Source: Dyadobacter jejuensis (GTDB lineage: Bacteria > Bacteroidota > Bacteroidia > Cytophagales > Spirosomataceae). From it: DNA of 64,000 nt. Where the stretch lies: contig NZ_QGDT01000004.1 in NCBI RefSeq assembly GCF_003149085.1, forward strand, positions 434,001 to 498,000. The letters are read 5' to 3'. Position numbers and translations under genes: made by a program. How positions within the stretch are numbered: the stretch's first letter is position 1; every line of letters starts with the position of its first letter. The notes under the pieces were generated by a model that had not been told where the DNA came from, searched no databases, and saw nothing but the letters and a program-made list of their open reading frames with translations. Shown piece by piece: positions 1 through 64,000 of this stretch.

Positions 1-1204
1 AATACGCCGATAATTGTCGCTCCCATGCTTCATCGAGCTTAGCACGCACTAGGCCCGAGTCGAAGGCCTGCAGGATACCGCCGTAGGACTCCCAGTCCAA
101 AAATTGTCTCCATGCAGCCTCTTTAATTCCTTGGGTCATTTGCTCAAACAAGTAAGCGCCAGCAGTTGGGTCGACGATGTGGCCAATTTTTGCCTCATAA
201 CCTAAGAGCAAGGGGATATTTTGAGGTAACGTCAGTCCGGCTGATGGTGGCTCGACCTGTGCAGCGGGCATCAAGATGGCATCACAGCCGCCCATGGCGA
301 TACTCATGGCTTGGGTAGTCATCCTTGCCAGGTTCAAATAGGACTCCGAAGCTTTATAGTAACGTTCCGAGCATGACCCGACAATATAGGGATTGATGGC
401 TGCCGGCGGAATTTCATAGTATCGGCCTATTTGATTGACCAGGACTCTTAAAGCCCTGATTTTGGCTATTTCTGACAGATAATTTGGCCCTATCGATATC
501 GTAAAGAATGCAGCCTCAAGAACCGACTGTGGGGGGATGCCTCGGTCGGTAAAAAAGTCGAGATAAAAGACTAATGCAGCGGTAATCAGGCTTAGTTCCA
601 AAACCGGATCGCCTCCGGCGGCTTCATATATTTGCCCATCGATCATAAAGCTGAAAAAGCCCGGTGGGTGTTTCGTTTTTAGCGCCTGTGCCAGCCTGTC
701 CATGTACGACAAATGGGGAGTTTTTTGGCTCATCCACAGTGCCAAAGGGTCTATCGCATGGCCCCCGGGCGACGATGTGGGGAGCTCGGTGCCCATCCAT
801 ACTTCATGGCCCTCGCTAGCCAGAGCATACACCGTGAGGTGTGGTATAGCCTTACGCTTCTCGAGGAAGGTCTTTCGTTGCTCGGCTGACCAAGTGGTAT
901 AGTCTAGCCATAATCCACCCATCTCCGTCATATGAGTATTTTCCAGGTGTATTACTGCCATGTCAAAACTACGGACGGGAATCACTTGAACCAGACCCTT
1001 GGTTTTTTTTTGCGCCTGTTGATTAAAATGTAGCTGGGCTTCGGTCAGGAATAGTTTTTTATAGTAACGATCGGAGAGCACGCCGCTACCAATCTCCCAG
1101 GGGGTAAGCTGAGATAGGGGTTTGTGCAATTCCGCTTCGGCTTTTTTTTGCCAATCTCCGGGATTGGGTACCGAAAACTCGCTTATTGATGAATCTAAAC
1201 ACAT
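1..1204 (-). CDS. mutA: methylmalonyl-CoA mutase subunit, small-subunit-like (partial, C-terminus outside window)
   Basis: Reading the minus strand from the ATG at 1204-1202 gives an open frame of about 401 codons with no stop before the window edge, so the 3' end is missing. The protein resembles the substrate-binding TIM-barrel part of methylmalonyl-CoA mutases: an N-terminal region ending in GDWQKKAEAEL, the segment NPYIVGSCSERYYKASESYL, and the GGCDAI...DPTAGAYLFEQMT region. The sequence is divergent from catalytic large subunits, which fits the small (structural) subunit. The family interconverts succinyl-CoA and methylmalonyl-CoA in the cytoplasm using B12; no B12-binding domain is visible in the part shown. 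It is divergent from dnaA. mutB would be expected downstream, beyond the left edge. Confidence 0.85.
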   Translation of the reverse strand, partial: MCLDSSISEFSVPNPGDWQKKAEAELHKPLSQLTPWEIGSGVLSDRYYKKLFLTEAQLHFNQQAQKKTKGLVQVIPVRSFDMAVIHLENTHMTEMGGLWLDYTTWSAEQRKTFLEKRKAIPHLTVYALASEGHEVWMGTELPTSSPGGHAIDPLALWMSQKTPHLSYMDRLAQALKTKHPPGFFSFMIDGQIYEAAGGDPVLELSLITAALVFYLDFFTDRGIPPQSVLEAAFFTISIGPNYLSEIAKIRALRVLVNQIGRYYEIPPAAINPYIVGSCSERYYKASESYLNLARMTTQAMSIAMGGCDAILMPAAQVEPPSAGLTLPQNIPLLLGYEAKIGHIVDPTAGAYLFEQMTQGIKEAAWRQFLDWESYGGILQAFDSGLVRAKLDEAWERQLSAY

Positions 1205-1393
1205 AAATCGTGTTATTGAGCTTATGAATATAATATTTCCTTAGATCGGCAATGGTATTATAAAAAGTAATATTTGACTTTTATGCGGGTCATGGGGCTA
1301 ATTTAGGAAAAAATTGATGCTAGCGTACCGATACAAACAAAAAATAAACTTGTTTAAGCCCGTTCAGCATGTTAAATTGAAAATCATTTCGTC

Positions 1394-1420
1394 TTGGCAT
1401 GCAGGTATTTTATATCTTTG
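1394..1420 (+). promoter_or_regulatory. putative promoter of dnaA
   Basis: TTG at 1394-1396 and TATCTTTG at 1413-1420, separated by 16 nt, resemble the Bacteroidota consensus (TTG then TAnnTTTG). The -7 element is a perfect match; the spacer is shorter than the usual 19-20. It lies about 45 nt upstream of the dnaA start. No DnaA-box cluster was seen in this 260-nt divergent gap. Confidence 0.45.
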
Positions 1421-1463
1421 CCGTCCTTTTAAGTTTTAACATCAAGGCCTTGGAATTCATACA

Positions 1464-2891
1464 TTGGAAAGAGTAACTACATATAGAGAAGTTGATCAGA
1501 TCTGGGATGCCTGTTTAAGGGTAGTCCAGCAACACATTCCCGAAGAAAGTTTTAAGACTTGGTTCGAGCCCATACGTCCGTTAAAACTCATTGGTAAAGT
1601 GTTGACGATTCAGGTTCCAAGCCAGTTTTTCTACGAATGGCTGGAGGATAATTATGTAAATTTGTTGCGCAAGGCGTTGGACTATGCCATTGGCCGGGAT
1701 GGCCTATTGGAGTATTCTATCATTGTCGATAAGGGCAACGATAGTCACCAACCCCTCACGATGAACGTATCGGCGCCTAAGTCTGCTCATTATGCCGGGC
1801 CCGATAACTTTGGTACCGACCCCCGTAAAGGAGTCAATGGCTCGGGAAAGGACCAAGATTCGATGAATTTGGATACCTATTTGAACGCCAATTACTCTTT
1901 TGATAACTTTATAGAAGGAGATTGTAACCGCCTTGCACGCTCAGCAGGCTTTGCCGTAGCACAGCGCCCTGGGCTTACCTCCTTTAACCCTTTGATGATG
2001 TATGGTGGGGTAGGATTGGGGAAAACACACCTAGTTCAGGCCATAGGAAATTACATTATGAATCATTTTGACAACAAGATGGTCCTGTATGTCTCTTCCG
2101 AAAAGTTTACCAATCAGTTTATAAACTCCATCAAAAACAACACCTTACAGGAGTTTACCGATTTCTATATGAAGGTGGACGTACTAGCGATCGACGACGT
2201 ACAATTCCTCTCGGGCAAGGAGAAGACACAAGATACTTTCTTTCATATCTTTAACCATTTGCATCAGCTAGGTAAGCAGATCATCATGACGAGTGATCGC
2301 CCTCCTAGAGAATTGCAAGGCCTGCAGGATCGTCTATTGTCACGGTTTAAATGGGGCTTGACGGCCGATCTGCAGACGCCGGATTACGAAACGAGGATAG
2401 CCATTATCCAGAAAAAAATTCAGTCGGAAGGCATAGCGATCGATTTCGACGTGATCGAGTACATTGCCCATAGTGTCAATTCTAATGTTAGAGAATTGGA
2501 AGGGGTAATCGTATCCTTGATGGCGCAGGCCTCCCTTACTCGGCGTGAAATTGACGTGGAGCTAGCGAAAAATACGCTGAAGAATATCGTTATGAATGAA
2601 AATAAAGAGGTGACCATCGACACCATTCAGGAGGTCATCGCCGATTATTTTCAAATATCTATTGCCGACTTAAAGAGTAAGAGCCGCAAAAAAGAAGTAG
2701 TATATCCGCGTCAGCTGGCGATGTTTCTGGCCAAAGAATATACTGAATTGCCTCTAAAATCGATTGGCTATCATTTTGGTGGCCGCGATCATAGTACGGT
2801 GATTCACTCCATCCAGAGTATCAACTTACTTATGGATGAAACCCCCGATGTGGACGAAACTTTACAAAAACTTCGCAGCTACTTTAAGTAA
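1464..2891 (+). CDS. dnaA: chromosomal replication initiator DnaA
   Basis: 475 residues, normal family length. Domain I is at the N-terminus (IWDACLRVVQQHIPEESFKTW), followed by a variable linker at about 90-140. The AAA+ domain has Walker A GGVGLGKTH at about 181-189, Walker B LAIDDVQ at about 240 and an arginine-bearing SRFKWGL segment. The C-terminal DNA-binding domain carries the DnaA signature GGRDHSTVIHS at about 440-450. It binds DnaA boxes, melts oriC and loads the helicase. The frame opens with TTG at 1464; no in-frame ATG lies nearby upstream and the N-terminus aligns with domain I from there, so TTG is taken as the start. It stands alone, with the neighbour at 2944 in the same direction. 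A short GC hairpin at 2914-2926 follows the stop but has no T-run. Confidence 0.97.
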   Translation: MERVTTYREVDQIWDACLRVVQQHIPEESFKTWFEPIRPLKLIGKVLTIQVPSQFFYEWLEDNYVNLLRKALDYAIGRDGLLEYSIIVDKGNDSHQPLTMNVSAPKSAHYAGPDNFGTDPRKGVNGSGKDQDSMNLDTYLNANYSFDNFIEGDCNRLARSAGFAVAQRPGLTSFNPLMMYGGVGLGKTHLVQAIGNYIMNHFDNKMVLYVSSEKFTNQFINSIKNNTLQEFTDFYMKVDVLAIDDVQFLSGKEKTQDTFFHIFNHLHQLGKQIIMTSDRPPRELQGLQDRLLSRFKWGLTADLQTPDYETRIAIIQKKIQSEGIAIDFDVIEYIAHSVNSNVRELEGVIVSLMAQASLTRREIDVELAKNTLKNIVMNENKEVTIDTIQEVIADYFQISIADLKSKSRKKEVVYPRQLAMFLAKEYTELPLKSIGYHFGGRDHSTVIHSIQSINLLMDETPDVDETLQKLRSYFK

Positions 2892-2943
2892 TCTTTAGTA
2901 AGATGAGTACTCGCCCCTGTGAGGGGAATAACCCGGGGTAGTT

Positions 2944-3927
2944 ATGGATATCAGAAGGGTACCTAGAGCTGCAATCGACGACGCCCAATGGGATCGGTTA
3001 ATCTCCCATAGCCGGCAAGGAGTCCTATATGCCTTTAGCTGGTATTTGGATCGGGTATGTGAGCGCTGGGAAGCCTTGGTCGTCGGTGGTTCGACAGGAT
3101 ATTCCCTGGTGATGCCCATACCCTTAAGACGAAAATGGGGGCATTGGGTGGTATCTCAACCCTACTTCTGCCAATATCTGGGTGTCTTCGCTCAAGAGGC
3201 CATAGCAGCCGATGTTTTGAAGCAATTCGTATCGGCTATGGTCCGTCATTATTCCTATATCTCTAGCTATTCCTTTTCTCCATACCATGGAGCAGCGCTT
3301 GCGTCCGAAAAGGGACGCTCATTACTCGTAGGAAATGTGGAATTGGAGCATACGCATTGGCTGCGTATCGCTGAGGGGAGCAGCGGGCGCCTATATACTG
3401 CCGATCGCCGCAGAAACTTAAGGAGCGCAAATAGGTATGGATGGTCCATAGTAGATTCTACCGATATGAATCCACTCATCGAACTGTTTAAGAAATATCA
3501 TGCCCCGACCATAGGCGTACATCCTCGGGCCTATGAGTCGTTGCGGCGCATTGTAAGTCTGGCAAAGGTGCGTGTCAGTATTCAATATGCATGCCTAGCG
3601 GGGCAGATCCATGCCGGTATATTGATTGTCGAATCGATGGGACATGCCATATACCTATTTAACGCCTCCGACACAGTGGGCCGGAGGGGGAACGCCCGTA
3701 CCCTTCTGATCGATCGCTATCTGCAAAGGAATTCCAAAGACCTAAAACTATTTGATTTCGAATCTCCACCGATAGCTTCTATTTCCAGTTTTTATGCAAG
3801 CTTTGCCGCCGAAGCAGTTCCTATTATTAAGATTTCTAATAACCGGATGTCATTCCCTATTCCCACACTCATGCGATGGCGAAGGGCATTTTACTGGAAC
3901 TTGAGGTCGGTTTTCAAGCCTTTGTAG
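2944..3927 (+). CDS. FemAB/GNAT-like acyltransferase family protein, function unknown
   Basis: 327 residues. The overall pattern recalls the double-GNAT fold of FemAB-like proteins common in Bacteroidota: an N-terminal half with LPLRRK-like and QPYFCQYLG segments, and a C-terminal half with GQIHAGILIVESMGHAIYLF and later DFESPPIASISSFYASFAAE. No catalytic residue can be named. FemAB relatives transfer aminoacyl or acyl groups to cell-wall or surface precursors, but the substrate here is unknown. The ATG at 2944 is 52 nt after dnaA. The 3' end overlaps the convergent DUF3108 gene by 37 nt, so the two mRNAs would share a complementary tail. Confidence 0.6.
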   Translation: MDIRRVPRAAIDDAQWDRLISHSRQGVLYAFSWYLDRVCERWEALVVGGSTGYSLVMPIPLRRKWGHWVVSQPYFCQYLGVFAQEAIAADVLKQFVSAMVRHYSYISSYSFSPYHGAALASEKGRSLLVGNVELEHTHWLRIAEGSSGRLYTADRRRNLRSANRYGWSIVDSTDMNPLIELFKKYHAPTIGVHPRAYESLRRIVSLAKVRVSIQYACLAGQIHAGILIVESMGHAIYLFNASDTVGRRGNARTLLIDRYLQRNSKDLKLFDFESPPIASISSFYASFAAEAVPIIKISNNRMSFPIPTLMRWRRAFYWNLRSVFKPL

Positions 3928-4685
3928 GCCTTGATATCCATTTCCAAGGAACCAATGGCGAGTTCTACCTCGGCCTTTAGTGGGATTTTGTTCTCGTCGT
4001 CCGATACCCATAATCGCATGGCCCCTTCACCTTTAAAAAACTTATTGTCGGGTATCAGAGGGTTGAGGCGTAATACCTTGGTTCGTCCAAATTTGGTATT
4101 AATCACGTCTTTCCCAACATACCGCACCTTTAACTTATAAGTCTTGCCATCGAAAAAGGTGGGCATCTCAATAATATCCCCTTCGCTTACCCGGTCAAAA
4201 TTGATGGTTCGCAAAAAGAAATACCCACTGATGAGGTCGTGAACGTTATTGGGGACAGGGTAGGTCTTGGTTTCATTTTTAATGGTCGAAATAGCCAAGT
4301 CTTTACCATGGTTAAATAGTACGGTTTCCTCTTTTCGGTATTTGTTTTCTTGGATATTGCGCTGAAACATCAGGGGTAAAATCGCCGTGGTGTCTACATA
4401 GGAGCGCCAAGTATCTCTTACCCGTGAAATAAGGTCGAAGGCCCCTACAGTTCTGCCAAATACGTTGATCCGATAGCAAGGTCGGTTGCTCACCGTAGAC
4501 ACGTTTTTTGCGATGTCGACCTTGGCTTCCGCCGCATTGATAAAGCCATAATGCACCCGGTATTCTACCCTTTCGCCAGTACCGAAGCTATTGTTAGGTA
4601 CCACGCGGTATTCGTCTCTTTGCGTGAAGGCATACAGGCACAGTATAGGGACAACCAGTAGGCCGATGATACTTAATCTTTTCAT
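3891..4685 (-). CDS. DUF3108 domain-containing exported protein
   Basis: 264 residues with an N-terminal signal peptide (MKRLSIIGLLVVPILCLYAF). The body matches the DUF3108 pattern: GERVEYRVHYGFINAAEAKVDI near the N-terminus, then RVRDTWRSYVD, and a C-terminal LWVSDDENKIPLKAEVEL. DUF3108 proteins are periplasmic or outer-membrane-associated with a predicted beta-rich lipocalin-like fold; the biochemical role is unknown. It lies 9 nt downstream of the aminopeptidase gene at 4695-5729 and is probably co-transcribed with it. It overlaps the convergent gene at 2944-3927. Confidence 0.8.
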   Translation of the reverse strand: MKRLSIIGLLVVPILCLYAFTQRDEYRVVPNNSFGTGERVEYRVHYGFINAAEAKVDIAKNVSTVSNRPCYRINVFGRTVGAFDLISRVRDTWRSYVDTTAILPLMFQRNIQENKYRKEETVLFNHGKDLAISTIKNETKTYPVPNNVHDLISGYFFLRTINFDRVSEGDIIEMPTFFDGKTYKLKVRYVGKDVINTKFGRTKVLRLNPLIPDNKFFKGEGAMRLWVSDDENKIPLKAEVELAIGSLEMDIKAYKGLKTDLKFQ

Positions 4686-4694
4686 TATATTTCT

Positions 4695-5729
4695 TTAAGG
4701 TGAGTCGTGTATGGATTTGAGCTGATTGAGGTAAGTTTTAAAATTACTGTCATACTTTTCTTCAAATTCCTTCTTAAATATTTTCTGTTGGGACCTGTAT
4801 GTCTTATAGGAAATAAAAACCGCATTATTCGGCAGCTCCCTCGTTTCGTTATTTTTACGACTATATAACGCCATTTTTCCATTTAGCAATGTATCTATAT
4901 TCGATACTATCGCCGCAATGGCGCTGTGTTTCAAGGAGTCCTTTGTGATTTCCGAATACTTTTGTGTTTCAAAACTGTCGTATAAACTATCCAGAATCTG
5001 ACTGCCTCGCAGCATATGTTGGGCGTAGGCTTCATTATAGTTTTTACTAAATCTATAATTTTTAAGTTCCTTAGAGTCGGGTCCATATTTAAAGATCAAG
5101 AACCGTTCAGCCCCATAATTACCAATAAAACTTGCTAAATTCTCATTGAGTTCTAAGTTGCTTTTTACAAATAACGTACCATGCGTTAGTTCATGGAGGA
5201 TTAAATTGGCCAGGCTTCCCTCACTTTTGGTAAGCATACTCGATAGAATGGGGTCTTTAAGATATCCTAGTGTAGACCAAGCCGATACCTCCCCAATATC
5301 AGTATCATAGCCTTTATTTTTGAGTACTAGTTCGTCCGACACCGCTCTGGTAGAATCGAAATAGCCCTTATAAGGGAAACTCCCTATGATAGGAAAATGC
5401 CATTTGTATGCTTTGATACGGTATTTTTCAGAAGCGGTCACTAGCCATATCAGTGGCTTGCCCTTTTGATCGTAGAAGGTCGTGTAGTTGTCGGAAGGGG
5501 TAAGGCCCAAGGAGTCCACGCCAAATTGCTTGATTTCCTCGATCAGTCGAATTTGCGCTTTTAGTGAATCCGGAAAGCTCGGATCCTGAAGAACTTCTTC
5601 CACAGGTACCACATTCCAGATGATGTCTAATTGTCCCTTGGCCTGCATGTAACCATAGCTCAGTAGTTCCCGATAATAGAGGCCCGACCCAATGAGTAAA
5701 ACACCCAAGACTAAAAATGCTTTCTTCAA
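4695..5729 (-). CDS. putative zinc aminopeptidase (PF10023-type)
   Basis: 344 residues. An N-terminal hydrophobic segment (FLVLGVLLIGSGLYY) acts as signal peptide or membrane anchor. The motif HELTH (HExxH) at about residue 182 followed by NENLASFIGNYGAE supplies a third zinc ligand (Glu), a gluzincin-like arrangement matching the putative aminopeptidase family PF10023. The conserved segments EVSAWSTLGYLKDPILSSML and SEGSLANLILHELTHG are also typical of that family. Known members are predicted zinc peptidases of the cell envelope; the substrate is unknown. It lies upstream of the DUF3108 gene with a 9-nt gap and probably forms a two-gene unit with it. A strong hairpin at 5752-5786 separates it from the desaturase gene. 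Confidence 0.8.
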   Translation of the reverse strand: MKKAFLVLGVLLIGSGLYYRELLSYGYMQAKGQLDIIWNVVPVEEVLQDPSFPDSLKAQIRLIEEIKQFGVDSLGLTPSDNYTTFYDQKGKPLIWLVTASEKYRIKAYKWHFPIIGSFPYKGYFDSTRAVSDELVLKNKGYDTDIGEVSAWSTLGYLKDPILSSMLTKSEGSLANLILHELTHGTLFVKSNLELNENLASFIGNYGAERFLIFKYGPDSKELKNYRFSKNYNEAYAQHMLRGSQILDSLYDSFETQKYSEITKDSLKHSAIAAIVSNIDTLLNGKMALYSRKNNETRELPNNAVFISYKTYRSQQKIFKKEFEEKYDSNFKTYLNQLKSIHDSP

Positions 5730-5751
5730 TGTATTCTAATTTATAGTAAAA

Positions 5752-5786
5752 ATCCAGAGCCTAGAGCGACGCTCTAAACTCTGGAT
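5752..5786 (-). terminator. strong hairpin terminator after the desaturase gene
   Basis: Nested inverted repeat: outer arms ATCCAGAG (5752-5759) and CTCTGGAT (5779-5786), inner arms TAGAGCG (5762-5768) and CGCTCTA (5770-5776) around a single base. On the minus strand it is followed by a short T-rich stretch (TTTTACTATAAATT), so it probably ends the desaturase transcript. Confidence 0.7.
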
Positions 5787-5811
5787 AGCAAATTAGTCGT
5801 TATTTTATGGA

Positions 5812-6558
5812 TTACATATAGTTCAGGTCATTATTAGGCTTCAGCTTAATAATTTTAAGTTTATTTAATAATAAAATAAACGGATAAGTAGGGTCAAATT
5901 CATGCCATTTGAATCCAAAATTGGCCCTGCCACCATATTTATGGTGGTTGTTATGATACGATTCGCCCATCATCAAAAAGTCGAAAGGAAGTAAGTTCTT
6001 TGCGGTATCGTCTACTTTAAAGTTTACATACCCATAGCGGTGTGCATACCAGTTGATAATTACGCCATGGATAGGGCCCATCAGGAAATGAAAGGGCAAT
6101 AGCAAAAACATCCACCATTCCGTAGCAAATTGCAGGTAAAACACCACATAAAGTACGCCCCAACCGATTCGTGATACCCACATATCTCCAAGTTTTTCCA
6201 TAGGGACCCAGTTAGGCACACCTTTTTTAAACTTAGGGTCGATGGTGTCGGTCTTGTGGACGATCTTATTATAGTAGTTTTTTGTTTTCCACATCATATC
6301 CATCACACTATTGGAGAAGCTAGGTGAATGAGGGTCGTTTTCAGTGTCGGCATATGCATGGTGTAAGCGATGCATGACGCCATAGGCATAGGGGCTCAAA
6401 AAGGAAGAGCCCTGAAAGATCCAGGTGGCTATATAAAATGTTTTCTCCCAGAAAGGACTCATGGTAAACATTTTGTGGGCAGCGTATCTGTGTAAAAAGA
6501 AAGTTTGCATGAGCAAGGACAGATACCAATGTGCAATAAAGAAAATAAGTATGATCAT
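5812..6558 (-). CDS. acyl-lipid/acyl-CoA fatty acid desaturase
   Basis: Membrane di-iron desaturase with the three histidine boxes in order: HRYAAH, HRLHH (followed by AYADTENDPHSP) and HNNHH (in ESYHNNHHKYG). It introduces a cis double bond into membrane fatty acyl chains, probably at delta-9, and tunes membrane fluidity. Hydrophobic segments flank the boxes. The frame is open to a methionine at 6660, but the extra 34 residues are not family-like, and the conserved N-terminus begins MIILIFFIAHWYLSLLMQ, so the ATG at 6558 is preferred (248 residues). It is followed by its own terminator at 5752-5786. Electron donor and positional specificity cannot be read from sequence. Confidence 0.88.
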   Translation of the reverse strand: MIILIFFIAHWYLSLLMQTFFLHRYAAHKMFTMSPFWEKTFYIATWIFQGSSFLSPYAYGVMHRLHHAYADTENDPHSPSFSNSVMDMMWKTKNYYNKIVHKTDTIDPKFKKGVPNWVPMEKLGDMWVSRIGWGVLYVVFYLQFATEWWMFLLLPFHFLMGPIHGVIINWYAHRYGYVNFKVDDTAKNLLPFDFLMMGESYHNNHHKYGGRANFGFKWHEFDPTYPFILLLNKLKIIKLKPNNDLNYM

Positions 6559-6775
6559 GAATATTGGCAGGTAGTAAATAAATATTGAGTGCAAAGCTAA
6601 AGTGGACCGAATATTTAAATTATGATGGACGTCAGCCCAATACCTGAAATGCCTTAGCAAAGCATGGAAAGCCTACCTAGAAGAACTAAAGAGTTTTATG
6701 ATCTTAAAAATATCCAAAAACCTACCATGATTGATATTTTTTGAATCAAAATTGGCTATTAATATCCGAATAGCC

Positions 6776-6805
6776 TTGAATATACAATTAAAAGGAATAA
6801 ATTTA
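6776..6805 (+). promoter_or_regulatory. putative promoter of recA
   Basis: TTG at 6776-6778, exactly 19 nt, then TAAATTTA at 6798-6805 (7 of 8 to TAnnTTTG counting the free positions), about 90 nt before the recA ATG. It fits the Bacteroidota consensus. No LexA-like palindrome was recognised near it. Confidence 0.55.
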
Positions 6806-6893
6806 CAGTTGCATCCATCTGGCCTAACGTGCTGATACTGGATGTTATGTATACGGAAATTAATTTACACAAACTAAATTCACCTGACCATAT

Positions 6894-7958
6894 ATGGCAC
6901 AAGCATCAGATAAAGAAAACAAACTAAAAGCCTTACAAACCACCTTAGAGAAACTCGATAAAACCTTTGGTAAAGGAGCCGTAATGCGCCTGAGCGATAC
7001 CAAGGTTTTGGACGTCCCCGTTATTTCTACAGGGTCATTGGGCTTGGACTTGGCCCTTGGCGTAGGCGGCTTGCCACGTGGAAGGGTGGTAGAGATATAT
7101 GGTCCTGAGTCGTCGGGTAAGACCACCCTGGCCATGCACTCTATTGCGGAGGCTCAGAAGGCTGGAGGCCTAGCAGCTTTTATAGATGCTGAGCACGCTT
7201 TCGATCGTATATATGCCGAAAAGCTAGGTATCGACACCAGTAATTTGCTTATTTCGCAGCCCGACAGCGGAGAGCAAGCCTTGGAGATTGCTGAGCACCT
7301 GATTAGCAGCGGAGCCGTCGATATTATCGTAATTGACTCTGTGGCGGCATTGGTACCCCGAGCCGAATTGGAAGGCGAGATGGGCGATAGTAAAATGGGG
7401 CTACAAGCAAGGCTGATGTCTCAGGCCCTGCGAAAGCTGACTGGCGTGATCAATAAAACAGGATGCTGCTGTATCTTTATTAACCAATTAAGAGAGAAAA
7501 TTGGGGTAATGTTCGGTAATCCTGAAACAACAACAGGGGGTAACGCCCTGAAATACTATGCATCTGTTCGCCTTGATATCCGTCGAATAGGGCAGATAAA
7601 AGAGAGTGCCGACGCTATCCTAGGGAACCGTACCCGCGTAAAAGTGGTGAAAAACAAGGTGGCTCCTCCCTTTAAGGTGGTGGAATTCGATATCATGTAC
7701 GGAGAGGGAATATCGAAAGTAGGCGAAATCATTGACCTAGCTGTGGAGCTAGAAATCGTCAAAAAATCGGGGTCATGGTTTAGCTACGACGGCAATCGTC
7801 TCGGGCAGGGCCGTGATTCGGTAAAGGCGCTGATTCGCGACAATCCTGAACTGATGGAAGAACTTGAAGCGAAGGTGAGGGCTAAGGTCAATAATGTGCC
7901 CGATTTGCTAATAGACACCAGCGAGCCTAACGTTCACGATGATGGCAAGCCAGAATAA
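6894..7958 (+). CDS. recA: recombinase RecA
   Basis: 354 residues, normal length. Walker A GPESSGKT is at about 71-78, Walker B is [10 protein letters not shown] at about 144-153, and loop L1/L2 and MAW-like segments ([38 protein letters not shown]) are all in place. RecA forms ATP-dependent filaments on single-stranded DNA, carries out strand exchange and stimulates LexA cleavage where LexA exists. The short polar C-terminal tail is usual. It is a single-gene unit with a promoter at 6776-6805 and a strong terminator directly after the stop, shared with the convergent AAA ATPase gene. Confidence 0.98.
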
Positions 7959-7980
7959 AATGTAAAAAGTATAGAACCTA

Positions 7981-8019
7981 AAAAAGGCTCAGATTCTAAT
8001 GAATTCTGAGCCTTTTTTG
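7981..8019. terminator. bidirectional rho-independent terminator between recA and the AAA ATPase gene
   Basis: AAAAAGGCTCAGA-TTC (7981 onward) pairs with GAATTCTGAGCCTTTTT (to 8018). The A-run on the left and T-run on the right make it a good terminator on both strands, for recA (plus) and for the operon ending at 8033 (minus). Confidence 0.85.
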
Positions 8020-8032
8020 CGAGTAGGATTAT

Positions 8033-9562
8033 TTAAAAGAGGTCGTCGTCCGAGTCTTCATCCATATCATAGTCGTCGTCGGGCCCGGAGAACATGCTAC
8101 TGACCAAATCTTGAAACTTGATTCCTTCGTCCATAGATTGTTTTCCAATCAAGGAGAATTCGGCCATGCCGTGAAGTGCAAATTCCATCATAAACAGTCG
8201 GTCCGATTCTTGTACCGAAATACTTAATAGATCTACGAAGTCGTCCAACCCATCGATGGTTCGGAGGCGAGCGGCATATTCCCTGTCGGTCATGTCCATG
8301 GGCATTTCCATGGTATTGCCATTGCTAAACCATTCTACCACTTTGGCATAGGGGTTAATCTTGCTTTTTTTGGCTTTTTCAGGATCCGGGAAATAGGCTA
8401 AAAACTGAGTTCTTAAAGCCTTGCCGATGAGGTTTTGAGCCACGATCACGGGGCCTTCTACCTCGCCTTCGTATACCAGCTCTACCTTTCCACAGATAGC
8501 TGACACCACCCCGTAAATATCAGAAATACGAACCTGGGTCTTGGTTTCGTCATTAAGCAGTGCCCTTCTTTCGGCCGTGCTCAACAGACTTTCGTAGGCC
8601 GAGATGGTTAGTCGGGCCGATACCCCACTTTTAGCATCTACATATTCACTTTCTCTGGCTTCAAAAGCGACCTGCTCAATCAAGATCTTGGAGAGGTCGT
8701 TCACTTCTACCATTTCGGACTGTTGTTCTTTTACAAAGGCCTCTTGTTGGGTAATTTTGAGCCCTACTTCTATGGACTTAGGGTAGTGGGTGACGATCTG
8801 ACTTTCTATCCGATCCTTTAGGGGAGTGACTATACTGCCCCGATTGGTATAATCTTCGGGGTTGGCAGTAAATACAAACTGTATATCCAAAGGTAGGCGG
8901 ATCTTAAAGCCTCGAATCTGGATATCGCCTTCCTGCAAAATATTAAATAGGGCTACCTGTATACGCGCTTGCAAATCAGGTAGTTCGTTAATGACAAATA
9001 TTCCTCTGTGCGATCTTGGGATCAACCCAAAATGTATCACCCTTTCGTCCGAATACGGGAGCTTCAGGGTAGCGGCCTTAATAGGATCGACATCGCCGAT
9101 TAGGTCGGCTACCGACACATCGGGGGTTGCGAGCTTTTCGGTATAGCGCTCGTCCCGGTGCAGCCAAGCAATAGGGGTATCCTCGCCATGCTCCTTCACC
9201 TGGGCCAAGGCATAATAGGAGATTGGGTGCAAGGGGTCGTCGTGAATGTCGGATCCCGCCACATAGGGTACATACTCGTCGAGTAGCTGCACCATCATCC
9301 GGGCAATACGTGTTTTGGCCTGACCCCTTAGTCCTAAGAAATTGATATTATGCATAGAAAGAATGGCTCTTTCTACTTCTGGGATGACCGTCTCCTCATA
9401 GCCCCATATTCCGGGGAAATTATTTTCCTTATTTCGGATCCTTGATATTAAGTTTTGCCGTAACTCTTCCTTTACTGAAATCGTGTAATAACCTGCTTTT
9501 CTTAGTTCGCCGAGCGTGGTTATGGCCAGTCGCTGAGAACTGGTCAGCTGTGAGTATTTCAT
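8033..9562 (-). CDS. MoxR/Mg-chelatase-like AAA+ ATPase with altered Walker motifs
   Basis: 509 residues. The AAA+ core at about 50-300 resembles the Mg-chelatase I subunit/MoxR clade: a GLRGQAKTR P-loop at about 74-82, a Walker-B-like GIFVINELPDL at about 187, a sensor-1-like FVFTANPEDY and the TPLKDRIESQIVTHYP segment that normally carries the arginine finger. The P-loop has Ala in place of the usual Gly before Lys-Thr, and Walker B reads N-E where D-E is normal, so ATP hydrolysis may be weak or altered. The C-terminus is very acidic (DDDYDMDEDSDDDLF). MoxR-type ATPases usually act with a von Willebrand A partner, which is not adjacent here. It lies 15 nt downstream of rny and is probably the last gene of the pheT-zapA-rny unit. 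Confidence 0.75.
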   Translation of the reverse strand: MKYSQLTSSQRLAITTLGELRKAGYYTISVKEELRQNLISRIRNKENNFPGIWGYEETVIPEVERAILSMHNINFLGLRGQAKTRIARMMVQLLDEYVPYVAGSDIHDDPLHPISYYALAQVKEHGEDTPIAWLHRDERYTEKLATPDVSVADLIGDVDPIKAATLKLPYSDERVIHFGLIPRSHRGIFVINELPDLQARIQVALFNILQEGDIQIRGFKIRLPLDIQFVFTANPEDYTNRGSIVTPLKDRIESQIVTHYPKSIEVGLKITQQEAFVKEQQSEMVEVNDLSKILIEQVAFEARESEYVDAKSGVSARLTISAYESLLSTAERRALLNDETKTQVRISDIYGVVSAICGKVELVYEGEVEGPVIVAQNLIGKALRTQFLAYFPDPEKAKKSKINPYAKVVEWFSNGNTMEMPMDMTDREYAARLRTIDGLDDFVDLLSISVQESDRLFMMEFALHGMAEFSLIGKQSMDEGIKFQDLVSSMFSGPDDDYDMDEDSDDDLF

Positions 9563-9577
9563 GTGGGTTGGTTCTAA

Positions 9578-11149
9578 TTAACGTGCATAAGCCACCGAGC
9601 GCATTTCGCGGATGACGGTGATTTTGATTTGGCCGGGATACTGCATTTCTTTTTCGATTTTTTGAGAAATTTCAAAAGAGAGCATGCCTGCTTTTTCATC
9701 GGAAACATTCTCCGAATCGATGATCACTCTGAGTTCCCTTCCGGCTTGTATAGCATAACATTTTTCTACCCCGTCGAAGGCCATCGCCATATTCTCAAGG
9801 TCGCGTAGCCGCTGAATATAGGACTCCATCATTTCGCGGCGTGCCCCTGGGCGAGATCCCGATATGGCATCACAAACCTGGATGATCGGCGACAGCATGC
9901 TGGTCATTTCTATTTCGTCGTGGTGAGCGCCTATAGCGTTGCAGACCTCGTGGTTTTCTTTGTACTTTTTAGCCAATTCCATACCCAGGATAGCATGTGG
10001 AAGGTCCGACTCCTCGGGCCACACTTTTCCGATATCATGGAGTAGACCGGCCCTCTTGGCTAGCTTCGTGTTCAATCCTAGCTCTGAGGCCATGGTAGCA
10101 CAAAGCTTAGCTACCTCACGGGAGTGCTGAAGCAGGTTTTGGCCATAAGATGACCGGAAGCGCATGCGTCCTATCATTTTCACGAGTTCGGGGTGTAGGC
10201 CATGGATTCCTAAATCGATAACGGTACGCTCGCCGATTTCAACGATTTCATCGTCGATGTTTTTACGTGTTTTGGCTACCACTTCCTCTATACGGGCGGG
10301 GTGAATACGGCCATCCTGAACCAGACGGTGGAGAGAGAGCCGGGCGATCTCCCTTCTTACAGGGTCGAAGCCTGATATTACGATGGCCTCTGGGGTATCG
10401 TCGACGATAATCTCCACACCCGTGGCCGCTTCCAAGGCGCGGATATTGCGACCTTCTCTACCTATTATTTTTCCTTTGATGTCGTCGTTTTCGATATTAA
10501 ATACCGAAACACAGTTTTCTATGGCATGCTCCGCGGCTGTGCGTTGAATGGTTTCGATCACGATTTTCTTGGCTTCCTTGGTGGCCGTCAGGCGTGCCTC
10601 TTCCATAGCACTTTTTACGTACGATCCGGCTCTGGTGTCGGCTTCGGCCTTTAAGGCATCTACAAGCTGTTCCCTGGCCTGATCGGCGGTAAGGTTAGCG
10701 ATTTTTTCTAGCTGCGAAACCTGCTGTTGCAAAAGTTTTTCGGCCTCTTCTTTTTTCTTGCTAGCTACTTCTAACTGTTGGCTCAGGCCGTTTTTAAGCG
10801 ATTCTAGCTCGTTTTCCCGCTTCTTATTTTGCTCAATCGTTTGGTTGAGGTTCTGTTCCCGTTGCTTGAGTTTTTGCTCATTCGACTGCAGGATATTCCT
10901 TTTTTTGTTGGCTTCTTCCTCAAACTCACCCTTCAATCGCAGGTACTTCTCTTTGGCTTCTAAGATGCGGTCTTTCTTAATATTGTCGGCGGCGGCTTCG
11001 GCATTTCGGATAATATCGGCGGCCTTATCGGTCGCTTCTTTCTCCAAGTGGTCAAAGGACTTCTTGAATATGTATTTACCCGCCATAATACCCACGCCGA
11101 CGGCGATGATAACGGATAGTAATAGAATGAAAATAATTGAACTTGACAT
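9578..11149 (-). CDS. rny: ribonuclease Y
   Basis: 523 residues, full length. There is one N-terminal transmembrane segment (about 4-24), a long coiled coil (about 30-175), a KH RNA-binding domain (about 205-270, [12 protein letters not shown]) and an HD phosphodiesterase domain with the His-Asp pair in LLHDIGKVW at about 367-375 and downstream HHDE. RNase Y is a membrane-anchored endoribonuclease that starts mRNA decay. It lies downstream of zapA with a 146-nt spacer that may encode a small RNA, and 15 nt upstream of the AAA ATPase gene. The link zapA-rny is common in Bacteroidota. Confidence 0.96.
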
Positions 11150-11156
11150 TTTAAAT

Positions 11157-11247
11157 AGTGTTTACAAATAGTTGGGATAAACCGACTAGAAGCCTATTCA
11201 TGTCGAGCTGAAGGAGCTATTGAACCAAGAAGAGAATTGTTTAGACT
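11157..11247 (-). ncRNA. possible 6S-like RNA (ssrS) between zapA and rny
   Basis: The 146-nt zapA-rny gap is unusually long for this otherwise tight unit. On the minus strand its ends can pair with interruptions: AGT and ACAA near 11247-11238 with TTGT and ACT near 11165-11157, and an inner TTGG with CCAA. This leaves a large internal open region, the general shape of a 6S RNA. From memory, 6S RNA is often annotated next to zapA, including in Bacteroidota; that is the main support. No covariance search could be run, so this is tentative; it could simply be the rny leader. Confidence 0.3.
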
Positions 11248-11295
11248 AAAAATATCTTAGCATTCGTGGATATTATATTACTACAAAATCAAATA

Positions 11296-11607
11296 TTAAC
11301 TTTCAATGGCGCTGGTAACTGTCTCTTCTATGCGCTCCATTCGTCCTTGAAAGGCCTCTGTAAGGCCGTCCATTTCTTCACGCATGCGCTGTAGGGCTAC
11401 CAAGCATTCTATTGCCGTTAATCCAATTGCCTCGATATCATCATATCCGTTTTTCTTTGATTTATGCTGTTCTACACGTTCTATGAATACCTCGTAACCT
11501 TCACGATAATAGCGTTCTTGGTCCGCTGGGACACTCAATTTGAAGCCTTTATCCATGAATTTGATAAAAACAGAAACATCCGGATTTGAAATGCTGTTCT
11601 TTTTCAT
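11296..11607 (-). CDS. zapA: cell division protein ZapA
   Basis: 103 residues, typical length. The N-terminal beta-rich part (SVFIKFMDKGFKLSVPADQERYYREG) is followed by a C-terminal helix suited to coiled-coil dimerisation (DGLTEAFQGRMERIEETV). ZapA binds FtsZ and bundles its filaments at the division ring. The start ATG overlaps the stop of the upstream coiled-coil gene (ATGA), so the two are translationally coupled. The position between a small coiled-coil gene and rny is usual for the phylum. Confidence 0.85.
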   Translation of the reverse strand: MKKNSISNPDVSVFIKFMDKGFKLSVPADQERYYREGYEVFIERVEQHKSKKNGYDDIEAIGLTAIECLVALQRMREEMDGLTEAFQGRMERIEETVTSAIES

Positions 11608-11957
11608 AAGGTATCTTCAAGCATTAATATGCACTTATCTATCTCTTCAATATATTGTTCAACCGTTGCTTTCAGTTCGGCCATGCCGGCTGTTGGTGTC
11701 AGTTTACTAGTGACAATTTTAGCGAAACTTTTAGACTTATTAAAGTCTTTTTCTAAACTACTGTATTTTTTCTTTAAATTTTTAGTTTCTTCTTGTAGTT
11801 TCTGATTTGATTTCTTTAGCTCTGCATTTTCACGTTGTAGCTCATGTACCGTCCAATCAAGGGTCTCTTTGATGTTGATTAAGATGGCCAGTTTCTTTTC
11901 AAATTCTGACAATTTCTGCTCCAGAATACGTGGATGATTGGGCTCCATAAGGTACAT
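11604..11957 (-). CDS. small coiled-coil protein, ZapB-like candidate
   Basis: 117 residues that are almost entirely heptad-rich coiled coil (LEQKLSEFEKKLAIL ... ELQRENAELKKSNQKLQEE), with no signal peptide or membrane segment. The frame begins MYLMEPN; either methionine could be the start. It sits between pheT (78 nt upstream) and zapA (4-nt ATGA overlap). The coupling to zapA suggests a partner in FtsZ-ring organisation comparable to ZapB, but this is inferred from context and coiled-coil content only. Confidence 0.65.
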   Translation of the reverse strand: MYLMEPNHPRILEQKLSEFEKKLAILINIKETLDWTVHELQRENAELKKSNQKLQEETKNLKKKYSSLEKDFNKSKSFAKIVTSKLTPTAGMAELKATVEQYIEEIDKCILMLEDTL

Positions 11958-12034
11958 TTTTATTTTACATGGCGCTCAAAGGGTTCTCCAAATAAAACTC
12001 AAGATACATACGAAAAAATGCAGCTTAGCAATGG

Positions 12035-14449
12035 TTACTTTCTAATGGTGGCCTGTAGCTCTTTTTCAAAGGTAGTGATAAAACGTTGCATCGTCTTTTC
12101 TATTACCTTATCGGTCAGCGTTTGTTTTTCGTCTTGTAGTATAAAGCTCAAGGAATAGGATTTTTTACCCCCTAAGTTTTCTCCTTCATAAACGTCGAAC
12201 ACGTTCACCGATCTAAGCAACTGCTTTTCTGTTTTGCGTGCCAACTGATTTAACTGTTGGAAGGTAACTTGCTTGTCGACCACTACCGACAAGTCGCGCC
12301 GTACCTCTGGGAATTTGACTACCTCTTGGAAGGCGACCATGCCGTCGTATTGCTTAAACAGCAAGTCCCAGTCGAACTCCGCCATGAAAACGGGAACTTT
12401 TACATCTACCAATTTGTGGATGGCCGGTTTAAGCAACCCAAATGAAACGAGGGGCTTTTTGTTGAGCGTGTAAGTGAGACCATAGCTGAATATATTGGGG
12501 TCGGCGGGAGTTTGCTCCAATTGTTTCACTTTCATTACTGCCAATACCTGGCTTACCATACCCGAGAGGTCATGAAATACCACGTCTCTGGATTTTTCTA
12601 TCCATGTTTCTTCCCCTGCATGGCCGGTAAGGAATAGGCTGAGTTGTTCTTTTTCAGAATATTTTTCTCCTTTCTGGAAATATATCTTCCCGAATTCAAA
12701 AAGTTTAAGGTCTTTTTGTCGACGGTTTACGTTATGCGCTATGACTTCCAAGCCCGAAAAGAGGAGGGTCTGACGCATTACCGACAGGTCCACGCTCAGG
12801 TAGTTTAGTATATTTACAGGCTCTCCAGGCATACTTTCGGCTATCGACGCCTGCCATTCGGGCTTAGTGAGCGAATTGTTGATAGTCTCTATATACCCCT
12901 TAGCAGCGAGTTGTTCGGCAATTCTAAGTTTAAGCTTTTCAGGATCGTTGGTGGGGAATTCCGAAATAAAGCTGGAGCTCAAGGCGTCGGAAAGTTCCAC
13001 CTGGTCGAAGCCATATATCCGGAGAATCTCTTCGATGATATCGGCTTCCCTCTGAACGTCCACTCTATAAGGAGGTACTATAGCCGTAAAGCCAAGCTCT
13101 GTGGTATCGGCCACGGTAATGTCTAGTCCTTCTAGAATGTCCAAAATTGTTTGCTTTCCTAGTTCTTTGCCAATCAGGCGGTCTATATGCCGGTACAATA
13201 CAGGAATCCGGAAGTCCATGATGGGATGGGGGTAAAGATCGGTAATTTCCGAAGATACTTCGCCACCCGCCACCTCTATCAGGAGCATAGCCGCCCTTTT
13301 TAGGGCAAAAATCGGCATGTTAGGGTCTGTTCCTCTTTCGAAACGGAAAGAAGAGTCTGTTTTTAAACTATGATTCTGGGCCGTCTTCCGCACCGAAATA
13401 GGGGAGAAATAAGCGGATTCCAGAAAGATATCGGTAGTGCTTTCGGTCACGCCCGACTCTAGTCCGCCAAATACCCCGGCTATGCACATAGGCTCCGATT
13501 GGTTGCAGATCATCAGGTCGGTGGCCGCTAGCTTACGTTCTTGCTCGTCGAGGGTCGTAAAACGGGTTCCTTCCGACAAGGTTTTTACGATGATCTCGTT
13601 GCCGGTCACCTTGGCCAGGTCGAAAGCGTGTAGGGGTTGGCCAAGTTCATGAAGAACAAAGTTGGTAACATCCACTACATTATTAATATTCCTTACCCCA
13701 ATGGTCTGTAAGCGTTGGCGTAGCCATTCAGGTGATTCACCCACTTTCAGCCCTTTTATCGTCAGGCCAGCATAGCGCGGACAGGCCTCTTCGTTTTCTA
13801 CACGGACGGCCACTGGGGCGTCGGTGCGTGCTATAGTGAAGTTTTCGATATTGGGAAGGGTCAAAGGCTTGTTTAAGGCCGCCTTCAGGTCTCGTGCCAC
13901 TCCTAGGTGAGAGGCTGCGTCAGCACGGTTAGGAGTGAGTCCTATTTCTATCTGAAAATCGGAGCTAATACTCAAATAGGTAGAAGCAGGAGTGCCCACT
14001 TCTACTTCTTCGGGTAGTACCAGGATGCCGTCGTGCGACTGGCCCAAGCCGAGTTCATCTTCGGCACAAATCATCCCCTCGGATACTTCCCCACGAATTT
14101 TTGATTTTTTAATGACCAATGGCGTCTCACTGCCCGAAGGATAGAGTTCGGCGCCTATGGTGGCTACGAGTACTTTTTGTCCGGCAGCTACATTGGGAGC
14201 CCCACATACGATCGATAAGGGGGATCCTTGGCCCGTGTCGACGGTGGTAAGCTTCAGTCTATCGGCCTGTGGGTGTTTTACACATGTGAGCACCTGTCCG
14301 ACGACTACATTCTTAAGTCCTCCTTTTATAGACTCTATCTCCTCGATGCCCTCCACTTCCAATCCTGCAGAAGTCAATATTTTACTTATTTCCTCTGGTG
14401 ACTCTTTAAAATCAACGAACTCCTGTAACCACTTATATGAGATTTTCAT
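12035..14449 (-). CDS. pheT: phenylalanine--tRNA ligase beta subunit
   Basis: 804 residues, standard length. In order: an N-terminal tRNA-binding OB domain (about 40-150, VVVGQVLTCVKHPQADRLKL), B3/B4 editing domain (about 215-380), B5 domain (about 405-475), the catalytic-core-like region, and the C-terminal FDX-ACB anticodon-binding domain (about 710-803, FPEVRRDLSVVVD). With PheS it forms the alpha2beta2 enzyme that charges tRNA-Phe and edits mischarged Tyr. pheS is not adjacent. It is probably the first gene of the unit running through zapA to rny. A perfect TAnnTTTG box lies about 120 nt upstream. Confidence 0.97.
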   Translation of the reverse strand: MKISYKWLQEFVDFKESPEEISKILTSAGLEVEGIEEIESIKGGLKNVVVGQVLTCVKHPQADRLKLTTVDTGQGSPLSIVCGAPNVAAGQKVLVATIGAELYPSGSETPLVIKKSKIRGEVSEGMICAEDELGLGQSHDGILVLPEEVEVGTPASTYLSISSDFQIEIGLTPNRADAASHLGVARDLKAALNKPLTLPNIENFTIARTDAPVAVRVENEEACPRYAGLTIKGLKVGESPEWLRQRLQTIGVRNINNVVDVTNFVLHELGQPLHAFDLAKVTGNEIIVKTLSEGTRFTTLDEQERKLAATDLMICNQSEPMCIAGVFGGLESGVTESTTDIFLESAYFSPISVRKTAQNHSLKTDSSFRFERGTDPNMPIFALKRAAMLLIEVAGGEVSSEITDLYPHPIMDFRIPVLYRHIDRLIGKELGKQTILDILEGLDITVADTTELGFTAIVPPYRVDVQREADIIEEILRIYGFDQVELSDALSSSFISEFPTNDPEKLKLRIAEQLAAKGYIETINNSLTKPEWQASIAESMPGEPVNILNYLSVDLSVMRQTLLFSGLEVIAHNVNRRQKDLKLFEFGKIYFQKGEKYSEKEQLSLFLTGHAGEETWIEKSRDVVFHDLSGMVSQVLAVMKVKQLEQTPADPNIFSYGLTYTLNKKPLVSFGLLKPAIHKLVDVKVPVFMAEFDWDLLFKQYDGMVAFQEVVKFPEVRRDLSVVVDKQVTFQQLNQLARKTEKQLLRSVNVFDVYEGENLGGKKSYSLSFILQDEKQTLTDKVIEKTMQRFITTFEKELQATIRK

Positions 14450-14565
14450 GCATTTTTAATTCTAAATCATAGACATCCTGGGTGCTTGGATCTGACTCGA
14501 AAACAGACGCTACACGATGTCATTAATTATTTGGATAAACTTATTTTAGTGACACTTTATTCTTG

Positions 14566-14573
14566 CAAATTTA
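14566..14573 (-). promoter_or_regulatory. putative -7 element upstream of pheT
   Basis: TAAATTTG on the minus strand (14573 to 14566) matches TAnnTTTG perfectly, about 117 nt upstream of the pheT start. No clear TTG is found at the expected -33 distance, so confidence is moderate at best. Confidence 0.35.
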
Positions 14574-14652
14574 GCTATTCTGACCATAAACTGGTACTGA
14601 CTCGCATCGATTGTTTTGCATAGATTCACCAACGGCAATGCGTTTGGCATTA

Positions 14653-15309
14653 CTAGTGCATCGCTTCTTCGTATTGTTCCCCGGCAAAAATGGCCACTGG
14701 CAGGGTGTTCTCTTTTGGAGGAACGGGGCAGGCGAAGCTCTCCTGATAGGCACAATAAGGATTGTAGGCCTCATTGAAATCGATGGTGAGTACATTATTT
14801 TGTAGATTCGATAAGGGGTAATCGAGGTAGCGGCCACCACCGTAACTCTCCTTGCCACTGGTTTCATCTCTGAAGAGGATAGATAAGCTCCCTTCGTTTT
14901 TCAGTATCATCAGTTTTAATGGTTGGCCATTGATGGTGAAGTTAGCCATTCCAAAGCGTTCATAATTATCTTCAGTACCGTCGGTATAGCGCACCTTGAG
15001 GGTCCGATCATCGCCAGTATAAGGAACTACATTGGCTTTTACCCGGTATTCGGGATTGACCTTAAAGTAATGTAGGCCGTGAAAAGCCGCTTTGTCGGCG
15101 ATAGGGGAGTCGTCGCCATCTCTAAAAAGTTCGTCTTTTTCAGCTCTTTTTTTCATTATCTGATCAACGTAGGCCTGGGGGTTGGTCGCTAAAAGTTCGT
15201 CCATAGAGTCGCCAGAGGTCCTTCCTGTAAAATTTTCAACGAAAAAATAGGCCAGTATGGCGAGCACCATGGCCACAGTGCTGTATCGGATCAGTTTATT
15301 CTTAAACAT
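14653..15309 (-). CDS. DUF1684 domain-containing protein
   Basis: 218 residues with one N-terminal hydrophobic segment (YSTVAMVLAILAYFFV), so probably membrane-anchored or exported. The DUF1684 pattern is clear: Glu/Arg-rich QIMKKRAEKDELFRD, HYFKVNPEYRVKA, then GRYLDYP and the C-terminal DFNEAYNPYCAY...CPVPPKENTLPVAIFAGE. The family is widespread and probably has a beta-barrel-like fold; its biochemical role is unknown. It is upstream of and in the same direction as pheT, but 200 nt away, so probably a separate transcript. Confidence 0.85.
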   Translation of the reverse strand: MFKNKLIRYSTVAMVLAILAYFFVENFTGRTSGDSMDELLATNPQAYVDQIMKKRAEKDELFRDGDDSPIADKAAFHGLHYFKVNPEYRVKANVVPYTGDDRTLKVRYTDGTEDNYERFGMANFTINGQPLKLMILKNEGSLSILFRDETSGKESYGGGRYLDYPLSNLQNNVLTIDFNEAYNPYCAYQESFACPVPPKENTLPVAIFAGEQYEEAMH

Positions 15310-15398
15310 ATTAATGGAATTATTCGCTATTTTTATGCAAACTTACATTTCAAATCTAGGTTTGAGAAGCAATAGAAAATTTATTTACATATTTGTTC

Positions 15399-15406
15399 TA
15401 ATTTTG
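15399..15406 (+). promoter_or_regulatory. putative -7 element upstream of the response regulator
   Basis: TAATTTTG matches TAnnTTTG perfectly, about 90 nt before the response-regulator ATG. The -33 TTG is not clear. Confidence 0.3.
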
Positions 15407-15495
15407 AGATCATACCGCCAAGGATTTGGGTTGTTGATTGAAAAATCTTTAAATTGTCCTGGCAAATTTTTAAAAACCAATACCTGATTCATCAT

Positions 15496-15873
15496 ATGTC
15501 CTACACAAAACGAGTACTCATTGCCGAAGACAGTTCAGTAATTCAAAACCTGGCAAGGAAGATTCTTGAATTCCAACACTACGAAATAACCTCCGTAAAA
15601 AATGGCGAGCAGGTGATTAAGCTGCTTGAAAAGGAAGATTTTGACATTATCCTTTTGGATATCAACATGCCGATTATGGATGGTATGGAATGTGCACGGA
15701 CCATTCGTGGATTTTCTGATGCCAAAAAGGCCAAAACTCCTATAGTTGCTATTACCGGAAATGCAAAAAACTACTCAGAAGAAGACTTTAAAGAGGCTGG
15801 CTTCGACGACGCCCTAATGAAACCGCTTAACTTCGATCGTTTGGTAGAAGTGGTAGCACATCTGACAGAATAG
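15496..15873 (+). CDS. stand-alone response regulator (CheY-like receiver)
   Basis: 125 residues from the ATG at 15496; the frame is open to 15454 but the receiver fold starts at MSYTKRVLIAEDSSV. A single receiver domain: acidic pocket residues Glu-Asp in LIAEDSS, the phospho-acceptor Asp in IILLDINMPIMDG at about 53, conserved Thr in AITGNAKN at about 85, and Lys in ALMKPLNF at about 107. No output domain, so it should act by protein-protein interaction or as a phosphorelay intermediate. No histidine kinase is adjacent. A strong Shine-Dalgarno-like AGGGAGGAG separates it from the next gene. Confidence 0.9.
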   Translation: MSYTKRVLIAEDSSVIQNLARKILEFQHYEITSVKNGEQVIKLLEKEDFDIILLDINMPIMDGMECARTIRGFSDAKKAKTPIVAITGNAKNYSEEDFKEAGFDDALMKPLNFDRLVEVVAHLTE

Positions 15874-15887
15874 GGAGGAGCAATTGC

Positions 15888-16649
15888 ATGAAGATTACCT
15901 TATTAGGAACAGGCACTTCGCAGGGGATACCCGTTATCGCCTGCGAGTGCCCTGTATGTCAATCGGAGGACCCGCGCGATAAAAGGCTTCGCGTTTCGGT
16001 ATGGATCGAACACCAAGGCAAGTCGCTGGTGATCGATACAGGCCCCGACTTCCGGACACAAATGCTGCGGGCAGGAGTGAAGCGGCTGGACGCTATCCTT
16101 TTTACACACCCCCACAAGGATCATACCGCTGGCCTCGACGACGCCCGCGCCTTTAACCACCTCCAGGGAATGGATATCCCTTTATACGGAAGGGATTGTG
16201 TTTTGGAGCAGATTAGGACGGAGTTCGCCTATGCTTTTTCTGAATATCGATATCCCGGCGTCCCGCAGTTTGAAATGCATCCTATCCAAAATCATCCCTT
16301 TGCTATCGGAGAGCTGACGATCACCCCGATCGATGTACTGCATCATAAACTTCCCGTTTTTGGATTTAGGATTGGTGACTTTACGTATATCACCGATGTT
16401 AACTACATTTCGGAGCAAGAACAACAGAAAATAAAGGGTACCAAAGTGCTGGTACTCGATACCTTACAAAAGCAACCTCATTTATCACATTTTACGCTAG
16501 CTCAGTCCTTGGCCTTGGTAGAGAAACTCTCCATCCCCCAGGTATATCTTACCCATATGAGCCATAAACTGGGAAAGCATGCCGAGGTGGAGCAAGAGCT
16601 CCCACCAAACGTTCGCTTGGGTTATGATGGGCTGGTTATAGCGCTTTAG
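15888..16649 (+). CDS. MBL-fold metallo-hydrolase (PhnP-like)
   Basis: 253 residues. The metallo-beta-lactamase fold begins MKITLLGTGTSQGIPV and has CECPVCQSEDPRDKR, a Cys-containing segment as in PhnP-type cyclic phosphodiesterases that bind a structural zinc. The metal motif is HPHKDHTAGLDD (HxHxDH), with later DVLHHKLPVFGFRI, an Asp in TYITDVN and the HxxH-like LTHMSH. It is probably a phosphodiesterase of small molecules; substrate unknown. The gene starts 14 nt after the response regulator and is likely co-transcribed. Confidence 0.87.
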   Translation: MKITLLGTGTSQGIPVIACECPVCQSEDPRDKRLRVSVWIEHQGKSLVIDTGPDFRTQMLRAGVKRLDAILFTHPHKDHTAGLDDARAFNHLQGMDIPLYGRDCVLEQIRTEFAYAFSEYRYPGVPQFEMHPIQNHPFAIGELTITPIDVLHHKLPVFGFRIGDFTYITDVNYISEQEQQKIKGTKVLVLDTLQKQPHLSHFTLAQSLALVEKLSIPQVYLTHMSHKLGKHAEVEQELPPNVRLGYDGLVIAL

Positions 16650-16684
16650 CCCTTATTTTATAGGCCAAAGTGCTATACCGTTTC

Positions 16685-18856
16685 TTATTCCGGTCTCAAT
16701 ATATTTTTTATCAGCTTATCTCCCGTCTTACCCAACTGGGTGATACCCTGTTGTAGGAACTCTCCTGTGCGCTCAAACTCATTGGAAGGGCTTTGAGAAA
16801 AGTCGGAGCGTTGGTCGGGGTACATGAGCAGATAATTATATTTGCCGAAGTATTTGGCCAGGTAGCGAGGCACCTCCGCCAGTCCTGGGTGATAGCTCAC
16901 GTTGCCTGGCCTAGCCGACATGATCACGAAGAAATCTTCCGCCTTAATCTCCCTAGAAAGAATCAGGAAGTCGTTCCAGTTGTCGAACTCGGTAAACTTG
17001 GCCTCCGGGCCCTTAAAGCCTTCATTGAGGCGTCGGAGCGCCTCCAGGGTACGGGAGGTTCCATAATAATGTAAGTCGCAGTTGAGCTGCTTGGCAATGG
17101 TGGTAATGCGCTCCATTAGGATAAAAAACGATGGCTCCAGATCGGCTTGGTCGGGGCATACCACCGTCATATTATGAATGGTGTTCAGGGGTTGAACGCC
17201 ATGTATGAGGTATATGATCTGTGGGCATCGGTCTAGTAACCGTTGAGACTTGATCCCGGTAGCCGACAGGCCGTCGTATTTACTTTTATCTTGACCTATA
17301 ATGACTTCATGGATTCTTTTTTCCTCGAGGGTGTGTTGAATTCCGGACACGAAATTGACATCGTAACGTATCAGGGTGTTCAGGATAACGTCTGTAGCGG
17401 CTGCAGTAGCCACCATTCTATCCTGGTAGGTCTTGAATCTACGTTCCTCGGCCTCTCGGTCGTCGGTGTCCGAACTTATTACCGACAATACGAATATATT
17501 CTGTTCAAGTTTTCGAGGCTGCATCAGCAATGCGAGCTCGGTCATGGGATCTATGGTTTCGGCCTTAGAGGCCGCTATCAGAATGTTGCGGGTGTCTTTA
17601 TCGCTAGGCTCTTTTTTGCCAGCATCTTGCTCCTGAGCTAGCTTGGCCGCGGCCCTTGCGGTAGCTACTGACGAAACCGAACAGGTAATCAGGATCATGA
17701 TCAAACATCCGTTTAAGACGTCTTCGTTGAGCAAGCGCATGGGCTCGCCCAGCTCATTCTGTCCTAATATGATATTATACCCCACCAGCACCGTTGCCAA
17801 GGTAGCGGCTGCCCTGGCCGAACTCAAGCCGAAGATCAGGGTACGTTCGTTGGCATTCATTTTGTAGATTTTCTGGGTAATATAGGCCGCCAGCCATTTC
17901 GAAAGTAAGGCGGCGGCTGTCATTACACCGGCCACCTTCAGGGAGTCCAGACTTTTAAATAGTACTTTTAGGTCCACCAGCATCCCTACGCCTATCAAAA
18001 AGAAGGGGATAAAAAGAGCGTTTCCGACGAAGTCGATACGGTTCATTAATGGGGAATGGTGCGGTATTAGTCTATTAAGTGCCAAACCCGCCAAAAAGGC
18101 CCCAATGATGGCCTCTATCCCGGCTAGTTCGGCTAAGAAGGCGCCTAGGAATACCATGGCCAATACAAAAATATATTGGGAAATGTTGTCGTCGAATCTC
18201 TTGAAAAACCATCGGGCGATAATGGGGAATATAAACCAGACAATTAGAGCGAAAATAACGACCGATATGCCCAGTCGCACCCAGAAGGCTTGGTTGATTT
18301 CGCCCTGACTCATTTTGGCAATCACCGCCAATACCAGCAGGGAGAGGATATCCGTAATAATGGTCCCTCCCACGGCGATGGTTGCCGACATGATCTTATG
18401 CACATTGAATCGGGCAGCTACTGGGTAGGCGATCAGGGTATGCGAGGCCAGCATACTGGCAAAAAGTATACTGGTCATCCAGCTATACTCTAACAGGTAA
18501 CGTGCCGCAGGGGTAGCGACGATCATGGGTACCGCAAAGGTAAAGATTCCGAAGACCAGGCTCTTGGCGCTGTTCTTCTTGAACTCCTTCATGTCTATCT
18601 CTAAGGCGGCCAAAAACATGATATATATAAGGCCTACCGTCCCGAATAGGACGATGCTACTGTCGCGCCGCAGTAAGTTGGCCCCGTGCTCACCTATTAC
18701 TACCCCCGCCAAAATCAATCCTATTACATAAGGGATTCTAAGCTTGTTGAGCAAAAGGGGCACGAAAAGGATTATAAACAGAACCAATGAGAATATCAGT
18801 ACTGGATTGCTAAGAGGGAGTTGAAACATCCCCTCCGCATTTAGAAGCAAAGCCAT
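16685..18856 (-). CDS. CPA2-family cation:proton antiporter with C-terminal cytoplasmic domain
   Basis: 723 residues. The N-terminal about 420 residues contain some 12 hydrophobic segments and match the Na+/H+ exchanger (KefB/NhaS-like) domain, for example GLILAGVVIGEHG, SHTLIAYPVAARF and GIEAIIGAFLAGLALNRL with the paired acidic region. The C-terminal about 300 residues are soluble with two alpha/beta repeats resembling universal-stress-protein domains. It should exchange K+ or Na+ for H+ across the inner membrane. It is 5 nt downstream of the carbonic-anhydrase-like lipoprotein gene, so the two form one unit. A start at the internal Met in MFQLPLSNPV is possible. Confidence 0.88.
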   Translation of the reverse strand: MALLLNAEGMFQLPLSNPVLIFSLVLFIILFVPLLLNKLRIPYVIGLILAGVVIGEHGANLLRRDSSIVLFGTVGLIYIMFLAALEIDMKEFKKNSAKSLVFGIFTFAVPMIVATPAARYLLEYSWMTSILFASMLASHTLIAYPVAARFNVHKIMSATIAVGGTIITDILSLLVLAVIAKMSQGEINQAFWVRLGISVVIFALIVWFIFPIIARWFFKRFDDNISQYIFVLAMVFLGAFLAELAGIEAIIGAFLAGLALNRLIPHHSPLMNRIDFVGNALFIPFFLIGVGMLVDLKVLFKSLDSLKVAGVMTAAALLSKWLAAYITQKIYKMNANERTLIFGLSSARAAATLATVLVGYNIILGQNELGEPMRLLNEDVLNGCLIMILITCSVSSVATARAAAKLAQEQDAGKKEPSDKDTRNILIAASKAETIDPMTELALLMQPRKLEQNIFVLSVISSDTDDREAEERRFKTYQDRMVATAAATDVILNTLIRYDVNFVSGIQHTLEEKRIHEVIIGQDKSKYDGLSATGIKSQRLLDRCPQIIYLIHGVQPLNTIHNMTVVCPDQADLEPSFFILMERITTIAKQLNCDLHYYGTSRTLEALRRLNEGFKGPEAKFTEFDNWNDFLILSREIKAEDFFVIMSARPGNVSYHPGLAEVPRYLAKYFGKYNYLLMYPDQRSDFSQSPSNEFERTGEFLQQGITQLGKTGDKLIKNILRPE

Positions 18857-18861
18857 ACGTA

Positions 18862-19680
18862 TTAATTTTTAGTCAGAGAATTGAGTGGGTTATTGTCTTT
18901 TAAGGGGGTTACTACTCCGGTCTTATCATTATAAAAAGCGCTGAGTACTACTACTTTTCCGTCCATGACCAATTGCTTCAGGAGAGGACTTTGAGACATA
19001 ATCTGGGTGATCGAAATTTGAGCTTGGTTTTTGGCTACATGGTCCACAAAATCTTTATTGGCTGAGGAGCGATCGGCAAACTCCTGGGTGGTGGTCATGG
19101 CATTTTGAAGCTCCTTGGTGATATAAGGAAAGAGGCCCGTTTGCACGTTGTCGCAGGCTGCACCTATTATTTTACTATTATTATGAGCCAATATCATAAT
19201 GACCTTAGTACCTGCATATTGAACCGCATATTCCATAACGGCCATTTGTTTGGGGTTGGTAAGGCAAGCGGGACTCGACACCTGCAAAAACATTTTTTCG
19301 TTAAGGTCAAATATATTTTCCAATGAGCTGGGAAGGTCTATATCTGTCAATATCAGAAAGGGCTTTCTCCTGAGTGCGGTGTCAGGAATAACTTCCTCCG
19401 ATTTGCGTAAAAAATCGGTTTTTTGACTGAAACGTTCATTACCAAGCATCAGCGCCGTAAGTACATTACGGGGGTTAGACTGGTATACGGAATCCAATGT
19501 AGCCCTATATAACAGGTGGTCCCTGGTCTTCGCGTCCAACATGAGTGAGTCGGCTATATGGTTGGTTAGCGAATCCGATTCTACTAGTTCATCTTTTGTG
19601 TTTTGTGTGTCACAGGAAAACAGAACAGAAGAACTAAAGATGAGGATACATGCCCAATAAACTTTTTTTGCAGCTAACAT
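18862..19680 (-). CDS. carbonic-anhydrase-like lipoprotein lacking two of three zinc ligands
   Basis: 272 residues from the ATG at 19680 (the frame is open to a TTG at 19695). A lipoprotein signal ends at a possible lipobox LFSC (SSSVLFSCDTQ). The mature part follows the beta-carbonic-anhydrase plan: LTALMLGNERF, then a strand where CxDxR is expected (here ILTDIDLPSSLENIF), then MEYAVQYAGTKVIMILAHNNSKIIGAACD where GHxxCGA is expected. The first Cys reads Thr, the second Cys reads Ser; only the His remains. It is therefore probably catalytically inactive as a classical beta-CA. It may have been kept as a binding or regulatory protein; co-transcription with the antiporter hints at a pH or bicarbonate link, an inference. 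Confidence 0.65.
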   Translation of the reverse strand: MLAAKKVYWACILIFSSSVLFSCDTQNTKDELVESDSLTNHIADSLMLDAKTRDHLLYRATLDSVYQSNPRNVLTALMLGNERFSQKTDFLRKSEEVIPDTALRRKPFLILTDIDLPSSLENIFDLNEKMFLQVSSPACLTNPKQMAVMEYAVQYAGTKVIMILAHNNSKIIGAACDNVQTGLFPYITKELQNAMTTTQEFADRSSANKDFVDHVAKNQAQISITQIMSQSPLLKQLVMDGKVVVLSAFYNDKTGVVTPLKDNNPLNSLTKN

Positions 19681-19978
19681 TATGGTCGAATTCAATTTAG
19701 GTAGTCAATAATACGTTTCGTCGTCAAGATAGTGAAAATGCCCTTCCCCTTGATCATAAAGACCAAAAACTTTGATGTTACCATTTTTGTACCTTCTAAT
19801 ATGTCCAGGAAGAGCACTTTAGTTTGGTATTACAATCGTGCCCGATACCGACCCCATGGGTCTCAAAACAGCGCTACAATGGGAGGGAACGTAATTATAA
19901 AATCGTTGTTTTGCACGAATTCGACTAAATTGCTTCGAATTAATAGCCATAATCGGGCCTTTGAGTTTGCGAAGAACC

Positions 19979-21058
19979 ATGAAAATGAATCAGAAACCAA
20001 AAAATAATGAGCAATGGGTCGTTGGAGCCATTGAAAAAATAGAGGCGGATTATCAAAGATCGGCCGATACCCATCTTATTACCCTAGAGCTGCCGGCTTT
20101 CGAAGGAATCGACATTTACTTCAAAGATGAATCTACGCATCCAACGGGCAGTCTCAAACACCGCCTCGCTCGGTCGCTTTTTTTATATGCCTTATGCAAC
20201 GGTTGGATTAAGGAGAACACCCCTATTATTGAGGCCTCCAGTGGGTCTACTGCCGTTTCTGAAGCATATTTCGCCCGATTGTTGGGGCTTCCGTTTATAG
20301 CGGTTATGCCTGCTACCACCAGTACCGATAAGATTCAAGCCATCGAATTTTATGGAGGACGCTGTCATTTTGTAGACCACCCCTCTGAGGTTTATGCCGT
20401 ATCGGGGCAGATCGCCAGCGATACCGGGGGGCATTTTATGGATCAGTTTACCTTTGCCGAGAGGGCTACCGACTGGCGGGGAAACAATAATATTGCGGAA
20501 TCGATATTCTTGCAAATGCGCAGGGAGCCGCATCCCATTCCTAGCTGGATCGTCGTAGGGGCTGGCACAGGGGGAACCTCCGCGACCATAGGCCGTTATG
20601 TCCGTTATGAGCGCTATAGCAGTAAGCTCTGCGTGGTGGATCCCGAGAATTCGGTGTTCTATGACTACTGGAAGTCGGGCGATGCTGCTGCCTCTTGCCC
20701 CACCGCCTCACGGGTAGAGGGCATAGGACGCCCTCGGGTAGAGCCGTCCTTTATTCCCTCTATCGTCGATTATATGATCAATGTCCCAGACTGTAGCGGT
20801 TTTGCGGCCATGCGGGTGCTTTCCCGTAAGCTCAACCGTCGGGTTGGCGGCTCCACGGGTACCAATTTTTGTGGGGTGCTGGAACTAGCCGAAAATATGC
20901 GCAGGCAAGGAGAAACGGGTTCTATCGTTACCCTTATATGCGATTCGGGAGAGCGCTACCTCAATACCTATTATAACGACGAATGGCTACGAGAAAAAGG
21001 CCTGCTAGAGCGTGTAATGAGTGAGATGGACCTCCTAGAAGACAAATTAAATCATTGA
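19979..21058 (+). CDS. PLP-dependent cysteine synthase-family protein, probable L-cysteine desulfhydrase (Cds1-like)
   Basis: About 359 residues from the ATG at 19979 (a longer frame starts at 19961). Fold type II PLP enzyme: the PLP lysine lies in [15 protein letters not shown], the phosphate-binding loop is [15 protein letters not shown], and the substrate loop is [14 protein letters not shown]. The sequence closely follows that of the mycobacterial Cds1 (Rv3684) L-cysteine desulfhydrase as remembered, including [14 protein letters not shown] and [12 protein letters not shown]. Such enzymes release H2S, pyruvate and ammonia from cysteine and serve redox defence. It stands alone, with 21086 downstream in the same direction at a 27-nt gap. 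Confidence 0.8.
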
Positions 21059-21085
21059 TTTCGCTTTTTATTCATTCGTACTACC

Positions 21086-22663
21086 TTGCATCAGAATTAT
21101 TATTTTTTAAAAAAGTTGGCCCCTAAGTTGCATCAACAGTTGTCGGGCAAATATTTTATTGAGGCCTTTAGTCAGGAAAAAAATGAACTATTGGTCGTTT
21201 TTGGCGATGGTCCGGATGGCGATACACTGACCCACCCATTCTTCATTAAAGCGACCTTCCGGCCCGATTTTTCATGCCTTAGTTTCCCTGAAAAGTTTGA
21301 CCGGGCTCGGAGGAATAGTGTCAACCTTTTCAACGAATTCAAAAACCAGCGGATCGAGCGGGTTCGGGTCTGCCTCAATGAGCGTGCCCTTCGTTTCGAC
21401 TGCGACTCCGGCGCCGTGTTGGTATTCAAATTGTTTGGAAACCGATCCAATATCGTTGGATTCAGTAATCAAGGTAATGTTACCAGCCTTTTTAATAATA
21501 GACTCATAGCCGATCAGAATATACAACTAGGGGCTTTAGACCGCCCATTAGAACAAGATTATGAGGCATTTTTGCAGTCCGACAGGCAGCTTAAGTCCTT
21601 GTTTCCAACTTTTGGGAAGCTAGTGAATGCCGTTCTTAAAAAAAGGCTAGCAGGAATACCGGATCCATTACAACAGTGGCAGGTGGTGCAGAACCTATTG
21701 GCAGAGATGGAGCAGGGCCATTACTATATTTATGATGTGGATATGGTTCCCACCTTTTCGCTGATTGCCTTGCCTGAGGCTGGTGAAGGCGTTCACTATG
21801 ACGATCCCTTGGAGGGCTTAAATCAATTTTATTATCGGCAAGTTCGACTCAATGGGATCGATAAGGAGAAAGGGGAGATTGTTCGGGTGATAAAAAAGCG
21901 GATCGTTCAAACTGAAAATTACCTTGAAAATACTTTTGAGAAGTTAGTTCGGCTGGAAGAAGGGGTCAAAAATGAGGAGATTGGTCATATCCTCATGGCC
22001 AATTTACACCAAATTCCGCCCAGGACGGAGCAGGTGGAGTTGTATGATTTTTACCGGGATCAACCCATCAAAATTAAACTAAAGAAAGACTGGAGTCCAC
22101 AGAAAAATGCGGAAGGATATTACCGTAAGTCCAAAAATGAGAAAATAGAACTCGATCGACTGAACGACAGTATCATGCATCGGCAAGGCGAGTTGGAGAA
22201 GCTTCAACGTCAGCTTGAGGAGATCAATGAAATCGATATGCTCCGAGCGCTTCGAACCTATATCAAGAATGAACAATTATTGACTGGAAAGGTCCATACT
22301 GCCGATGAGGTGGAGCTCTTTAAAAAGGTGGAGTTTATGGGCTTTACCATATTGATAGGAAGGAATGCGAAGAATAATGATCTGCTTACCAAACAATACG
22401 CTTTTAAGGAAGATTTGTGGCTCCATGCCCGCGATGTGTCGGGTAGCCATGTGGTGATTAAGTATCAGCCTGGTAAAAACTTCCCCGAACCGGTTATAGA
22501 ACGTGCGGCCGAAATAGCGGCCTATCATTCTAAACGAAAATCGGACAGCTTATGTCCGGTTATAGTGACGCCAAAGAAATATGTACGTAAACCTAAGGGA
22601 ATGCCCGATGGAGCCGTGGTATTGGATAAGGAAAAGGTAGTGTTGGTGGTACCTAAGCCTTAG
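21086..22663 (+). CDS. rqcH: NFACT protein, RqcH-like ribosome quality control factor
   Basis: 525 residues. The N-terminal NFACT-N part begins MHQNYYFLKKLAPKLHQQL, a central coiled coil spans about 270-390, and the C-terminal NFACT-R domain has DLWLHARDVSGSHVVIKYQ at about 443-461 followed by AAEIAAYHSKRKSDS. RqcH binds split 50S subunits carrying peptidyl-tRNA and recruits tRNA-Ala for C-terminal Ala tailing. Bacteroidota versions are divergent and their tailing activity is less studied. The start is TTG at 21086; no ATG precedes the conserved N-terminus in frame. A perfect promoter follows the gene, so mrdA is separate. Confidence 0.85.
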   Translation: MHQNYYFLKKLAPKLHQQLSGKYFIEAFSQEKNELLVVFGDGPDGDTLTHPFFIKATFRPDFSCLSFPEKFDRARRNSVNLFNEFKNQRIERVRVCLNERALRFDCDSGAVLVFKLFGNRSNIVGFSNQGNVTSLFNNRLIADQNIQLGALDRPLEQDYEAFLQSDRQLKSLFPTFGKLVNAVLKKRLAGIPDPLQQWQVVQNLLAEMEQGHYYIYDVDMVPTFSLIALPEAGEGVHYDDPLEGLNQFYYRQVRLNGIDKEKGEIVRVIKKRIVQTENYLENTFEKLVRLEEGVKNEEIGHILMANLHQIPPRTEQVELYDFYRDQPIKIKLKKDWSPQKNAEGYYRKSKNEKIELDRLNDSIMHRQGELEKLQRQLEEINEIDMLRALRTYIKNEQLLTGKVHTADEVELFKKVEFMGFTILIGRNAKNNDLLTKQYAFKEDLWLHARDVSGSHVVIKYQPGKNFPEPVIERAAEIAAYHSKRKSDSLCPVIVTPKKYVRKPKGMPDGAVVLDKEKVVLVVPKP

Positions 22664-22774
22664 TGCTGCTCAGACGATGGACGGTTGACTCATGGTAAGT
22701 TTTCATGTTTTCTTAGGGTTATTTTCTTATTAGAAAAAAGCCCCCTCGTTTGTCTGGTTAAGCCTTTGAATTGT

Positions 22775-22805
22775 TTGTCGATATCACGAACTTCGTGTAA
22801 TTTTG
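22775..22805 (+). promoter_or_regulatory. putative promoter of mrdA-rodA
   Basis: TTG at 22775-22777, 20-nt spacer, TAATTTTG at 22798-22805: a full Bacteroidota-type match, 25 nt upstream of the mrdA ATG. Confidence 0.6.
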
Positions 22806-22830
22806 AGAGAATTGGAATAGTAAGTGCAGA

Positions 22831-24711
22831 ATGCTTGAAAATCGTCGCTTTGTCATCATTGGATTTTTTGCTTTAGTAGGTATTCTTTACCTCCTTCGCT
22901 TGTTTTACCTACAGGTCTTGGACGAGAGTTATTCCATTGAATCATCTAGTAATTCCATAAAAAGAGTCATAGAAATACCGTTTCGTGGTCAGATATACGA
23001 CCGGAACGGTAAGTTAATCGTATACAACACCCCTGTGTACGATCTGGTAGTGACCCCTTATAAGGCTAAGGTGTCGGATACCCTACGTTTTTGCCAGGTG
23101 TTGGGTTTAGAACGCTCCGAATTCGATAGCCTTATGAATGCTGCTAGCGCCTATAGCCGAAGGAAACCTTCCCTTTTCCTAAGGCAGCTCTCTAAGGAGG
23201 ATTTTGCTTCTATCCAGGACATCATGGTCGACTATTCGGGCTTCGCCTTCGTGAAGAGTTCCTTACGAACCTATACTACCCCAACTTTGGCCAATACCCT
23301 CGGATATGTAAGTGAGATCACCGGCAGGCAACTGGAGAAACAAGAGGTGAAATATTACCGACAAGGAGACTATATCGGCCAGAATGGCATCGAGAAAGTC
23401 TATGAGAAAGAATTGCGGGGCCGGCGGGGTATTAAGTTTGTCATGCAAAATGTGAGTGGAGTGTATAAGGGGCCCTGGAAAGGGGGGATTCTGGATACGA
23501 TGGCCGTGGCCGGCGATAACCTCCATACTGGGCTCGACCTGGACCTTCAGCAATATGCCGACAGCCTGATGGTGAACAAGGTAGGGTCGGTTGTGGCCAT
23601 TGAGCCCAAGACCGGACAGATCCTGACCATGGTAAGTGCGCCCTCTTACGATCCTAATCTATTGGCTAGTCGTTACTTTTCTAAAAATTTTGCCGCTTTA
23701 GCGAGGAATCCCTACAAGCCCTTGTTTAACAGGGCGGTAATGGCTAGCTACAGGCCAGGTTCCACTTTTAAGTTGATCCAAGCCCTGGTAGGGCTACAGG
23801 AGGGGGTGATTACGCCTAGCAGTGGTTTTTCGCATGCCGGATCACCCATCAAATGCCATAATCACCCATTTACTGGGACGGTAGCCATGGGAGTAGCGCA
23901 TTCCTGTAACCCTTATTTTTACAATGTCTTTAGGCGCATTGTTTATAATAATGACATTAAAAATACTTACAAAGCTTCGGCAGTAGGACTGGACAGGTGG
24001 TATGGCTATGTGAGCAAGTTTGGCATTGGACAACGACTTGGCGTTGATATTACAGGTGAGTACAGGGGTAACCTGCCTAACAAGGATTACTATGATAAGA
24101 TAATAGGAGAGGGGCGCTGGAAGTTTTCGAATATATACTCTTTGAGTATTGGAGAAGGGGAACTTCTGATAACCCCCATCAAAATGGCCAATGTGGCCGC
24201 TATTATTGCAAATAGAGGATATTTTTATACCCCGCATGTGGTAGCAAGTGTTGGTGATAACCATACCATTGATACTACCTTCACCATTCGGCGGGAAACC
24301 GGTATAGCGGCACGGCATTTTGAGCCGGTTATACAAGGGATGATTGGTGCGGTGGAGTCGGGAACGGCACGTCGCTCCAGAGTGGAAGGGATTACCATAG
24401 GCGGGAAGACGGGAACTTCCCAAAACCGGGTGGGGGACGATCATTCCATATTTATTGCCTTCGCTCCGGTAGACGACCCCAAAATTGCCATTGCCGTATT
24501 CGTCGAAAATGCGGGCTCGGGTGGCGCGGCTGCCGCCCCCATTGCCAATTTGGTGATTGAAAAATATTTGAGAGGGACCATCACCAATAAAGCGCTAGAG
24601 ACGAGCATGCTCAATGCTAACTTTATAAAAAAGGTGATACTGCCGGGAGTTAAGAAGCCTGTAGCGAAAAAGCCAGTAGCGACGGACTCCCTCAAGAAGC
24701 AAACTCCTTAA
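22831..24711 (+). CDS. mrdA: penicillin-binding protein 2
   Basis: 626 residues, typical length. An N-terminal membrane anchor (VIIGFFALVGILYLLRLFYL) is followed by the PBP dimerisation domain (about 50-215, GQIYDRNGKLIVYN) and the transpeptidase domain. Transpeptidase motifs: SxxK in PGSTFKL near residue 310, SxN in AHSCNPY near 358, and KTG in GGKTGTS near 526. It cross-links peptidoglycan in the elongasome with RodA. The gene is directly followed by rodA (35-nt gap). In many Bacteroidota this pair follows mreBCD; here mreBCD are not present upstream and the pair has its own promoter. Confidence 0.96.
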   Translation: MLENRRFVIIGFFALVGILYLLRLFYLQVLDESYSIESSSNSIKRVIEIPFRGQIYDRNGKLIVYNTPVYDLVVTPYKAKVSDTLRFCQVLGLERSEFDSLMNAASAYSRRKPSLFLRQLSKEDFASIQDIMVDYSGFAFVKSSLRTYTTPTLANTLGYVSEITGRQLEKQEVKYYRQGDYIGQNGIEKVYEKELRGRRGIKFVMQNVSGVYKGPWKGGILDTMAVAGDNLHTGLDLDLQQYADSLMVNKVGSVVAIEPKTGQILTMVSAPSYDPNLLASRYFSKNFAALARNPYKPLFNRAVMASYRPGSTFKLIQALVGLQEGVITPSSGFSHAGSPIKCHNHPFTGTVAMGVAHSCNPYFYNVFRRIVYNNDIKNTYKASAVGLDRWYGYVSKFGIGQRLGVDITGEYRGNLPNKDYYDKIIGEGRWKFSNIYSLSIGEGELLITPIKMANVAAIIANRGYFYTPHVVASVGDNHTIDTTFTIRRETGIAARHFEPVIQGMIGAVESGTARRSRVEGITIGGKTGTSQNRVGDDHSIFIAFAPVDDPKIAIAVFVENAGSGGAAAAPIANLVIEKYLRGTITNKALETSMLNANFIKKVILPGVKKPVAKKPVATDSLKKQTP

Positions 24712-24746
24712 CGCATTTTTGTACTAAAATAGAAATCTGAAAGCAT

Positions 24747-26030
24747 ATGGCTGAAAGTAAGCCGATTACCAAAAATGTAGACTGGGTGGTATTACTCATT
24801 TATATTGCTTGCCTGTTTATAGGCTGGATTAATATATATGCGGCCGTGTATAATCCAGAGACCCAGACGAGTATGTTCGACTTGTCCAATAATGCTGGGA
24901 AACAGCTGATGTGGATCGGTACGGCAGCCCTGCTTATTATCTGTATCTTGGTGATCGATTATAAGTTTTATGAAACCTTTTCTTTTATCATATATGCCAT
25001 TATCATTTTTCTGTTGGTGGTGGTACTGTTTGCAGGGTCTAATATCAATGGTTCGCGTTCATGGATTAAGATAGGGGCCTTTTCCTTGCAACCGGCGGAG
25101 TTTTCTAAATTTGCAATTAGCCTGGCCATTGCCAAATACTTAAGTGATCCGGCTATTAGCCTCTCCCGACGTATCAAGGATTACTATCCTATTCTAGGGA
25201 TCATTGGCCTACCCGCCCTGCTTATTTTGCTATCCAATGAAACGGGCTCCATGCTTGTCTTTGCCTCCTTCGCCATTGTGCTGTATCGGGAAGGAATGCC
25301 GGGGATCATTCCGGCTATTGGCATCGTACTCGCTGCCTTATTAATACTTACCTTACTATTTGCCAAATGGTATATTGTTGGGGTCATCACGTTAATTGCC
25401 CTAGGGGTGATCTGGATGATGCCAACGCTGTCGCGACGGAATGGGGGGCTTATGGCTACGCTCCTGGTGGGGGGACTGATGATCGGCTTCGTGTTTGGGG
25501 TAGATTTCTTTATGAACAACGTATTACAGAAGCACCAACGCGGCCGTATTATGGTCTTGCTCGACCCTGATTCCGACCCTCGTGGCGACGGATGGAATGT
25601 TATTCAATCGAAAATTGCGATAGGATCGGGGGGGCTTCAAGGCAAGGGTTTCCTAGAGGGGACTCAGACTAAGTTCGATTTCGTTCCCGAGCAAAGCACC
25701 GATTTTATCTTTTGTACCGTTGGCGAAGAGCATGGCTTCATAGGAACGCTCATCGTCGTATCGCTGTTTGTGGCCCTAATTTGCCGATTGGTGGTGCTGG
25801 CCGAAAGGCAGCGAAGTCGCTTTGCCCGAGTGTATGGTTACTGTGTCGCAGGTATTATTTTCTTTCACTTTATGATCAATGTCGGGATGACCATCGGCCT
25901 TATGCCGGTTATTGGGATTCCCTTGCCATTTTTTAGTTATGGAGGCTCCTCCTTATGGTCTTTCTCCATACTGCTGTTCGTATTTCTGAAAATAGATGCC
26001 CAGCGACCGTTTACATTGTCAAGGGGCTAG
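24747..26030 (+). CDS. rodA: rod shape-determining peptidoglycan glycosyltransferase RodA
   Basis: 427 residues with about ten membrane segments, SEDS family. Signature segments: SWIKIGAFSLQPAEFSKFA, the loop DPDSDPRGDGWNVIQSKIAIGSGG, FVPEQSTDFIF with the catalytic-region Asp, and the C-terminal GMTIGLMPVIGIPLPFFSYGG. RodA polymerises lipid II into glycan strands and works with PBP2. It is the second gene of the mrdA-rodA unit, with a terminator at 26032-26070 directly after the stop. Confidence 0.96.
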   Translation: MAESKPITKNVDWVVLLIYIACLFIGWINIYAAVYNPETQTSMFDLSNNAGKQLMWIGTAALLIICILVIDYKFYETFSFIIYAIIIFLLVVVLFAGSNINGSRSWIKIGAFSLQPAEFSKFAISLAIAKYLSDPAISLSRRIKDYYPILGIIGLPALLILLSNETGSMLVFASFAIVLYREGMPGIIPAIGIVLAALLILTLLFAKWYIVGVITLIALGVIWMMPTLSRRNGGLMATLLVGGLMIGFVFGVDFFMNNVLQKHQRGRIMVLLDPDSDPRGDGWNVIQSKIAIGSGGLQGKGFLEGTQTKFDFVPEQSTDFIFCTVGEEHGFIGTLIVVSLFVALICRLVVLAERQRSRFARVYGYCVAGIIFFHFMINVGMTIGLMPVIGIPLPFFSYGGSSLWSFSILLFVFLKIDAQRPFTLSRG

Positions 26031-26031
26031 G

Positions 26032-26070
26032 GCTTGTGGGCCGAAATTATTTTTCAGCCCACAAGCTTTT
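26032..26070 (+). terminator. rho-independent terminator after rodA
   Basis: GCTTGTGGGC (26032-26041) pairs perfectly with GCCCACAAGC (26057-26066), followed by TTTT. It starts 1 nt after the rodA stop and overlaps the end of the convergent DUF423 gene. Confidence 0.8.
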
Positions 26071-26449
26071 AGGCAATTTTGCTAGCAGCTAGCAGGAGCA
26101 ATATCCATCCTGCTATTAGTAATAGCCCTCCAATGGGAGCAATGGCGCCAAACTTGGTGATGCCCGTAAAGCATATGGCGTATAGGGATCCTGAGAATAT
26201 GACCACTCCGATCATAAAAGCATTTCCTGACCAGCCTAATAATTTGGCGGCATCTGGGCCCGATCGCTGTAATAGCAGACCTATGAGTACTAATGCAATA
26301 GCATGATAAAATTGATACTTAACGGCTGTCTCAAAAGTTTCTGATCGGCCTGAGGCTTCTAGCATGGCTTTTAGTGCATGGGCGCCGAAGGCTCCTAAGG
26401 CTACGGCCAATGCCCCGACCAGGCCTCCAGCCTGAATGAAAAATTTCAT
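26069..26449 (-). CDS. DUF423 small membrane protein (YgdD-like)
   Basis: 126 residues with four hydrophobic segments. DUF423 signature: GALAVALGAFGAHALKAML near the N-terminus, TAVKYQFYHAIALVLIGLL, and LYAICFTGITKFGAIAPIGGLLLIAGW. A conserved inner-membrane family of unknown function. It is a single gene convergent with rodA. Confidence 0.9.
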   Translation of the reverse strand: MKFFIQAGGLVGALAVALGAFGAHALKAMLEASGRSETFETAVKYQFYHAIALVLIGLLLQRSGPDAAKLLGWSGNAFMIGVVIFSGSLYAICFTGITKFGAIAPIGGLLLIAGWILLLLAASKIA

Positions 26450-26642
26450 AAATGGGAAGTACGGTTAATAGTTTTTTTAGCCAATTTATGTTTTGCAATG
26501 GATATTAGGGATGATTATTCAATCTTTGTGGTCAATATATCCTTAGCTTGGCTAGCTTGGTGGTAAAGTTAATAGCCAGATCAAAAGCTTCCTAATGGTT
26601 GTATTGGGTTTTTAAGGTTAATCGTTATTTCAACGACAAAAA

Positions 26643-27704
26643 ATGACTATAGAAAGATTTAAACAGCTTTGGACGCATCGCTATCATAAATATCTGCATA
26701 TATCAAAGGCCTATCTTCATGGTTACCAATCGGTATTTAAATTTTGGTTACTACAAAAAAGGTTGCCCAAAGGGCGTCCCTTGGTGGCTATTGTCCGGAC
26801 CGAGCACTTCGGTGATATCGTGGCGGCGGAGCCTATCAGCCGGCTGGTGCGCCAGCGATATCCCCATGCCTATGTGGTGTGGTTTGTCAAACCGGTATTC
26901 AGGGAGCTCGTTGAAGTGAATGCACAGGTAGATGCCGTTTTTGAGGAATTCTGTGTGACGCAAAGGAAGGTTATACTAGGCTCATCGGTTTTTGATCGGG
27001 TATTTGAACTACAGTTCAAAAACAATAATGAATGCAGTAAGTGTCAGGTGTTTCGAGATAATCCCGTAGCCTTAGCACGCAACATTCACGTGGGCAATTA
27101 CTTCGAATATGGCAACTTACTCCAAGTGTTTGCTCAGTGTGGTGGTTTGCTTGAACGGAATGAAAGCTTCCCTATCGACGATCAGCCCCGGCTGGCCCTA
27201 CAGCCTCGCCATTGGCAAAAGAGGGATTCATTGGGGCTACCCCAACAATATATGGTGGTGCATTGCCAGTCGAACTATGCCCCTAAGGATTGGCCGGCAG
27301 AGCGCTGGAACGAATTACTAGCATGGTTATTGAGTCATTATGACATTACCATCATAGAAATTGGCCTTAGGAGTAACCTCACTGTAACTTCCGATCGTTA
27401 TATCAATTTAGCCGGGCAGCTGTCGATTTTGGAGACCGCCGCAGTGATCGAAAAGGCCATTTATTTTATAGGGCTCGACAGTGGGCCTTCGCACTTAGCC
27501 AATGCGCTGGGGGTACCTGGGCTCCTACTGATGGGGGCTTTGAACAATTTTGGGGACTATAACCCCTATTCAGGGGGCTATGGGGACCAGTCTAACGCTA
27601 CTTTTATAAAAGAGTTAGGGCAACCCTGTTCCGCTATGAGTTTCGATTTCGTTAGAGAAAGCGTAAGGCCTGTCTTGGATAGCGCCTTATTGGTGGGGCG
27701 ATAG
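26643..27704 (+). CDS. glycosyltransferase family 9 (heptosyltransferase-like)
   Basis: 353 residues with the GT-B fold of family 9. The N-terminal half has RTEHFGDIVAAEPISRLVRQRYP and the C-terminal half has the nucleotide-sugar-binding region MVVHCQSNYAPKDWPAERW and FIGLDSGPSHLANALGVPGLLLMG. GT9 enzymes add heptose or related sugars to lipopolysaccharide core or other surface glycans at the cytoplasmic face. Acceptor and donor are unknown; no LPS genes are adjacent. It stands alone, convergent with the YggS gene. Confidence 0.87.
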   Translation: MTIERFKQLWTHRYHKYLHISKAYLHGYQSVFKFWLLQKRLPKGRPLVAIVRTEHFGDIVAAEPISRLVRQRYPHAYVVWFVKPVFRELVEVNAQVDAVFEEFCVTQRKVILGSSVFDRVFELQFKNNNECSKCQVFRDNPVALARNIHVGNYFEYGNLLQVFAQCGGLLERNESFPIDDQPRLALQPRHWQKRDSLGLPQQYMVVHCQSNYAPKDWPAERWNELLAWLLSHYDITIIEIGLRSNLTVTSDRYINLAGQLSILETAAVIEKAIYFIGLDSGPSHLANALGVPGLLLMGALNNFGDYNPYSGGYGDQSNATFIKELGQPCSAMSFDFVRESVRPVLDSALLVGR

Positions 27705-27734
27705 GGTTTCATAGAAGGACCGTGTTAGAATGCC

Positions 27735-27772
27735 ACCGGGCAATAGCGGCTCAGATGCTGCCACTGCCCGGT
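27735..27772. terminator. inverted repeat between GT9 and YggS genes
   Basis: ACCGGGCA (27735-27742) pairs with TGCCCGGT (27765-27772), with further partial pairing inside. A short T-rich stretch follows on the plus strand. It lies between two convergent genes and probably serves as terminator. Confidence 0.5.
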
Positions 27773-27777
27773 AGGTT

Positions 27778-28449
27778 TTAGGCTCGGCTACCAAATATGG
27801 CACTGCCCACCCGCACTAAGGTGCTTCCATGTGCTACGGCAATGGGATAGTCACCGCTCATTCCCATCGAAAGCTCCTGCATACTCAGGTTGGATGGAAG
27901 GTTGGGTAATTGGGCGATGACCTCAAATAAGTCCTTGAGGGATTGGAATTCTTGGGCTATTTTTTCCTTATCGTCCGTATGCGAAGCCATGCCCATGAGG
28001 CCTATCACCCGAATATGGCTTAGGTTAGCGAAGGACTCGGAAAGGATAAGTTCATGAGCCTCTTGGGGAGACAAGCCGAATTTTGTATCCTCGTCGGCAA
28101 TATAAATTTGCAAGAGGCAGTCTATTACCCGTTGGTTTTTTCGGGCCTCCTTGTCTATTTCCTTCAGGAGTTTGAAGCTGTCGACACCATGGATTAGGCT
28201 TACAAAAGGGGCAATATATTTTACCTTATTGGATTGAAGGTGTCCAATCATATGCCATTCGATATCCTTGGGTAGGCTTTCGTATTTGCTGCATAGCTCT
28301 TGGACCTTATTTTCTCCGAATCTCTTGAATCCGGCCTCGTAAGCTGTTAACAGGTCTTGGAGCGGTTTTGTCTTAGTTACGGCTATTAATTTAGTATTTC
28401 CCCCCAATTCTGAGCATATTTGAGCTATATTTTTGGCAATGTCTGGCAT
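27778..28449 (-). CDS. YggS family PLP homeostasis protein
   Basis: 223 residues, normal length. Alanine-racemase-like TIM barrel: PLP lysine in LIAVTKTKPLQDL near 25, then RFGENKVQEL, WHMIGHLQSNKVKYI, LLQIYIADEDTKFG and the phosphate-binding end SMGMSGDYPIAVAHGSTLVRVGSAIFG. The family binds PLP without known catalysis and balances vitamin B6 and amino-acid pools. It is monocistronic. Confidence 0.95.
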   Translation of the reverse strand: MPDIAKNIAQICSELGGNTKLIAVTKTKPLQDLLTAYEAGFKRFGENKVQELCSKYESLPKDIEWHMIGHLQSNKVKYIAPFVSLIHGVDSFKLLKEIDKEARKNQRVIDCLLQIYIADEDTKFGLSPQEAHELILSESFANLSHIRVIGLMGMASHTDDKEKIAQEFQSLKDLFEVIAQLPNLPSNLSMQELSMGMSGDYPIAVAHGSTLVRVGSAIFGSRA

Positions 28450-28589
28450 TAAAATTATGGTATTTATATGATAAATAGATTATTATAGTTGTAATTTTAC
28501 TCATTAATTGCATTTTTAATGCATGCGATTTTTCAAATTAAATAAAACCTCGTTCTTTTACCAGTATAAATTTTTAAATAATCGTTTTT

Positions 28590-29531
28590 ATGGACTATAA
28601 TCAGGAACAAAAGCAAGATCGAAAAACCCTTTTATGGGCGGCACTGGCGGTTTTGTTGATCCTTAATTTGGTACTCGTGTACTTTATATATCACGAGAAG
28701 CGAGAAAATAAGGTAAAAGATGAAATCATCACTGCCAAAACGGAGGAAGTGCTTTTGGTGAAAACCAAGCTGGATTCTATCTCTGTGGAGCTAGATCGAC
28801 GAATTGCCGAAATTCAGCAGTTGGGAGGAAGTGTAGACTCTCTGATGGTACTGAAAGGGCAGCTGGAACGTGATAAAAAGGAAATCAAGAATTTGGCTAA
28901 TTTCTCAGCATCGAGTTATGATAAAAAAATTAAGTCTTATGAGTCAGTTTTAAGGGAGAAGGATTTGCAGATCAGTCAGCTGAAAGAGCAGTTGGGCGTT
29001 GTGACGTCGGAGAATGCAGAGCTCACCGAAAAGCTGACCGGTTTAGAATCTAGCCAACAGCAACTAGCCGATTCGATTACCAGTTATTCGGTACAAAATA
29101 GGGAGTTGCGGGAGAAGGTGAATATCGCCTCGGCACTCAGGGCCGAAAATATCTCCATCAATGCGCTGTCGTCGAAAGGCAAGGAGAGAGATGGAGGCAA
29201 ATACAAGTCCAAGCGTATCGACAAGCTGAAGGTGAGTTTTAATTTATCTAAAAATGCAGTAGCTAAGCAGAATCAGAAAGATGTGTTTTTGAGGATTCTA
29301 GATCCCGATGGGGCTGTTTTGTCCGATATGGCCACCGGATCGGGTGCCTTTAAGTATGGCGGCCAGGAGGTTATATACAGCTCCAAGGAAACAGTATTGT
29401 TCAATAATACAGGCCAGAATGTCGATATCTACTATGGGCGTGGGGGGATTCCCATGAAGTCGGGTAAATATGTGATCGAGATTTATAGCGAAGGCTTTAA
29501 AATAGGAGAGGCCGATTTTCAGGTGAAATAA
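28590..29531 (+). CDS. membrane-anchored coiled-coil protein of unknown function
   Basis: 313 residues. One transmembrane segment near the N-terminus (LLWAALAVLLILNLVLVYFIYH, about 13-34 in pieces), a long coiled coil (about 35-190, e.g. LREKDLQISQLKEQLG), then a C-terminal globular part of about 110 residues with strand-rich segments (KLKVSFNLSKNAVAKQNQKD, GKYVIEIYSEGFKIGEADF). The cytoplasmic N-terminus is short, so most of the chain should be periplasmic. No family recognised beyond being common in Bacteroidota. A terminator follows directly; it is upstream of rpsF. Confidence 0.7.
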   Translation: MDYNQEQKQDRKTLLWAALAVLLILNLVLVYFIYHEKRENKVKDEIITAKTEEVLLVKTKLDSISVELDRRIAEIQQLGGSVDSLMVLKGQLERDKKEIKNLANFSASSYDKKIKSYESVLREKDLQISQLKEQLGVVTSENAELTEKLTGLESSQQQLADSITSYSVQNRELREKVNIASALRAENISINALSSKGKERDGGKYKSKRIDKLKVSFNLSKNAVAKQNQKDVFLRILDPDGAVLSDMATGSGAFKYGGQEVIYSSKETVLFNNTGQNVDIYYGRGGIPMKSGKYVIEIYSEGFKIGEADFQVK

Positions 29532-29553
29532 CTTGACGGTCAAGGAAATATGC

Positions 29554-29592
29554 AATAGGGCTTGGAAATCATTTTTCTAAGCCCTATTTTTG
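29554..29592 (+). terminator. terminator of the 28590 gene, overlapping the rpsF promoter
   Basis: AATAGGGCTT (29554-29563) pairs perfectly with AAGCCCTATT (29579-29588), followed by TTTTG-like T-run. The right arm and T-run also contain the TATTTTTG box of the rpsF promoter. Confidence 0.75.
29562..29592 (+). promoter_or_regulatory. putative promoter of rpsF-rpsR-rplI
   Basis: TTG at 29562-29564, 20-nt spacer, TATTTTTG at 29585-29592, a perfect -7 match, about 66 nt upstream of rpsF. It overlaps the terminator hairpin of the preceding gene. Confidence 0.55.
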
Positions 29593-29657
29593 TACCCTCG
29601 TTTCCAATTCTCTTGGAAGTGAGCTATAAGTAATTTTAACAAATAATCAATTACCGT

Positions 29658-30032
29658 ATGTCTAAGCATTATGAAACGGTGTTCATTCTAACTCCCATCT
29701 TGTCTGAGGCCCAGGCAAGGGACGCCGTTGAAAAATTCAGTACGATTATCACTCAGAATGGTGGTACAATGGTACATGAAGAAAACTGGGGATTGCGCAA
29801 GCTGGCCTACCCTATTCAAAAGAAAAATTCAGGTTTCTATCAGGTTTTCGAATATTCTGCTCCAGAAGGTGGAGTAGTGGATGTTCTTGAGACTGAATTC
29901 CGTCGTGATGAACGTGTATTGCGTTTCTTAACCATTGCCTTGGATAAGCATGCATTGGCTTATAATGATAAAAAGCGCAAGGGTCTTGTTGGTAAGAAGA
30001 AAGAAGTAGCAACCGAAACTAAAGAAGCCTAA
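29658..30032 (+). CDS. rpsF: 30S ribosomal protein bS6
   Basis: 124 residues. The ferredoxin-like S6 fold: KHYETVFILTPILSEAQARDAVEKF, then GLRKLAYPIQKKNSGFYQVFEY and FRRDERVLRFLTIALDK. A short Lys/Glu-rich C-terminal tail is usual. bS6 binds bS18 in the 30S platform. First gene of the rpsF-rpsR-rplI operon, 3 nt before rpsR. Confidence 0.98.
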   Translation: MSKHYETVFILTPILSEAQARDAVEKFSTIITQNGGTMVHEENWGLRKLAYPIQKKNSGFYQVFEYSAPEGGVVDVLETEFRRDERVLRFLTIALDKHALAYNDKKRKGLVGKKKEVATETKEA

Positions 30033-30035
30033 GTT

Positions 30036-30287
30036 ATGTCACTAGTTAACGAACCGGTTGAAAAGAATATCAACCGCAAAAAATATTGCCGTTTCAAGAA
30101 ATCTGGTATCAAATATATTGATTACAAAAACCCTGATTTCTTGTTGAAATTGGTGAATGAGCAAGGAAAGATCCTTCCACGTCGCCTTACCGGTACCAGC
30201 TTGAAATATCAGCGCAAAGTATCCCAAGCAATTAAAAGAGCACGTCATTTGGCTTTAATGCCATTCGTTGCTGATCAATTGAAATAA
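30036..30287 (+). CDS. rpsR: 30S ribosomal protein bS18
   Basis: 83 residues. The family pattern [22 protein letters not shown], then [31 protein letters not shown]. bS18 pairs with bS6 on the 30S platform. Between rpsF (3-nt gap) and rplI (17-nt gap). Confidence 0.98.
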
Positions 30288-30304
30288 TTAGAAAGAGCAC
30301 GAAA

Positions 30305-30757
30305 ATGGAAATCATATTATTGACAGATATCGCCGGAGTGGGTTATAAAAACGATATCGTTTCTGTGAAAGCAGGATACGGTCGTAACTACCTGATCCCG
30401 CAGGGTTTTGCATTGTTGGCCAATGCGTCGAACCGTAAAATTGTGGCTGAAAACGTTCGCCAAGCGTCTCACAAAGCCGAAAAATTGAAGAAAGATGCAG
30501 AAGATATCGCTGCAGCTATCGGAGAAATGGTTATTGAGATTCGTACCGTAGTAGGAGAAAGCGGCCGTATTTTTGGTCGTGTTACCAATACACAGGTAGC
30601 CGATATTCTTAAATCTAAAGGTTTTGACATCGACCGTAAGAAAATTACTGTCGACGATGTTAAATCGATAGGTAGCTATACCGCCATTGTAGATCTTCAT
30701 AAAGAAGTGAAACATACTTTGGCTGTTAACGTAATGGCCGCTGAAGACAATCAGTAA
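30305..30757 (+). CDS. rplI: 50S ribosomal protein bL9
   Basis: 150 residues. The N-terminal L9 domain MEIILLTDIAGVGYKNDIVSVKAGYGRNYLIPQGFA carries the signature; a connecting helix and the C-terminal domain (VTNTQVADILKSKGFDIDRKKI) follow. bL9 sits on the L1 side of the 50S subunit and reaches toward neighbouring ribosomes. Last gene of the operon, followed by a strong terminator. Confidence 0.98.
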   Translation: MEIILLTDIAGVGYKNDIVSVKAGYGRNYLIPQGFALLANASNRKIVAENVRQASHKAEKLKKDAEDIAAAIGEMVIEIRTVVGESGRIFGRVTNTQVADILKSKGFDIDRKKITVDDVKSIGSYTAIVDLHKEVKHTLAVNVMAAEDNQ

Positions 30758-30774
30758 GCCTATTAGGATAGCAT

Positions 30775-30808
30775 AAAAAAAAGACGTCTTTTTAGACGTC
30801 TTTTTTTT
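30775..30808. terminator. strong bidirectional terminator after rplI
   Basis: AAAAAAGACGTC pairs with GACGTCTTTTTT across a short T-rich loop; an A-run on one side and a T-run on the other make it work on both strands, for rplI and the convergent BON-LysM gene. Confidence 0.88.
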
Positions 30809-30824
30809 ATACTTAAATTTCTCC

Positions 30825-31280
30825 TTACAAGGCAGGAATACGAAGCACCTGGCCAGGATAAATCTTGTCGGGGTGTTGCAGCATTGGCTTGTTCGCTTCG
30901 AAAATAACGGGGTATTTCATTGCATCGCCATACACTGTTTTCGCGATTTTAGAAAGCGTATCACCCTTCTCCACTGTATGATAAGTAGCCTCAGGAGCCG
31001 GAGTAGCGACGGTCAACAAGTTGTTTACCACTTGTACGCCTTCTACATTACCTACTGCCAACGAGATTTTCTCAGAATCTTCCTGAGCCGCTACTTCACC
31101 TTCTAAAGTGACCGTGTCGCCGGTTGTCTTGACTGTAAGGGCATTATAGGGCAATCCTAGGGATTTTACATGTGCAAGTAGTGCACTGGCACGTAGCGGT
31201 TCGGTAGCCGGAGTAGGGGTCTCTTCTTCCTTTTTGAAAACTTTGTCTCCTACGCCCTTTAAAAATGATAATAAGCCCAT
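30825..31280 (-). CDS. kbp: BON-LysM protein (Kbp/YgaU-like potassium-binding protein)
   Basis: 151 residues with no signal peptide. The order is a short N-terminal amphipathic part (MGLLSFLKGVGDKVFKKEEE), a BON domain at about 30-90 (VTLEGEVAAQEDSEKISLAVGN), and a LysM domain at about 98-150 (YHTVEKGDTLSKIAKTVYGD ... IYPGQVLRIP). This matches Kbp (YgaU) of E. coli, a small cytoplasmic K+-binding protein, in length and layout. Monocistronic, convergent with rplI. Confidence 0.85.
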   Translation of the reverse strand: MGLLSFLKGVGDKVFKKEEETPTPATEPLRASALLAHVKSLGLPYNALTVKTTGDTVTLEGEVAAQEDSEKISLAVGNVEGVQVVNNLLTVATPAPEATYHTVEKGDTLSKIAKTVYGDAMKYPVIFEANKPMLQHPDKIYPGQVLRIPAL

Positions 31281-31472
31281 GTTTTAGTTGTGTGGTTTAA
31301 TTGATTAATAATAGTATTGATCGATCCAAAAGTATACTTTTTTTCGAGCTTTCCTATGAACAGACGGTGAATTATCACCTCCGTCACCACTTTTTTAATA
31401 CAATTTTGAACCTTTAATCCATTTCGCAGTTCCGAAACTTTATAAATTGGCCTTTTTTTCGGCTTTTTAGAA

Positions 31473-31501
31473 CTGTTACCTGGTTTGGATTAGTACTTTT
31501 G
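31473..31501 (+). promoter_or_regulatory. putative promoter of glpD
   Basis: TACTTTTG at 31494-31501 is a perfect -7 element, 38 nt before the glpD ATG. The -33 element reads CTG (31473-31475) with an 18-nt spacer, one base off TTG. Confidence 0.45.
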
Positions 31502-31539
31502 CTGCTTAGACGCATCCAACCCCCTAACCCTATCTTCGC

Positions 31540-33192
31540 ATGAACAGAAAATCAGCAGTGAGTCTTTTGAAATCAGAACAGTTTGACCTGTGCATTATAG
31601 GGGGAGGGGCCAGTGGTACTGGATGTGCGTTGGATGCCGCTTTGCGAGGTTACAAAGTAGCCTTAATCGATCAGGAGGACTTTGCCGGTCAGACTTCTTC
31701 CCGCTCCACCAAGCTCATTCATGGCGGGGTGCGTTATTTGGATCAGGCCTTCAAAAAGTTGGACCTGGGGCAGCTAAAACAAGTGCGTCATGGACTTCAG
31801 GAGCGGCATATTGTCTTAAGTAATGCGCCGCATTTGGCCCGTCCACTTCCCTTGCTCACTCCGGTAAATTCCTGGTTGGAGGGCCTGTACTTTACTATAG
31901 GCTTGCGGCTCTATGACCAGTTTGCCGTAAATGATAGCCTGCCAAAGAGCAAGTGGTTGAATAAAAAAGAGGTACTCCAAAAGATGCCTACATTAAACAA
32001 AAGAAAACTACATAGTGCGGTGCAGTATTATGATGGCCAGCTCGACGATGCACGGTATTGCCTCGCCCTGGCCCAGTCGGCGGCGGACGCTGGAGCTGTA
32101 GCGGCCAATTATGTGCAGGTGCAGGCCTTTCAGAAAGATCTGGACGGGAAGCTTCAACAGGTCGTAGCCCGGGACATGCTTACTGAGGAGGATATCGTAA
32201 TCCATGCCGCAAAAGTTATAAACTGCACGGGTCCCTTTGCCGATTCGATACGCCAGATGGCCAATCCATCCTTAGCAAAGCGGCTAAGGCCTAGCAAAGG
32301 CGTTCATATATCCCTGCCCGCAGCGGTTTTGAATAGTTCCTGTGCGATGCTTATACCCAAGACCAGCGATGGGAGAGTGGTTTTTGCCATTCCCTTTGAA
32401 GGCGTAACCATGCTAGGTACCACCGATACGGAGTATACCCATTTGGACCAAGAGCCACTATTGACGGAATCGGAAAAGAAGTATTTGGCTGATACATTGA
32501 GTCCATATCTGGAAAAACCCGTATCCTTAGCCGATATACAGGCAGGATTTGGGGGCTTGCGCCCATTACTATCGGCCCAAGAAGCGAAGTCGACCAAAAC
32601 CCTGGTCAGGGATCATGAGGTGGAGGTGGATTCCGACTCGGGTTTGGTCAGTCTTTTGGGTGGGAAATGGACCACTTACCGACTGATGGCCAAGGACGCG
32701 ATCGACGAGGTGGACCGACAACTAGGGCATCCCAGAGCCTGTACTACAGAACGCCATATCTTGAAAGGTGGCAACGGCTATTCTTACGAAATATGGGAGG
32801 ATATTTCCACGAATTATGGACTGGAGCCTTCTGTAGCACAACATTTGGCACAGAAATATGGGATGCTCGGCCCGGAGGTAGCTCAACTCGCTGTGAGCCG
32901 CCCCGAGTGGAAAGAAAGGATTCATCCAGAATATCCCTTTATATTAGCAGAAATTCCTTACTGTGTTCGTCATGAAATGGTGGTCAACATCCGGGATTAT
33001 CTGGCACGCAGGACCAGGCTGGAACTCCTCGATTGGAATGCTTGCCTGCAAGTTGCTTCCCAGGTAGGCCAGCTGATAGGCGAGGAATTGGACTGGAGCC
33101 CCGCCCTGCTCACTCGAAACGTCGATTCGTATCGTGAGCTGATAAAAGGTTTTATAAAGGAAGCTGGATTGGCAGGGCCATCCGAAATTTAG
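31540..33192 (+). CDS. glpD: glycerol-3-phosphate dehydrogenase (FAD-dependent)
   Basis: 550 residues. N-terminal FAD-binding Rossmann motif CIIGGGASGTGCALDAALRG, then TSSRSTKLIHGGVRYLDQ, a GlpD/GlpO signature; FAD oxidoreductase core to about 390 and the C-terminal DAO_C helical domain (ILAEIPYCVRHEMVVNIRDYLARRTRL). It oxidises sn-glycerol-3-phosphate to dihydroxyacetone phosphate at the inner membrane, feeding quinones. The first gene of the pigment region starts only 15 nt downstream, so the two may be co-transcribed although glpD has no known pigment role. Confidence 0.95.
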   Translation: MNRKSAVSLLKSEQFDLCIIGGGASGTGCALDAALRGYKVALIDQEDFAGQTSSRSTKLIHGGVRYLDQAFKKLDLGQLKQVRHGLQERHIVLSNAPHLARPLPLLTPVNSWLEGLYFTIGLRLYDQFAVNDSLPKSKWLNKKEVLQKMPTLNKRKLHSAVQYYDGQLDDARYCLALAQSAADAGAVAANYVQVQAFQKDLDGKLQQVVARDMLTEEDIVIHAAKVINCTGPFADSIRQMANPSLAKRLRPSKGVHISLPAAVLNSSCAMLIPKTSDGRVVFAIPFEGVTMLGTTDTEYTHLDQEPLLTESEKKYLADTLSPYLEKPVSLADIQAGFGGLRPLLSAQEAKSTKTLVRDHEVEVDSDSGLVSLLGGKWTTYRLMAKDAIDEVDRQLGHPRACTTERHILKGGNGYSYEIWEDISTNYGLEPSVAQHLAQKYGMLGPEVAQLAVSRPEWKERIHPEYPFILAEIPYCVRHEMVVNIRDYLARRTRLELLDWNACLQVASQVGQLIGEELDWSPALLTRNVDSYRELIKGFIKEAGLAGPSEI

Positions 33193-33207
33193 AAATTACG
33201 GCATATA

Positions 33208-34263
33208 ATGATTTATATTGAGGATATGGGGTGTATCTCTCCCAACCATGTTGACGGAGAGTCCTTCGAAAATGCTATTCCCAACTTACAGGTGGGGGGA
33301 CGATTTATAGCCCAGGAGCCTGCCTATACTGGGCTTATCCCTTCGGGGCAGTTGCGCCGCATGGGCAAGTCGGTGCGTATGGGTGTGGGAATGGGCCTTA
33401 CTTTGCAACAGCGTAATGAGCCCGTAGAAGCGGTGATATTGGCTACCGCCAATGGTGGACTCGACGATTGTCTGAAGTTTCTCAATCAGATCGTCGAGTA
33501 CAAAGAGGGGACGCTAACGCCTACCAATTTTGTACAGAGCACCCCCAATGCGGTAGCGGGTAACCTGGCCCTGATTACTCAAACTACCGGCTATAATATT
33601 ACCCACGTCCACGAAGGGATCGCCTTCGAGAATGCCATACTAGATGCCCTCATGCGATTCGACGCAGGGGACAATAGCCGGTTGCTATTAGGGGCCGTCG
33701 ATGAGATATCGGATTATAATTATAATATAGATCTGCTCAGAGGTGGCTTCAAGACGGAAGCAGTATCGGCAGAGGATATGCTGGAGAGCGGTACTCCAGG
33801 TACGGTAGCGGGTGAGGGCACTGCCTGGTTCGTACTAGCCGCCGAGGCTACAGAGCGCGCTAAGGCGGCTATTATGGATGTAGAGGCGACCTGCTACTTG
33901 CCTGAAGCCGATTTGCTAGCGTGGGTAGACGCATTTCTTCAAAAAAACAACCTGTTGCCCACCCAGATCGATGCCCTCGTGTTTGGTAATAATGGCGATA
34001 TAAGAACCGATGGACTGTATACCAAAGTATATGAGCAACGCTTCCCTCAGCTCCCTTTGTATGTGTATAAAAACAGGGTAGGGGAGTATCCTACCTCGTC
34101 GTCCTATGCCTGCTGGCTAGCCACGCAGCTGTTGATAGGCTGCAAGCTTCCTACCCCTTGGCTGAATAGGGGCCGTGCCGCCGAAGCGTCGCCTAAGTAT
34201 GTATTGGTGTACAACCATTATCTGGGATGTCAACATGGGTTACAACTACTGCAATCGGTCTGA
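33208..34263 (+). CDS. ketosynthase-like (chain-length-factor-type) protein without active-site Cys
   Basis: 351 residues with a ketosynthase-like thiolase fold in its N-terminal part: PTNFVQSTPNAVAGNLALITQ resembles the strand-helix before the nucleophile of FabF enzymes. At the position of the catalytic Cys the chain reads THVHEGIAFENAILDAL, with no Cys, and the two catalytic His motifs are absent. Its best relative in the window is the product of 50256-51206. Such proteins in aryl polyene/flexirubin loci are annotated as ketoacyl-synthase-like or chain-length-factor-like partners. It starts 15 nt after glpD; its 3' end overlaps the convergent oxidoreductase by 18 nt. Confidence 0.75.
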   Translation: MIYIEDMGCISPNHVDGESFENAIPNLQVGGRFIAQEPAYTGLIPSGQLRRMGKSVRMGVGMGLTLQQRNEPVEAVILATANGGLDDCLKFLNQIVEYKEGTLTPTNFVQSTPNAVAGNLALITQTTGYNITHVHEGIAFENAILDALMRFDAGDNSRLLLGAVDEISDYNYNIDLLRGGFKTEAVSAEDMLESGTPGTVAGEGTAWFVLAAEATERAKAAIMDVEATCYLPEADLLAWVDAFLQKNNLLPTQIDALVFGNNGDIRTDGLYTKVYEQRFPQLPLYVYKNRVGEYPTSSSYACWLATQLLIGCKLPTPWLNRGRAAEASPKYVLVYNHYLGCQHGLQLLQSV

Positions 34264-35517
34264 GGGCTTAGGGCTATTGGAGGGGTCGGGCATCCTTTCT
34301 TTGATGCGGATAACCTTGGCCAAGGTGGCTAAAATGGTGTCATGTTTTTTGACGAAGGGGTTGGATTGATCCCAAACGTAGCCAGCCAAAACCGAACATA
34401 TTTGTTGTTTAAAGCCCTGGTCAATTTCTTTAGCAAAAACGATGGTCTGGAAGTCTCCGTTATACCAACCCGTCACGTAGCTTCTAAAAACATCGATACC
34501 ATCCTGAATCACCTCTTCGTAGTCCTTTTGCCAGTCGACGTTTTCTCCTTGCAGCTGGCGGTGGGTGAGCTTAGCGGCTCTAAGACCCGATGAGGTAGCG
34601 AAGGTAACTCCCGATGAGAAGATGGGATCCAAGAACTCCGTACTATTGCCAGCTAACACGAAGCCAGGCCCCCACATACGCGTTACCCCTACCGAATAGC
34701 CTAGAATAGCCTTGGGTTCAAATACCATATCGACATCGGAAAAACGCCCTTGAAGGTCGGGGAAGTTACGAATAATGGACCAATACCCGGTTCCTTGATC
34801 GGCTGACAGGGAACGGATGTACTCCTGTTCACTCACAATGCCTACCGAGGTGGTGCCGTCGGAGAAAGGAATGGCCCATAGCCAGGCTTCATTGTCGTTA
34901 AATGCATGAACGAAAATATTTTGGCTCTCGGCCGTAGACCTGTGGGGGTCTTGTAGATGTGAAAATATAGCTCCCCTGGGCACAAAAGACGAAGGGCGAC
35001 TCAGGTTGAATAGGCGGGGAAGTACCCTTCCATAGCCACTGGCATCGATCACAAACTGGGCCTCCAAGTCAATAAGTTGGTTGTCGGGGTTGCGGTATTG
35101 GATGTGCTGCCTTTTTTCGCTGCAGCTAACGGTCTCCACGGAGCAGTTGAACAACAGTTGTACACCCTTTCTTTCCGTTTCTAGGGCCAGGGCCAGGTCG
35201 AAGTCGGCCCTTTTTACCTGCCAGGTCCAGCTCCAGCCATTGGTATATTGTTCAGTAAAATAAAACTCGCAACGCTGAGATCCCCGCATAAAGGCGGCCC
35301 CAGTTTTTTTTTGAAAATCGAGTTTTTTTATGGCTTCTAACAATCCAGCTTCTTGTAGATGCTCCATGCAACAGGGAAGTAAGCTCTCCCCAATTTGAAA
35401 TCGCGGAAATGTTTCCTTTTCTAAAATAGTGACCCTGTAGCCTTTGCCGGCCAAATAGGAAGCCGCTACCGTACCGGCGGGTCCTGCCCCTATGACTAGA
35501 ACATCTATTTCTTGCAT
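34246..35517 (-). CDS. FAD-dependent oxidoreductase of the flavin-dependent halogenase family
   Basis: 423 residues. FAD-binding GAGPAGTVAASYLAGKG is at about 10-26, then FPRFQIGESLLP, a substrate-proximal FQKKTGAAFMRG that may carry the halogenase lysine, WLWAIPF at about 212-218, which fits the halogenase signature WxWxIP, and the second FAD motif GPGFVLAGNSTEFLDPIFSSG. The family either chlorinates aromatic substrates or oxidises them. Flexirubins with a modified or chlorinated aryl ring are known, so ring tailoring is a likely role (inference). Downstream of the CrtI-like gene with a 2-nt gap; last gene of the minus-strand unit. Confidence 0.8.
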   Translation of the reverse strand: MQEIDVLVIGAGPAGTVAASYLAGKGYRVTILEKETFPRFQIGESLLPCCMEHLQEAGLLEAIKKLDFQKKTGAAFMRGSQRCEFYFTEQYTNGWSWTWQVKRADFDLALALETERKGVQLLFNCSVETVSCSEKRQHIQYRNPDNQLIDLEAQFVIDASGYGRVLPRLFNLSRPSSFVPRGAIFSHLQDPHRSTAESQNIFVHAFNDNEAWLWAIPFSDGTTSVGIVSEQEYIRSLSADQGTGYWSIIRNFPDLQGRFSDVDMVFEPKAILGYSVGVTRMWGPGFVLAGNSTEFLDPIFSSGVTFATSSGLRAAKLTHRQLQGENVDWQKDYEEVIQDGIDVFRSYVTGWYNGDFQTIVFAKEIDQGFKQQICSVLAGYVWDQSNPFVKKHDTILATLAKVIRIKERMPDPSNSPKPSDRLQ

Positions 35518-35519
35518 GA

Positions 35520-37049
35520 TTAAGCTTGTTTTACTTGATCAATGAGTTTTTCCTTATTTATAAATGAAAAGCAAGTGACGAAGGCGCTTGCCGTGACACC
35601 CAATATCCCGTGCATAGATATATTTTGACCTGTCAGGTGCAGATTAGGAATTTTTGTCCTGGTGTTAATCTGCGTTCGACTGGGGTTAAGGGCACTTTTG
35701 CGGATCCCATATAGGCTGCCATCCTTGTTGCCAAGGTAGTCCCTAAAGGTAAGAGGGGTGGCACTATGAATCGATTTTATCTTACTCCTAATACCAGGGA
35801 AAACGGTTTCCAAATGTCGAAGCACCCGTTCTTCTTTTTCAATTTTAAACTCTTGATAGCCTGCTCCCCGCTCTCCCGATTCGGCCACAGTCCTAAAGGA
35901 CTCCTGCCATCTGCTGGTTTCCTCGGTTTTCATATAGGTCATTACCGTCATGGAATCGGCGTATTCAGGATCCTTTCGCGACATAGGTGTGCATATGAAA
36001 TAACTCTCAGGCCAAAGGTCCTGCTGAGGCTCAGTGGCTTGCCATACATCGTCCTGATGATGCTGATAAATATTATAATTGAGGTACGGAAAGGAGCGTT
36101 TCTCAAAGGCTATATGTACTAAAAAGGTAGAAATGCTATTTTCCAAATTGCGGATGCGGTTTTTGTACATCTTCAGGAAGCGTTCTTCGCCAAAAATGTC
36201 GATGGTGTTGGAAGGGTGAACGTTAGAGATGAAGTTCTTTCCCCTTACTTCCTGTCCATCTTTGAGCTTGACGGCCCTAATACATCCATTGCTATGGTAA
36301 GAAGCACCAACAGCCTCCTTCCGCTTACAAATCACGCCCCCCATTTCCCTTATACGTCTACTGAGTAAGATGGCAATTTGGGAGCCTCCATCTATTAATT
36401 TGTAGGCGCCACAGAGGTAGCTGTTCATAATGAGGGCATGCACATAAAAGGGGGTGGTGTCCCTATAGCCAGCATACAACAGGTTGGAGCCCGCCAATAC
36501 ATTGCGGAGGCGTGGGTTTTCGGTCAGGCCCGCAATATAGTCGTGGGCATTTAGCTGGAGTAGCTCTTCGTTGAACTGATAGTTGGCGCCATCGGCCCTC
36601 AGGTTATACAAAGGAAAATGCAGACAAACCTCTTTGATCTTCTCACAGTACTTGGTAATGGCCTCCTTTTCCTGAGGAAAATAGCCTATAAGCTTTTCCT
36701 GGAATCGATCATGTCCTTGGGCATATTCATAGGTACTTCCATCGGCAAACCGTATCACGTCAAATTTTTCTTGATCGAGTCGGTGCAGCTTTAATTCGTC
36801 TAGGATATTGAAATATTTGAAAAACTGGTATAGGTTTTCCCCAGGATCCATGCTTCCAATATAATGCACCCCAGTGTCAAAGATAGACTTGTCGCGGCTG
36901 TATACCTGCAGGTTCCCGCCTATTTGATGGTTCTTTTCTAACACGATTACAGACTTCCCCTCTTTGGCGAGTAGGTAAGCGCAGCCTAACCCTCCCAAGC
37001 CACTCCCCACTATGACGAAGTCATACTCTTTTGATAAAGATTCTTCCAT
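35520..37049 (-). CDS. CrtI/phytoene-desaturase-like FAD oxidoreductase
   Basis: 509 residues from ATG 37049 (an upstream TTG at 37058 is also in frame). N-terminal dinucleotide-binding motif DFVIVGSGLGGLGCAYLLAKEGK, followed by GGNLQVYSRDKSIFDTGVHYIG as in the carotenoid desaturase/isomerase group, and a C-terminal FAD-binding segment LHLTGQNISMHGILGVTASA. Relatives act on long conjugated or isoprenoid chains as desaturases, isomerases or saturases. The pigment locus contains no carotenoid genes, so the likely substrate is the polyene or its precursor (inference). It is 84 nt downstream of the large fusion gene and 2 nt before the halogenase-like gene. Confidence 0.8.
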   Translation of the reverse strand: MEESLSKEYDFVIVGSGLGGLGCAYLLAKEGKSVIVLEKNHQIGGNLQVYSRDKSIFDTGVHYIGSMDPGENLYQFFKYFNILDELKLHRLDQEKFDVIRFADGSTYEYAQGHDRFQEKLIGYFPQEKEAITKYCEKIKEVCLHFPLYNLRADGANYQFNEELLQLNAHDYIAGLTENPRLRNVLAGSNLLYAGYRDTTPFYVHALIMNSYLCGAYKLIDGGSQIAILLSRRIREMGGVICKRKEAVGASYHSNGCIRAVKLKDGQEVRGKNFISNVHPSNTIDIFGEERFLKMYKNRIRNLENSISTFLVHIAFEKRSFPYLNYNIYQHHQDDVWQATEPQQDLWPESYFICTPMSRKDPEYADSMTVMTYMKTEETSRWQESFRTVAESGERGAGYQEFKIEKEERVLRHLETVFPGIRSKIKSIHSATPLTFRDYLGNKDGSLYGIRKSALNPSRTQINTRTKIPNLHLTGQNISMHGILGVTASAFVTCFSFINKEKLIDQVKQA

Positions 37050-37142
37050 ATTTTTCAAGGCAAAAAGCCTTTCCCGAATTCTGTGATTAGGTTCTCAATA
37101 TAACGGATTGATACATACTACCCTATATTTAGCTCAAAATAG

Positions 37143-40100
37143 TTAGTAACTGGTACGTTTCAATACGAAAAGTACATTGGAAGTAGTCTTGGAATGGGCT
37201 TCCATACTGGCTGCCATACCATGGCTACTGGCAAAGTCCTTAATGACTTGAGAATGGAAAAAATGGAATTCGTCACTTTTTTTGTTAAATCCAAATAATC
37301 CCGTCGAGAGCTGTTCCGTACGGCTGGTGTTTTTGTGCCGATCGGCCTGGTCGGTGATACCATCTCTGATGATGAGCAGGCCATCGAGGCTGAGGGCCTG
37401 GTGGCAACGCTCCAAAAGAATCCGTTGCTTATCGGCCGATAGGTAGTGAAGGACATCATTCAAAAAAATGACATCGCGTTGTCCCAAGTCGAAATGCATG
37501 ATATCGGCTTCGGCAAATTGCAACTGGTCCGTCTTGTTATAAGCATTCAGAGCGGTACTGATCTTCCCGGCGTCGTAGTCCAGGCCCAAAATTGTACGGG
37601 TAGGGTCTTTGTAATGCAAATAAAATGATAAGTAACCGTATCCACAGCCAATATCTAAAATCTGCCGTCTGTCTCCGATTAAGGAGTTGTAATAGCTGAA
37701 GTTTTTCTCCTCCAGCTTCCATTTTACCTTAAAGTACCATTCCAGAACTGGCCCTTTAAATACATAATTACTGAATATCCTGGGTTTAAGATAGGTAGTT
37801 GTTTCCTTTTCTTGGGCGTACAATTGGTGTGCTTCCTTAAAAAACTGTGAAGCGTTCTTCGTTTTATCTCGTAAAGAGCTACCCCACTGAGACTCCTGCA
37901 GATGAATAGGCGGTAACACCTTTACGTTTAAGGTGCCAGAGCGAATCAGAAAATCGTTTTTGGGTAAAACCTCCGATGCCCCGTGAATAAGGATGGGTTG
38001 AATGGGGATGTTCAGCTCTGTTGCCAAATGAAAGGCGCCCTTGTGGAAACGCCCCATGGCTCCGTTGCTAGAACGTGTACCTTCCGGAAATATGAGAATG
38101 GAATACCCGTCCTCTATCAGAGCCCTGGCCTGTTGTAAGTTTTTTTCGGGCCCGTTGTCGGAGTAGAGGTATCCAGCATATCGAATGATGGGGCCAAAAA
38201 AGGGTGATTTATAAACCCATCCTTTCACCATCAGAACGAGCCTGGGGTTGATCATGATGGTGAGCAGTATGTCCAGAAAGGAACTGTGGTTGGCAATAAA
38301 CAGGACGGGTCTCTGCGGATCGATTTCTTGCAGCCCCTCTAAGTTTTTTCGCACATGGGGACCAGAATATATTACCGTTTTAGCATAAAATGACAAGGCC
38401 TGGTTCATTAGTCTACGCTTCTTTTTCTTGCTGATGGGAAGCAATAGTATGGTGACCAAATGAGAATGTAAAATCAGACACCCGACCACAAAATAACAGA
38501 AGCTATTCACGCTGATCAGAAAGGGTAAAAAGGTGATGGGGGGCTTCTTTTTTTCGATTCGGTCCTGGACAAACAGTCGGAATAAGGCGGGCTGTACGAT
38601 AAAGGACATGAACAGGATGCAACCGATACCCAGCATACTGATGAGCGCTATGGAGTGAATGGCGGGGTGCTTGGCCAGTATCAGGCAGCCGGTACCGATC
38701 AATGTGGTGAATCCCGACAGCCATATGGCGCTTTTATAGGACTGTAGGCTGTTGCGCCGGTGGTGGTACTTTTGTAAAAGTCCGTCGGTAACAAAGATAC
38801 TAAAGTCGTCGCCGAGGCCAAAGATAAACGTAGTTACGACCACATTCACGAAGTTGAAGGGAATATGCAGCAAGGAGGCTATGCCCAGGATCCATATCCA
38901 GCTGATCACCATAGGGAAAAAGGTAAGCAGAGCCAGCTCGATGCGCCCATATACCAGCAGTAAAGTGATGAACACAATGGATGCCGAAAGGGCTAGCAAG
39001 TAGTTGAAGTCGTCTTTTACCATGGCCACGAGGTCTTCGGCTAGTTCGGCCCGGTCAAAAACGGTGACTCCCGCCAGGTTCCGTAGCTCTTGTTTGATGA
39101 ATGGCAGATTTTGGTTTTCGACGACAATGGGCGTGATGTAAGTCGTTTTTCCCGCCTGCTTGTCTACCAGATTGTCTAGGCCTAGTTGCACCAAAATAGA
39201 ATCGTGCTGGATCCGCGTTGCTGGCTTATCGATCCAGTTTTTAAAATCTTGAAAGGCTTCTGCTTGAAATCCGACTTGGCTGGAGCTCCGGTCTATTTGT
39301 CGGAATAGTTGTTCTTTTCTAGCTGAGTTCCAAAAGTTATTCCAACGCTGCGCTCGGCGGTTTTGAATGCTATCGGGTATCATGAACGCCCCAGCCGAAA
39401 GGAAGCTGCTGATGATGGCACTATCCTTGAGCGCCGAAAGTCTCCGATAGGCCCTATAGTTGGCTTCGGCAGCCTGCTGTGGGTCTGAGCTGGTGGCAAA
39501 CAGATAAATTCTTTTTTCTTTTTCCGGGTTCAGGCCTGTCAATTGATTTTCCCGAACTTGTAGGTCGGCATCTTGGATGCTCAGGTTATCAAAGTGACCA
39601 TCGAACTCGATGTGGCGCGCATGATAAAGAAAGAATAGGGTCCCCAGAAAAAGGAGTCCCAAGGTAGGGACAGGGCGTAGCTTGGGGAGCCATAAGGGCT
39701 GCGTAGCCTGCTTTCGTTCGGGCCAATCGATATCGACAACCGATACCACTATGGGCAGGACTATTAGGGTAAACAGGGCGGCCCCAAAGAGCCCCAAGGC
39801 GGCAAAGAGGCCAAAATCCTGAAGTACGATAGAATTGGCGAAAAGTAAGGCTCCAAAGGCCATAAGGGTGGTGAAGCTCCCTGTGAGCAAGGGGGCGCTG
39901 ATGTCGCGCAGGACTTGGGGTATGGATCTTTCGTGGCGGTAATGCGTAAAGAAGTGGATGGCGTAGTCGAGTAATATCCCGAAAATGACGGCCCCGGTAG
40001 CCAAGGAGATACCCGAAATATTGGGCTTGATAAAACCGATGACCCCGAGCGCAAACATAGCGCCAAAAATACCTGGTAAGGTGAGCAATAGGGGGATAGA

Positions 40101-40964
40101 TCTTATTCGATAGTAACCAAAAAGCAGGATAAGAATGAGTATCACCGAGAGAATGGCCGTTACGGTCGTGTCGGTTTTGACTTGGCTAGCGTTGCGTGCC
40201 GAAATCTCAAAGGTGCCAAAGTAAGATAAGGTGTGCTGGGGATGGTTGGCCTTCCAGTTTTTAGAAAATTCCTGTAGGTATTGGTGAAGGACTAGGTCCT
40301 GCTGGGAGTTTCCCGATTCGTAAGCAGTGGTGGCTGTCAGCAAGATCTGCCGCCTGTCGGCGGTCAGCATCACCCCATCTTCCACAATCACCTGGCCAGA
40401 ATTATTGGTTTTATTGAGGGCTTGGTAGTAGCTCGCGCCAATTCCCAAGGGGTCGTTAATCATGAATGTTTTAACAAAATCGCCTCCTGGAGCCAATAGT
40501 TGATTTTTGACCCCCTGTAGGGCATTATATACGGTATCTTCCTGTATTTTGTCGACTATGCCGCTGTAATAGGCGCTGTCGATGAGTAGTGGGAAATTTG
40601 TTTGTGTAAAGTTATAGACGCTTTCCTGTGCTTCTGGTCGAGTGGTCCGTATATTTGCCAATAAGGTACACTGGCTCAGAGAATCGGCTAACTCGGTCAG
40701 TAGGGCCTCAGCCTCGTAAAGGTCCGAATTGGGCTCCCATTCTAAAGAAAATACAATTTGATTGATGAAATGCTTTGTTTGTACTAGCTGGTTGAACTCC
40801 TGAAACGCCTGGCCTTTAGGGAGTGTTTCAAAAATACTTTCGGTGACACGAAGGCGTGTCATTCCCCAGCCTAATACTCCCAAAAGCAACGAAAGGCCTA
40901 GGAAAAATGAGAGTCTGTTTTGGGATAATACTTTATTTAACTTTACGAAGAGTTCTCCAAGCAT
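37143..40964 (-). CDS. three-domain fusion: MMPL/RND transporter + lysophospholipid acyltransferase + SAM methyltransferase
   Basis: 1273 residues. Residues 1 to about 830 form an MMPL/RND exporter: TM1 near 18-36, two large periplasmic loops (about 40-260 and 440-660) and two bundles of TM helices. A PlsC-type acyltransferase follows with NHSSFLD (HX4D) at about 890 and FPEGTRSS at about 961. The C-terminal methyltransferase has the SAM motif ILDIGCGYGYLSF at about 1104 and FLNDVLHYL as the post-II region. Such trifunctional proteins are a hallmark of flexirubin loci: transport, acyl transfer (joining polyene and resorcinol or lipid) and O-methylation. It is the first gene of a three-gene minus-strand unit with a near-perfect promoter at 40990-41020. 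Confidence 0.9.
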   Translation of the reverse strand: MLGELFVKLNKVLSQNRLSFFLGLSLLLGVLGWGMTRLRVTESIFETLPKGQAFQEFNQLVQTKHFINQIVFSLEWEPNSDLYEAEALLTELADSLSQCTLLANIRTTRPEAQESVYNFTQTNFPLLIDSAYYSGIVDKIQEDTVYNALQGVKNQLLAPGGDFVKTFMINDPLGIGASYYQALNKTNNSGQVIVEDGVMLTADRRQILLTATTAYESGNSQQDLVLHQYLQEFSKNWKANHPQHTLSYFGTFEISARNASQVKTDTTVTAILSVILILILLFGYYRIRSIPLLLTLPGIFGAMFALGVIGFIKPNISGISLATGAVIFGILLDYAIHFFTHYRHERSIPQVLRDISAPLLTGSFTTLMAFGALLFANSIVLQDFGLFAALGLFGAALFTLIVLPIVVSVVDIDWPERKQATQPLWLPKLRPVPTLGLLFLGTLFFLYHARHIEFDGHFDNLSIQDADLQVRENQLTGLNPEKEKRIYLFATSSDPQQAAEANYRAYRRLSALKDSAIISSFLSAGAFMIPDSIQNRRAQRWNNFWNSARKEQLFRQIDRSSSQVGFQAEAFQDFKNWIDKPATRIQHDSILVQLGLDNLVDKQAGKTTYITPIVVENQNLPFIKQELRNLAGVTVFDRAELAEDLVAMVKDDFNYLLALSASIVFITLLLVYGRIELALLTFFPMVISWIWILGIASLLHIPFNFVNVVVTTFIFGLGDDFSIFVTDGLLQKYHHRRNSLQSYKSAIWLSGFTTLIGTGCLILAKHPAIHSIALISMLGIGCILFMSFIVQPALFRLFVQDRIEKKKPPITFLPFLISVNSFCYFVVGCLILHSHLVTILLLPISKKKKRRLMNQALSFYAKTVIYSGPHVRKNLEGLQEIDPQRPVLFIANHSSFLDILLTIMINPRLVLMVKGWVYKSPFFGPIIRYAGYLYSDNGPEKNLQQARALIEDGYSILIFPEGTRSSNGAMGRFHKGAFHLATELNIPIQPILIHGASEVLPKNDFLIRSGTLNVKVLPPIHLQESQWGSSLRDKTKNASQFFKEAHQLYAQEKETTTYLKPRIFSNYVFKGPVLEWYFKVKWKLEEKNFSYYNSLIGDRRQILDIGCGYGYLSFYLHYKDPTRTILGLDYDAGKISTALNAYNKTDQLQFAEADIMHFDLGQRDVIFLNDVLHYLSADKQRILLERCHQALSLDGLLIIRDGITDQADRHKNTSRTEQLSTGLFGFNKKSDEFHFFHSQVIKDFASSHGMAASMEAHSKTTSNVLFVLKRTSY

Positions 40965-40989
40965 GAAATGTATAGTCGAGCGTTCGGAG

Positions 40990-41020
40990 CAAAATTAAAC
41001 AAATGTAAGTGGCCCGCCAA
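40990..41020 (-). promoter_or_regulatory. putative promoter of the export/tailoring unit
   Basis: On the minus strand TTG (41020-41018), 20-nt spacer, TAATTTTG (40997-40990), a perfect -7 element, 26 nt upstream of the fusion gene. It stands back to back with a weaker plus-strand candidate (TTG 41055-41057, TATTTTAC 41079-41086) that would serve the tyrosine ammonia-lyase gene. Confidence 0.6.
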
Positions 41021-41054
41021 CTTATTAATGTACCATGACCAATGAGCCATTGGT

Positions 41055-41086
41055 TTGACAAAGCGGTAAAAAAAGATTTATTTTAC
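41055..41086 (+). promoter_or_regulatory. weak candidate promoter of the biosynthetic unit
   Basis: TTG 41055-41057, 21-nt spacer, TATTTTAC 41079-41086 (two mismatches to TAnnTTTG), 26 nt before the ammonia-lyase ATG. Weak, but the divergent arrangement and position make sense. Confidence 0.3.
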
Positions 41087-41112
41087 GCCATATTTAACAC
41101 TTGAAAGAATAA

Positions 41113-42642
41113 ATGAATCAAATTTCCCTAGCTCATATCGAGCGGTATGCCATTAATAAGGAGGAAGTTGTGCTGGCGGAAGATGCCTTAGATAAAGTTT
41201 CCAGGTCTTTTCATTTTCTAACCGAATTTTCTAAAGATAAAATAATATATGGTATCAATACCGGTTTTGGTCCTATGGCTCAGTACCGTATCGACTCCGA
41301 CCAGCTGCACAATCTACAGTACAACCTTATTCGTAGCCATGCTAGTGGGATAGGGAAAGCCTTGGACGAAACCTATGCACGTAGTGTGATGATTGCCCGG
41401 CTCAATGCTTTTTTGCAAGCCAACTCAGGGGTAAGCACTGCGGTAGTGGAGCAGCTCTTACTCTTTATCAATAAAGGGATCGTTCCCGAAATATTCGAAC
41501 ACGGAAGCGTGGGCGCGAGTGGCGACTTGGTACAGCTCTCTCACCTGGGTCTTAACCTGATCGGCGAAGGGCATGTGTACTACCAAGGAATACGCCAGCC
41601 CACGGCTAAGGTTTTGGAACAGCTCGGTATTAAGCCCCTAGCTATGAAACTCCGCGATGGGCTGGGGCTTATTAACGGTACGTCCTGTATGACGGGTATT
41701 GCGGCTATCAACCTGATATACGCCAAACGGCTGGTACATTGGGGCGTAGCGGCATCGGCCATGCTCAGTGAGGTCATAGAGGCATTCGACGACTCCTTCT
41801 CTAAGGAGCTGAATGCCGTAAAGCTTCATGAAGGGCAGCGCTGGGTGGCGGCCCAAATGCGCGCTTTCGTAGGGGATAGTGGCCTTATCCGGAATCGTGA
41901 AGAGCTTTTTAAAGATGATACTGCCCTACAGAAACGTGAATTTGAAAGGAAAATTCAAGAGTACTACTCGATACGTTGTGTTCCTCAGGTAATCGGCCCG
42001 GTCATCGACACGTTGAATTATGCCCAACAGATAGTCGAAGATGAGCTGAACTCCACCAACGACAACCCGATAGTCAACCCGGAGGAGAATAATGTTTTCC
42101 ATGGAGGTAATTTCCATGGCGATTACATATCCTTGGAAATGGACAAGGTGAAGCTGGTACTCACCAAACTGACCATGTTGATGGAGCGGCAGCTCAACTT
42201 CTTGATGAACAGCAAACTCAACAACCGCTTTCCACCTTTTTTGAATGCCGGTACCTGGGGGCTAAACTTTGGCTTTCAAGGGGTACAGTTTACGGCGACA
42301 TCGACTACTGCCGAGAACCAGGCCCTATGTGGATCGATGTATGTGCACAGCATTCCCAATAATAACGATAACCAGGATATTGTAAGCATGGGAACCAATA
42401 GTGCCGTTATGGCCAGGCAAGTTATCGAGAACTCCTTTCAGGTGATGTCTATTCATCTGATGGCGATTTGCCAGGCCATCGACCTGCTAGCGGCCGACGA
42501 AAAGGAGCGTCTGTCGAGCCAGGCACAGAAGGTGTATGCTATGATCAGAACCAAAGCCGCTTTTGTAGTGGAAGACACTCCCCAGGCGCAGTATATTGCC
42601 GAAGTATATGAAATGATTAAGGAAACCCATTTTGAATTATGA
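41113..42642 (+). CDS. tyrosine ammonia-lyase (HAL/PAL/TAL family)
   Basis: 509 residues. The MIO cofactor triad Ala-Ser-Gly lies in HGSVGASGDLVQLSHLGL at about 135-138. YGINTGFGPMAQYRI, LQYNLIRSHASG, NSTNDNPIV-like ELNSTNDNPI and VHSIPNNNDNQDIVSMG are shared with the Flavobacterium johnsoniae tyrosine ammonia-lyase FjTAL as remembered. The enzyme would convert tyrosine to 4-coumarate, the aryl starter of flexirubins. It opens the plus-strand biosynthetic unit and is coupled to the FabG gene by a 4-nt ATGA overlap. Histidine lyase activity is unlikely because no hut genes are near. Confidence 0.9.
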   Translation: MNQISLAHIERYAINKEEVVLAEDALDKVSRSFHFLTEFSKDKIIYGINTGFGPMAQYRIDSDQLHNLQYNLIRSHASGIGKALDETYARSVMIARLNAFLQANSGVSTAVVEQLLLFINKGIVPEIFEHGSVGASGDLVQLSHLGLNLIGEGHVYYQGIRQPTAKVLEQLGIKPLAMKLRDGLGLINGTSCMTGIAAINLIYAKRLVHWGVAASAMLSEVIEAFDDSFSKELNAVKLHEGQRWVAAQMRAFVGDSGLIRNREELFKDDTALQKREFERKIQEYYSIRCVPQVIGPVIDTLNYAQQIVEDELNSTNDNPIVNPEENNVFHGGNFHGDYISLEMDKVKLVLTKLTMLMERQLNFLMNSKLNNRFPPFLNAGTWGLNFGFQGVQFTATSTTAENQALCGSMYVHSIPNNNDNQDIVSMGTNSAVMARQVIENSFQVMSIHLMAICQAIDLLAADEKERLSSQAQKVYAMIRTKAAFVVEDTPQAQYIAEVYEMIKETHFEL

Positions 42643-43370
42643 ATTGTGCGTTAATTACGGGTGCATCTAGGGGGATCGGAAGGGCTATTGCCCTAAGGCT
42701 CGCTATGGATCACCAATTATATATACTGGTCAACTACTCCAGTAACCTGGAGGCTGCAGAGCAAACCCTGCAGCAGATCAGGGAACAAGGTGGTGATGGA
42801 GAGCTGTTGCCATTTAAAGTACAATATAAGCAGGAGGTCGATCAGGCTCTGGATGCCTGGAAGGCCAATAATCCCGACAAACACATCCATGTATTGGTCA
42901 ATAACGCGGGCGTAACCCGCGATGGCCTCTTTATGTGGATGCCCGAGAGCGACTGGGATGAGGTAATGGACGTGTCGACGAAGGGACTATTTAATGTCAC
43001 TCAAAACGCCATTCAACAGATGCTCAGGAAAAGGATAGGGCGTATCGTCAACGTGGCCTCGGTGTCGGGCATGAAAGGAGTGGCGGGACAAACCAACTAT
43101 TCGGCGGCGAAAGGGGCCATCATCTCGGCCACCAAAGCCTTGGCACAGGAAGTAGCCAAGCGGAAGATTACCGTCAATGCGGTAGCACCGGGCTTTATTA
43201 CGAGCGATATGACCAAGGAGCTTAACGAACAAGAGCTTAAGCAGATGATTCCTATGAATCGATTTGGCCAGGCCGAGGAAGTAGCCCATTTAGTAAGTTT
43301 TTTAGTATCGGAAAAAGCGGCGTATATTACAGGCGAAGTGATCAATATTAACGGAGGCATTTATTCATAA
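42639..43370 (+). CDS. 3-oxoacyl-ACP reductase (FabG-like)
   Basis: 243 residues, SDR fold. NADP-binding TGASRGIGRAIALRL is at about 7-21, NNAGVTRDG follows at about 89, catalytic Ser in NVASVSGMKG near 138, and the YxxxK motif is YSAAKGA near 151. It reduces the beta-keto group after each chain extension. It overlaps the ammonia-lyase stop by 4 nt and is followed 1 nt later by a ketosynthase gene, so it serves polyene extension. A second, general FabG is expected elsewhere. Confidence 0.92.
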   Translation: MNCALITGASRGIGRAIALRLAMDHQLYILVNYSSNLEAAEQTLQQIREQGGDGELLPFKVQYKQEVDQALDAWKANNPDKHIHVLVNNAGVTRDGLFMWMPESDWDEVMDVSTKGLFNVTQNAIQQMLRKRIGRIVNVASVSGMKGVAGQTNYSAAKGAIISATKALAQEVAKRKITVNAVAPGFITSDMTKELNEQELKQMIPMNRFGQAEEVAHLVSFLVSEKAAYITGEVININGGIYS

Positions 43371-43371
43371 T

Positions 43372-44589
43372 ATGAGCAAAAGGGTAGTCATTACGGGCAT
43401 AGGGATTTATTCCTGTTTAGGAACGAACTTAGATGAGGTCGCTAAGGCGCTTTATGCGGGCAAAAGTGGTATCGTGTTCGATCAGCAACGTAAGGACTTC
43501 GGCTATCGGTCGGCATTGACAGGCATGGTCCCCAAGCCCGACCTAAAGCCTTACCTTTCCAGAAGGCAGCGCATGGGCATGCATGAGCCTGCTGAGTATG
43601 CTTATATGGCTACCAAAGAGGCCTTGGAGCAGGCACAGCTAGATGTCGATTTTCTGGAGCAAACCGAAACGGGAATTATTTTTGGAAACGATAGTACAGC
43701 TGCCTCAGTGGTAGAGGCCAACGACAAAGTGAGAGAGAAAGGCGATACGACCTTGATAGGCAGTGGGGCTATTTTTCAGAATATGAATAGTACCGTAAAT
43801 ATGAACCTCTCGACGATCCTGAAACTTAAAGGGATCAATTTCTCCCTTAGTGCCGCCTGTGCTTCAGGGTCTCATTCCATAGGCATGGGGTATCTGATGA
43901 TCAGCCAGGGGCTTCAGGATAGGGTCATCTGCGGCGGAGCGCAGGAAATTAACAAAGAGGCCATGAGTAGCTTCGATGGGCTTGGTACTTTTTCGGTGCG
44001 AGAGTCGGAGCCTACAAGGGCTTCTAGGCCCTTCGATAGGGATCGCGACGGCCTTATTCCGAGTGGAGGTGCGGCAACCGTTATTTTGGAGTCCTATGAA
44101 GAGGCAAAGCGCCGGGGAGCGCCAATTTTAGGCGAGCTTATAGGCTATGGCTTCTCCTCCAATGGGGAGCATATCTCTAACCCCAATATCGATGGCCAGG
44201 TACGGGCCTTACGCATGGCGATGAAACAAGCCGGGGTAACCGCCCAGCAGATCGACTATATCAACGCCCACGCCACCTCAACGGCCGTTGGCGATAGTAG
44301 TGAAGCACAGGCTATATTCGAAGTCTACGGCGACCAGGTGCCGGTTAGTTCCACCAAATCGATGACGGGACATGAATGTTGGATGGCCGGTGCCAGCGAA
44401 ATAGTATATACCTTGCTGATGATGCAAAATGACTTTGTAGCACCCAATATTAATTTTGAAAATCCCGATGAGGACTCGGCCAAAATTAATATCATTAGCC
44501 GAACTCAGGAACAGAAAATCGATTGTTTCTTGTCCAATAGCTTCGGTTTTGGTGGTACTAATTCAACACTGATCGTTAAGAAGGCCTGA
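43372..44589 (+). CDS. beta-ketoacyl-ACP synthase (FabF-like), intact active site
   Basis: 405 residues, full length for KAS I/II. The nucleophile lies in SAACASGSHSIG near 163, the first His in NAHATSTAVGDSSE near 300 and the second in SMTGHECWMAGAS near 335; GFGGTNS is at the C-terminus. It should carry out decarboxylative condensation with malonyl-ACP. Only 1 nt separates it from the FabG gene upstream. A 210-nt gap with a putative promoter element follows. Confidence 0.92.
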   Translation: MSKRVVITGIGIYSCLGTNLDEVAKALYAGKSGIVFDQQRKDFGYRSALTGMVPKPDLKPYLSRRQRMGMHEPAEYAYMATKEALEQAQLDVDFLEQTETGIIFGNDSTAASVVEANDKVREKGDTTLIGSGAIFQNMNSTVNMNLSTILKLKGINFSLSAACASGSHSIGMGYLMISQGLQDRVICGGAQEINKEAMSSFDGLGTFSVRESEPTRASRPFDRDRDGLIPSGGAATVILESYEEAKRRGAPILGELIGYGFSSNGEHISNPNIDGQVRALRMAMKQAGVTAQQIDYINAHATSTAVGDSSEAQAIFEVYGDQVPVSSTKSMTGHECWMAGASEIVYTLLMMQNDFVAPNINFENPDEDSAKINIISRTQEQKIDCFLSNSFGFGGTNSTLIVKKA

Positions 44590-44663
44590 GTAAGACGTCG
44601 TAGTTCAGAGCCAATGTATGAGATAAATGAGTAAACGGTTTAAAGAATCGGGGTGAAATGTAG

Positions 44664-44671
44664 TATTTTTG
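44664..44671 (+). promoter_or_regulatory. possible internal promoter element before the ACP gene
   Basis: TATTTTTG is a perfect TAnnTTTG -7 match in the 210-nt gap between the ketosynthase and ACP genes; a matching TTG is not clear. An internal promoter could raise ACP output. Confidence 0.3.
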
Positions 44672-44799
44672 CTATTTGTTTGATTGGCAAAGGAGCGAAT
44701 CAGGCTAGAAATTAACTTTTCCGAGGATTGTAATACAATAATCCGTAAAAGTTAATGTGGGATAGAAACTATTAGTAAGAATAAATTAATTTTACAGCC

Positions 44800-45066
44800 A
44801 TGTATTTAAATGATGAAAAAGTAGCTTTCGACGAGGTGATTGAAGGAATCCGTGGATTTCTATCGGAGGAGTTCGAGGTCGACCCGGCCGTTATTCTCGC
44901 TGAGAATAACCTGAAGGATAGCCTCGACTTGGATAGCCTCGACTATGTAGACCTGGTCGTGCTAATTGAAGAAAATTTGAACATCAAAGTAACGGGAGAG
45001 GACTTTAAAGATATCGTAACTTTTGGCGATTTTTTCGACCTTGTAAAAAAGAAACTAGGACGCTAA
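44800..45066 (+). CDS. acyl carrier protein
   Basis: 88 residues, acidic four-helix ACP. The phosphopantetheine serine is in SLDLDSLDYVDLV near residue 45. It would carry the growing polyene chain as thioester. A promoter-like box and a 210-nt gap precede it; the acyltransferase gene follows after 3 nt. One of two ACPs in the locus. Confidence 0.93.
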   Translation: MYLNDEKVAFDEVIEGIRGFLSEEFEVDPAVILAENNLKDSLDLDSLDYVDLVVLIEENLNIKVTGEDFKDIVTFGDFFDLVKKKLGR

Positions 45067-45069
45067 GGC

Positions 45070-45942
45070 ATGAGCCGTTGGGACGGTAAGACTAAAGGTT
45101 TTTTGGCAGGTTATCAGATATTCCTGTTTTTTATTCAGCATACCAAACTTTCCGTAGTATACGCCTTGTTACGGATGGTGACCTATTATTATTATGTTTT
45201 CGCCCGAAAACCTAGAAGGGCCATTGAGGGGTTTTATAGAGAGTTTCTTCAGTATTCTTCGGGCGAAGCCAGGAAGCTGGCCCGCACCAATTTCTATATC
45301 TTTGGCCAGATCATGGTGGATCGAGCCGCCTTTCTATTAAATAAAACCAAGCATTTTAAGCATATTTTCCAAAACGAGGAGTATCTCCGCGATATGTTGG
45401 CGGCAGGCAAGGGGGGGATTTTGCTCAGCGCCCACGTGGGCAACTGGGAAACGGCCGGAAATCTCCTTGAAGGACGTATAACCCCCATGATTCATATTGT
45501 GATGCTAGACGCAGAAGTGGAGAGTATCAAACGCTTTATGAAGCAACGGACCGGAGGGCCTAAGTTTCAGTTGATTCCCATCAAAGACGATCTTTCTCAC
45601 GTCATATCTATCCGTAATGCCCTGTTGAAGAACGAATTTGTAGCCATTCATGCCGACCGTTATCTGGAAGGTGCCAAATGTATCGAGATGGATTTTCTGG
45701 CCAGCAAAGCTCGTTTTCCGTTAGGTCCTTTCCTGATAGCGTCCAAGTTTCAGGCGCCCGTAACCTTCGTTTTTGCCAATAAAAATGGTCCATATCATTA
45801 TCATCTGAGTGCCAGTCCACCGATATACCAGCAGATGAAACCAGAAGAAATTGCTAAATTGTACGTCCAAACCCTGGAGGAAAAGGTACAAGCGTATCCG
45901 GAACAGTGGTTTAATTATTTTGAATACCGAGTAAATGATTGA
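45070..45942 (+). CDS. LpxL/HtrB-like lipid A acyltransferase family protein
   Basis: 290 residues. An N-terminal membrane helix, then the HX4E motif in SAHVGNWETAG near 125 and later VAIHADRYLEG, matching the LpxL/LpxM acyltransferase family. In flexirubin and aryl polyene loci such an enzyme transfers the ACP-bound acyl chain to a membrane acceptor. It lies directly after the ACP gene and overlaps the dehydratase gene by 8 nt, which ties it to the pigment rather than to lipid A. Confidence 0.85.
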   Translation: MSRWDGKTKGFLAGYQIFLFFIQHTKLSVVYALLRMVTYYYYVFARKPRRAIEGFYREFLQYSSGEARKLARTNFYIFGQIMVDRAAFLLNKTKHFKHIFQNEEYLRDMLAAGKGGILLSAHVGNWETAGNLLEGRITPMIHIVMLDAEVESIKRFMKQRTGGPKFQLIPIKDDLSHVISIRNALLKNEFVAIHADRYLEGAKCIEMDFLASKARFPLGPFLIASKFQAPVTFVFANKNGPYHYHLSASPPIYQQMKPEEIAKLYVQTLEEKVQAYPEQWFNYFEYRVND

Positions 45943-46351
45943 TAGTAAGAATATTACGGATCTTATCCCACAACGGGCTCCTTTTGTAATGGTAGACGCC
46001 CTTACTTCGGTAGAAGCCCACCGATTCGAATCCACCTTCCTGATTGAGGCGGACAATATTTTTCTTAGCAAAGACGTGCTAGGAGAGAGTGCCTTGATAG
46101 AGAATGTGGCACAAACCAGCGCAGCTGGCTTTTCCATGGTGGAGTCAGCGGCAGGAGGAGAGCCCAAAATGGGATACATCGGATCGATCACCCGGGTTGA
46201 GGTGCATAGTTTGCCGAAGTTGGGCCAGACGATCCGAACCATCGTAGAGCCTACCCACCGATTAGACAATATAGTGATGGTAAAGGGGAGTAGCTTTGTA
46301 GGGGAGGTGCTCCTGCTAAGTTGTGAAATGAAAATAGTGCTGTCGAAGTAG
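45935..46351 (+). CDS. FabZ-like hotdog protein (dehydratase-related) without the usual catalytic His
   Basis: 138 residues. The FabZ-like start ITDLIPQRAPFVMVDAL corresponds to LPHRxPFLLVD. The central helix GESALIENVAQTSAAGF retains the catalytic Glu, but 14 residues before it, where FabZ has His, the chain has Ile. Either the active site is altered or it is completed by a partner subunit. Role: probably dehydration of beta-hydroxyacyl-ACP in polyene synthesis, comparable to ApeP. It overlaps the LpxL-like gene by 8 nt. Confidence 0.75.
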   Translation: MIDSKNITDLIPQRAPFVMVDALTSVEAHRFESTFLIEADNIFLSKDVLGESALIENVAQTSAAGFSMVESAAGGEPKMGYIGSITRVEVHSLPKLGQTIRTIVEPTHRLDNIVMVKGSSFVGEVLLLSCEMKIVLSK

Positions 46352-46444
46352 CTGCTTAGAAAGGTTTTTTTAAAGCGAAATAATAGGCGTACTTAGAAAA
46401 AATGCCTATTCTTGTTTACCTCTTACGTTTTATAGAACTTTACG

Positions 46445-46858
46445 ATGCTTTCTTCCGAGATAGAAATTGATATACGCTTTAGTGAAACCGACGCCATGGG
46501 TGTTGTATGGCATGGGAATTATTTGAAATTTTTTGAAGATGGCCGAGAGGCTTTTGGAAAAGAATATGGTCTTGAATACCTCACCATATTTGATAAAGGT
46601 TATTTTACTCCTATCGTCAAGTCGGAGATAGAGCATAAGGCTCCGGTATATTACGGCCAAAAAATACGAGTGATCACACAATACCTACCCGCTAAATCGG
46701 CCAAAGTGCTTTTTTCCTATGAGGTGATCAATATTACAACCGGGCAAATATGCGCCATCGGTAGTACCATGCAAGTATTCTTGGACAAAAATACCAGGGA
46801 GTTGGAACTGCTAACCCCCGATTTTTACAGAGATTGGAAATTAAAGCATTTGTCCTAA
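46445..46858 (+). CDS. acyl-CoA/ACP thioesterase (4HBT/YbgC-like hotdog)
   Basis: 137 residues. The 4-hydroxybenzoyl-CoA thioesterase signature FSETDAMGVVWHGNYLKFFEDGREAF contains the catalytic Asp (DAMG) and the HGNY segment. It hydrolyses acyl thioesters; here it may release or edit polyene intermediates from the carrier (inference). It lies 93 nt after the dehydratase-like gene and 18 nt before the next ketosynthase gene. Confidence 0.87.
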   Translation: MLSSEIEIDIRFSETDAMGVVWHGNYLKFFEDGREAFGKEYGLEYLTIFDKGYFTPIVKSEIEHKAPVYYGQKIRVITQYLPAKSAKVLFSYEVINITTGQICAIGSTMQVFLDKNTRELELLTPDFYRDWKLKHLS

Positions 46859-46876
46859 AACCACCTACCGATATCC

Positions 46877-47959
46877 ATGATTTATATAGGCGCTGAAACG
46901 ATGATTAGCCCTTTGGGGTCGACCACAGAGGAAAACTGGTCGGCTTTGAAAGAAAACCGTTCGGGAATTTCCTGGGTGGCAGGTGCCGGCCTGCACCACC
47001 AGGGCTTGTTTTTGGCACGGTTTCATCCCATCGAGAAAGACCGACGCTTTACGAGCCTATTATATGAAGGGATGCAGCAGGTAGCGTTGAAACTGGACCC
47101 CTCCATCATGCTGAGTGCCCGTACTCAAGTAGTGGTAAGTGCTACCAAAGGAGCAGTGGATACCGATATTCGCGATCCCTTTGGAGGCGTTTTTAATAAG
47201 TTTAAAACTCATTTTGGACTGGCTCATCAGCCTATAGTCGTCTCGAATGCCTGCATATCAGGGGTTCAGGCGATCAATTTTGGAGATGAATTGGTCGGTG
47301 CCGGCCAGTTTGACCAGGTGATCGTCATCGGGGTCGATCTGATAACCGACTTTGTCGTTAATGGGTTTCAGTCCTTATATGCCGTTAGTGACAAGCCTTG
47401 TCGGCCTTTCGATGCCGCCCGAAAGGGCATCACCCTGGGGGAGGGCTGTGCCGCCGTAGTGGTGGGTAACGACCGCAGTATTTTTGCCGAAGCACCTTTG
47501 GAGCTGTTAGCAGGGAGCTCGTCTAACGATGCCAACCATATCTCGGGTCCCTCGCGTACCGGAGAAGGGCTGGTGCGGGCCGTACGACGCACCCTAATGC
47601 GCCAAGGTTGCCAGCCCGAGGATATCGACCTAGTGTCGGCCCATGGCACTGCTACCCTCTATAACGACGAAATGGAGGCCATTGCCTTTAACCGATTGGG
47701 GCTTCAGGAGTGCCCTACGCTGAGTCTTAAAGGTTACTTTGGCCATACCCTAGGCTGCGCCGGGGTGTTAGAAACGGCCGCCACCATGCAAATGATGCGC
47801 CACGGACTGATGGTTCGTAGCGAAGGCTTCGAAAACCTGGGTACCTCTAAGCCGTTACCTATCCTCACCGAAAACTGTAAAGGACCCATTAACACTTTTA
47901 TCAAAACGGCCTCTGGATTCGGAGGGGGGAATGCCGCCTTAATCGTTCGGAAATTATGA
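46877..47959 (+). CDS. beta-ketoacyl synthase, short form with intact triad
   Basis: 360 residues, about 45 shorter than FabF. The triad is intact: NACISGVQAINFG near 126, SAHGTATLYNDEMEA near 256, and YFGHTLGCAGVLE near 285. C-terminal ASGFGGGNAALIV matches the family. It may prefer a special chain length or starter. It overlaps the following ketosynthase-like gene by 4 nt. Confidence 0.87.
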   Translation: MIYIGAETMISPLGSTTEENWSALKENRSGISWVAGAGLHHQGLFLARFHPIEKDRRFTSLLYEGMQQVALKLDPSIMLSARTQVVVSATKGAVDTDIRDPFGGVFNKFKTHFGLAHQPIVVSNACISGVQAINFGDELVGAGQFDQVIVIGVDLITDFVVNGFQSLYAVSDKPCRPFDAARKGITLGEGCAAVVVGNDRSIFAEAPLELLAGSSSNDANHISGPSRTGEGLVRAVRRTLMRQGCQPEDIDLVSAHGTATLYNDEMEAIAFNRLGLQECPTLSLKGYFGHTLGCAGVLETAATMQMMRHGLMVRSEGFENLGTSKPLPILTENCKGPINTFIKTASGFGGGNAALIVRKL

Positions 47960-48594
47960 CTGTTATAAAGGGTTATTGCCATATAAATAAAGAAGACTGT
48001 TGGGTGAACGGAAAGCCGGTTCTTGCCAAAACAGACGATCCGGAGTATTCCTGGCTTCGTCAGATCTACAATTTCGTAGGGCTTAGCTATCCCAAATTCC
48101 ATAAAATGGATCAGCTCGCACAGGCCGGAGTGTTGGCCTTGGCACTTTTGAAGCATGAAGGGGACTTGCCCATGGACTATTCCGAGGAAGGGGTCGACTT
48201 GGTGCTGGCCAACCGCCATGCTAGTGCCGGTTCCGATCTGCGTTTTCAGGCCAGCTATGCCGACCATGCCGCCCCTAGTCCAGCATTATTCGTGTATACC
48301 CTTCCCAATATTGTGTTGGGAGAAATAGCCATTCAGCAGAAGTGGTATGGGGATCATATCTTTGTGGTTCTTCCAGCCTTCGATCCCGATTTCTTTATCC
48401 AATATGCCCAGCGCCATATTCAGCAAGGATGCCAGGCCGTAATAGGAGGGTGGCTGGAAGTAACCGATACGGAAACCGATGTGTTTTTGTTCCTTGCCGA
48501 AGCCGAGGAATCGACGGGTAAAGGGGGATCCCTTCCTTTGGCCGCCATAAATGAACTTTACCGGCAGCCTATGCCTTCAATATCGAAATTATAA
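47956..48594 (+). CDS. short ketosynthase-like protein (half-domain), function unknown
   Basis: 212 residues. The central APSPALFVYTLPNIVLGEIAI resembles the strand-turn-helix SPxxFVxTLPN...GEI found in ketosynthase-like partners, but there is no triad and the length is only half a thiolase fold. Commonly annotated as 3-oxoacyl-ACP synthase in flexirubin loci. Start overlaps the upstream ketosynthase stop by 4 nt; the ACP gene starts 10 nt after its stop. A structural or chain-length partner is a reasonable guess. Confidence 0.65.
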   Translation: MTVIKGYCHINKEDCWVNGKPVLAKTDDPEYSWLRQIYNFVGLSYPKFHKMDQLAQAGVLALALLKHEGDLPMDYSEEGVDLVLANRHASAGSDLRFQASYADHAAPSPALFVYTLPNIVLGEIAIQQKWYGDHIFVVLPAFDPDFFIQYAQRHIQQGCQAVIGGWLEVTDTETDVFLFLAEAEESTGKGGSLPLAAINELYRQPMPSISKL

Positions 48595-48604
48595 CGTACC
48601 GATC

Positions 48605-48865
48605 ATGGATCAGATAAAACAAGAATTAAAAAAGCAGATTATTGAGCAACTGAATTTGGAGGATGTAGCCGTCGAAGATATCGCCGATGATACCCTGCTA
48701 TTCGCTTCTGATGGACTGGCATTGGACTCTATCGATGCGCTGGAGCTCATCGTGCTTCTGGAGAAGTTCTATGGAATACAGGTTGTCAATCCCGAAGAAG
48801 GCAAGACGGCCTTTAAGTCAGTAGATACTATGGCCGCCTATATTCAGCAGAAAACCGCCCAGTAA
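48605..48865 (+). CDS. acyl carrier protein (second)
   Basis: 86 residues from ATG 48605 (the frame is open upstream to 48551, inside the preceding gene, but the ACP fold starts MDQIKQELKK). The phosphopantetheine serine lies in GLALDSIDALELIVLLEKF near residue 41. The sequence differs clearly from the ACP at 44800, suggesting division of labour. It is 5 nt before the next ketosynthase gene. Confidence 0.92.
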   Translation: MDQIKQELKKQIIEQLNLEDVAVEDIADDTLLFASDGLALDSIDALELIVLLEKFYGIQVVNPEEGKTAFKSVDTMAAYIQQKTAQ

Positions 48866-48870
48866 CTTTC

Positions 48871-50070
48871 ATGGTACCAGCAGCGAAAATTAGTATTACA
48901 GGATTAGGGATCGTGTCGGCCATAGGCTGCGGAGTGGAAGAAAACCGCCGGGCTTTGGTGGAAGGCCAAAGTGGTATAGGGACGACCTATTCCGAAACCC
49001 TTCCTGAAGGCCTTTTGGTGGGGGCGGTAAAGCAAAGCGATCAGGAGTTGCTACAGCGCCTCCGCTTACCCAATGGCTACTATTCGCGCACCAGTCTCTT
49101 AGGGATGGTGGCCGCCAGAGAAGCCTGGGATGGGCAGTCGTCTCATCCTTCCTTGCGTACAGGCTTTATTGGGGCTACTTCGGTAGGAGGGATGGACCAG
49201 ACGGAGCAGTTTTATAAGCAGTATCTTCAGGGGCGTAAGGTGGACTTCAAAAGCCTCATTACCCATGATAGCGGTTATACGATGGAGGTCATAGCCCAGG
49301 ACTTAGGCCTTACGGGCTATGTTAACACCATTTCCACGGCTTGTTCCTCTAGTGCCAATGCCATTATGCTAGGTGCACGACTCCTGCAGCAGGGCCGTCT
49401 CGACCGGGTGCTGGTAGGAGGGGTCGACCCGCTGTCGATGTTTACGATCCAGGGCTTTAGGTCGTTAATGATCTACGATGAGGCCTGGTGTAAGCCCTTC
49501 GACGACGCGCGTGTAGGCTTGAATTTGGGAGAAGGCGCGGCATTTATGGTACTCGAAAATGAAAAAAGTATTGAAATTACGGGCCGATTACCCATTTGTA
49601 GGCTGACAGGCTGGGCCAATGCTGCCGATGCTTATCATCAAACGGCCTCATCTCCCGATGGGAAGGGTGCCACTCTGGCCATTGGCCAAGCGTTGCAAAA
49701 GGCTGGACTATTCCCAGAGGAGGTGAGCTATATCAATGTACATGGTACTGGTACCAAGAATAACGACCTGTCGGAGTCGATAGCGATGCAAAATATCTTT
49801 GGCGATAAGTTGCCTCCTTTTAGTTCTACCAAGGCTTATACGGGCCATACCCTGGCCGCCGCCGCCGCCATAGAAGGCGTTTATTCGGTATTGGCCCTAA
49901 GGGACGGGATGCTGTTGCCGAACCTCAATTTCAGCACGCCATTGGCCGAGACAGGGCTGTCTCCAATCGTTGAACTGCAAACCGGCCAGGATTTGACATC
50001 GGTGCTTTCCAATTCCTTTGGCTTTGGGGGTAATAATTCTTCCTTGGTATTCTCTAGTAATGGGTATTGA
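48871..50070 (+). CDS. beta-ketoacyl-ACP synthase (FabF-like), third active copy
   Basis: 399 residues. Active-site Cys in STACSSSANAIMLG near 157, His in NVHGTGTKNNDLSES near 292 and His in AYTGHTLAAAAAIEG near 326; C-terminal NSFGFGGNNSSLVF. With 43372 and 46877 it makes three condensing enzymes with complete triads. A 185-nt gap follows before the 50256 gene. Confidence 0.92.
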   Translation: MVPAAKISITGLGIVSAIGCGVEENRRALVEGQSGIGTTYSETLPEGLLVGAVKQSDQELLQRLRLPNGYYSRTSLLGMVAAREAWDGQSSHPSLRTGFIGATSVGGMDQTEQFYKQYLQGRKVDFKSLITHDSGYTMEVIAQDLGLTGYVNTISTACSSSANAIMLGARLLQQGRLDRVLVGGVDPLSMFTIQGFRSLMIYDEAWCKPFDDARVGLNLGEGAAFMVLENEKSIEITGRLPICRLTGWANAADAYHQTASSPDGKGATLAIGQALQKAGLFPEEVSYINVHGTGTKNNDLSESIAMQNIFGDKLPPFSSTKAYTGHTLAAAAAIEGVYSVLALRDGMLLPNLNFSTPLAETGLSPIVELQTGQDLTSVLSNSFGFGGNNSSLVFSSNGY

Positions 50071-50255
50071 GCGGCTTGAGGAGACTATTTATAGTTAAAA
50101 AGAACAAAAAGATAATTTTGGAGGAAGGAGACAATCAAAAACATCACTAATTTTGATAGAGGCGAAGGAGACACCTTTCATGGCTTAAGGAAGGTGAATT
50201 CGGGGATTTTAGTCTATAAAAAGAAAGCCATGAACCAGAATAAATCTAGGATACT

Positions 50256-51206
50256 GTGCATTATATAAAGGCCGCTTCATCAATAACCCACCAGCCCAGT
50301 TTTCAGCAAAAGGGATTTGCGGCCGATCTTTCGCCGCTGTCTGTTGCTGGGGAGGTCATTGCTCCCAATTATAAGGAATATATTGAAGGAGCCCTGCTGC
50401 GGCGCATGGGCAAGATACTTCGTATGTCTGTAGCAGCAGCCAAGGACGTGATCCTACAGGCCGACGCTGGCCAGCCCAACAGCATAGTAGTGGGTACTGG
50501 TTTGGGGTGCCTATTGGAAACGGAGAAATTTTTGACAAATACATTAACCTTGACGGGAATGCTACCTCCAACGGCGTTTATCCAGTCGACGCATAATACG
50601 ATCGCCGGCCAAATATCGCTTATTTTGGAGAACCACGGGTATAACATGACCCATACTCAAAATACCCTGTCATTCGAACATGCCCTTATCGACGCCCGCT
50701 TACTGCTCGACGAAGGGCAGGAATTAGTACTGGTGGGAGCGGCCGACGAAAGCATCCCGTTCTTGGAAGAAGTGTCTCGGAACTTGCTTACTGCAAGCCT
50801 GCCCGTGTTGACATCGGGGGCTAGCTTTTTTATGCTAGATACCAGGGTGGCCGAGGCCACTGTGGCTATTATCGATGTAAAGGTTCACTTTGGAGCAGAA
50901 GACCGAGGAGCTATTGTTTTCGATTTTTTAAAGGAACATGATTTGTCTTATCCAGCTATCGACCTGTTGATGACGCCATTGTCCATGCAGCAGCAGGGTT
51001 TAGACTCCTTTGGCAAGGTTTTTGCAGGTACTCGGCAGCACACCTATCTCGATTATAGTGGTTTGTATCCTTCCGCCTCCGCCTTCGGGTTTCATATGGC
51101 CATAGATATGATGCAGATGGATCGTCGGATAGGGTATACATTGATCATCAACAATTTAAGCGCTAACAGTCTGGGGCTTATACTACTCAAAAATTGTGAA
51201 GCATAA
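50256..51206 (+). CDS. ketosynthase-like (chain-length-factor-type) protein without active-site Cys
   Basis: 316 residues, paralogue of the product of 33208-34263: both share a RRMGK motif near residue 50, then PPTAFIQSTHNTIAGQISLI and GYNMTHTQNTLSFEHALIDAR, where the nucleophile Cys would lie but is absent. The catalytic His motifs are missing too. The likely role is a ketosynthase partner that sets chain length, by analogy to chain-length factors of type II systems (inference). The start shown reads from GTG or ATG near 50256; the polysaccharide deacetylase gene overlaps its end by 11 nt. Confidence 0.75.
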   Translation: MHYIKAASSITHQPSFQQKGFAADLSPLSVAGEVIAPNYKEYIEGALLRRMGKILRMSVAAAKDVILQADAGQPNSIVVGTGLGCLLETEKFLTNTLTLTGMLPPTAFIQSTHNTIAGQISLILENHGYNMTHTQNTLSFEHALIDARLLLDEGQELVLVGAADESIPFLEEVSRNLLTASLPVLTSGASFFMLDTRVAEATVAIIDVKVHFGAEDRGAIVFDFLKEHDLSYPAIDLLMTPLSMQQQGLDSFGKVFAGTRQHTYLDYSGLYPSASAFGFHMAIDMMQMDRRIGYTLIINNLSANSLGLILLKNCEA

Positions 51207-51963
51207 TATATTTACCTTTCTATTTGCAGCCACATTGGTTGTCTTAGGATTTGTCTTTTGGCAGTCGGAATTCCTGTATTATATCCTCGCGGCGGTGATT
51301 GTCGCCTATGTGGCGCTGACCGTCTATGGAGTTTTTAATATTGAGGCCAATTATTTCCTGAGCTCCATTCATAAAGGAAAAGGGAGTTCCGTGACGTTGA
51401 CCTTCGACGATGGTCCCGACCCGGAGCAGACGCCCCGAATACTGGCTGCCCTCAAAGAACAGGAAGTGAAGGCTACCTTTTTCGTTATTGGTAAAAAAGC
51501 CGAGCAGCATCCCGAACTGATTAGGCAGATGGTGGACGAAGGTCATATAGTGGCCAACCATTCTTATAGTCATCATTATCTGATAGGCTTTTTTTCTAGA
51601 AAACGCCTGCGTGCCGATCTGGAACGGTGCAATGCGGTAATAGAGCAGATAACCGGCAAGGTACCGCATTATTTTAGACCCCCCTTCGGGGTCACCAACC
51701 CCCGCTATGCCGATGTGCTCCAGGATATGGGGATGCTCTCGATAGGCTGGTCGCTAAGGAGCCTCGACACTCAGGCCAAAAATAAATATGCGTTGATAGA
51801 ACGGATATTGGTCAAGATCAAAAAGAAGGACATCATTTTGCTACATGACGACAGGGCGGTGACGGCCGATGCCATTGACGATATTGTAGCGCATTGCGAA
51901 CAGAAAAAAATAGCGATAGAAACCCTAGACTGGGTTACCAAAACTTCCCCTTATGTATCTTAA
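51196..51963 (+). CDS. polysaccharide deacetylase family protein (NodB fold), membrane-anchored
   Basis: 255 residues, GTG start at 51196. Two N-terminal hydrophobic segments (about 4-45) anchor a NodB domain: metal/catalytic Asp in TLTFDDGPDPEQTP near 72, HxxxH in VANHSYSHHYL near 118, and RPPFGVTNPRYADVL. It removes N-acetyl or related acyl groups from polymers in the periplasm. Its place in the pigment unit (11-nt overlap before, 11-nt overlap after) suggests work on a pigment-linked or envelope substrate. Confidence 0.88.
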   Translation: MKHNIFTFLFAATLVVLGFVFWQSEFLYYILAAVIVAYVALTVYGVFNIEANYFLSSIHKGKGSSVTLTFDDGPDPEQTPRILAALKEQEVKATFFVIGKKAEQHPELIRQMVDEGHIVANHSYSHHYLIGFFSRKRLRADLERCNAVIEQITGKVPHYFRPPFGVTNPRYADVLQDMGMLSIGWSLRSLDTQAKNKYALIERILVKIKKKDIILLHDDRAVTADAIDDIVAHCEQKKIAIETLDWVTKTSPYVS

Positions 51964-52579
51964 GCAGATCTGGATCTTTGGCTTGTTATTGCTGTGCCTG
52001 CCCAGCTGGGCACAACAATACAAGCCTGCTCAAAACCCTCAGCAATTGGTGGCTTTCCTAAAAGCTTCGGCACAAAAGACCAATACCATCGAGGCTAAGT
52101 TTACCGAGGAAAAACAAATAGCCCTTCTAAAGGGAACGCAGAAGTCTAGCGGTGTATTTTATTTTAAAAAGAAGGATCGTATGCGCTGGGAGCAACGAAG
52201 CCCTACCAGCTACACGATCTTGATCAATGGGGATAGGGTGAAAATTAAAGATGGTACCAAACAGAAATCGATGGAAGGAGGGCGGATGGCACAGCAAATT
52301 CGTTCGCTAATCCTGGGATTGATCAATGGGGATTTTACTGAAGACAAGGGGTTTGACAAGACCTATTTGGAGAATTCTACCAACTATTTGGTAAAGCTTT
52401 TCCCTAAAAATAAACGCCTAAAGTCAGTTTACAAGGAAATTTCTCTGCTCTTTAACAAAAAAACAGGTATTTTAGAGGGATTAACCTTTCTAGAAAGTCG
52501 AGGAGATAGCAGAGAAATGAAATTTTATGACCAACATACGAACAGACCCGTGGAGGAACGGCTTTTTAACGACTTTTAA
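51953..52579 (+). CDS. LolA-like outer-membrane lipoprotein carrier protein
   Basis: 208 residues. Signal peptide (IWIFGLLLLCLPSWAQ) and a LolA-type half-barrel: TIEAKFTEEKQIALLKG, SGVFYFKKKDRMRWEQRSP, YTILINGDRVKI. LolA proteins ferry lipidated molecules across the periplasm. In this locus it probably carries the pigment from the MMPL exporter to the outer membrane (inference). It overlaps the deacetylase gene by 11 nt. Confidence 0.87.
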   Translation: MYLKQIWIFGLLLLCLPSWAQQYKPAQNPQQLVAFLKASAQKTNTIEAKFTEEKQIALLKGTQKSSGVFYFKKKDRMRWEQRSPTSYTILINGDRVKIKDGTKQKSMEGGRMAQQIRSLILGLINGDFTEDKGFDKTYLENSTNYLVKLFPKNKRLKSVYKEISLLFNKKTGILEGLTFLESRGDSREMKFYDQHTNRPVEERLFNDF

Positions 52580-52628
52580 GGGGTGCTGTTAGCGCCTACG
52601 GACCATGTTTCTATAAACACAATACACC

Positions 52629-52991
52629 ATGAATACCCTGTTAAATCACCTATATAGTATCGAAAACCTAGCGGGAACGGATACCTCTCTTACTGCGAGC
52701 ATAAGGCTCAATGCCGATCATGCGGTGTATCTGGGCCACTTTCCTGGTAACCCCATTACGCCCGGGGTGGTGCAGATGGACTTTGTCAAAGAAGCATTGC
52801 AACAACAGCTCGGCAGAAAGCTTCGAATGAAATCGATGAAAACCTGTAAGTTTTTGCAAATTGTAAATCCCACTGAGACACCGGTTTTAAACCTGGAAAT
52901 CAACTTTAACGATGGCGAATTTTTGGAAGTTTCTGCTGCCGGCGTCTATGGTGAAACGGTTTATTTCAAAATGCAATCGTCGTACGTTTAG
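52629..52991 (+). CDS. FabZ/FabA-like 3-hydroxyacyl-ACP dehydratase
   Basis: 120 residues. The hotdog signature GHFPGNPITPGVVQMDFVKEAL keeps the catalytic His (in HFPGNP); 14 residues later the acidic partner is Asp (MDFV) where FabZ has Glu, the pairing used by FabA. It should dehydrate beta-hydroxyacyl-ACP to the trans-enoyl chain. It lies 49 nt after the LolA-like gene and before the glycosyltransferase gene. Confidence 0.85.
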   Translation: MNTLLNHLYSIENLAGTDTSLTASIRLNADHAVYLGHFPGNPITPGVVQMDFVKEALQQQLGRKLRMKSMKTCKFLQIVNPTETPVLNLEINFNDGEFLEVSAAGVYGETVYFKMQSSYV

Positions 52992-53040
52992 GATCCGTGC
53001 TGCAGTCCTATTTTAAATGCCCTAATTATTACTCCTACCC

Positions 53041-54198
53041 ATGAGCCTCAAGGATATCAGGTGCTGTGTGTTGATCCCTACTTATAACAACCAGCTTACG
53101 CTACTTCGGGTACTCGATGGAGTGCTTCAGCATGCCGACCATGCGGAGGTAATCGTGGTCAACGATGGTTCCACGGACCGTACCTTGGCCCTATTAGAAG
53201 GGCTCCACCCCGACATCACGATTCTACATCATGAGGTCAATAAGGGCAAGGGCAGGGCGCTACGCCTGGGCTTCGAGGAGGCTATTCGGCAAGGCTTCGA
53301 TAATGTCATTACCATCGATTCGGATGGGCAGCATATTCCGGACGACATCCCTTTGTTTATTCAAAAAGCCAAGGCCATTCCTGGGGCCTTGGTGATGGGG
53401 GCCCGAAATATGCAGCAGGAGGGGGTTCCAGGCAAGAGCTCGTTCGGCAATAAGTTTTCCAATTTCTGGTTTAAAGTTGAAACAGGCATCACCCTCCCTG
53501 ACACCCAAACGGGCTTTAGGCTGTACCCCCTCAAACCCCTGCAGTCGACAAGGCTCTATACCTCCAAGTTCGAAACCGAAATAGAGGTGATCGTCAAGCT
53601 GGCTTGGAAAGATGTACCAGTGGTGCCGGTCGATATACGTGTTATCTACGATAAGGACGAGCGGGTGTCGCATTTCAGGCCTTTCCGGGACTTTAGCCGG
53701 ATCAGTATTTTGAATACATATCTGGTAACGCTTACTTTACTCTATTATCTGCCCAAAAGGCTCGTAAAGACCGTACTGGAAAAGGGCATTTGGTCCATGA
53801 TTCGTCAAGAGGCCCTTAAGCCCGAGGAGAGTAGCTTCAATAAGGCGATCTCTATCGGCTTCGGCTTTTTTATAGGTATACTGCCCATTTGGGGGTTCCA
53901 GTTATTACTAGGAATTCCACTTTCCATTTACTTCAGGATGAATAAAGTGCTCTTCCTGATTGCCGCCAATATCAGCCTTCCTCCCATGATTCCGCTGATC
54001 ATTTATGGAAGTTACCGCTTCGGGGGGCTATTTTATAAAAATGGCGTCCAGCTCAGCACTTTTCAGGACCTAACCTTGGAATCGATTCATGTTAATTTTC
54101 TTCAATACTTTATAGGGGGCACCGCCCTGGCCATGCTGGCAGGCCTCGCTGGCTTTGTAATTTCCTACGCTAGTTTTAAGCTGTTTAGAAACCGATAA
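53041..54198 (+). CDS. GT2 glycosyltransferase fused to DUF2062
   Basis: 385 residues. GT-A domain at about 1-230: CVLIPTYNNQLTLLRVLDG, VVNDGSTDRTLALLEG, and the metal-binding DSDGQHIPDDIP. The C-terminal DUF2062 membrane domain (about 255-380) begins SSFNKAISIGFGFFIGILPIWGFQLLLG. Members transfer a sugar to polyprenyl phosphate or lipids; here possibly to the pigment or envelope. Last gene of the plus-strand pigment unit. Confidence 0.88.
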   Translation: MSLKDIRCCVLIPTYNNQLTLLRVLDGVLQHADHAEVIVVNDGSTDRTLALLEGLHPDITILHHEVNKGKGRALRLGFEEAIRQGFDNVITIDSDGQHIPDDIPLFIQKAKAIPGALVMGARNMQQEGVPGKSSFGNKFSNFWFKVETGITLPDTQTGFRLYPLKPLQSTRLYTSKFETEIEVIVKLAWKDVPVVPVDIRVIYDKDERVSHFRPFRDFSRISILNTYLVTLTLLYYLPKRLVKTVLEKGIWSMIRQEALKPEESSFNKAISIGFGFFIGILPIWGFQLLLGIPLSIYFRMNKVLFLIAANISLPPMIPLIIYGSYRFGGLFYKNGVQLSTFQDLTLESIHVNFLQYFIGGTALAMLAGLAGFVISYASFKLFRNR

Positions 54199-54280
54199 GG
54201 AAAGGCGTTGAATCATGTATCAACTTTCAGTGCATACCGAGCTGAATGGATCGTATCGGCGTCGATATCCGTATCGATCC

Positions 54281-54577
54281 CTATTGAGCCGGAATGGTTT
54301 TACCACTTTTCAGTACCACGATACAACGACCTTCCAGTAAACCATCGAAATAGATGCTTACACCACTTACTTTACCCGTTTGGGCGTCAATACCCACGAT
54401 CCCTGCCGATTGGTCAATCAGGACCATATTTTGTGCATACATTAAATTTCTAATGGTTTCTGGATAATAACCCCCGCTCGAAGATTCCAAAAGGTATTCC
54501 CATAATATCTGTTGGCTATCCATTTTTATTGCGACCATGGTGCCAATTGGTCCCTTTTCAAGGATTGCATACAGCAC
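54281..54577 (-). CDS. short hypothetical ORF, possible remnant
   Basis: 98 codons with a GTG start at 54577. The reading frame stays open upstream into the end of the gene at 54595 with no better start. It contains GIVGIDAQTGKVSGVSIYF, reminiscent of a beta-propeller repeat, but no family is recognised. It lies 17 nt downstream of the 54595 gene in the same direction. It could be a real small gene, or the degraded end of a longer one. Confidence 0.35.
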   Translation of the reverse strand: MLYAILEKGPIGTMVAIKMDSQQILWEYLLESSSGGYYPETIRNLMYAQNMVLIDQSAGIVGIDAQTGKVSGVSIYFDGLLEGRCIVVLKSGKTIPAQ

Positions 54578-54594
54578 GTCACCCAGAGTAGTAT

Positions 54595-55314
54595 TTACTT
54601 CGAAACGACATCCGAATTACCACAGCGACTGTATTCATCTACATCTTTTGCAAGTCCTGACCAGGTAAGCTTTTCTGATAGCCTTGAAAGGAGTGTAGGA
54701 CAGTCACCATACATTGTTTTGAGTTCTTTTTTATAATTCTTTTTTTGAACTTTTCTTGCTGGGGCATCTCCCAGTTTATAATAATAGGATTTATCTACGC
54801 CACCGAATGACGGTCCTATGCCACCTCCTACCTTCATGGTCGTTTTGGCTACGGGGTCAAAATAAACTTTCATTTTACTACCCATATGCGGATTCACCAG
54901 CTGCATCATTAAGTGTCGCGTCTTTTTTTTGTTAACCATCACTTCGGTACTTTCGAAATAGGCATATCCTTCACTAATGGTTTTCATATTCAAACTCATA
55001 TTGCTATAGGTAGCTGCATTATCGAGATAATCCAGCCTTTGGGCGAGCCGTTCGAGGCCATCGGCGGGTAGGTACATAGTAGCCACGTTATCTGGAGAAA
55101 ACTCCACTTTTTTACCTTCGTTCAGAATTTTTATTTTCCGAAAGCTTCCCTTTTTTCGTTTGATCTTCTTAATATTTCCCTCAATTTTTTGACCATCTTT
55201 TAGGGTGATATAGGCCGTCTTTCTTCCCGAAAATCGATCGAAGCCTGGCATAAAACCTTGTGAGTAAACAGAATAAGGAAGGATAAAGAATAGCGCTAGT
55301 ACGAGGTTTTTCAT
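54595..55314 (-). CDS. secreted hypothetical protein
   Basis: 239 residues with a signal peptide (MKNLVLALFFILPYSVYSQG). A beta-rich domain at about 35-80 (TAYITLKDGQKIEGNIKKIK) resembles an SH3-like/small barrel segment; then KVEFSPDNVATMYLPADGLERL and a Lys-rich C-terminal part with two Cys (YGDCPTLLSRLSE, YSRCGNSD). No domain named with confidence. It is separated from the pigment unit and from the 55662 gene, to which it is divergent. Confidence 0.65.
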   Translation of the reverse strand: MKNLVLALFFILPYSVYSQGFMPGFDRFSGRKTAYITLKDGQKIEGNIKKIKRKKGSFRKIKILNEGKKVEFSPDNVATMYLPADGLERLAQRLDYLDNAATYSNMSLNMKTISEGYAYFESTEVMVNKKKTRHLMMQLVNPHMGSKMKVYFDPVAKTTMKVGGGIGPSFGGVDKSYYYKLGDAPARKVQKKNYKKELKTMYGDCPTLLSRLSEKLTWSGLAKDVDEYSRCGNSDVVSK

Positions 55315-55661
55315 ATTGAAGTAGGATTGATTACAGGAACTATAGCTGACTGGTTCCGTTACTAATAGCTATCGGCTGTAATGGCCCTGGTCATCTGGTT
55401 GTTATATAATTGCTTGACGTCTGCTTCTACTAACTTCAGGAATACTCGTGAGATTTTCCATTCCTATGCATGAGTAGGCTAACATTTTACATGAACCTAG
55501 GAAATATGGTCATGAAGAAAGGGGGGGATTGGTATCAACTACAGGTGGCTACGAGCCTGGAGGTTGGGGTGTCTGAAAAGTAAAGGATCGGCTACTGGTA
55601 TCAATCGATCGATTTGGAGTATATAACTATACTACTTATTAAAAACCCTTAGACCTATCCA
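55315..55661. other. 347-nt intergenic stretch without recognised content
   Basis: Divergent gap between the 55314 (minus) and 55662 (plus) genes. No TAnnTTTG promoter with a proper TTG was found and no repeat, tRNA or ORF of note. It must hold the promoters of both flanking genes if they are independent. Confidence 0.5.
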
Positions 55662-56834
55662 ATGATTACGCTTTTGTTGCAGCCTATTGGGCTATTCCTT
55701 ATTTTTTTGACATGTTTGTCTCAGGATCAAGTCCCTGAAATATTTTTGGAACCAATCATAACGGTAAACTTTGGGGATGCTACCGCCGACAAGCCCCAAT
55801 CCAAGTCGTGGACCCATGCCGGGCAGTCGTGGCTGGTGGTGGCCGATGGAGCGGGGCCCGTGCTCTGGAAAAAAGAGGATAGCAAGTGGCGGGCCCAGTC
55901 GTCGGTCAATACGCTTTGGAAGGGGCAGCCCAACAAGGCCGACGTGTATGTTCATGGCGATGATGCGCATGTGCTATTGGTGGGTGCGTGTGCGTTGAAA
56001 GTAGCCCACCTGCGCTATTCCAAGGCTAAGGGACAATACATACACGAAGGAATTGCGACCCTGCCAATGCCCGCTGGCTGTCGGGAAATAGAGACGGCCA
56101 CCATCACCCACGATTCTCATGGCCGGTATTGGGTGGCCTCCGATTGGAACGAAAGTATTCTGGTATGGCATTCGGCGGATGGGGCTACCTGGTCGGCACC
56201 GCAGCCGTTGGCTCAGGATATAGATGCCGACGATATTTCGCTAGTCGTAAGTTTAAAAGATCAAATATCGGTCATATGGTCCAATCAAAAGACTGAGTCG
56301 ATGATGGAACGTGTACATATGGACCGGGATCCCGTGAATAGCTGGTCGAAGCCTATCGTCATAGAGCAAGGCGATAAGAATGCAGATGATCATCTGAATG
56401 CCACCGTATTTGAGGATGGAAGCATGGCCCTGGTTACCAAGAACAGCGTTGATCAGGTACACCAGCCTCAATTCGTTTTCCGCTACCGCTCTCCATCGGG
56501 GAACTGGTCCAATATTCCATACCAAGCGCTTGTTGAGCCCCAGCAGCCCTCCCGACCCATTATCAACCATATCCGAAACGGAAGGATATATGCCATGCAC
56601 TCCGTAAAAGACCGTAGCAATGGGCTATATCATATTTCGGTCAATGAGGTGACTAGAAATAACGAAAACTGGGAATTTAAAGAGTTGGTGCGGCTAAAGA
56701 CGCATACGACCGGTAAAAATGGGGACCTCACAAGCAGTAAGTCCGCCTTTTCTGCTTCCGATCCTTATCTTATTTTTTTCTCAGACGATCTAGGTCATGT
56801 GTTTGAATATGATTTGAAGCGTTTGAAGGAGTGA
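55662..56834 (+). CDS. secreted BNR/sialidase-like beta-propeller protein, function unknown
   Basis: 390 residues with a hydrophobic N-terminus (LLLQPIGLFLIFLTCLSQ) suggesting secretion. The chain shows repeats of about 50-60 residues with SxDGxTWS-like turns, e.g. WHSADGATWSAPQPL near 175 and RSPSGNWSNIPY near 285, as in BNR or sialidase-type propellers. No catalytic residues identified, so a binding or scaffolding role is possible. It lies alone between the pigment locus and the sigma/FecR locus. Confidence 0.6.
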   Translation: MITLLLQPIGLFLIFLTCLSQDQVPEIFLEPIITVNFGDATADKPQSKSWTHAGQSWLVVADGAGPVLWKKEDSKWRAQSSVNTLWKGQPNKADVYVHGDDAHVLLVGACALKVAHLRYSKAKGQYIHEGIATLPMPAGCREIETATITHDSHGRYWVASDWNESILVWHSADGATWSAPQPLAQDIDADDISLVVSLKDQISVIWSNQKTESMMERVHMDRDPVNSWSKPIVIEQGDKNADDHLNATVFEDGSMALVTKNSVDQVHQPQFVFRYRSPSGNWSNIPYQALVEPQQPSRPIINHIRNGRIYAMHSVKDRSNGLYHISVNEVTRNNENWEFKELVRLKTHTTGKNGDLTSSKSAFSASDPYLIFFSDDLGHVFEYDLKRLKE

Positions 56835-56990
56835 GCCCTAAAAGCATAGGGGGACCTGCATATTTGTGTATCGGTAAGCAGACATTACCCCAGGGGAACG
56901 GGGTAAGGACGTATTTTCTTCGTGAATGGTGGTACTGATAAGTGATACCTTGGTTAAATATTGGCGGACAACGTAATATCGAATAGTTTG

Positions 56991-57020
56991 TTGTTATATT
57001 TATAAAAATTAGTACTTTTA
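56991..57020 (+). promoter_or_regulatory. putative promoter of the ECF sigma gene
   Basis: TTG at 56991-56993, exactly 19 nt, then TACTTTTA at 57013-57020 (one mismatch to TAnnTTTG), 71 nt before the sigma start. Fits the housekeeping Bacteroidota promoter. Confidence 0.5.
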
Positions 57021-57091
57021 TAGATATATTAATGATGGGATGTCGTGGAAGGCTGAAATCGCTGCTCGACTATTCTTAAACCTTGTCTATC

Positions 57092-57673
57092 ATGAATTCA
57101 TTGGACGATATGCCAATAGGTTCAAATGGCGGTGTAGTGCATGATTTATCTTTTGCCACTTTGTTTGACCAAAATTATCCGGGTTTGTTGTATTTTTCCT
57201 TTAAGCTCATCGGGGATAAGGAAGAAGCGGAGGATATCGTACAAAATGCATTTATCAGTTATTGGAAGGGTAGAGATACTGTACAAGGGGAGTTAAATGC
57301 CATAAAGAGCTATTTATATACGACTGTCCGCCATTCATGCATGGATCTGTTGAAGCACCGAACGGTGATTAAAAAGCATAGAGATCAGTTGGACGCCGAC
57401 CCGATAGACGATAGGTTGGTAGAGAATGAAATAATTCGTTCGGAGGTATTGTCCGAAATTTTCAATGCCATCGAGAATCTACCCGCAGGATGTAGGCAAG
57501 TATTGGAAATGAGCTATTGGCAAGGAAAGAAAAATTTGGAAATATCGGAAGAACTGGGAGTGTCTGTCAATACGGTAAAGACACAAAAACAGCGAGCACT
57601 TCAACTGTTAAGACTCAAGCTGGCACCTAGTGCCTTGTTGGTATTTTTGCAAATACTACCCGCTGAGTTGTAG
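57092..57673 (+). CDS. ECF RNA polymerase sigma factor (sigma-70 family)
   Basis: 193 residues from ATG 57092 (the frame is open to a TTG at 57083). Region 2: LFDQNYPGLLYFSFKLIGDKEEAEDIVQNAF; region 4 with a helix-turn-helix: LPAGCRQVLEMSYWQGKKNLEISEELGVSVNTVKTQ in pieces. ECF sigma factor of the FecI type, expected to be held by the FecR protein encoded 275 nt downstream and to direct transcription of the SusC/SusD genes after substrate binding. Confidence 0.92.
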   Translation: MNSLDDMPIGSNGGVVHDLSFATLFDQNYPGLLYFSFKLIGDKEEAEDIVQNAFISYWKGRDTVQGELNAIKSYLYTTVRHSCMDLLKHRTVIKKHRDQLDADPIDDRLVENEIIRSEVLSEIFNAIENLPAGCRQVLEMSYWQGKKNLEISEELGVSVNTVKTQKQRALQLLRLKLAPSALLVFLQILPAEL

Positions 57674-57674
57674 T

Positions 57675-57742
57675 CTGCGGATTCCGCAGGACAGTGCTTC
57701 GGCCGGTTAGCTCACGCGCTGCAGGAGCGCTGTAACAGCGCT
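57675..57742 (+). other. pair of hairpins in the sigma-fecR gap
   Basis: CTGCGG/CCGCAG (57675-57680 and 57684-57689) with a 3-nt loop, and AGCGCTG/CAGCGCT (57726-57732 and 57736-57742) with a TAA loop. Neither is followed by a T-run, so they may act in mRNA stability or processing instead of termination. An A-rich run at 57869-57886 precedes fecR. Confidence 0.4.
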
Positions 57743-57947
57743 AACTTAAACGTCAATCAGATGGTACTTTATACCATAAAAATTATCTCTCAAAATGATA
57801 TATAAAGGCGTGACGTTTGCAGCTTAAAACTGATTCTAGGATGATCGCTCTTCTTATTCTTCAAAAAAAAACAAAAAAAGTATAGTTGTCTTTCACCCCT
57901 TTTCATTTTGAAGTCGTCTTAGGAGTGTAAGAGAATTTGAAAGGTCA

Positions 57948-59132
57948 ATGGAAAATGAATTTTTAAAAGCACAGATGATTGCTCGGTACCTAAAAGGGGA
58001 ATTAACCTTTAGCGAGCAAGTGGAGCTGCGCAACTGGTTAGAAGAAGATCCTAATAACCAGCGGCTGCTCGATGAGCTGGAAGATGAAGAGACTTTGTCC
58101 AAAGACCTTTACTTTTTTTCTACCGTCGACAAAACACAAGCCTGGGAGAATATTTCTAAAGAGCTCCATACGGCTTCCGATCGAAGTAAATGGAGTATCT
58201 GGAAATACTGGAAATATGCGGCCGCCGCAGTGCTACTGATGGTACTTAGCTACGTTTTTGTTTTAAATACGTATACTAAGGAGCGTTCTGATATTTCGCA
58301 GGAGCAGGTCCCAGAACCTAAAAATGATGTACTGCCTGGAGGGGATCACGCCACCTTAACCCTAGCCGATGGATCGGTCCTTTCGCTGGAGGATATGACC
58401 GATGGTACGGTTAAGCAGGAAGGTGGGATACGCATCAGTAAAAGGCAGGGGCAGGTGGTGTATGAAATGCTGAATGTGGAGGAGAAAGCTCCGGTAACTT
58501 ACAACACCATCCGCACGCCTGTGGGCGGGCAGTACCATGTGATCCTCCCAGATGGAAGCAAGGTATGGCTCAATTCGGAATCTTCCCTATATTTTCCCAC
58601 CGCCTTTAACGGCCCTAAAAGAGTGGTGAAGTTGACTGGAGAGGGCTATTTTGAAATAGAACATGACTCGAACAAGCCTTTCTTAGTAAGTACGTTACAG
58701 ACGGATATTGAGGTATTGGGGACTCACTTTAACGTAATGGCCTATACCAATGAAGGAGCCAATCGGACTACCCTGCTAGAAGGTGCGGTAAAAGTGGGCA
58801 GTGGTGCTAATAAAAGAACCCTAAAACCTGGGCAGCAAGCAGTAGGAAGTGGGGATATTAGGGTGATCGATATTGATCCCGACCAAGCCGTTGCCTGGAA
58901 GAATGGGTATTTCCAGTTCGAAAGTGAAAGTCTGGAGTCGATTTTACGGCAGTTGAAACGGTGGTATGACATCGAACTTGAAGACGAACATGCCATTCCT
59001 GACACACATTTTACGGCCTATATCTCTAGGAATACGAGCCTGTCGAATGTGCTTAGAATGTTAGAATTATCGGGAGAGTTGAAGTTTAAAATTGAAGGAA
59101 ACAAAGTTTCTATTCAAGAGAAAAAACATTGA
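57948..59132 (+). CDS. FecR family anti-sigma factor
   Basis: 394 residues. A cytoplasmic N-terminal part (about 1-85) binds the sigma factor; a single TM segment (AAAAVLLMVLSYVFVLNTY, about 90-108); the periplasmic FecR domain (about 185-285, IRTPVGGQYHVILPDGSKVW and GEGYFEIEHDSNKPFLV); and a C-terminal DUF4974-type domain (about 320-390, FESESLESILRQLKRWYDIE). It transmits the signal from the STN domain of the SusC-like protein to the sigma factor. Between the sigma gene and the SusC gene. Confidence 0.93.
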   Translation: MENEFLKAQMIARYLKGELTFSEQVELRNWLEEDPNNQRLLDELEDEETLSKDLYFFSTVDKTQAWENISKELHTASDRSKWSIWKYWKYAAAAVLLMVLSYVFVLNTYTKERSDISQEQVPEPKNDVLPGGDHATLTLADGSVLSLEDMTDGTVKQEGGIRISKRQGQVVYEMLNVEEKAPVTYNTIRTPVGGQYHVILPDGSKVWLNSESSLYFPTAFNGPKRVVKLTGEGYFEIEHDSNKPFLVSTLQTDIEVLGTHFNVMAYTNEGANRTTLLEGAVKVGSGANKRTLKPGQQAVGSGDIRVIDIDPDQAVAWKNGYFQFESESLESILRQLKRWYDIELEDEHAIPDTHFTAYISRNTSLSNVLRMLELSGELKFKIEGNKVSIQEKKH

Positions 59133-59157
59133 TTTAAAATACTGTAGACCTAAAAAA

Positions 59158-59183
59158 ACCGATAGCGGTGCAACGCTATCGGT
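59158..59183 (+). other. perfect 10-bp hairpin between fecR and the SusC gene
   Basis: ACCGATAGCG (59158-59167) pairs perfectly with CGCTATCGGT (59174-59183), loop GTGCAA. On the plus strand there is no T-run after it, while an A-run lies before it, so it may be a processing/attenuation element or a minus-strand terminator. Confidence 0.55.
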
Positions 59184-59253
59184 GAAGTATGGGCCTGTAG
59201 ATTAATATATAGTGCTAACCATAAACATTTTTAAACCCAAACCATGTAAAACT

Positions 59254-62200
59254 ATGAATAAAAAGTTTCACTTCAAAAGTGGATGGAGACAAACTCCCCT
59301 TTCACTTAAACTGCTACTCAGAATGAAATTATCTGCTCTCTTACTTATGATCGTCTGTATTCAGGTTAGCGGGTCGGCACTTTCGCAAAAAATAACCCTG
59401 TCTGTGGAGAAAGCGCCTATGCAACAGGTGATTAAAATGATCAAAAAGCGCAGTGGCTATCAATTTATATATAATGATGAATTGCTAAAACAAGCCAAAC
59501 CTGTGACCATGAATGTGACAGGAGGGTCCATTGAGGACGTTCTTGAGGAGTGTTTTCGCCAGCAGCCATTCACTTATGAGCTCGTAGATAAGACGATCGT
59601 CGTCAAACCCAAAACGGCGGCTCCCAAAGTCGATCCTCCTGCCACAGAGGCTCCCAAAAAAGTAGTGAATGGGCGTGTGACCGACGAAAAGGGAGAGGGC
59701 CTGCCCGGTGTGAGTATTCGGGTAAAAAACACCCAGATAGGAACACTTACCGACGTGGAAGGTGGCTTTAACATAGAGGTGCCCGACAAGGATGCGGTTC
59801 TAACATTTTCTTTTGTAGGGTACATTTCCAAGGATGTGACCGTCGGGGCAGAAAGCTTTGTGGAAGTAAAATTGGCGATTGACGCCAAGACTTTTGATGA
59901 AGTGGTCGTCACTGCATTTGGTATTAAGAAGGTGCAAAAGTCCCTCACTTATTCGACCCAACAAATCACTGGGCAAGCCGTGTCTGGTGCGGGGAATCCC
60001 AACGTACTGGGAGGGCTTCAAGGAAAGGTTGCCGGTGTAACGGTAAGTCTTAATAGTGGAATGCCGGGAAAGTCGCCTGGAATTAGGATTAGGGGAAGTC
60101 GGTCATTGTCAGGGAATAATGCTCCCCTGTATGTGATAGATGGCCTACCGATTTCGGGTGGGGATCGGGTGATCGACCTGAATCCGAATGATATCGAGAC
60201 CATGAACGTGCTAAAAGGGCCTGCTGCATCGGCCTTATATGGATTGAGGGCCTCCAATGGGGTGGTCGTGATTACGACTAAAAATGGTTCGGCGAGCAAT
60301 GGAAAGCCTACCGTTAGCTTCGACACGCATTTCAGTGTCGATCAGATTGGCATGCTACCAGACCTCCAGATGGAGTTCGCTCAGGGGGATAATGGAGTCT
60401 TTAACCCTAATTCTATTTTTACATGGGGGCCTAGGATAAGCACCATGTCCACCTATACCAACCAGCTAGGCCAACAGGAAGAACCGGCGGTGTATGATAA
60501 TGATAAGGCGTTTTTCCAAAATGGGTATACCATGAATTCAAATCTGAGCTTTTCGAATTCGGGTGATTATGGGAATTTCATGATTGGCATAGGCAGAAAC
60601 GATCAAAAGGGTATTGTACCTAACTCCTCCATGTCCCGAAACAATATTAAGTTCAACGGGGACTTGAAGTTGCTGAAAAACTTAACCACCTCCATTTCTT
60701 TTAATTATTCTGATCTCAAGGTGGACGATTTTCCGGAATTGGGTGGCAATGATAATATTTTTAGGGGCGTTACCGAGACACCTCCTTCCTATAACCTTGC
60801 GGGTAAGCCCTATGCCGATCCTAGCGATCCCTACCAGCAGATATTCTACCGGGTATCCCAAAATAACCCCTACTGGGTCATCAATAATACCTTTAGGAAT
60901 GAAAACACCAAACGGACCATGGGGAATATCCTGCTCAACTATAAGGTGACTCCCGACTTGGCTTTGAATTACCGCGTAGGGGTAGACCATTACACCACCA
61001 TAAGCGACGATTACAGAGAGCTTGGCTTCGCTACCCGCGGTAGGACCAACCCACCCAGCGGAGGGGATCTGTATATGAATACAAAATTCTCCAATCAATT
61101 GAATTCCAATTTGTTTGTGAATTATAACAAAGTGATCAATAAGGTTTGGAATATTGACGCCATCATCGGTAATGAAGTGTACGATAGCAATTACAGGGGT
61201 GTTAATACCACGGGGTCTAATCTGGTAGTGGGCAACTGGCCCAATCTGGCCAATGCAACTTTAATTACAGGCAGTAATAGCACCAGCAGACAACGGATCG
61301 TCGGGTTTTACTCGAACATTAACATTGGTTGGAATGATAAAATCTATTTGAATGCCTCGGGCCGGAATGACATTGTATCCAATATGCCCACTGGAAACAG
61401 GTCGTTTTTCTATCCTTCTATAGGGGCCAGTGCGATTGTGACGGAGCTATTACCTCAAACCAAAGCGGTATTTTCTTTTGCCAAACTAAGGGCGACCCTG
61501 GCTGAGGTTGGCCAGGCTGGGCCCATTTATGTAAACGGCAGGGGTTTTACTACCAACCGGCCAGGTTCATTTGTTTTTCCTTACCAAGGATTAGTAAGCT
61601 GGACCCAAAGCGCTACACGGATCAACCCCGGCTTAGTACCTGAAAATACCCGTACCTTCGAAATAGGTGGAGATTTCAGATTTTTTAACGATAGGGTTAC
61701 TGTTGATTATACCTATTTCGATGGCAAATCGGACGGACAAATATTTAATGTGCCAGTCGCGATAACCACCGGTGCTTCCAATGAAATCAGGAACGGCGGT
61801 AAGATCCGTAATAATGGTCATGAAGTGGTACTTTCGCTGATACCCATCCAAAGTAAAGATTTTAAATGGGAATTTAACACCAATTTTACTACCTATAAAA
61901 GTAAGGTATTGGAGCTTTATGGGGGCACGCAGCGCGTGAATATTTCGAGTGGCGTAGTTACGCTAGTCGCGGAAGTGGGCAGCGTATATCCTCAGTTTGT
62001 AGGTACTTCCTATTTGAGAGATCCCGAAAGCAATCAGATCGTCTATCAAAGTGATCAAACGAAGGTAGACTACGGCTTGCCTATTATCAATAATACACAA
62101 AAAGTAATAGGTACCCCTACGCCTGACTTTGAAATGAGCTTTATCAATAACCTTTCATTCAAAGGGTTTAGATTGACCGCCCAAGTCGATTGGCGCAAAG

Positions 62201-62667
62201 GAGGACTGATATACAACCATTCGCTTAACGAGTCGAGAAGAAGAGGGTTGGCCGGCGATACAAGAGATCGGGAGACGGAATTTGTACCCGAAGGTAAGAA
62301 AGGCACAGTGGCCAACGGAGCCGTGGAAATTGTAGGCGATAACGACATACTCATCAAGAAGGATGTTAACTACTTCAACAGATTATGGCCCAATACCGAA
62401 GCGAGCTTGAGTGATGCCTCTTTTATCCGATTTAGGGAATTAGGCCTCAACTATAATTTGCCATCTAAATGGATCAAGAACCTCAAGATTAGCAACGCCT
62501 CCATTTATTTCACGGGGAGAAATCTCTTTATAATCACCAAGGCATTCACTGACCCTGAGGTGAATATCTCCGAAGGGTCCTATGCCAACCCAAATTCACA
62601 AGGTATTGAAGTGTCTCAAATACCTCAAACAAAAAGTTATGGAGCAGGTATACGGTTGAAATTTTAA
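59254..62667 (+). CDS. SusC/RagA-type TonB-dependent outer membrane receptor with STN domain
   Basis: 1137 residues from the ATG at 59254 (a GTG at 59212 opens the frame 14 codons earlier). Signal region, then an STN domain (about 45-115, LSVEKAPMQQVIKMIKKRSG), a carboxypeptidase-regulatory-like domain (about 135-215, GRVTDEKGEGLPGVSIRVKN), a TonB plug (GLQGKVAGVTVSLNSGMPGK then PLYVIDGLPI) and a 22-strand barrel ending in GAGIRLKF with terminal Phe. It imports large nutrients (glycans or peptides) with its SusD partner; the STN domain signals to FecR. Substrate cannot be read. Confidence 0.95.
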   Translation: MNKKFHFKSGWRQTPLSLKLLLRMKLSALLLMIVCIQVSGSALSQKITLSVEKAPMQQVIKMIKKRSGYQFIYNDELLKQAKPVTMNVTGGSIEDVLEECFRQQPFTYELVDKTIVVKPKTAAPKVDPPATEAPKKVVNGRVTDEKGEGLPGVSIRVKNTQIGTLTDVEGGFNIEVPDKDAVLTFSFVGYISKDVTVGAESFVEVKLAIDAKTFDEVVVTAFGIKKVQKSLTYSTQQITGQAVSGAGNPNVLGGLQGKVAGVTVSLNSGMPGKSPGIRIRGSRSLSGNNAPLYVIDGLPISGGDRVIDLNPNDIETMNVLKGPAASALYGLRASNGVVVITTKNGSASNGKPTVSFDTHFSVDQIGMLPDLQMEFAQGDNGVFNPNSIFTWGPRISTMSTYTNQLGQQEEPAVYDNDKAFFQNGYTMNSNLSFSNSGDYGNFMIGIGRNDQKGIVPNSSMSRNNIKFNGDLKLLKNLTTSISFNYSDLKVDDFPELGGNDNIFRGVTETPPSYNLAGKPYADPSDPYQQIFYRVSQNNPYWVINNTFRNENTKRTMGNILLNYKVTPDLALNYRVGVDHYTTISDDYRELGFATRGRTNPPSGGDLYMNTKFSNQLNSNLFVNYNKVINKVWNIDAIIGNEVYDSNYRGVNTTGSNLVVGNWPNLANATLITGSNSTSRQRIVGFYSNINIGWNDKIYLNASGRNDIVSNMPTGNRSFFYPSIGASAIVTELLPQTKAVFSFAKLRATLAEVGQAGPIYVNGRGFTTNRPGSFVFPYQGLVSWTQSATRINPGLVPENTRTFEIGGDFRFFNDRVTVDYTYFDGKSDGQIFNVPVAITTGASNEIRNGGKIRNNGHEVVLSLIPIQSKDFKWEFNTNFTTYKSKVLELYGGTQRVNISSGVVTLVAEVGSVYPQFVGTSYLRDPESNQIVYQSDQTKVDYGLPIINNTQKVIGTPTPDFEMSFINNLSFKGFRLTAQVDWRKGGLIYNHSLNESRRRGLAGDTRDRETEFVPEGKKGTVANGAVEIVGDNDILIKKDVNYFNRLWPNTEASLSDASFIRFRELGLNYNLPSKWIKNLKISNASIYFTGRNLFIITKAFTDPEVNISEGSYANPNSQGIEVSQIPQTKSYGAGIRLKF

Positions 62668-62679
62668 AACTGAATCAAG

Positions 62680-64000
62680 ATGAAAAAAATACAGATATTT
62701 ATTGTAATGAGCTTGTTCTTTATTGCTTCTTGTAGCGATGCGGTATTGAACGATATTGATACGAACCCTAATCAGGTCAATGACGCCCCGCTAAAAACGA
62801 TCCTACCACAGGTGCAGATGAGCTACGTAACTGAAGTAGCCGGTGGGGGTACTGCGCTGAACTCCTATTACCTATCGGAAGCCAATACCTTCGTTTTAGG
62901 GAATAATATACTTCAAAATGTACAAGGCTTAGGCTCTCAGGTGTGGGACCAGGGGTATCTGGCGCTGAACGATCTGTCGATCATTAAAGAAAGAGCGCTT
63001 GAAAGCGAAGCGTATACGTATGCAGGCATTGCCGATGTGTTACGGGCCATGAACCTGGCCACTTTAACGGATCTATTTGGCGATATCCCTTTTTCGGAGG
63101 CCCTTCGCGACGACATCATTAATCCGTCTTTCGATCCATCCCAACAGGTATATGCCGAAATACAAAAAATATTGGATGAGGCTATTGTCAATCTCGGCAA
63201 GGACTCTGGACCCTTGGTGCCCAAAATGGATGATATGTATTTTGAAGGGGATAAAACTTTATGGATCAAAACGGCCTATGGACTCAAAGCGAGGCTATAT
63301 AATCGGCTCAGTAATCTGGATGGCACCACCTCCGCCAACAATGCCCTGGCTGCGATATCTCAGTCATTCAATAGTGATTCGGAGAGTCTCATATTTTCAA
63401 AATTTGCAGATATCCAGACCAATGGAAACCCATTTTCGGTGGTCAATAATAGCCAGCCGGGCTCGAGTGTAGGAAATGGAATTTACAATAGCATGGCCAG
63501 CTTTGGGGAAAGTGGAAAGGCCGACGATGACCCACGTGCCGCCATTTGGTTCACCAAGGTCAATGGGGCGATAATATCGGCTCCTAACGGAACGGCAAGA
63601 GCCGATTTTGGTGAGCCGAGGCTGGACGGAGCCTATTATTCTAAGCCCGAACTTATGAAATATTTTGATTCCCCTATGCCTTTATTAACCTTCGTCGAAC
63701 TCAAATTCATAGAGAGTGAGGCTTACTTACGGCTTGGGGATAAAACGAAGGCCAACGCCGCCTATGAAATGGCCGTAGACCTAGCCCTGAAACATGCCGG
63801 CGACTACCGGCCGTCGGTAAGCCTGAGTGATGAGAAAATGGATGCCTATAAGGCTTTACCTAAAGTATTCCCTGGAAGTGATGCCCTTACCTTAGCCGAT
63901 ATTATTAAGCAGAAGTATATCTACTTATATCAGTTTCAACCGATCGAAATGTATAATGACGTAAGAAGGACAGGGGTGTTTGAAGTAACCGACCCCACAG
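62680..64000 (+). CDS. SusD/RagB-like nutrient-binding outer membrane lipoprotein (partial)
   Basis: Open frame from ATG 62680 to the window edge, 440 codons, no stop. Lipoprotein signal with lipobox IASC (SLFFIASCSDAVL). The DINTNPN-like IDTNPNQVNDAPLKTILPQVQ near the N-terminus, DVLRAMNLATLTDLFGDIPFSEA and FVELKFIESEAYLRLGDKTKANAAYE match the SusD-like_2 group of TPR-rich SusD proteins. It caps the SusC barrel and binds the nutrient. It starts 12 nt after the SusC stop. Confidence 0.93.
   Translation, partial: MKKIQIFIVMSLFFIASCSDAVLNDIDTNPNQVNDAPLKTILPQVQMSYVTEVAGGGTALNSYYLSEANTFVLGNNILQNVQGLGSQVWDQGYLALNDLSIIKERALESEAYTYAGIADVLRAMNLATLTDLFGDIPFSEALRDDIINPSFDPSQQVYAEIQKILDEAIVNLGKDSGPLVPKMDDMYFEGDKTLWIKTAYGLKARLYNRLSNLDGTTSANNALAAISQSFNSDSESLIFSKFADIQTNGNPFSVVNNSQPGSSVGNGIYNSMASFGESGKADDDPRAAIWFTKVNGAIISAPNGTARADFGEPRLDGAYYSKPELMKYFDSPMPLLTFVELKFIESEAYLRLGDKTKANAAYEMAVDLALKHAGDYRPSVSLSDEKMDAYKALPKVFPGSDALTLADIIKQKYIYLYQFQPIEMYNDVRRTGVFEVTDPT

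Follow-up and report, generated by a model that had tools for sequence, protein, structure and literature searches.

The polyene half of a probable flexirubin pathway in Dyadobacter jejuensis, with a dialkylresorcinol half upstream

Flexirubins are yellow-orange pigments of the outer membrane in Bacteroidota and are used as taxonomic markers there. To our knowledge, most flexirubin enzymes other than DarAB and those of the first two steps are untested, and neither a starter derived by tyrosine ammonia-lyase (TAL) nor a dialkylresorcinol half is part of plain aryl polyene (APE) clusters. The reactions of FlxA and FlxY have been demonstrated in Chitinophaga pinensis (PMC3992019). Chain-length factors of half size have been described for ApeO-ApeC (PMC8358021). 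In Azoarcus BH72, the order is darA, darB, a conserved hypothetical gene, a BtrH-like gene, ABC genes, darC (ACP), darJ (ketosynthase, KS), and darK (PMC3949708).

The window analysed is a stretch of 64,000 nucleotides from Dyadobacter jejuensis (contig NZ_QGDT01000004.1, here C4, positions 434,001 to 498,000). Twenty genes, all intact open reading frames, are found at 33208-54198. It appears very likely (probability about 0.93) that they encode the polyene part of a pathway to flexirubin, the dialkylresorcinol (dar) half lying upstream. The genes are as follows.

33208-34263, plus: KSl-1, triad-less, chain-length-factor-like KS-like protein (PF13723, 44.5 bits)
34246-35517, minus: flavin-dependent halogenase-like oxidoreductase (PF04820, 87 bits)
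35520-37049, minus: CrtI-like FAD oxidoreductase (PF13450/PF01593)
37143-40964, minus: fusion of MMPL exporter, PlsC-type acyltransferase and SAM methyltransferase (PF03176, PF01553, PF08242)
41113-42642, plus: FlxA, TAL, starter 4-coumarate (NF053541, 797 bits, cut-off 700)
42639-43370, plus: FlxB, ketoreductase (NF053542, 399 bits, cut-off 340)
43372-44589, plus: KS1, FabB/F-like ketosynthase (PF00109/PF02801)
44800-45066, plus: ACP1 (PF00550, 32.4 bits)
45070-45942, plus: LpxL-like acyltransferase (PF03279, 81 bits)
45935-46351, plus: FabZ-like hotdog (NCBIfam FabZ, 30.9 bits, below cut-off 113)
46445-46858, plus: 4HBT thioesterase (PF13279, 68.5 bits)
46877-47959, plus: KS2, ketosynthase (PF02801/PF00109)
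47956-48594, plus: KSl-3, half-size triad-less ketosynthase-fold protein (AlphaFold model)
48605-48865, plus: ACP2 (NF006617, 71.8 bits, cut-off 70, for the longer frame from 48551)
48871-50070, plus: KS3, ketosynthase (PF02801/PF00109)
50256-51206, plus: KSl-2, triad-less KS-like protein (PF13723, 43.9 bits)
51196-51963, plus: polysaccharide deacetylase-like protein (PF01522, 136 bits)
51953-52579, plus: LolA2, flexirubin-locus LolA (NF053544, LolA2_flexi, 155 bits, cut-off 125)
52629-52991, plus: FabA/FabZ/ApeI-like dehydratase (PF07977, 25.4 bits, cut-off 23)
53041-54198, plus: GT2 glycosyltransferase-DUF2062 (PF00535, PF09835)

A first-pass annotation had described about 19 genes here. Every gene that it named is found in place and in an intact frame by Pfam, NCBIfam, and active-site residues; its number was off, as its own list sums to 20. 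The three ketosynthases that it had called intact (starting at 43372, 46877, and 48871) carry Cys-His-His. These residues are invariant in KS1 (32 of 32 aligned) and KS2 (30 of 30); in KS3 the Cys and first His are kept in 30 of 30 and the second His in 29, one row being gapped. Two of its three triad-less proteins (33208 and 50256) stood as described, and the third (47956-48594), with no Pfam or NCBIfam match, was recognized only through its AlphaFold model.

A type II set of ketosynthases, ACPs, ketoreductase, and dehydratases for a polyene is present in the window by Pfam, NCBIfam, and aligned residues. ACP1 and ACP2 contain LDSLD and LDSID, respectively, each in 30 of 30 aligned sequences, and ACP2 most likely starts at the internal ATG at 48605 and not at 48551. 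KS2 overlaps the KSl-3 gene by four bases. KSl-2 has a GTG start and no triad, and is the probable partner of KS3. Read from its translation, the FabZ-like hotdog at 45935-46351 has no HFPG-type histidine motif and is probably a non-catalytic dehydratase subunit. The dehydratase at 52629-52991 carries the HFPG...PG...D motif, its ApeI-like score (PF22818) being 24.4, below 28.5. FlxA, in which Ala-Ser-Gly (MIO) is found at residues 135-137, is the sole PF00221 match in the whole genome. It was rejected as a histidine degradation gene, scoring 440 bits with HutH (below the cut-off of 539) versus 797 as FlxA. The CrtI-like protein scores 83.5 bits with crtI_fam, below the cut-off of 238; its start was set at an internal ATG, the frame opening with TTG at 37058. 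In 31 of 33 loci the MMPL fusion has a relative that covers 70% or more of its length, and a Persicobacter plasmid has one gene with the same three domains. When the window was scanned for a Bacteroidota promoter consensus, the gap between the MMPL and TAL genes showed a single weak site, which is on the minus strand, and seven other gaps showed none; the window total was 13 sites versus 6.2 in simple shuffles.

The halogenase-like protein putatively chlorinates the aryl ring. WxWxIP, GxGxxG, and the Lys of FxxKxG, which we take to be motifs of flavin-dependent halogenases, are invariant in 33 of 33 aligned halogenase-like sequences. Its best solved relative, 3nix (447 bits), is labelled only as a flavoprotein/dehydrogenase, and the next best are halogenases: 3e1t, 7fco, 8zop, and 5dbj (PltA, 143 bits). 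It is also quite possible, at somewhat less than even odds, that the protein is a flavin oxidoreductase with another role and that the pigment is not chlorinated. The score against the CmlS model, 161 versus a cut-off of 900, would fit this. The gene is kept in 32 of 33 loci (in the exception, L034, the stretch ends there), and the flexirubin of Chitinophaga pinensis is C43H54O4, with no chlorine, in a paper that also describes chlorinated flexirubins (PMC3992019).

The second half is found on the same contig, outside the window and 35-47 kb upstream of the locus. It contains FlxY, DarB, DarG, DarH, a DarA-like gene, an ACP, and a KS. FlxY, a 4-coumarate-CoA ligase (C4:420254-421516), scores 602 bits with NF053551 (cut-off 520), and DarB, a dialkylresorcinol-forming KSIII (C4:425568-426710), scores 612 bits with NF053539 (cut-off 550). 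DarG (185 bits, cut-off 170) and DarH (457, cut-off 300) are also above their cut-offs, and a methyltransferase scores 454 bits, below the FlxJ cut-off of 560. The DarA candidate, directly before darB, has no family-model match. Its label rests on this place, kept in 9 of 9 regions, and on a distant tblastn match (28%) to a hypothetical Streptomyces plasmid gene whose neighbour is of the KSIII type.

Because FlxA, FlxB, and LolA2_flexi in the window and FlxY, DarB, DarG, and DarH upstream all exceed their cut-offs, the earlier reading as flexirubin or aryl polyene can be narrowed to flexirubin. It had been claimed that the gene set defines such clusters. For flexirubin this does not hold of 33208-54198 alone, since a flexirubin is told from a plain aryl polyene by its CoA ligase and dialkylresorcinol genes, and these lie outside. 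The PF00501 search missed FlxY, which a direct PF00501 scan scores at 50.5 bits. AMP-ligase matches to PF00501 include ones on C1, C3, C6, and at C4:70462. As candidates for the missing ligase, that on C3 was set aside because it adjoins a MenB-like gene and, from the translations, is probably MenE, and that on C6 reads as long-chain-type. A KSIII-type match at C3:512967 was rejected as DarB; it looks like a type III PKS, with carotenoid genes around it.

Within the sequence retrieved for each, all 25 Dyadobacter loci compared share one gene order, and plasmids of Aureispira and Persicobacter have nearly the same order in the part that starts at FabG or the lyase and ends at GT2-DUF2062. The statement that the exact combination is not known was therefore too strong. 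Since the order is kept in Dyadobacter and three genes exceed flexirubin-specific cut-offs, the set is not a chance one. The pathway in Dyadobacter is split into a glpD-side half and a mutA/dnaA-side half. The whole-genome searches covered genomes other than those of L032 and of L022, L034, L035, and L039 (short contigs). The 28 genomes searched for DarB were picked because each has a relative of FlxA, so that only their DarB results are informative; DarB is above its cut-off in all 23 Dyadobacter genomes and in three of four MAGs. Of 121 genomes sampled from the family, 12 have DarB above its cut-off, and all 12 have FlxA above its own. The two sets overlap (for example, G064 and G432 have the same coordinates), and their counts are not summed. 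FlxA exceeds its cut-off in 15 genomes of the family sample, three of which (G021, G023, and G052) have no DarB above cut-off, and Gillisia lutea gave no DarB at E <= 1e-60; thus FlxA does not imply a resorcinol. LolB2, a reported companion of LolA2 in flexirubin loci that does not define the pathway, was sought with the NCBIfam model (NF053540), which replaced Pfam LolB, a weak test that responded only in E. coli among 14 controls. None of the 20 Dyadobacter genomes searched had a match to the NCBIfam model at E <= 0.01, and scores exceeded its cut-off in three of 30 genomes or records, G145 and two plasmids known to hold LolB2.

It is very improbable that the locus makes a plain aryl polyene (an APE lipid of the E. 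coli or Xenorhabdus kind) and the upstream dar genes a separate free dialkylresorcinol: the halves are not adjacent, 18 of 23 Dyadobacter drafts have FlxA and DarB on separate contigs, and FlxA occurs without DarB in three of the 15 genomes of the family sample and in Gillisia lutea, but DarB and FlxY stand together upstream, all 23 Dyadobacter genomes searched have both halves, FlxA and DarB are 12-13 kb apart in four of four MAGs, and Dyadobacter linearis CECT 9623 (locus L044) is KOH-positive for flexirubin (PMC11573002). The location of FlxY, the ligase for the polyene starter, in the dar half ties both halves to one pathway.

The gene identities, the active-site residues, the existence of the second half, and the conservation within the genus are observed. 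From these we infer the flexirubin chemistry, chlorination included, with the sequence of reactions, every partner assignment, the enzyme that makes the ester, and transport, as follows. Tyrosine would be converted to 4-coumarate by FlxA and activated by FlxY, outside the window. KS2/KSl-3 and KS3/KSl-2 could extend this starter with malonyl units on ACP1/ACP2, and in each round FlxB would reduce and the hotdog pair dehydrate, giving an aryl-polyene acid. The dar half (DarA-like protein, DarB, ACP, KS, and probably KSl-1) would form a dialkylresorcinol from fatty-acid intermediates. An acyltransferase would esterify the polyene with the resorcinol, the candidates being the LpxL-like protein, the PlsC domain, DarH, and a C45 protein beside FlxY. 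The methyltransferases and the halogenase-like protein may decorate the aryl ring, and the MMPL domain, LolA2, and the ABC transporter may move intermediates or product to the outer membrane.

KSl-1 seems to be part of the distant dar half. It has no Cys/His triad. A Foldseek search with its AlphaFold model (pLDDT 85.8) placed the actinorhodin chain-length factor 1tqy_B first (E 1.8e-17), with FabF enzymes close after. Its orthologue, by a 100/100 tree split, is directly 3' of the dar KS in two compact clusters (L059 and L060); thus a KS/partner pair is probably divided between two loci 35 kb apart. KS3 is a paralogue of the dar KS (43% identity). The trees sampled KS3 from 12 of 29 loci, KSl-1 from seven of 25 Dyadobacter loci besides the window, and KSl-2 from 11 of 28; the branches of KS1 and KS2 in them are very long. 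We tentatively propose, at close to even odds, that KSl-1 partners the dar KS and no KS of its own locus. An old ACP-KS-KSl triplet would have been duplicated, one copy serving the polyene and the other the dialkylresorcinol, and the latter torn apart in Dyadobacter without the loss of either piece. Should this hold, a triad-less partner may have a part in setting the acyl chain handed to DarB, which could account for how dialkylresorcinol chain lengths are selected.

KSl-3 is possibly an ApeC-like chain-length factor. Sequence searches against the PDB found no ketosynthase, so its fold rests on the AlphaFold model (pLDDT 86.6). The first three Foldseek matches were 4ddo, 7f28_C, and 6qsp_B (an ApeO-ApeC entry). 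VIA gave Z 15.3 to FabF 1j3n and no ApeC entry among the 50 matches listed.

The gene set is an ordinary flexirubin one and of a kind already known. What we did not meet in the available flexirubin and dialkylresorcinol literature is the glpD-side and mutA/dnaA-side split, the split KS/KSl pair, and a pathway in which LolB2 is not found. A search for a single contiguous cluster misses half of the pathway in Dyadobacter. Comparison across the genus narrows the candidates for the KS/triad-less pairs, the ester acyltransferase, ring chlorination, and a LolB2 substitute.

APE clusters (ApeO-ApeC and relatives) are like the locus in having a KS beside a half-size ketosynthase-fold protein, an ApeI-like dehydratase, two ACPs, an LpxL-like acyltransferase, and an MMPL exporter. 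In Flavobacterium johnsoniae, compared by description, one pathway likewise combines an aromatic lyase with LolA2 and DarAB, the DarA here being a candidate (PMC3992019, PMC11885536). Its genes form a single cluster of 37 kb in which LolA2 and LolB2 are neighbours, whereas Dyadobacter has two clusters and LolB2 was not found. Azoarcus BH72 differs in its chorismate-derived polyene starter and in two toxin-antitoxin-like genes between the ABC genes (PMC3949708). Its Dar order is that of the dar genes here, and darK, a hypothetical gene, corresponds by position only to KSl-1 in the compact clusters. Chitinophaga pinensis, also compared by description, shares TAL, a ketoreductase, five putative ketosynthases, dehydratases, thioesterases, a deacetylase, an acyltransferase, LolA, a glycosyltransferase, an exporter, and a CoA ligase (PMC3992019, PMC6767994). 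Like Dyadobacter, it has two separate loci, flxA-flxY and darAB. Its flx cluster includes flxY, which leaves just the dar genes apart, whereas in Dyadobacter flxY, the FlxJ-family methyltransferase, an ACP, and a KS are with the dar half and KSl-1 is in the flx half.

There are 20 intact reading frames within 33208-54198 of the window. Sixteen are on the plus strand between 41113 and 54198, with intergenic gaps of -11 to 210 bases. KSl-1, a ketosynthase-like protein, has an isolated plus-strand gene at 33208, which begins 15 bases past glpD. Three minus-strand genes between it and 41113 encode a halogenase-like protein, a CrtI-like protein, and an MMPL-PlsC-methyltransferase fusion. All of the gene functions listed in the first-pass annotation agree with Pfam and NCBIfam. 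The weak points are 45935-46351, matched only by NCBIfam FabZ models at scores below cut-off, and 47956-48594 (the ketosynthase-like KSl-3), which had no match to a Pfam or NCBIfam model. Flexirubin-specific cut-offs (in parentheses) are passed by three window genes, the tyrosine ammonia-lyase FlxA at 797 bits (700), the ketoreductase FlxB at 399 (340), and LolA2 at 155 (125).

The CoA ligase and the dialkylresorcinol (dar) genes were not found in the portion of the window that was read. The window lies at G000:C4:434001-498000, and the dar half of the pathway sits in the 14 kb directly upstream (L006) and the end of a further stretch, L061.

Features of the dar half and of the DNA between the two pathway halves
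C4:418542-420230 (L061:14542-16230), C45-family autoproteolytic acyltransferase (NF040521, 234 bits, cut-off 85)
upstream of window, 4-coumarate-CoA ligase FlxY (602 bits, cut-off 520)
upstream of window, dar half, DUF218 protein
upstream of window, FlxJ-family methyltransferase (454 bits, below cut-off 560)
upstream of window, dar half, DarA-like gene
upstream of window, DarB (612 bits, cut-off 550)
upstream of window, DarG (185 bits, cut-off 170)
upstream of window, DarH (457 bits, cut-off 300)
upstream of window, dar half, ABC transporter, ACP, and ketosynthase (dar KS)
window 1464-2891, dnaA, between the halves
window 6894-7958, recA, between the halves

A 4'-phosphopantetheinyl transferase adjoins the dar half in divergent orientation. 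The C45 acyltransferase is 23 bases 5' of FlxY, is kept in all seven Dyadobacter regions fetched (two cut by the stretch end), and is a candidate for the ester-forming enzyme. In the D. jejuensis genome DarB and FlxA are 48 kb apart. Nine genes between the halves were scanned and six were identified: dnaA, recA, pheT, a Na/H exchanger, a PBP2-type transpeptidase, and a RodA/FtsW-type protein.

The distribution of both halves was explored through FlxA. Scanning genome contigs for this gene yielded 33 loci, of which 25 are from Dyadobacter. The closest was that of D. tibetensis (84%), the window's own record possibly having been left out. KSl-1 follows glpD in all 25 Dyadobacter loci, and gene order matches the window up to the end of each stretch. 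An additional 1.5 kb or so of DNA is present between KS3 and KSl-2 in D. tibetensis (L013:about 19000-20533). Of the 33 genomes, 28 were searched whole; all had been chosen for FlxA, and FlxA is thus over cut-off in 28/28 by selection. DarB is over cut-off in 26 of these, namely 23/23 Dyadobacter and 3/4 MAGs, the match in MAG G440 being shorter. The distance between FlxA and DarB varies. It is about 48 kb in three of the 23 Dyadobacter (D. tibetensis, D. luteus, and CY312), 253 kb in D. arcticus, and 1.6 Mb in D. luticola; 18 of the 23, as draft genomes, have the two on separate contigs. In all four MAGs it is 12-13 kb. The dar half has the same 13 genes and adjoins mutA and dnaA in 7/7 Dyadobacter regions fetched.

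Among 121 sampled genomes of the same family, 15 have FlxA over cut-off; 12 of these 15, and no others, also have DarB over cut-off. The remaining three (G021, which is a single contig; G023; and G052) are candidate resorcinol-free relatives. FlxA is over cut-off in 25 of 296 sampled Bacteroidota genomes. Gillisia lutea has a similar locus (L043; FlxA 861 bits), with neither a KS1 counterpart nor an MMPL fusion within the stretch, and the whole-genome search found no DarB at E <= 1e-60. This locus perhaps makes an aryl polyene without a resorcinol, or there is an assembly gap.

The dar KS and KSl-1 may be partners encoded at separate loci. KSl-1 is present in 0/7 of the Dyadobacter dar-half regions fetched. 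In both MAG clusters fetched, its orthologue is immediately 3' of the dar KS (3-base gap in L059, overlapping reading frames in L060), and the resulting ACP-KS-KSl order is shared by ACP2-KS3-KSl-2 of the window. Identity is 43% between the dar KS and KS3 and 49% between the dar ACP and ACP2. In a tree of 25 ketosynthases and another of 23 KSl proteins, each drawn from part of the loci, dar and polyene copies are separated at 100/100. At that split the KS of Gillisia lies on the same side as KS3; the Gillisia KSl protein has a long branch and was assigned to no group. Gene orders and tree splits together suggest that the pair was duplicated before these lineages parted and that one copy was later divided between two loci in Dyadobacter. 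KSl-1 and the dar KS could form a heterodimer. In Azoarcus, darC (ACP), darJ (ketosynthase), and darK (hypothetical) are consecutive, and darK occupies the position at which KSl-1 would be expected (PMC3949708). Three plasmid genes resembling KSl-1 carry the annotation beta-ketoacyl synthase chain length factor. Two of these follow a KS, but in loci of polyene rather than dar type, and the other follows dapA.

The Cys-His-His triad is kept in KS1, KS2, and KS3 (32, 30, and 30 aligned relatives, window included; second His gapped in one KS3 row). It was not found in alignments of KSl-1 or KSl-2, both of which match PF13723. The first structural match of the KSl-1 AlphaFold model (pLDDT 85.8) is 1tqy_B, the actinorhodin chain-length factor (E 1.8e-17), followed closely by FabF enzymes. 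KSl-3 is half-size. Its model (24 sequences, pLDDT 86.6) resembles ketosynthases and chain-length factors, the top three Foldseek matches being 4ddo (a FabF-type enzyme), 7f28_C, and 6qsp_B (an ApeO-ApeC entry), with TM by query of 0.51-0.60. VIA aligned it with FabF 1j3n (Z 15.3, rmsd 4.5, 192 residues); 6qsp and 7f28 were not among the 50 matches listed. The Foldseek and VIA matches support a predicted ketosynthase fold. Its gene overlaps that of KS2 by four bases. Because of this overlap, and because aryl-polyene systems have a half-size chain-length factor (PMC8358021), KS2 and KSl-3 are a likely pair, possibly of the ApeO-ApeC type.

The halogenase-like protein keeps the flavin-dependent halogenase motifs GxGxxG and WxWxIP and the lysine in 33/33 sequences. 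Its nearest solved structure is 3nix (447 bits), labelled flavoprotein/dehydrogenase and presumably from Cytophaga hutchinsonii. The halogenases 3e1t, 7fco, 8zop, and PltA 5dbj follow at 154-143 bits. The protein may chlorinate the ring.

LolB2 was not detected. In F. johnsoniae it adjoins LolA2, and the authors state that both are always found in flexirubin-type loci (PMC11885536). There is a 49-base gap 3' of LolA2 in the window. The LolB2 model NF053540 had no match at E <= 0.01 in 20/20 Dyadobacter genomes, G. lutea, and the family members G073 and G101. Among the four MAGs, one, G438, gives a sub-threshold hit of 18 bits (cut-off 60). The model does detect LolB2 in G145 and in the Aureispira and Persicobacter plasmids. 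Dyadobacter may carry a diverged LolB2.

The same genome appears to possess a second pigment or lipid locus at L007:98-8927 (G000:C3:506001-520000). Going by names from translations, it holds a carotenoid set (a MerR-type regulator, CrtI, CrtB, IDI, CrtZ, and a lycopene-cyclase-like protein) directly adjoining a type III PKS with a methyltransferase, an FAD oxidoreductase, and a UbiA-like protein.

Flexirubin-type loci in nearly the window's order are present on plasmids of Aureispira anguillae (NZ_AP026868.1) and Persicobacter psychrovividus (NZ_AP025298.1) (L063, L065). Unlike the window, both have LolB2 in addition, and the latter also has a FlxJ-family methyltransferase. An aryl-polyene-like cluster on a Pseudoalteromonas plasmid (NZ_CP045419.1, L064) includes an aromatic amino acid ammonia-lyase; therefore, a lyase-derived starter may occur outside the Bacteroidota.

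The interest of the locus rests on the proposed split KS/KSl-1 pair and the absence of detected LolB2. Flexirubin production in Dyadobacter is already known. In PMC11573002, the genus is described as flexirubin-producing and D. linearis CECT 9623, represented here by locus L044, as KOH-positive. A darAB-containing cluster was reported for Dyadobacter sp. HH091 (PMC9606717). The FlxA and FlxY reactions were demonstrated in C. pinensis (PMC3992019), which also has two separate clusters (PMC3992019; PMC6767994). Thus, with flexirubin in Dyadobacter and the two-cluster layout of C. pinensis both known, the locus belongs to a known kind.
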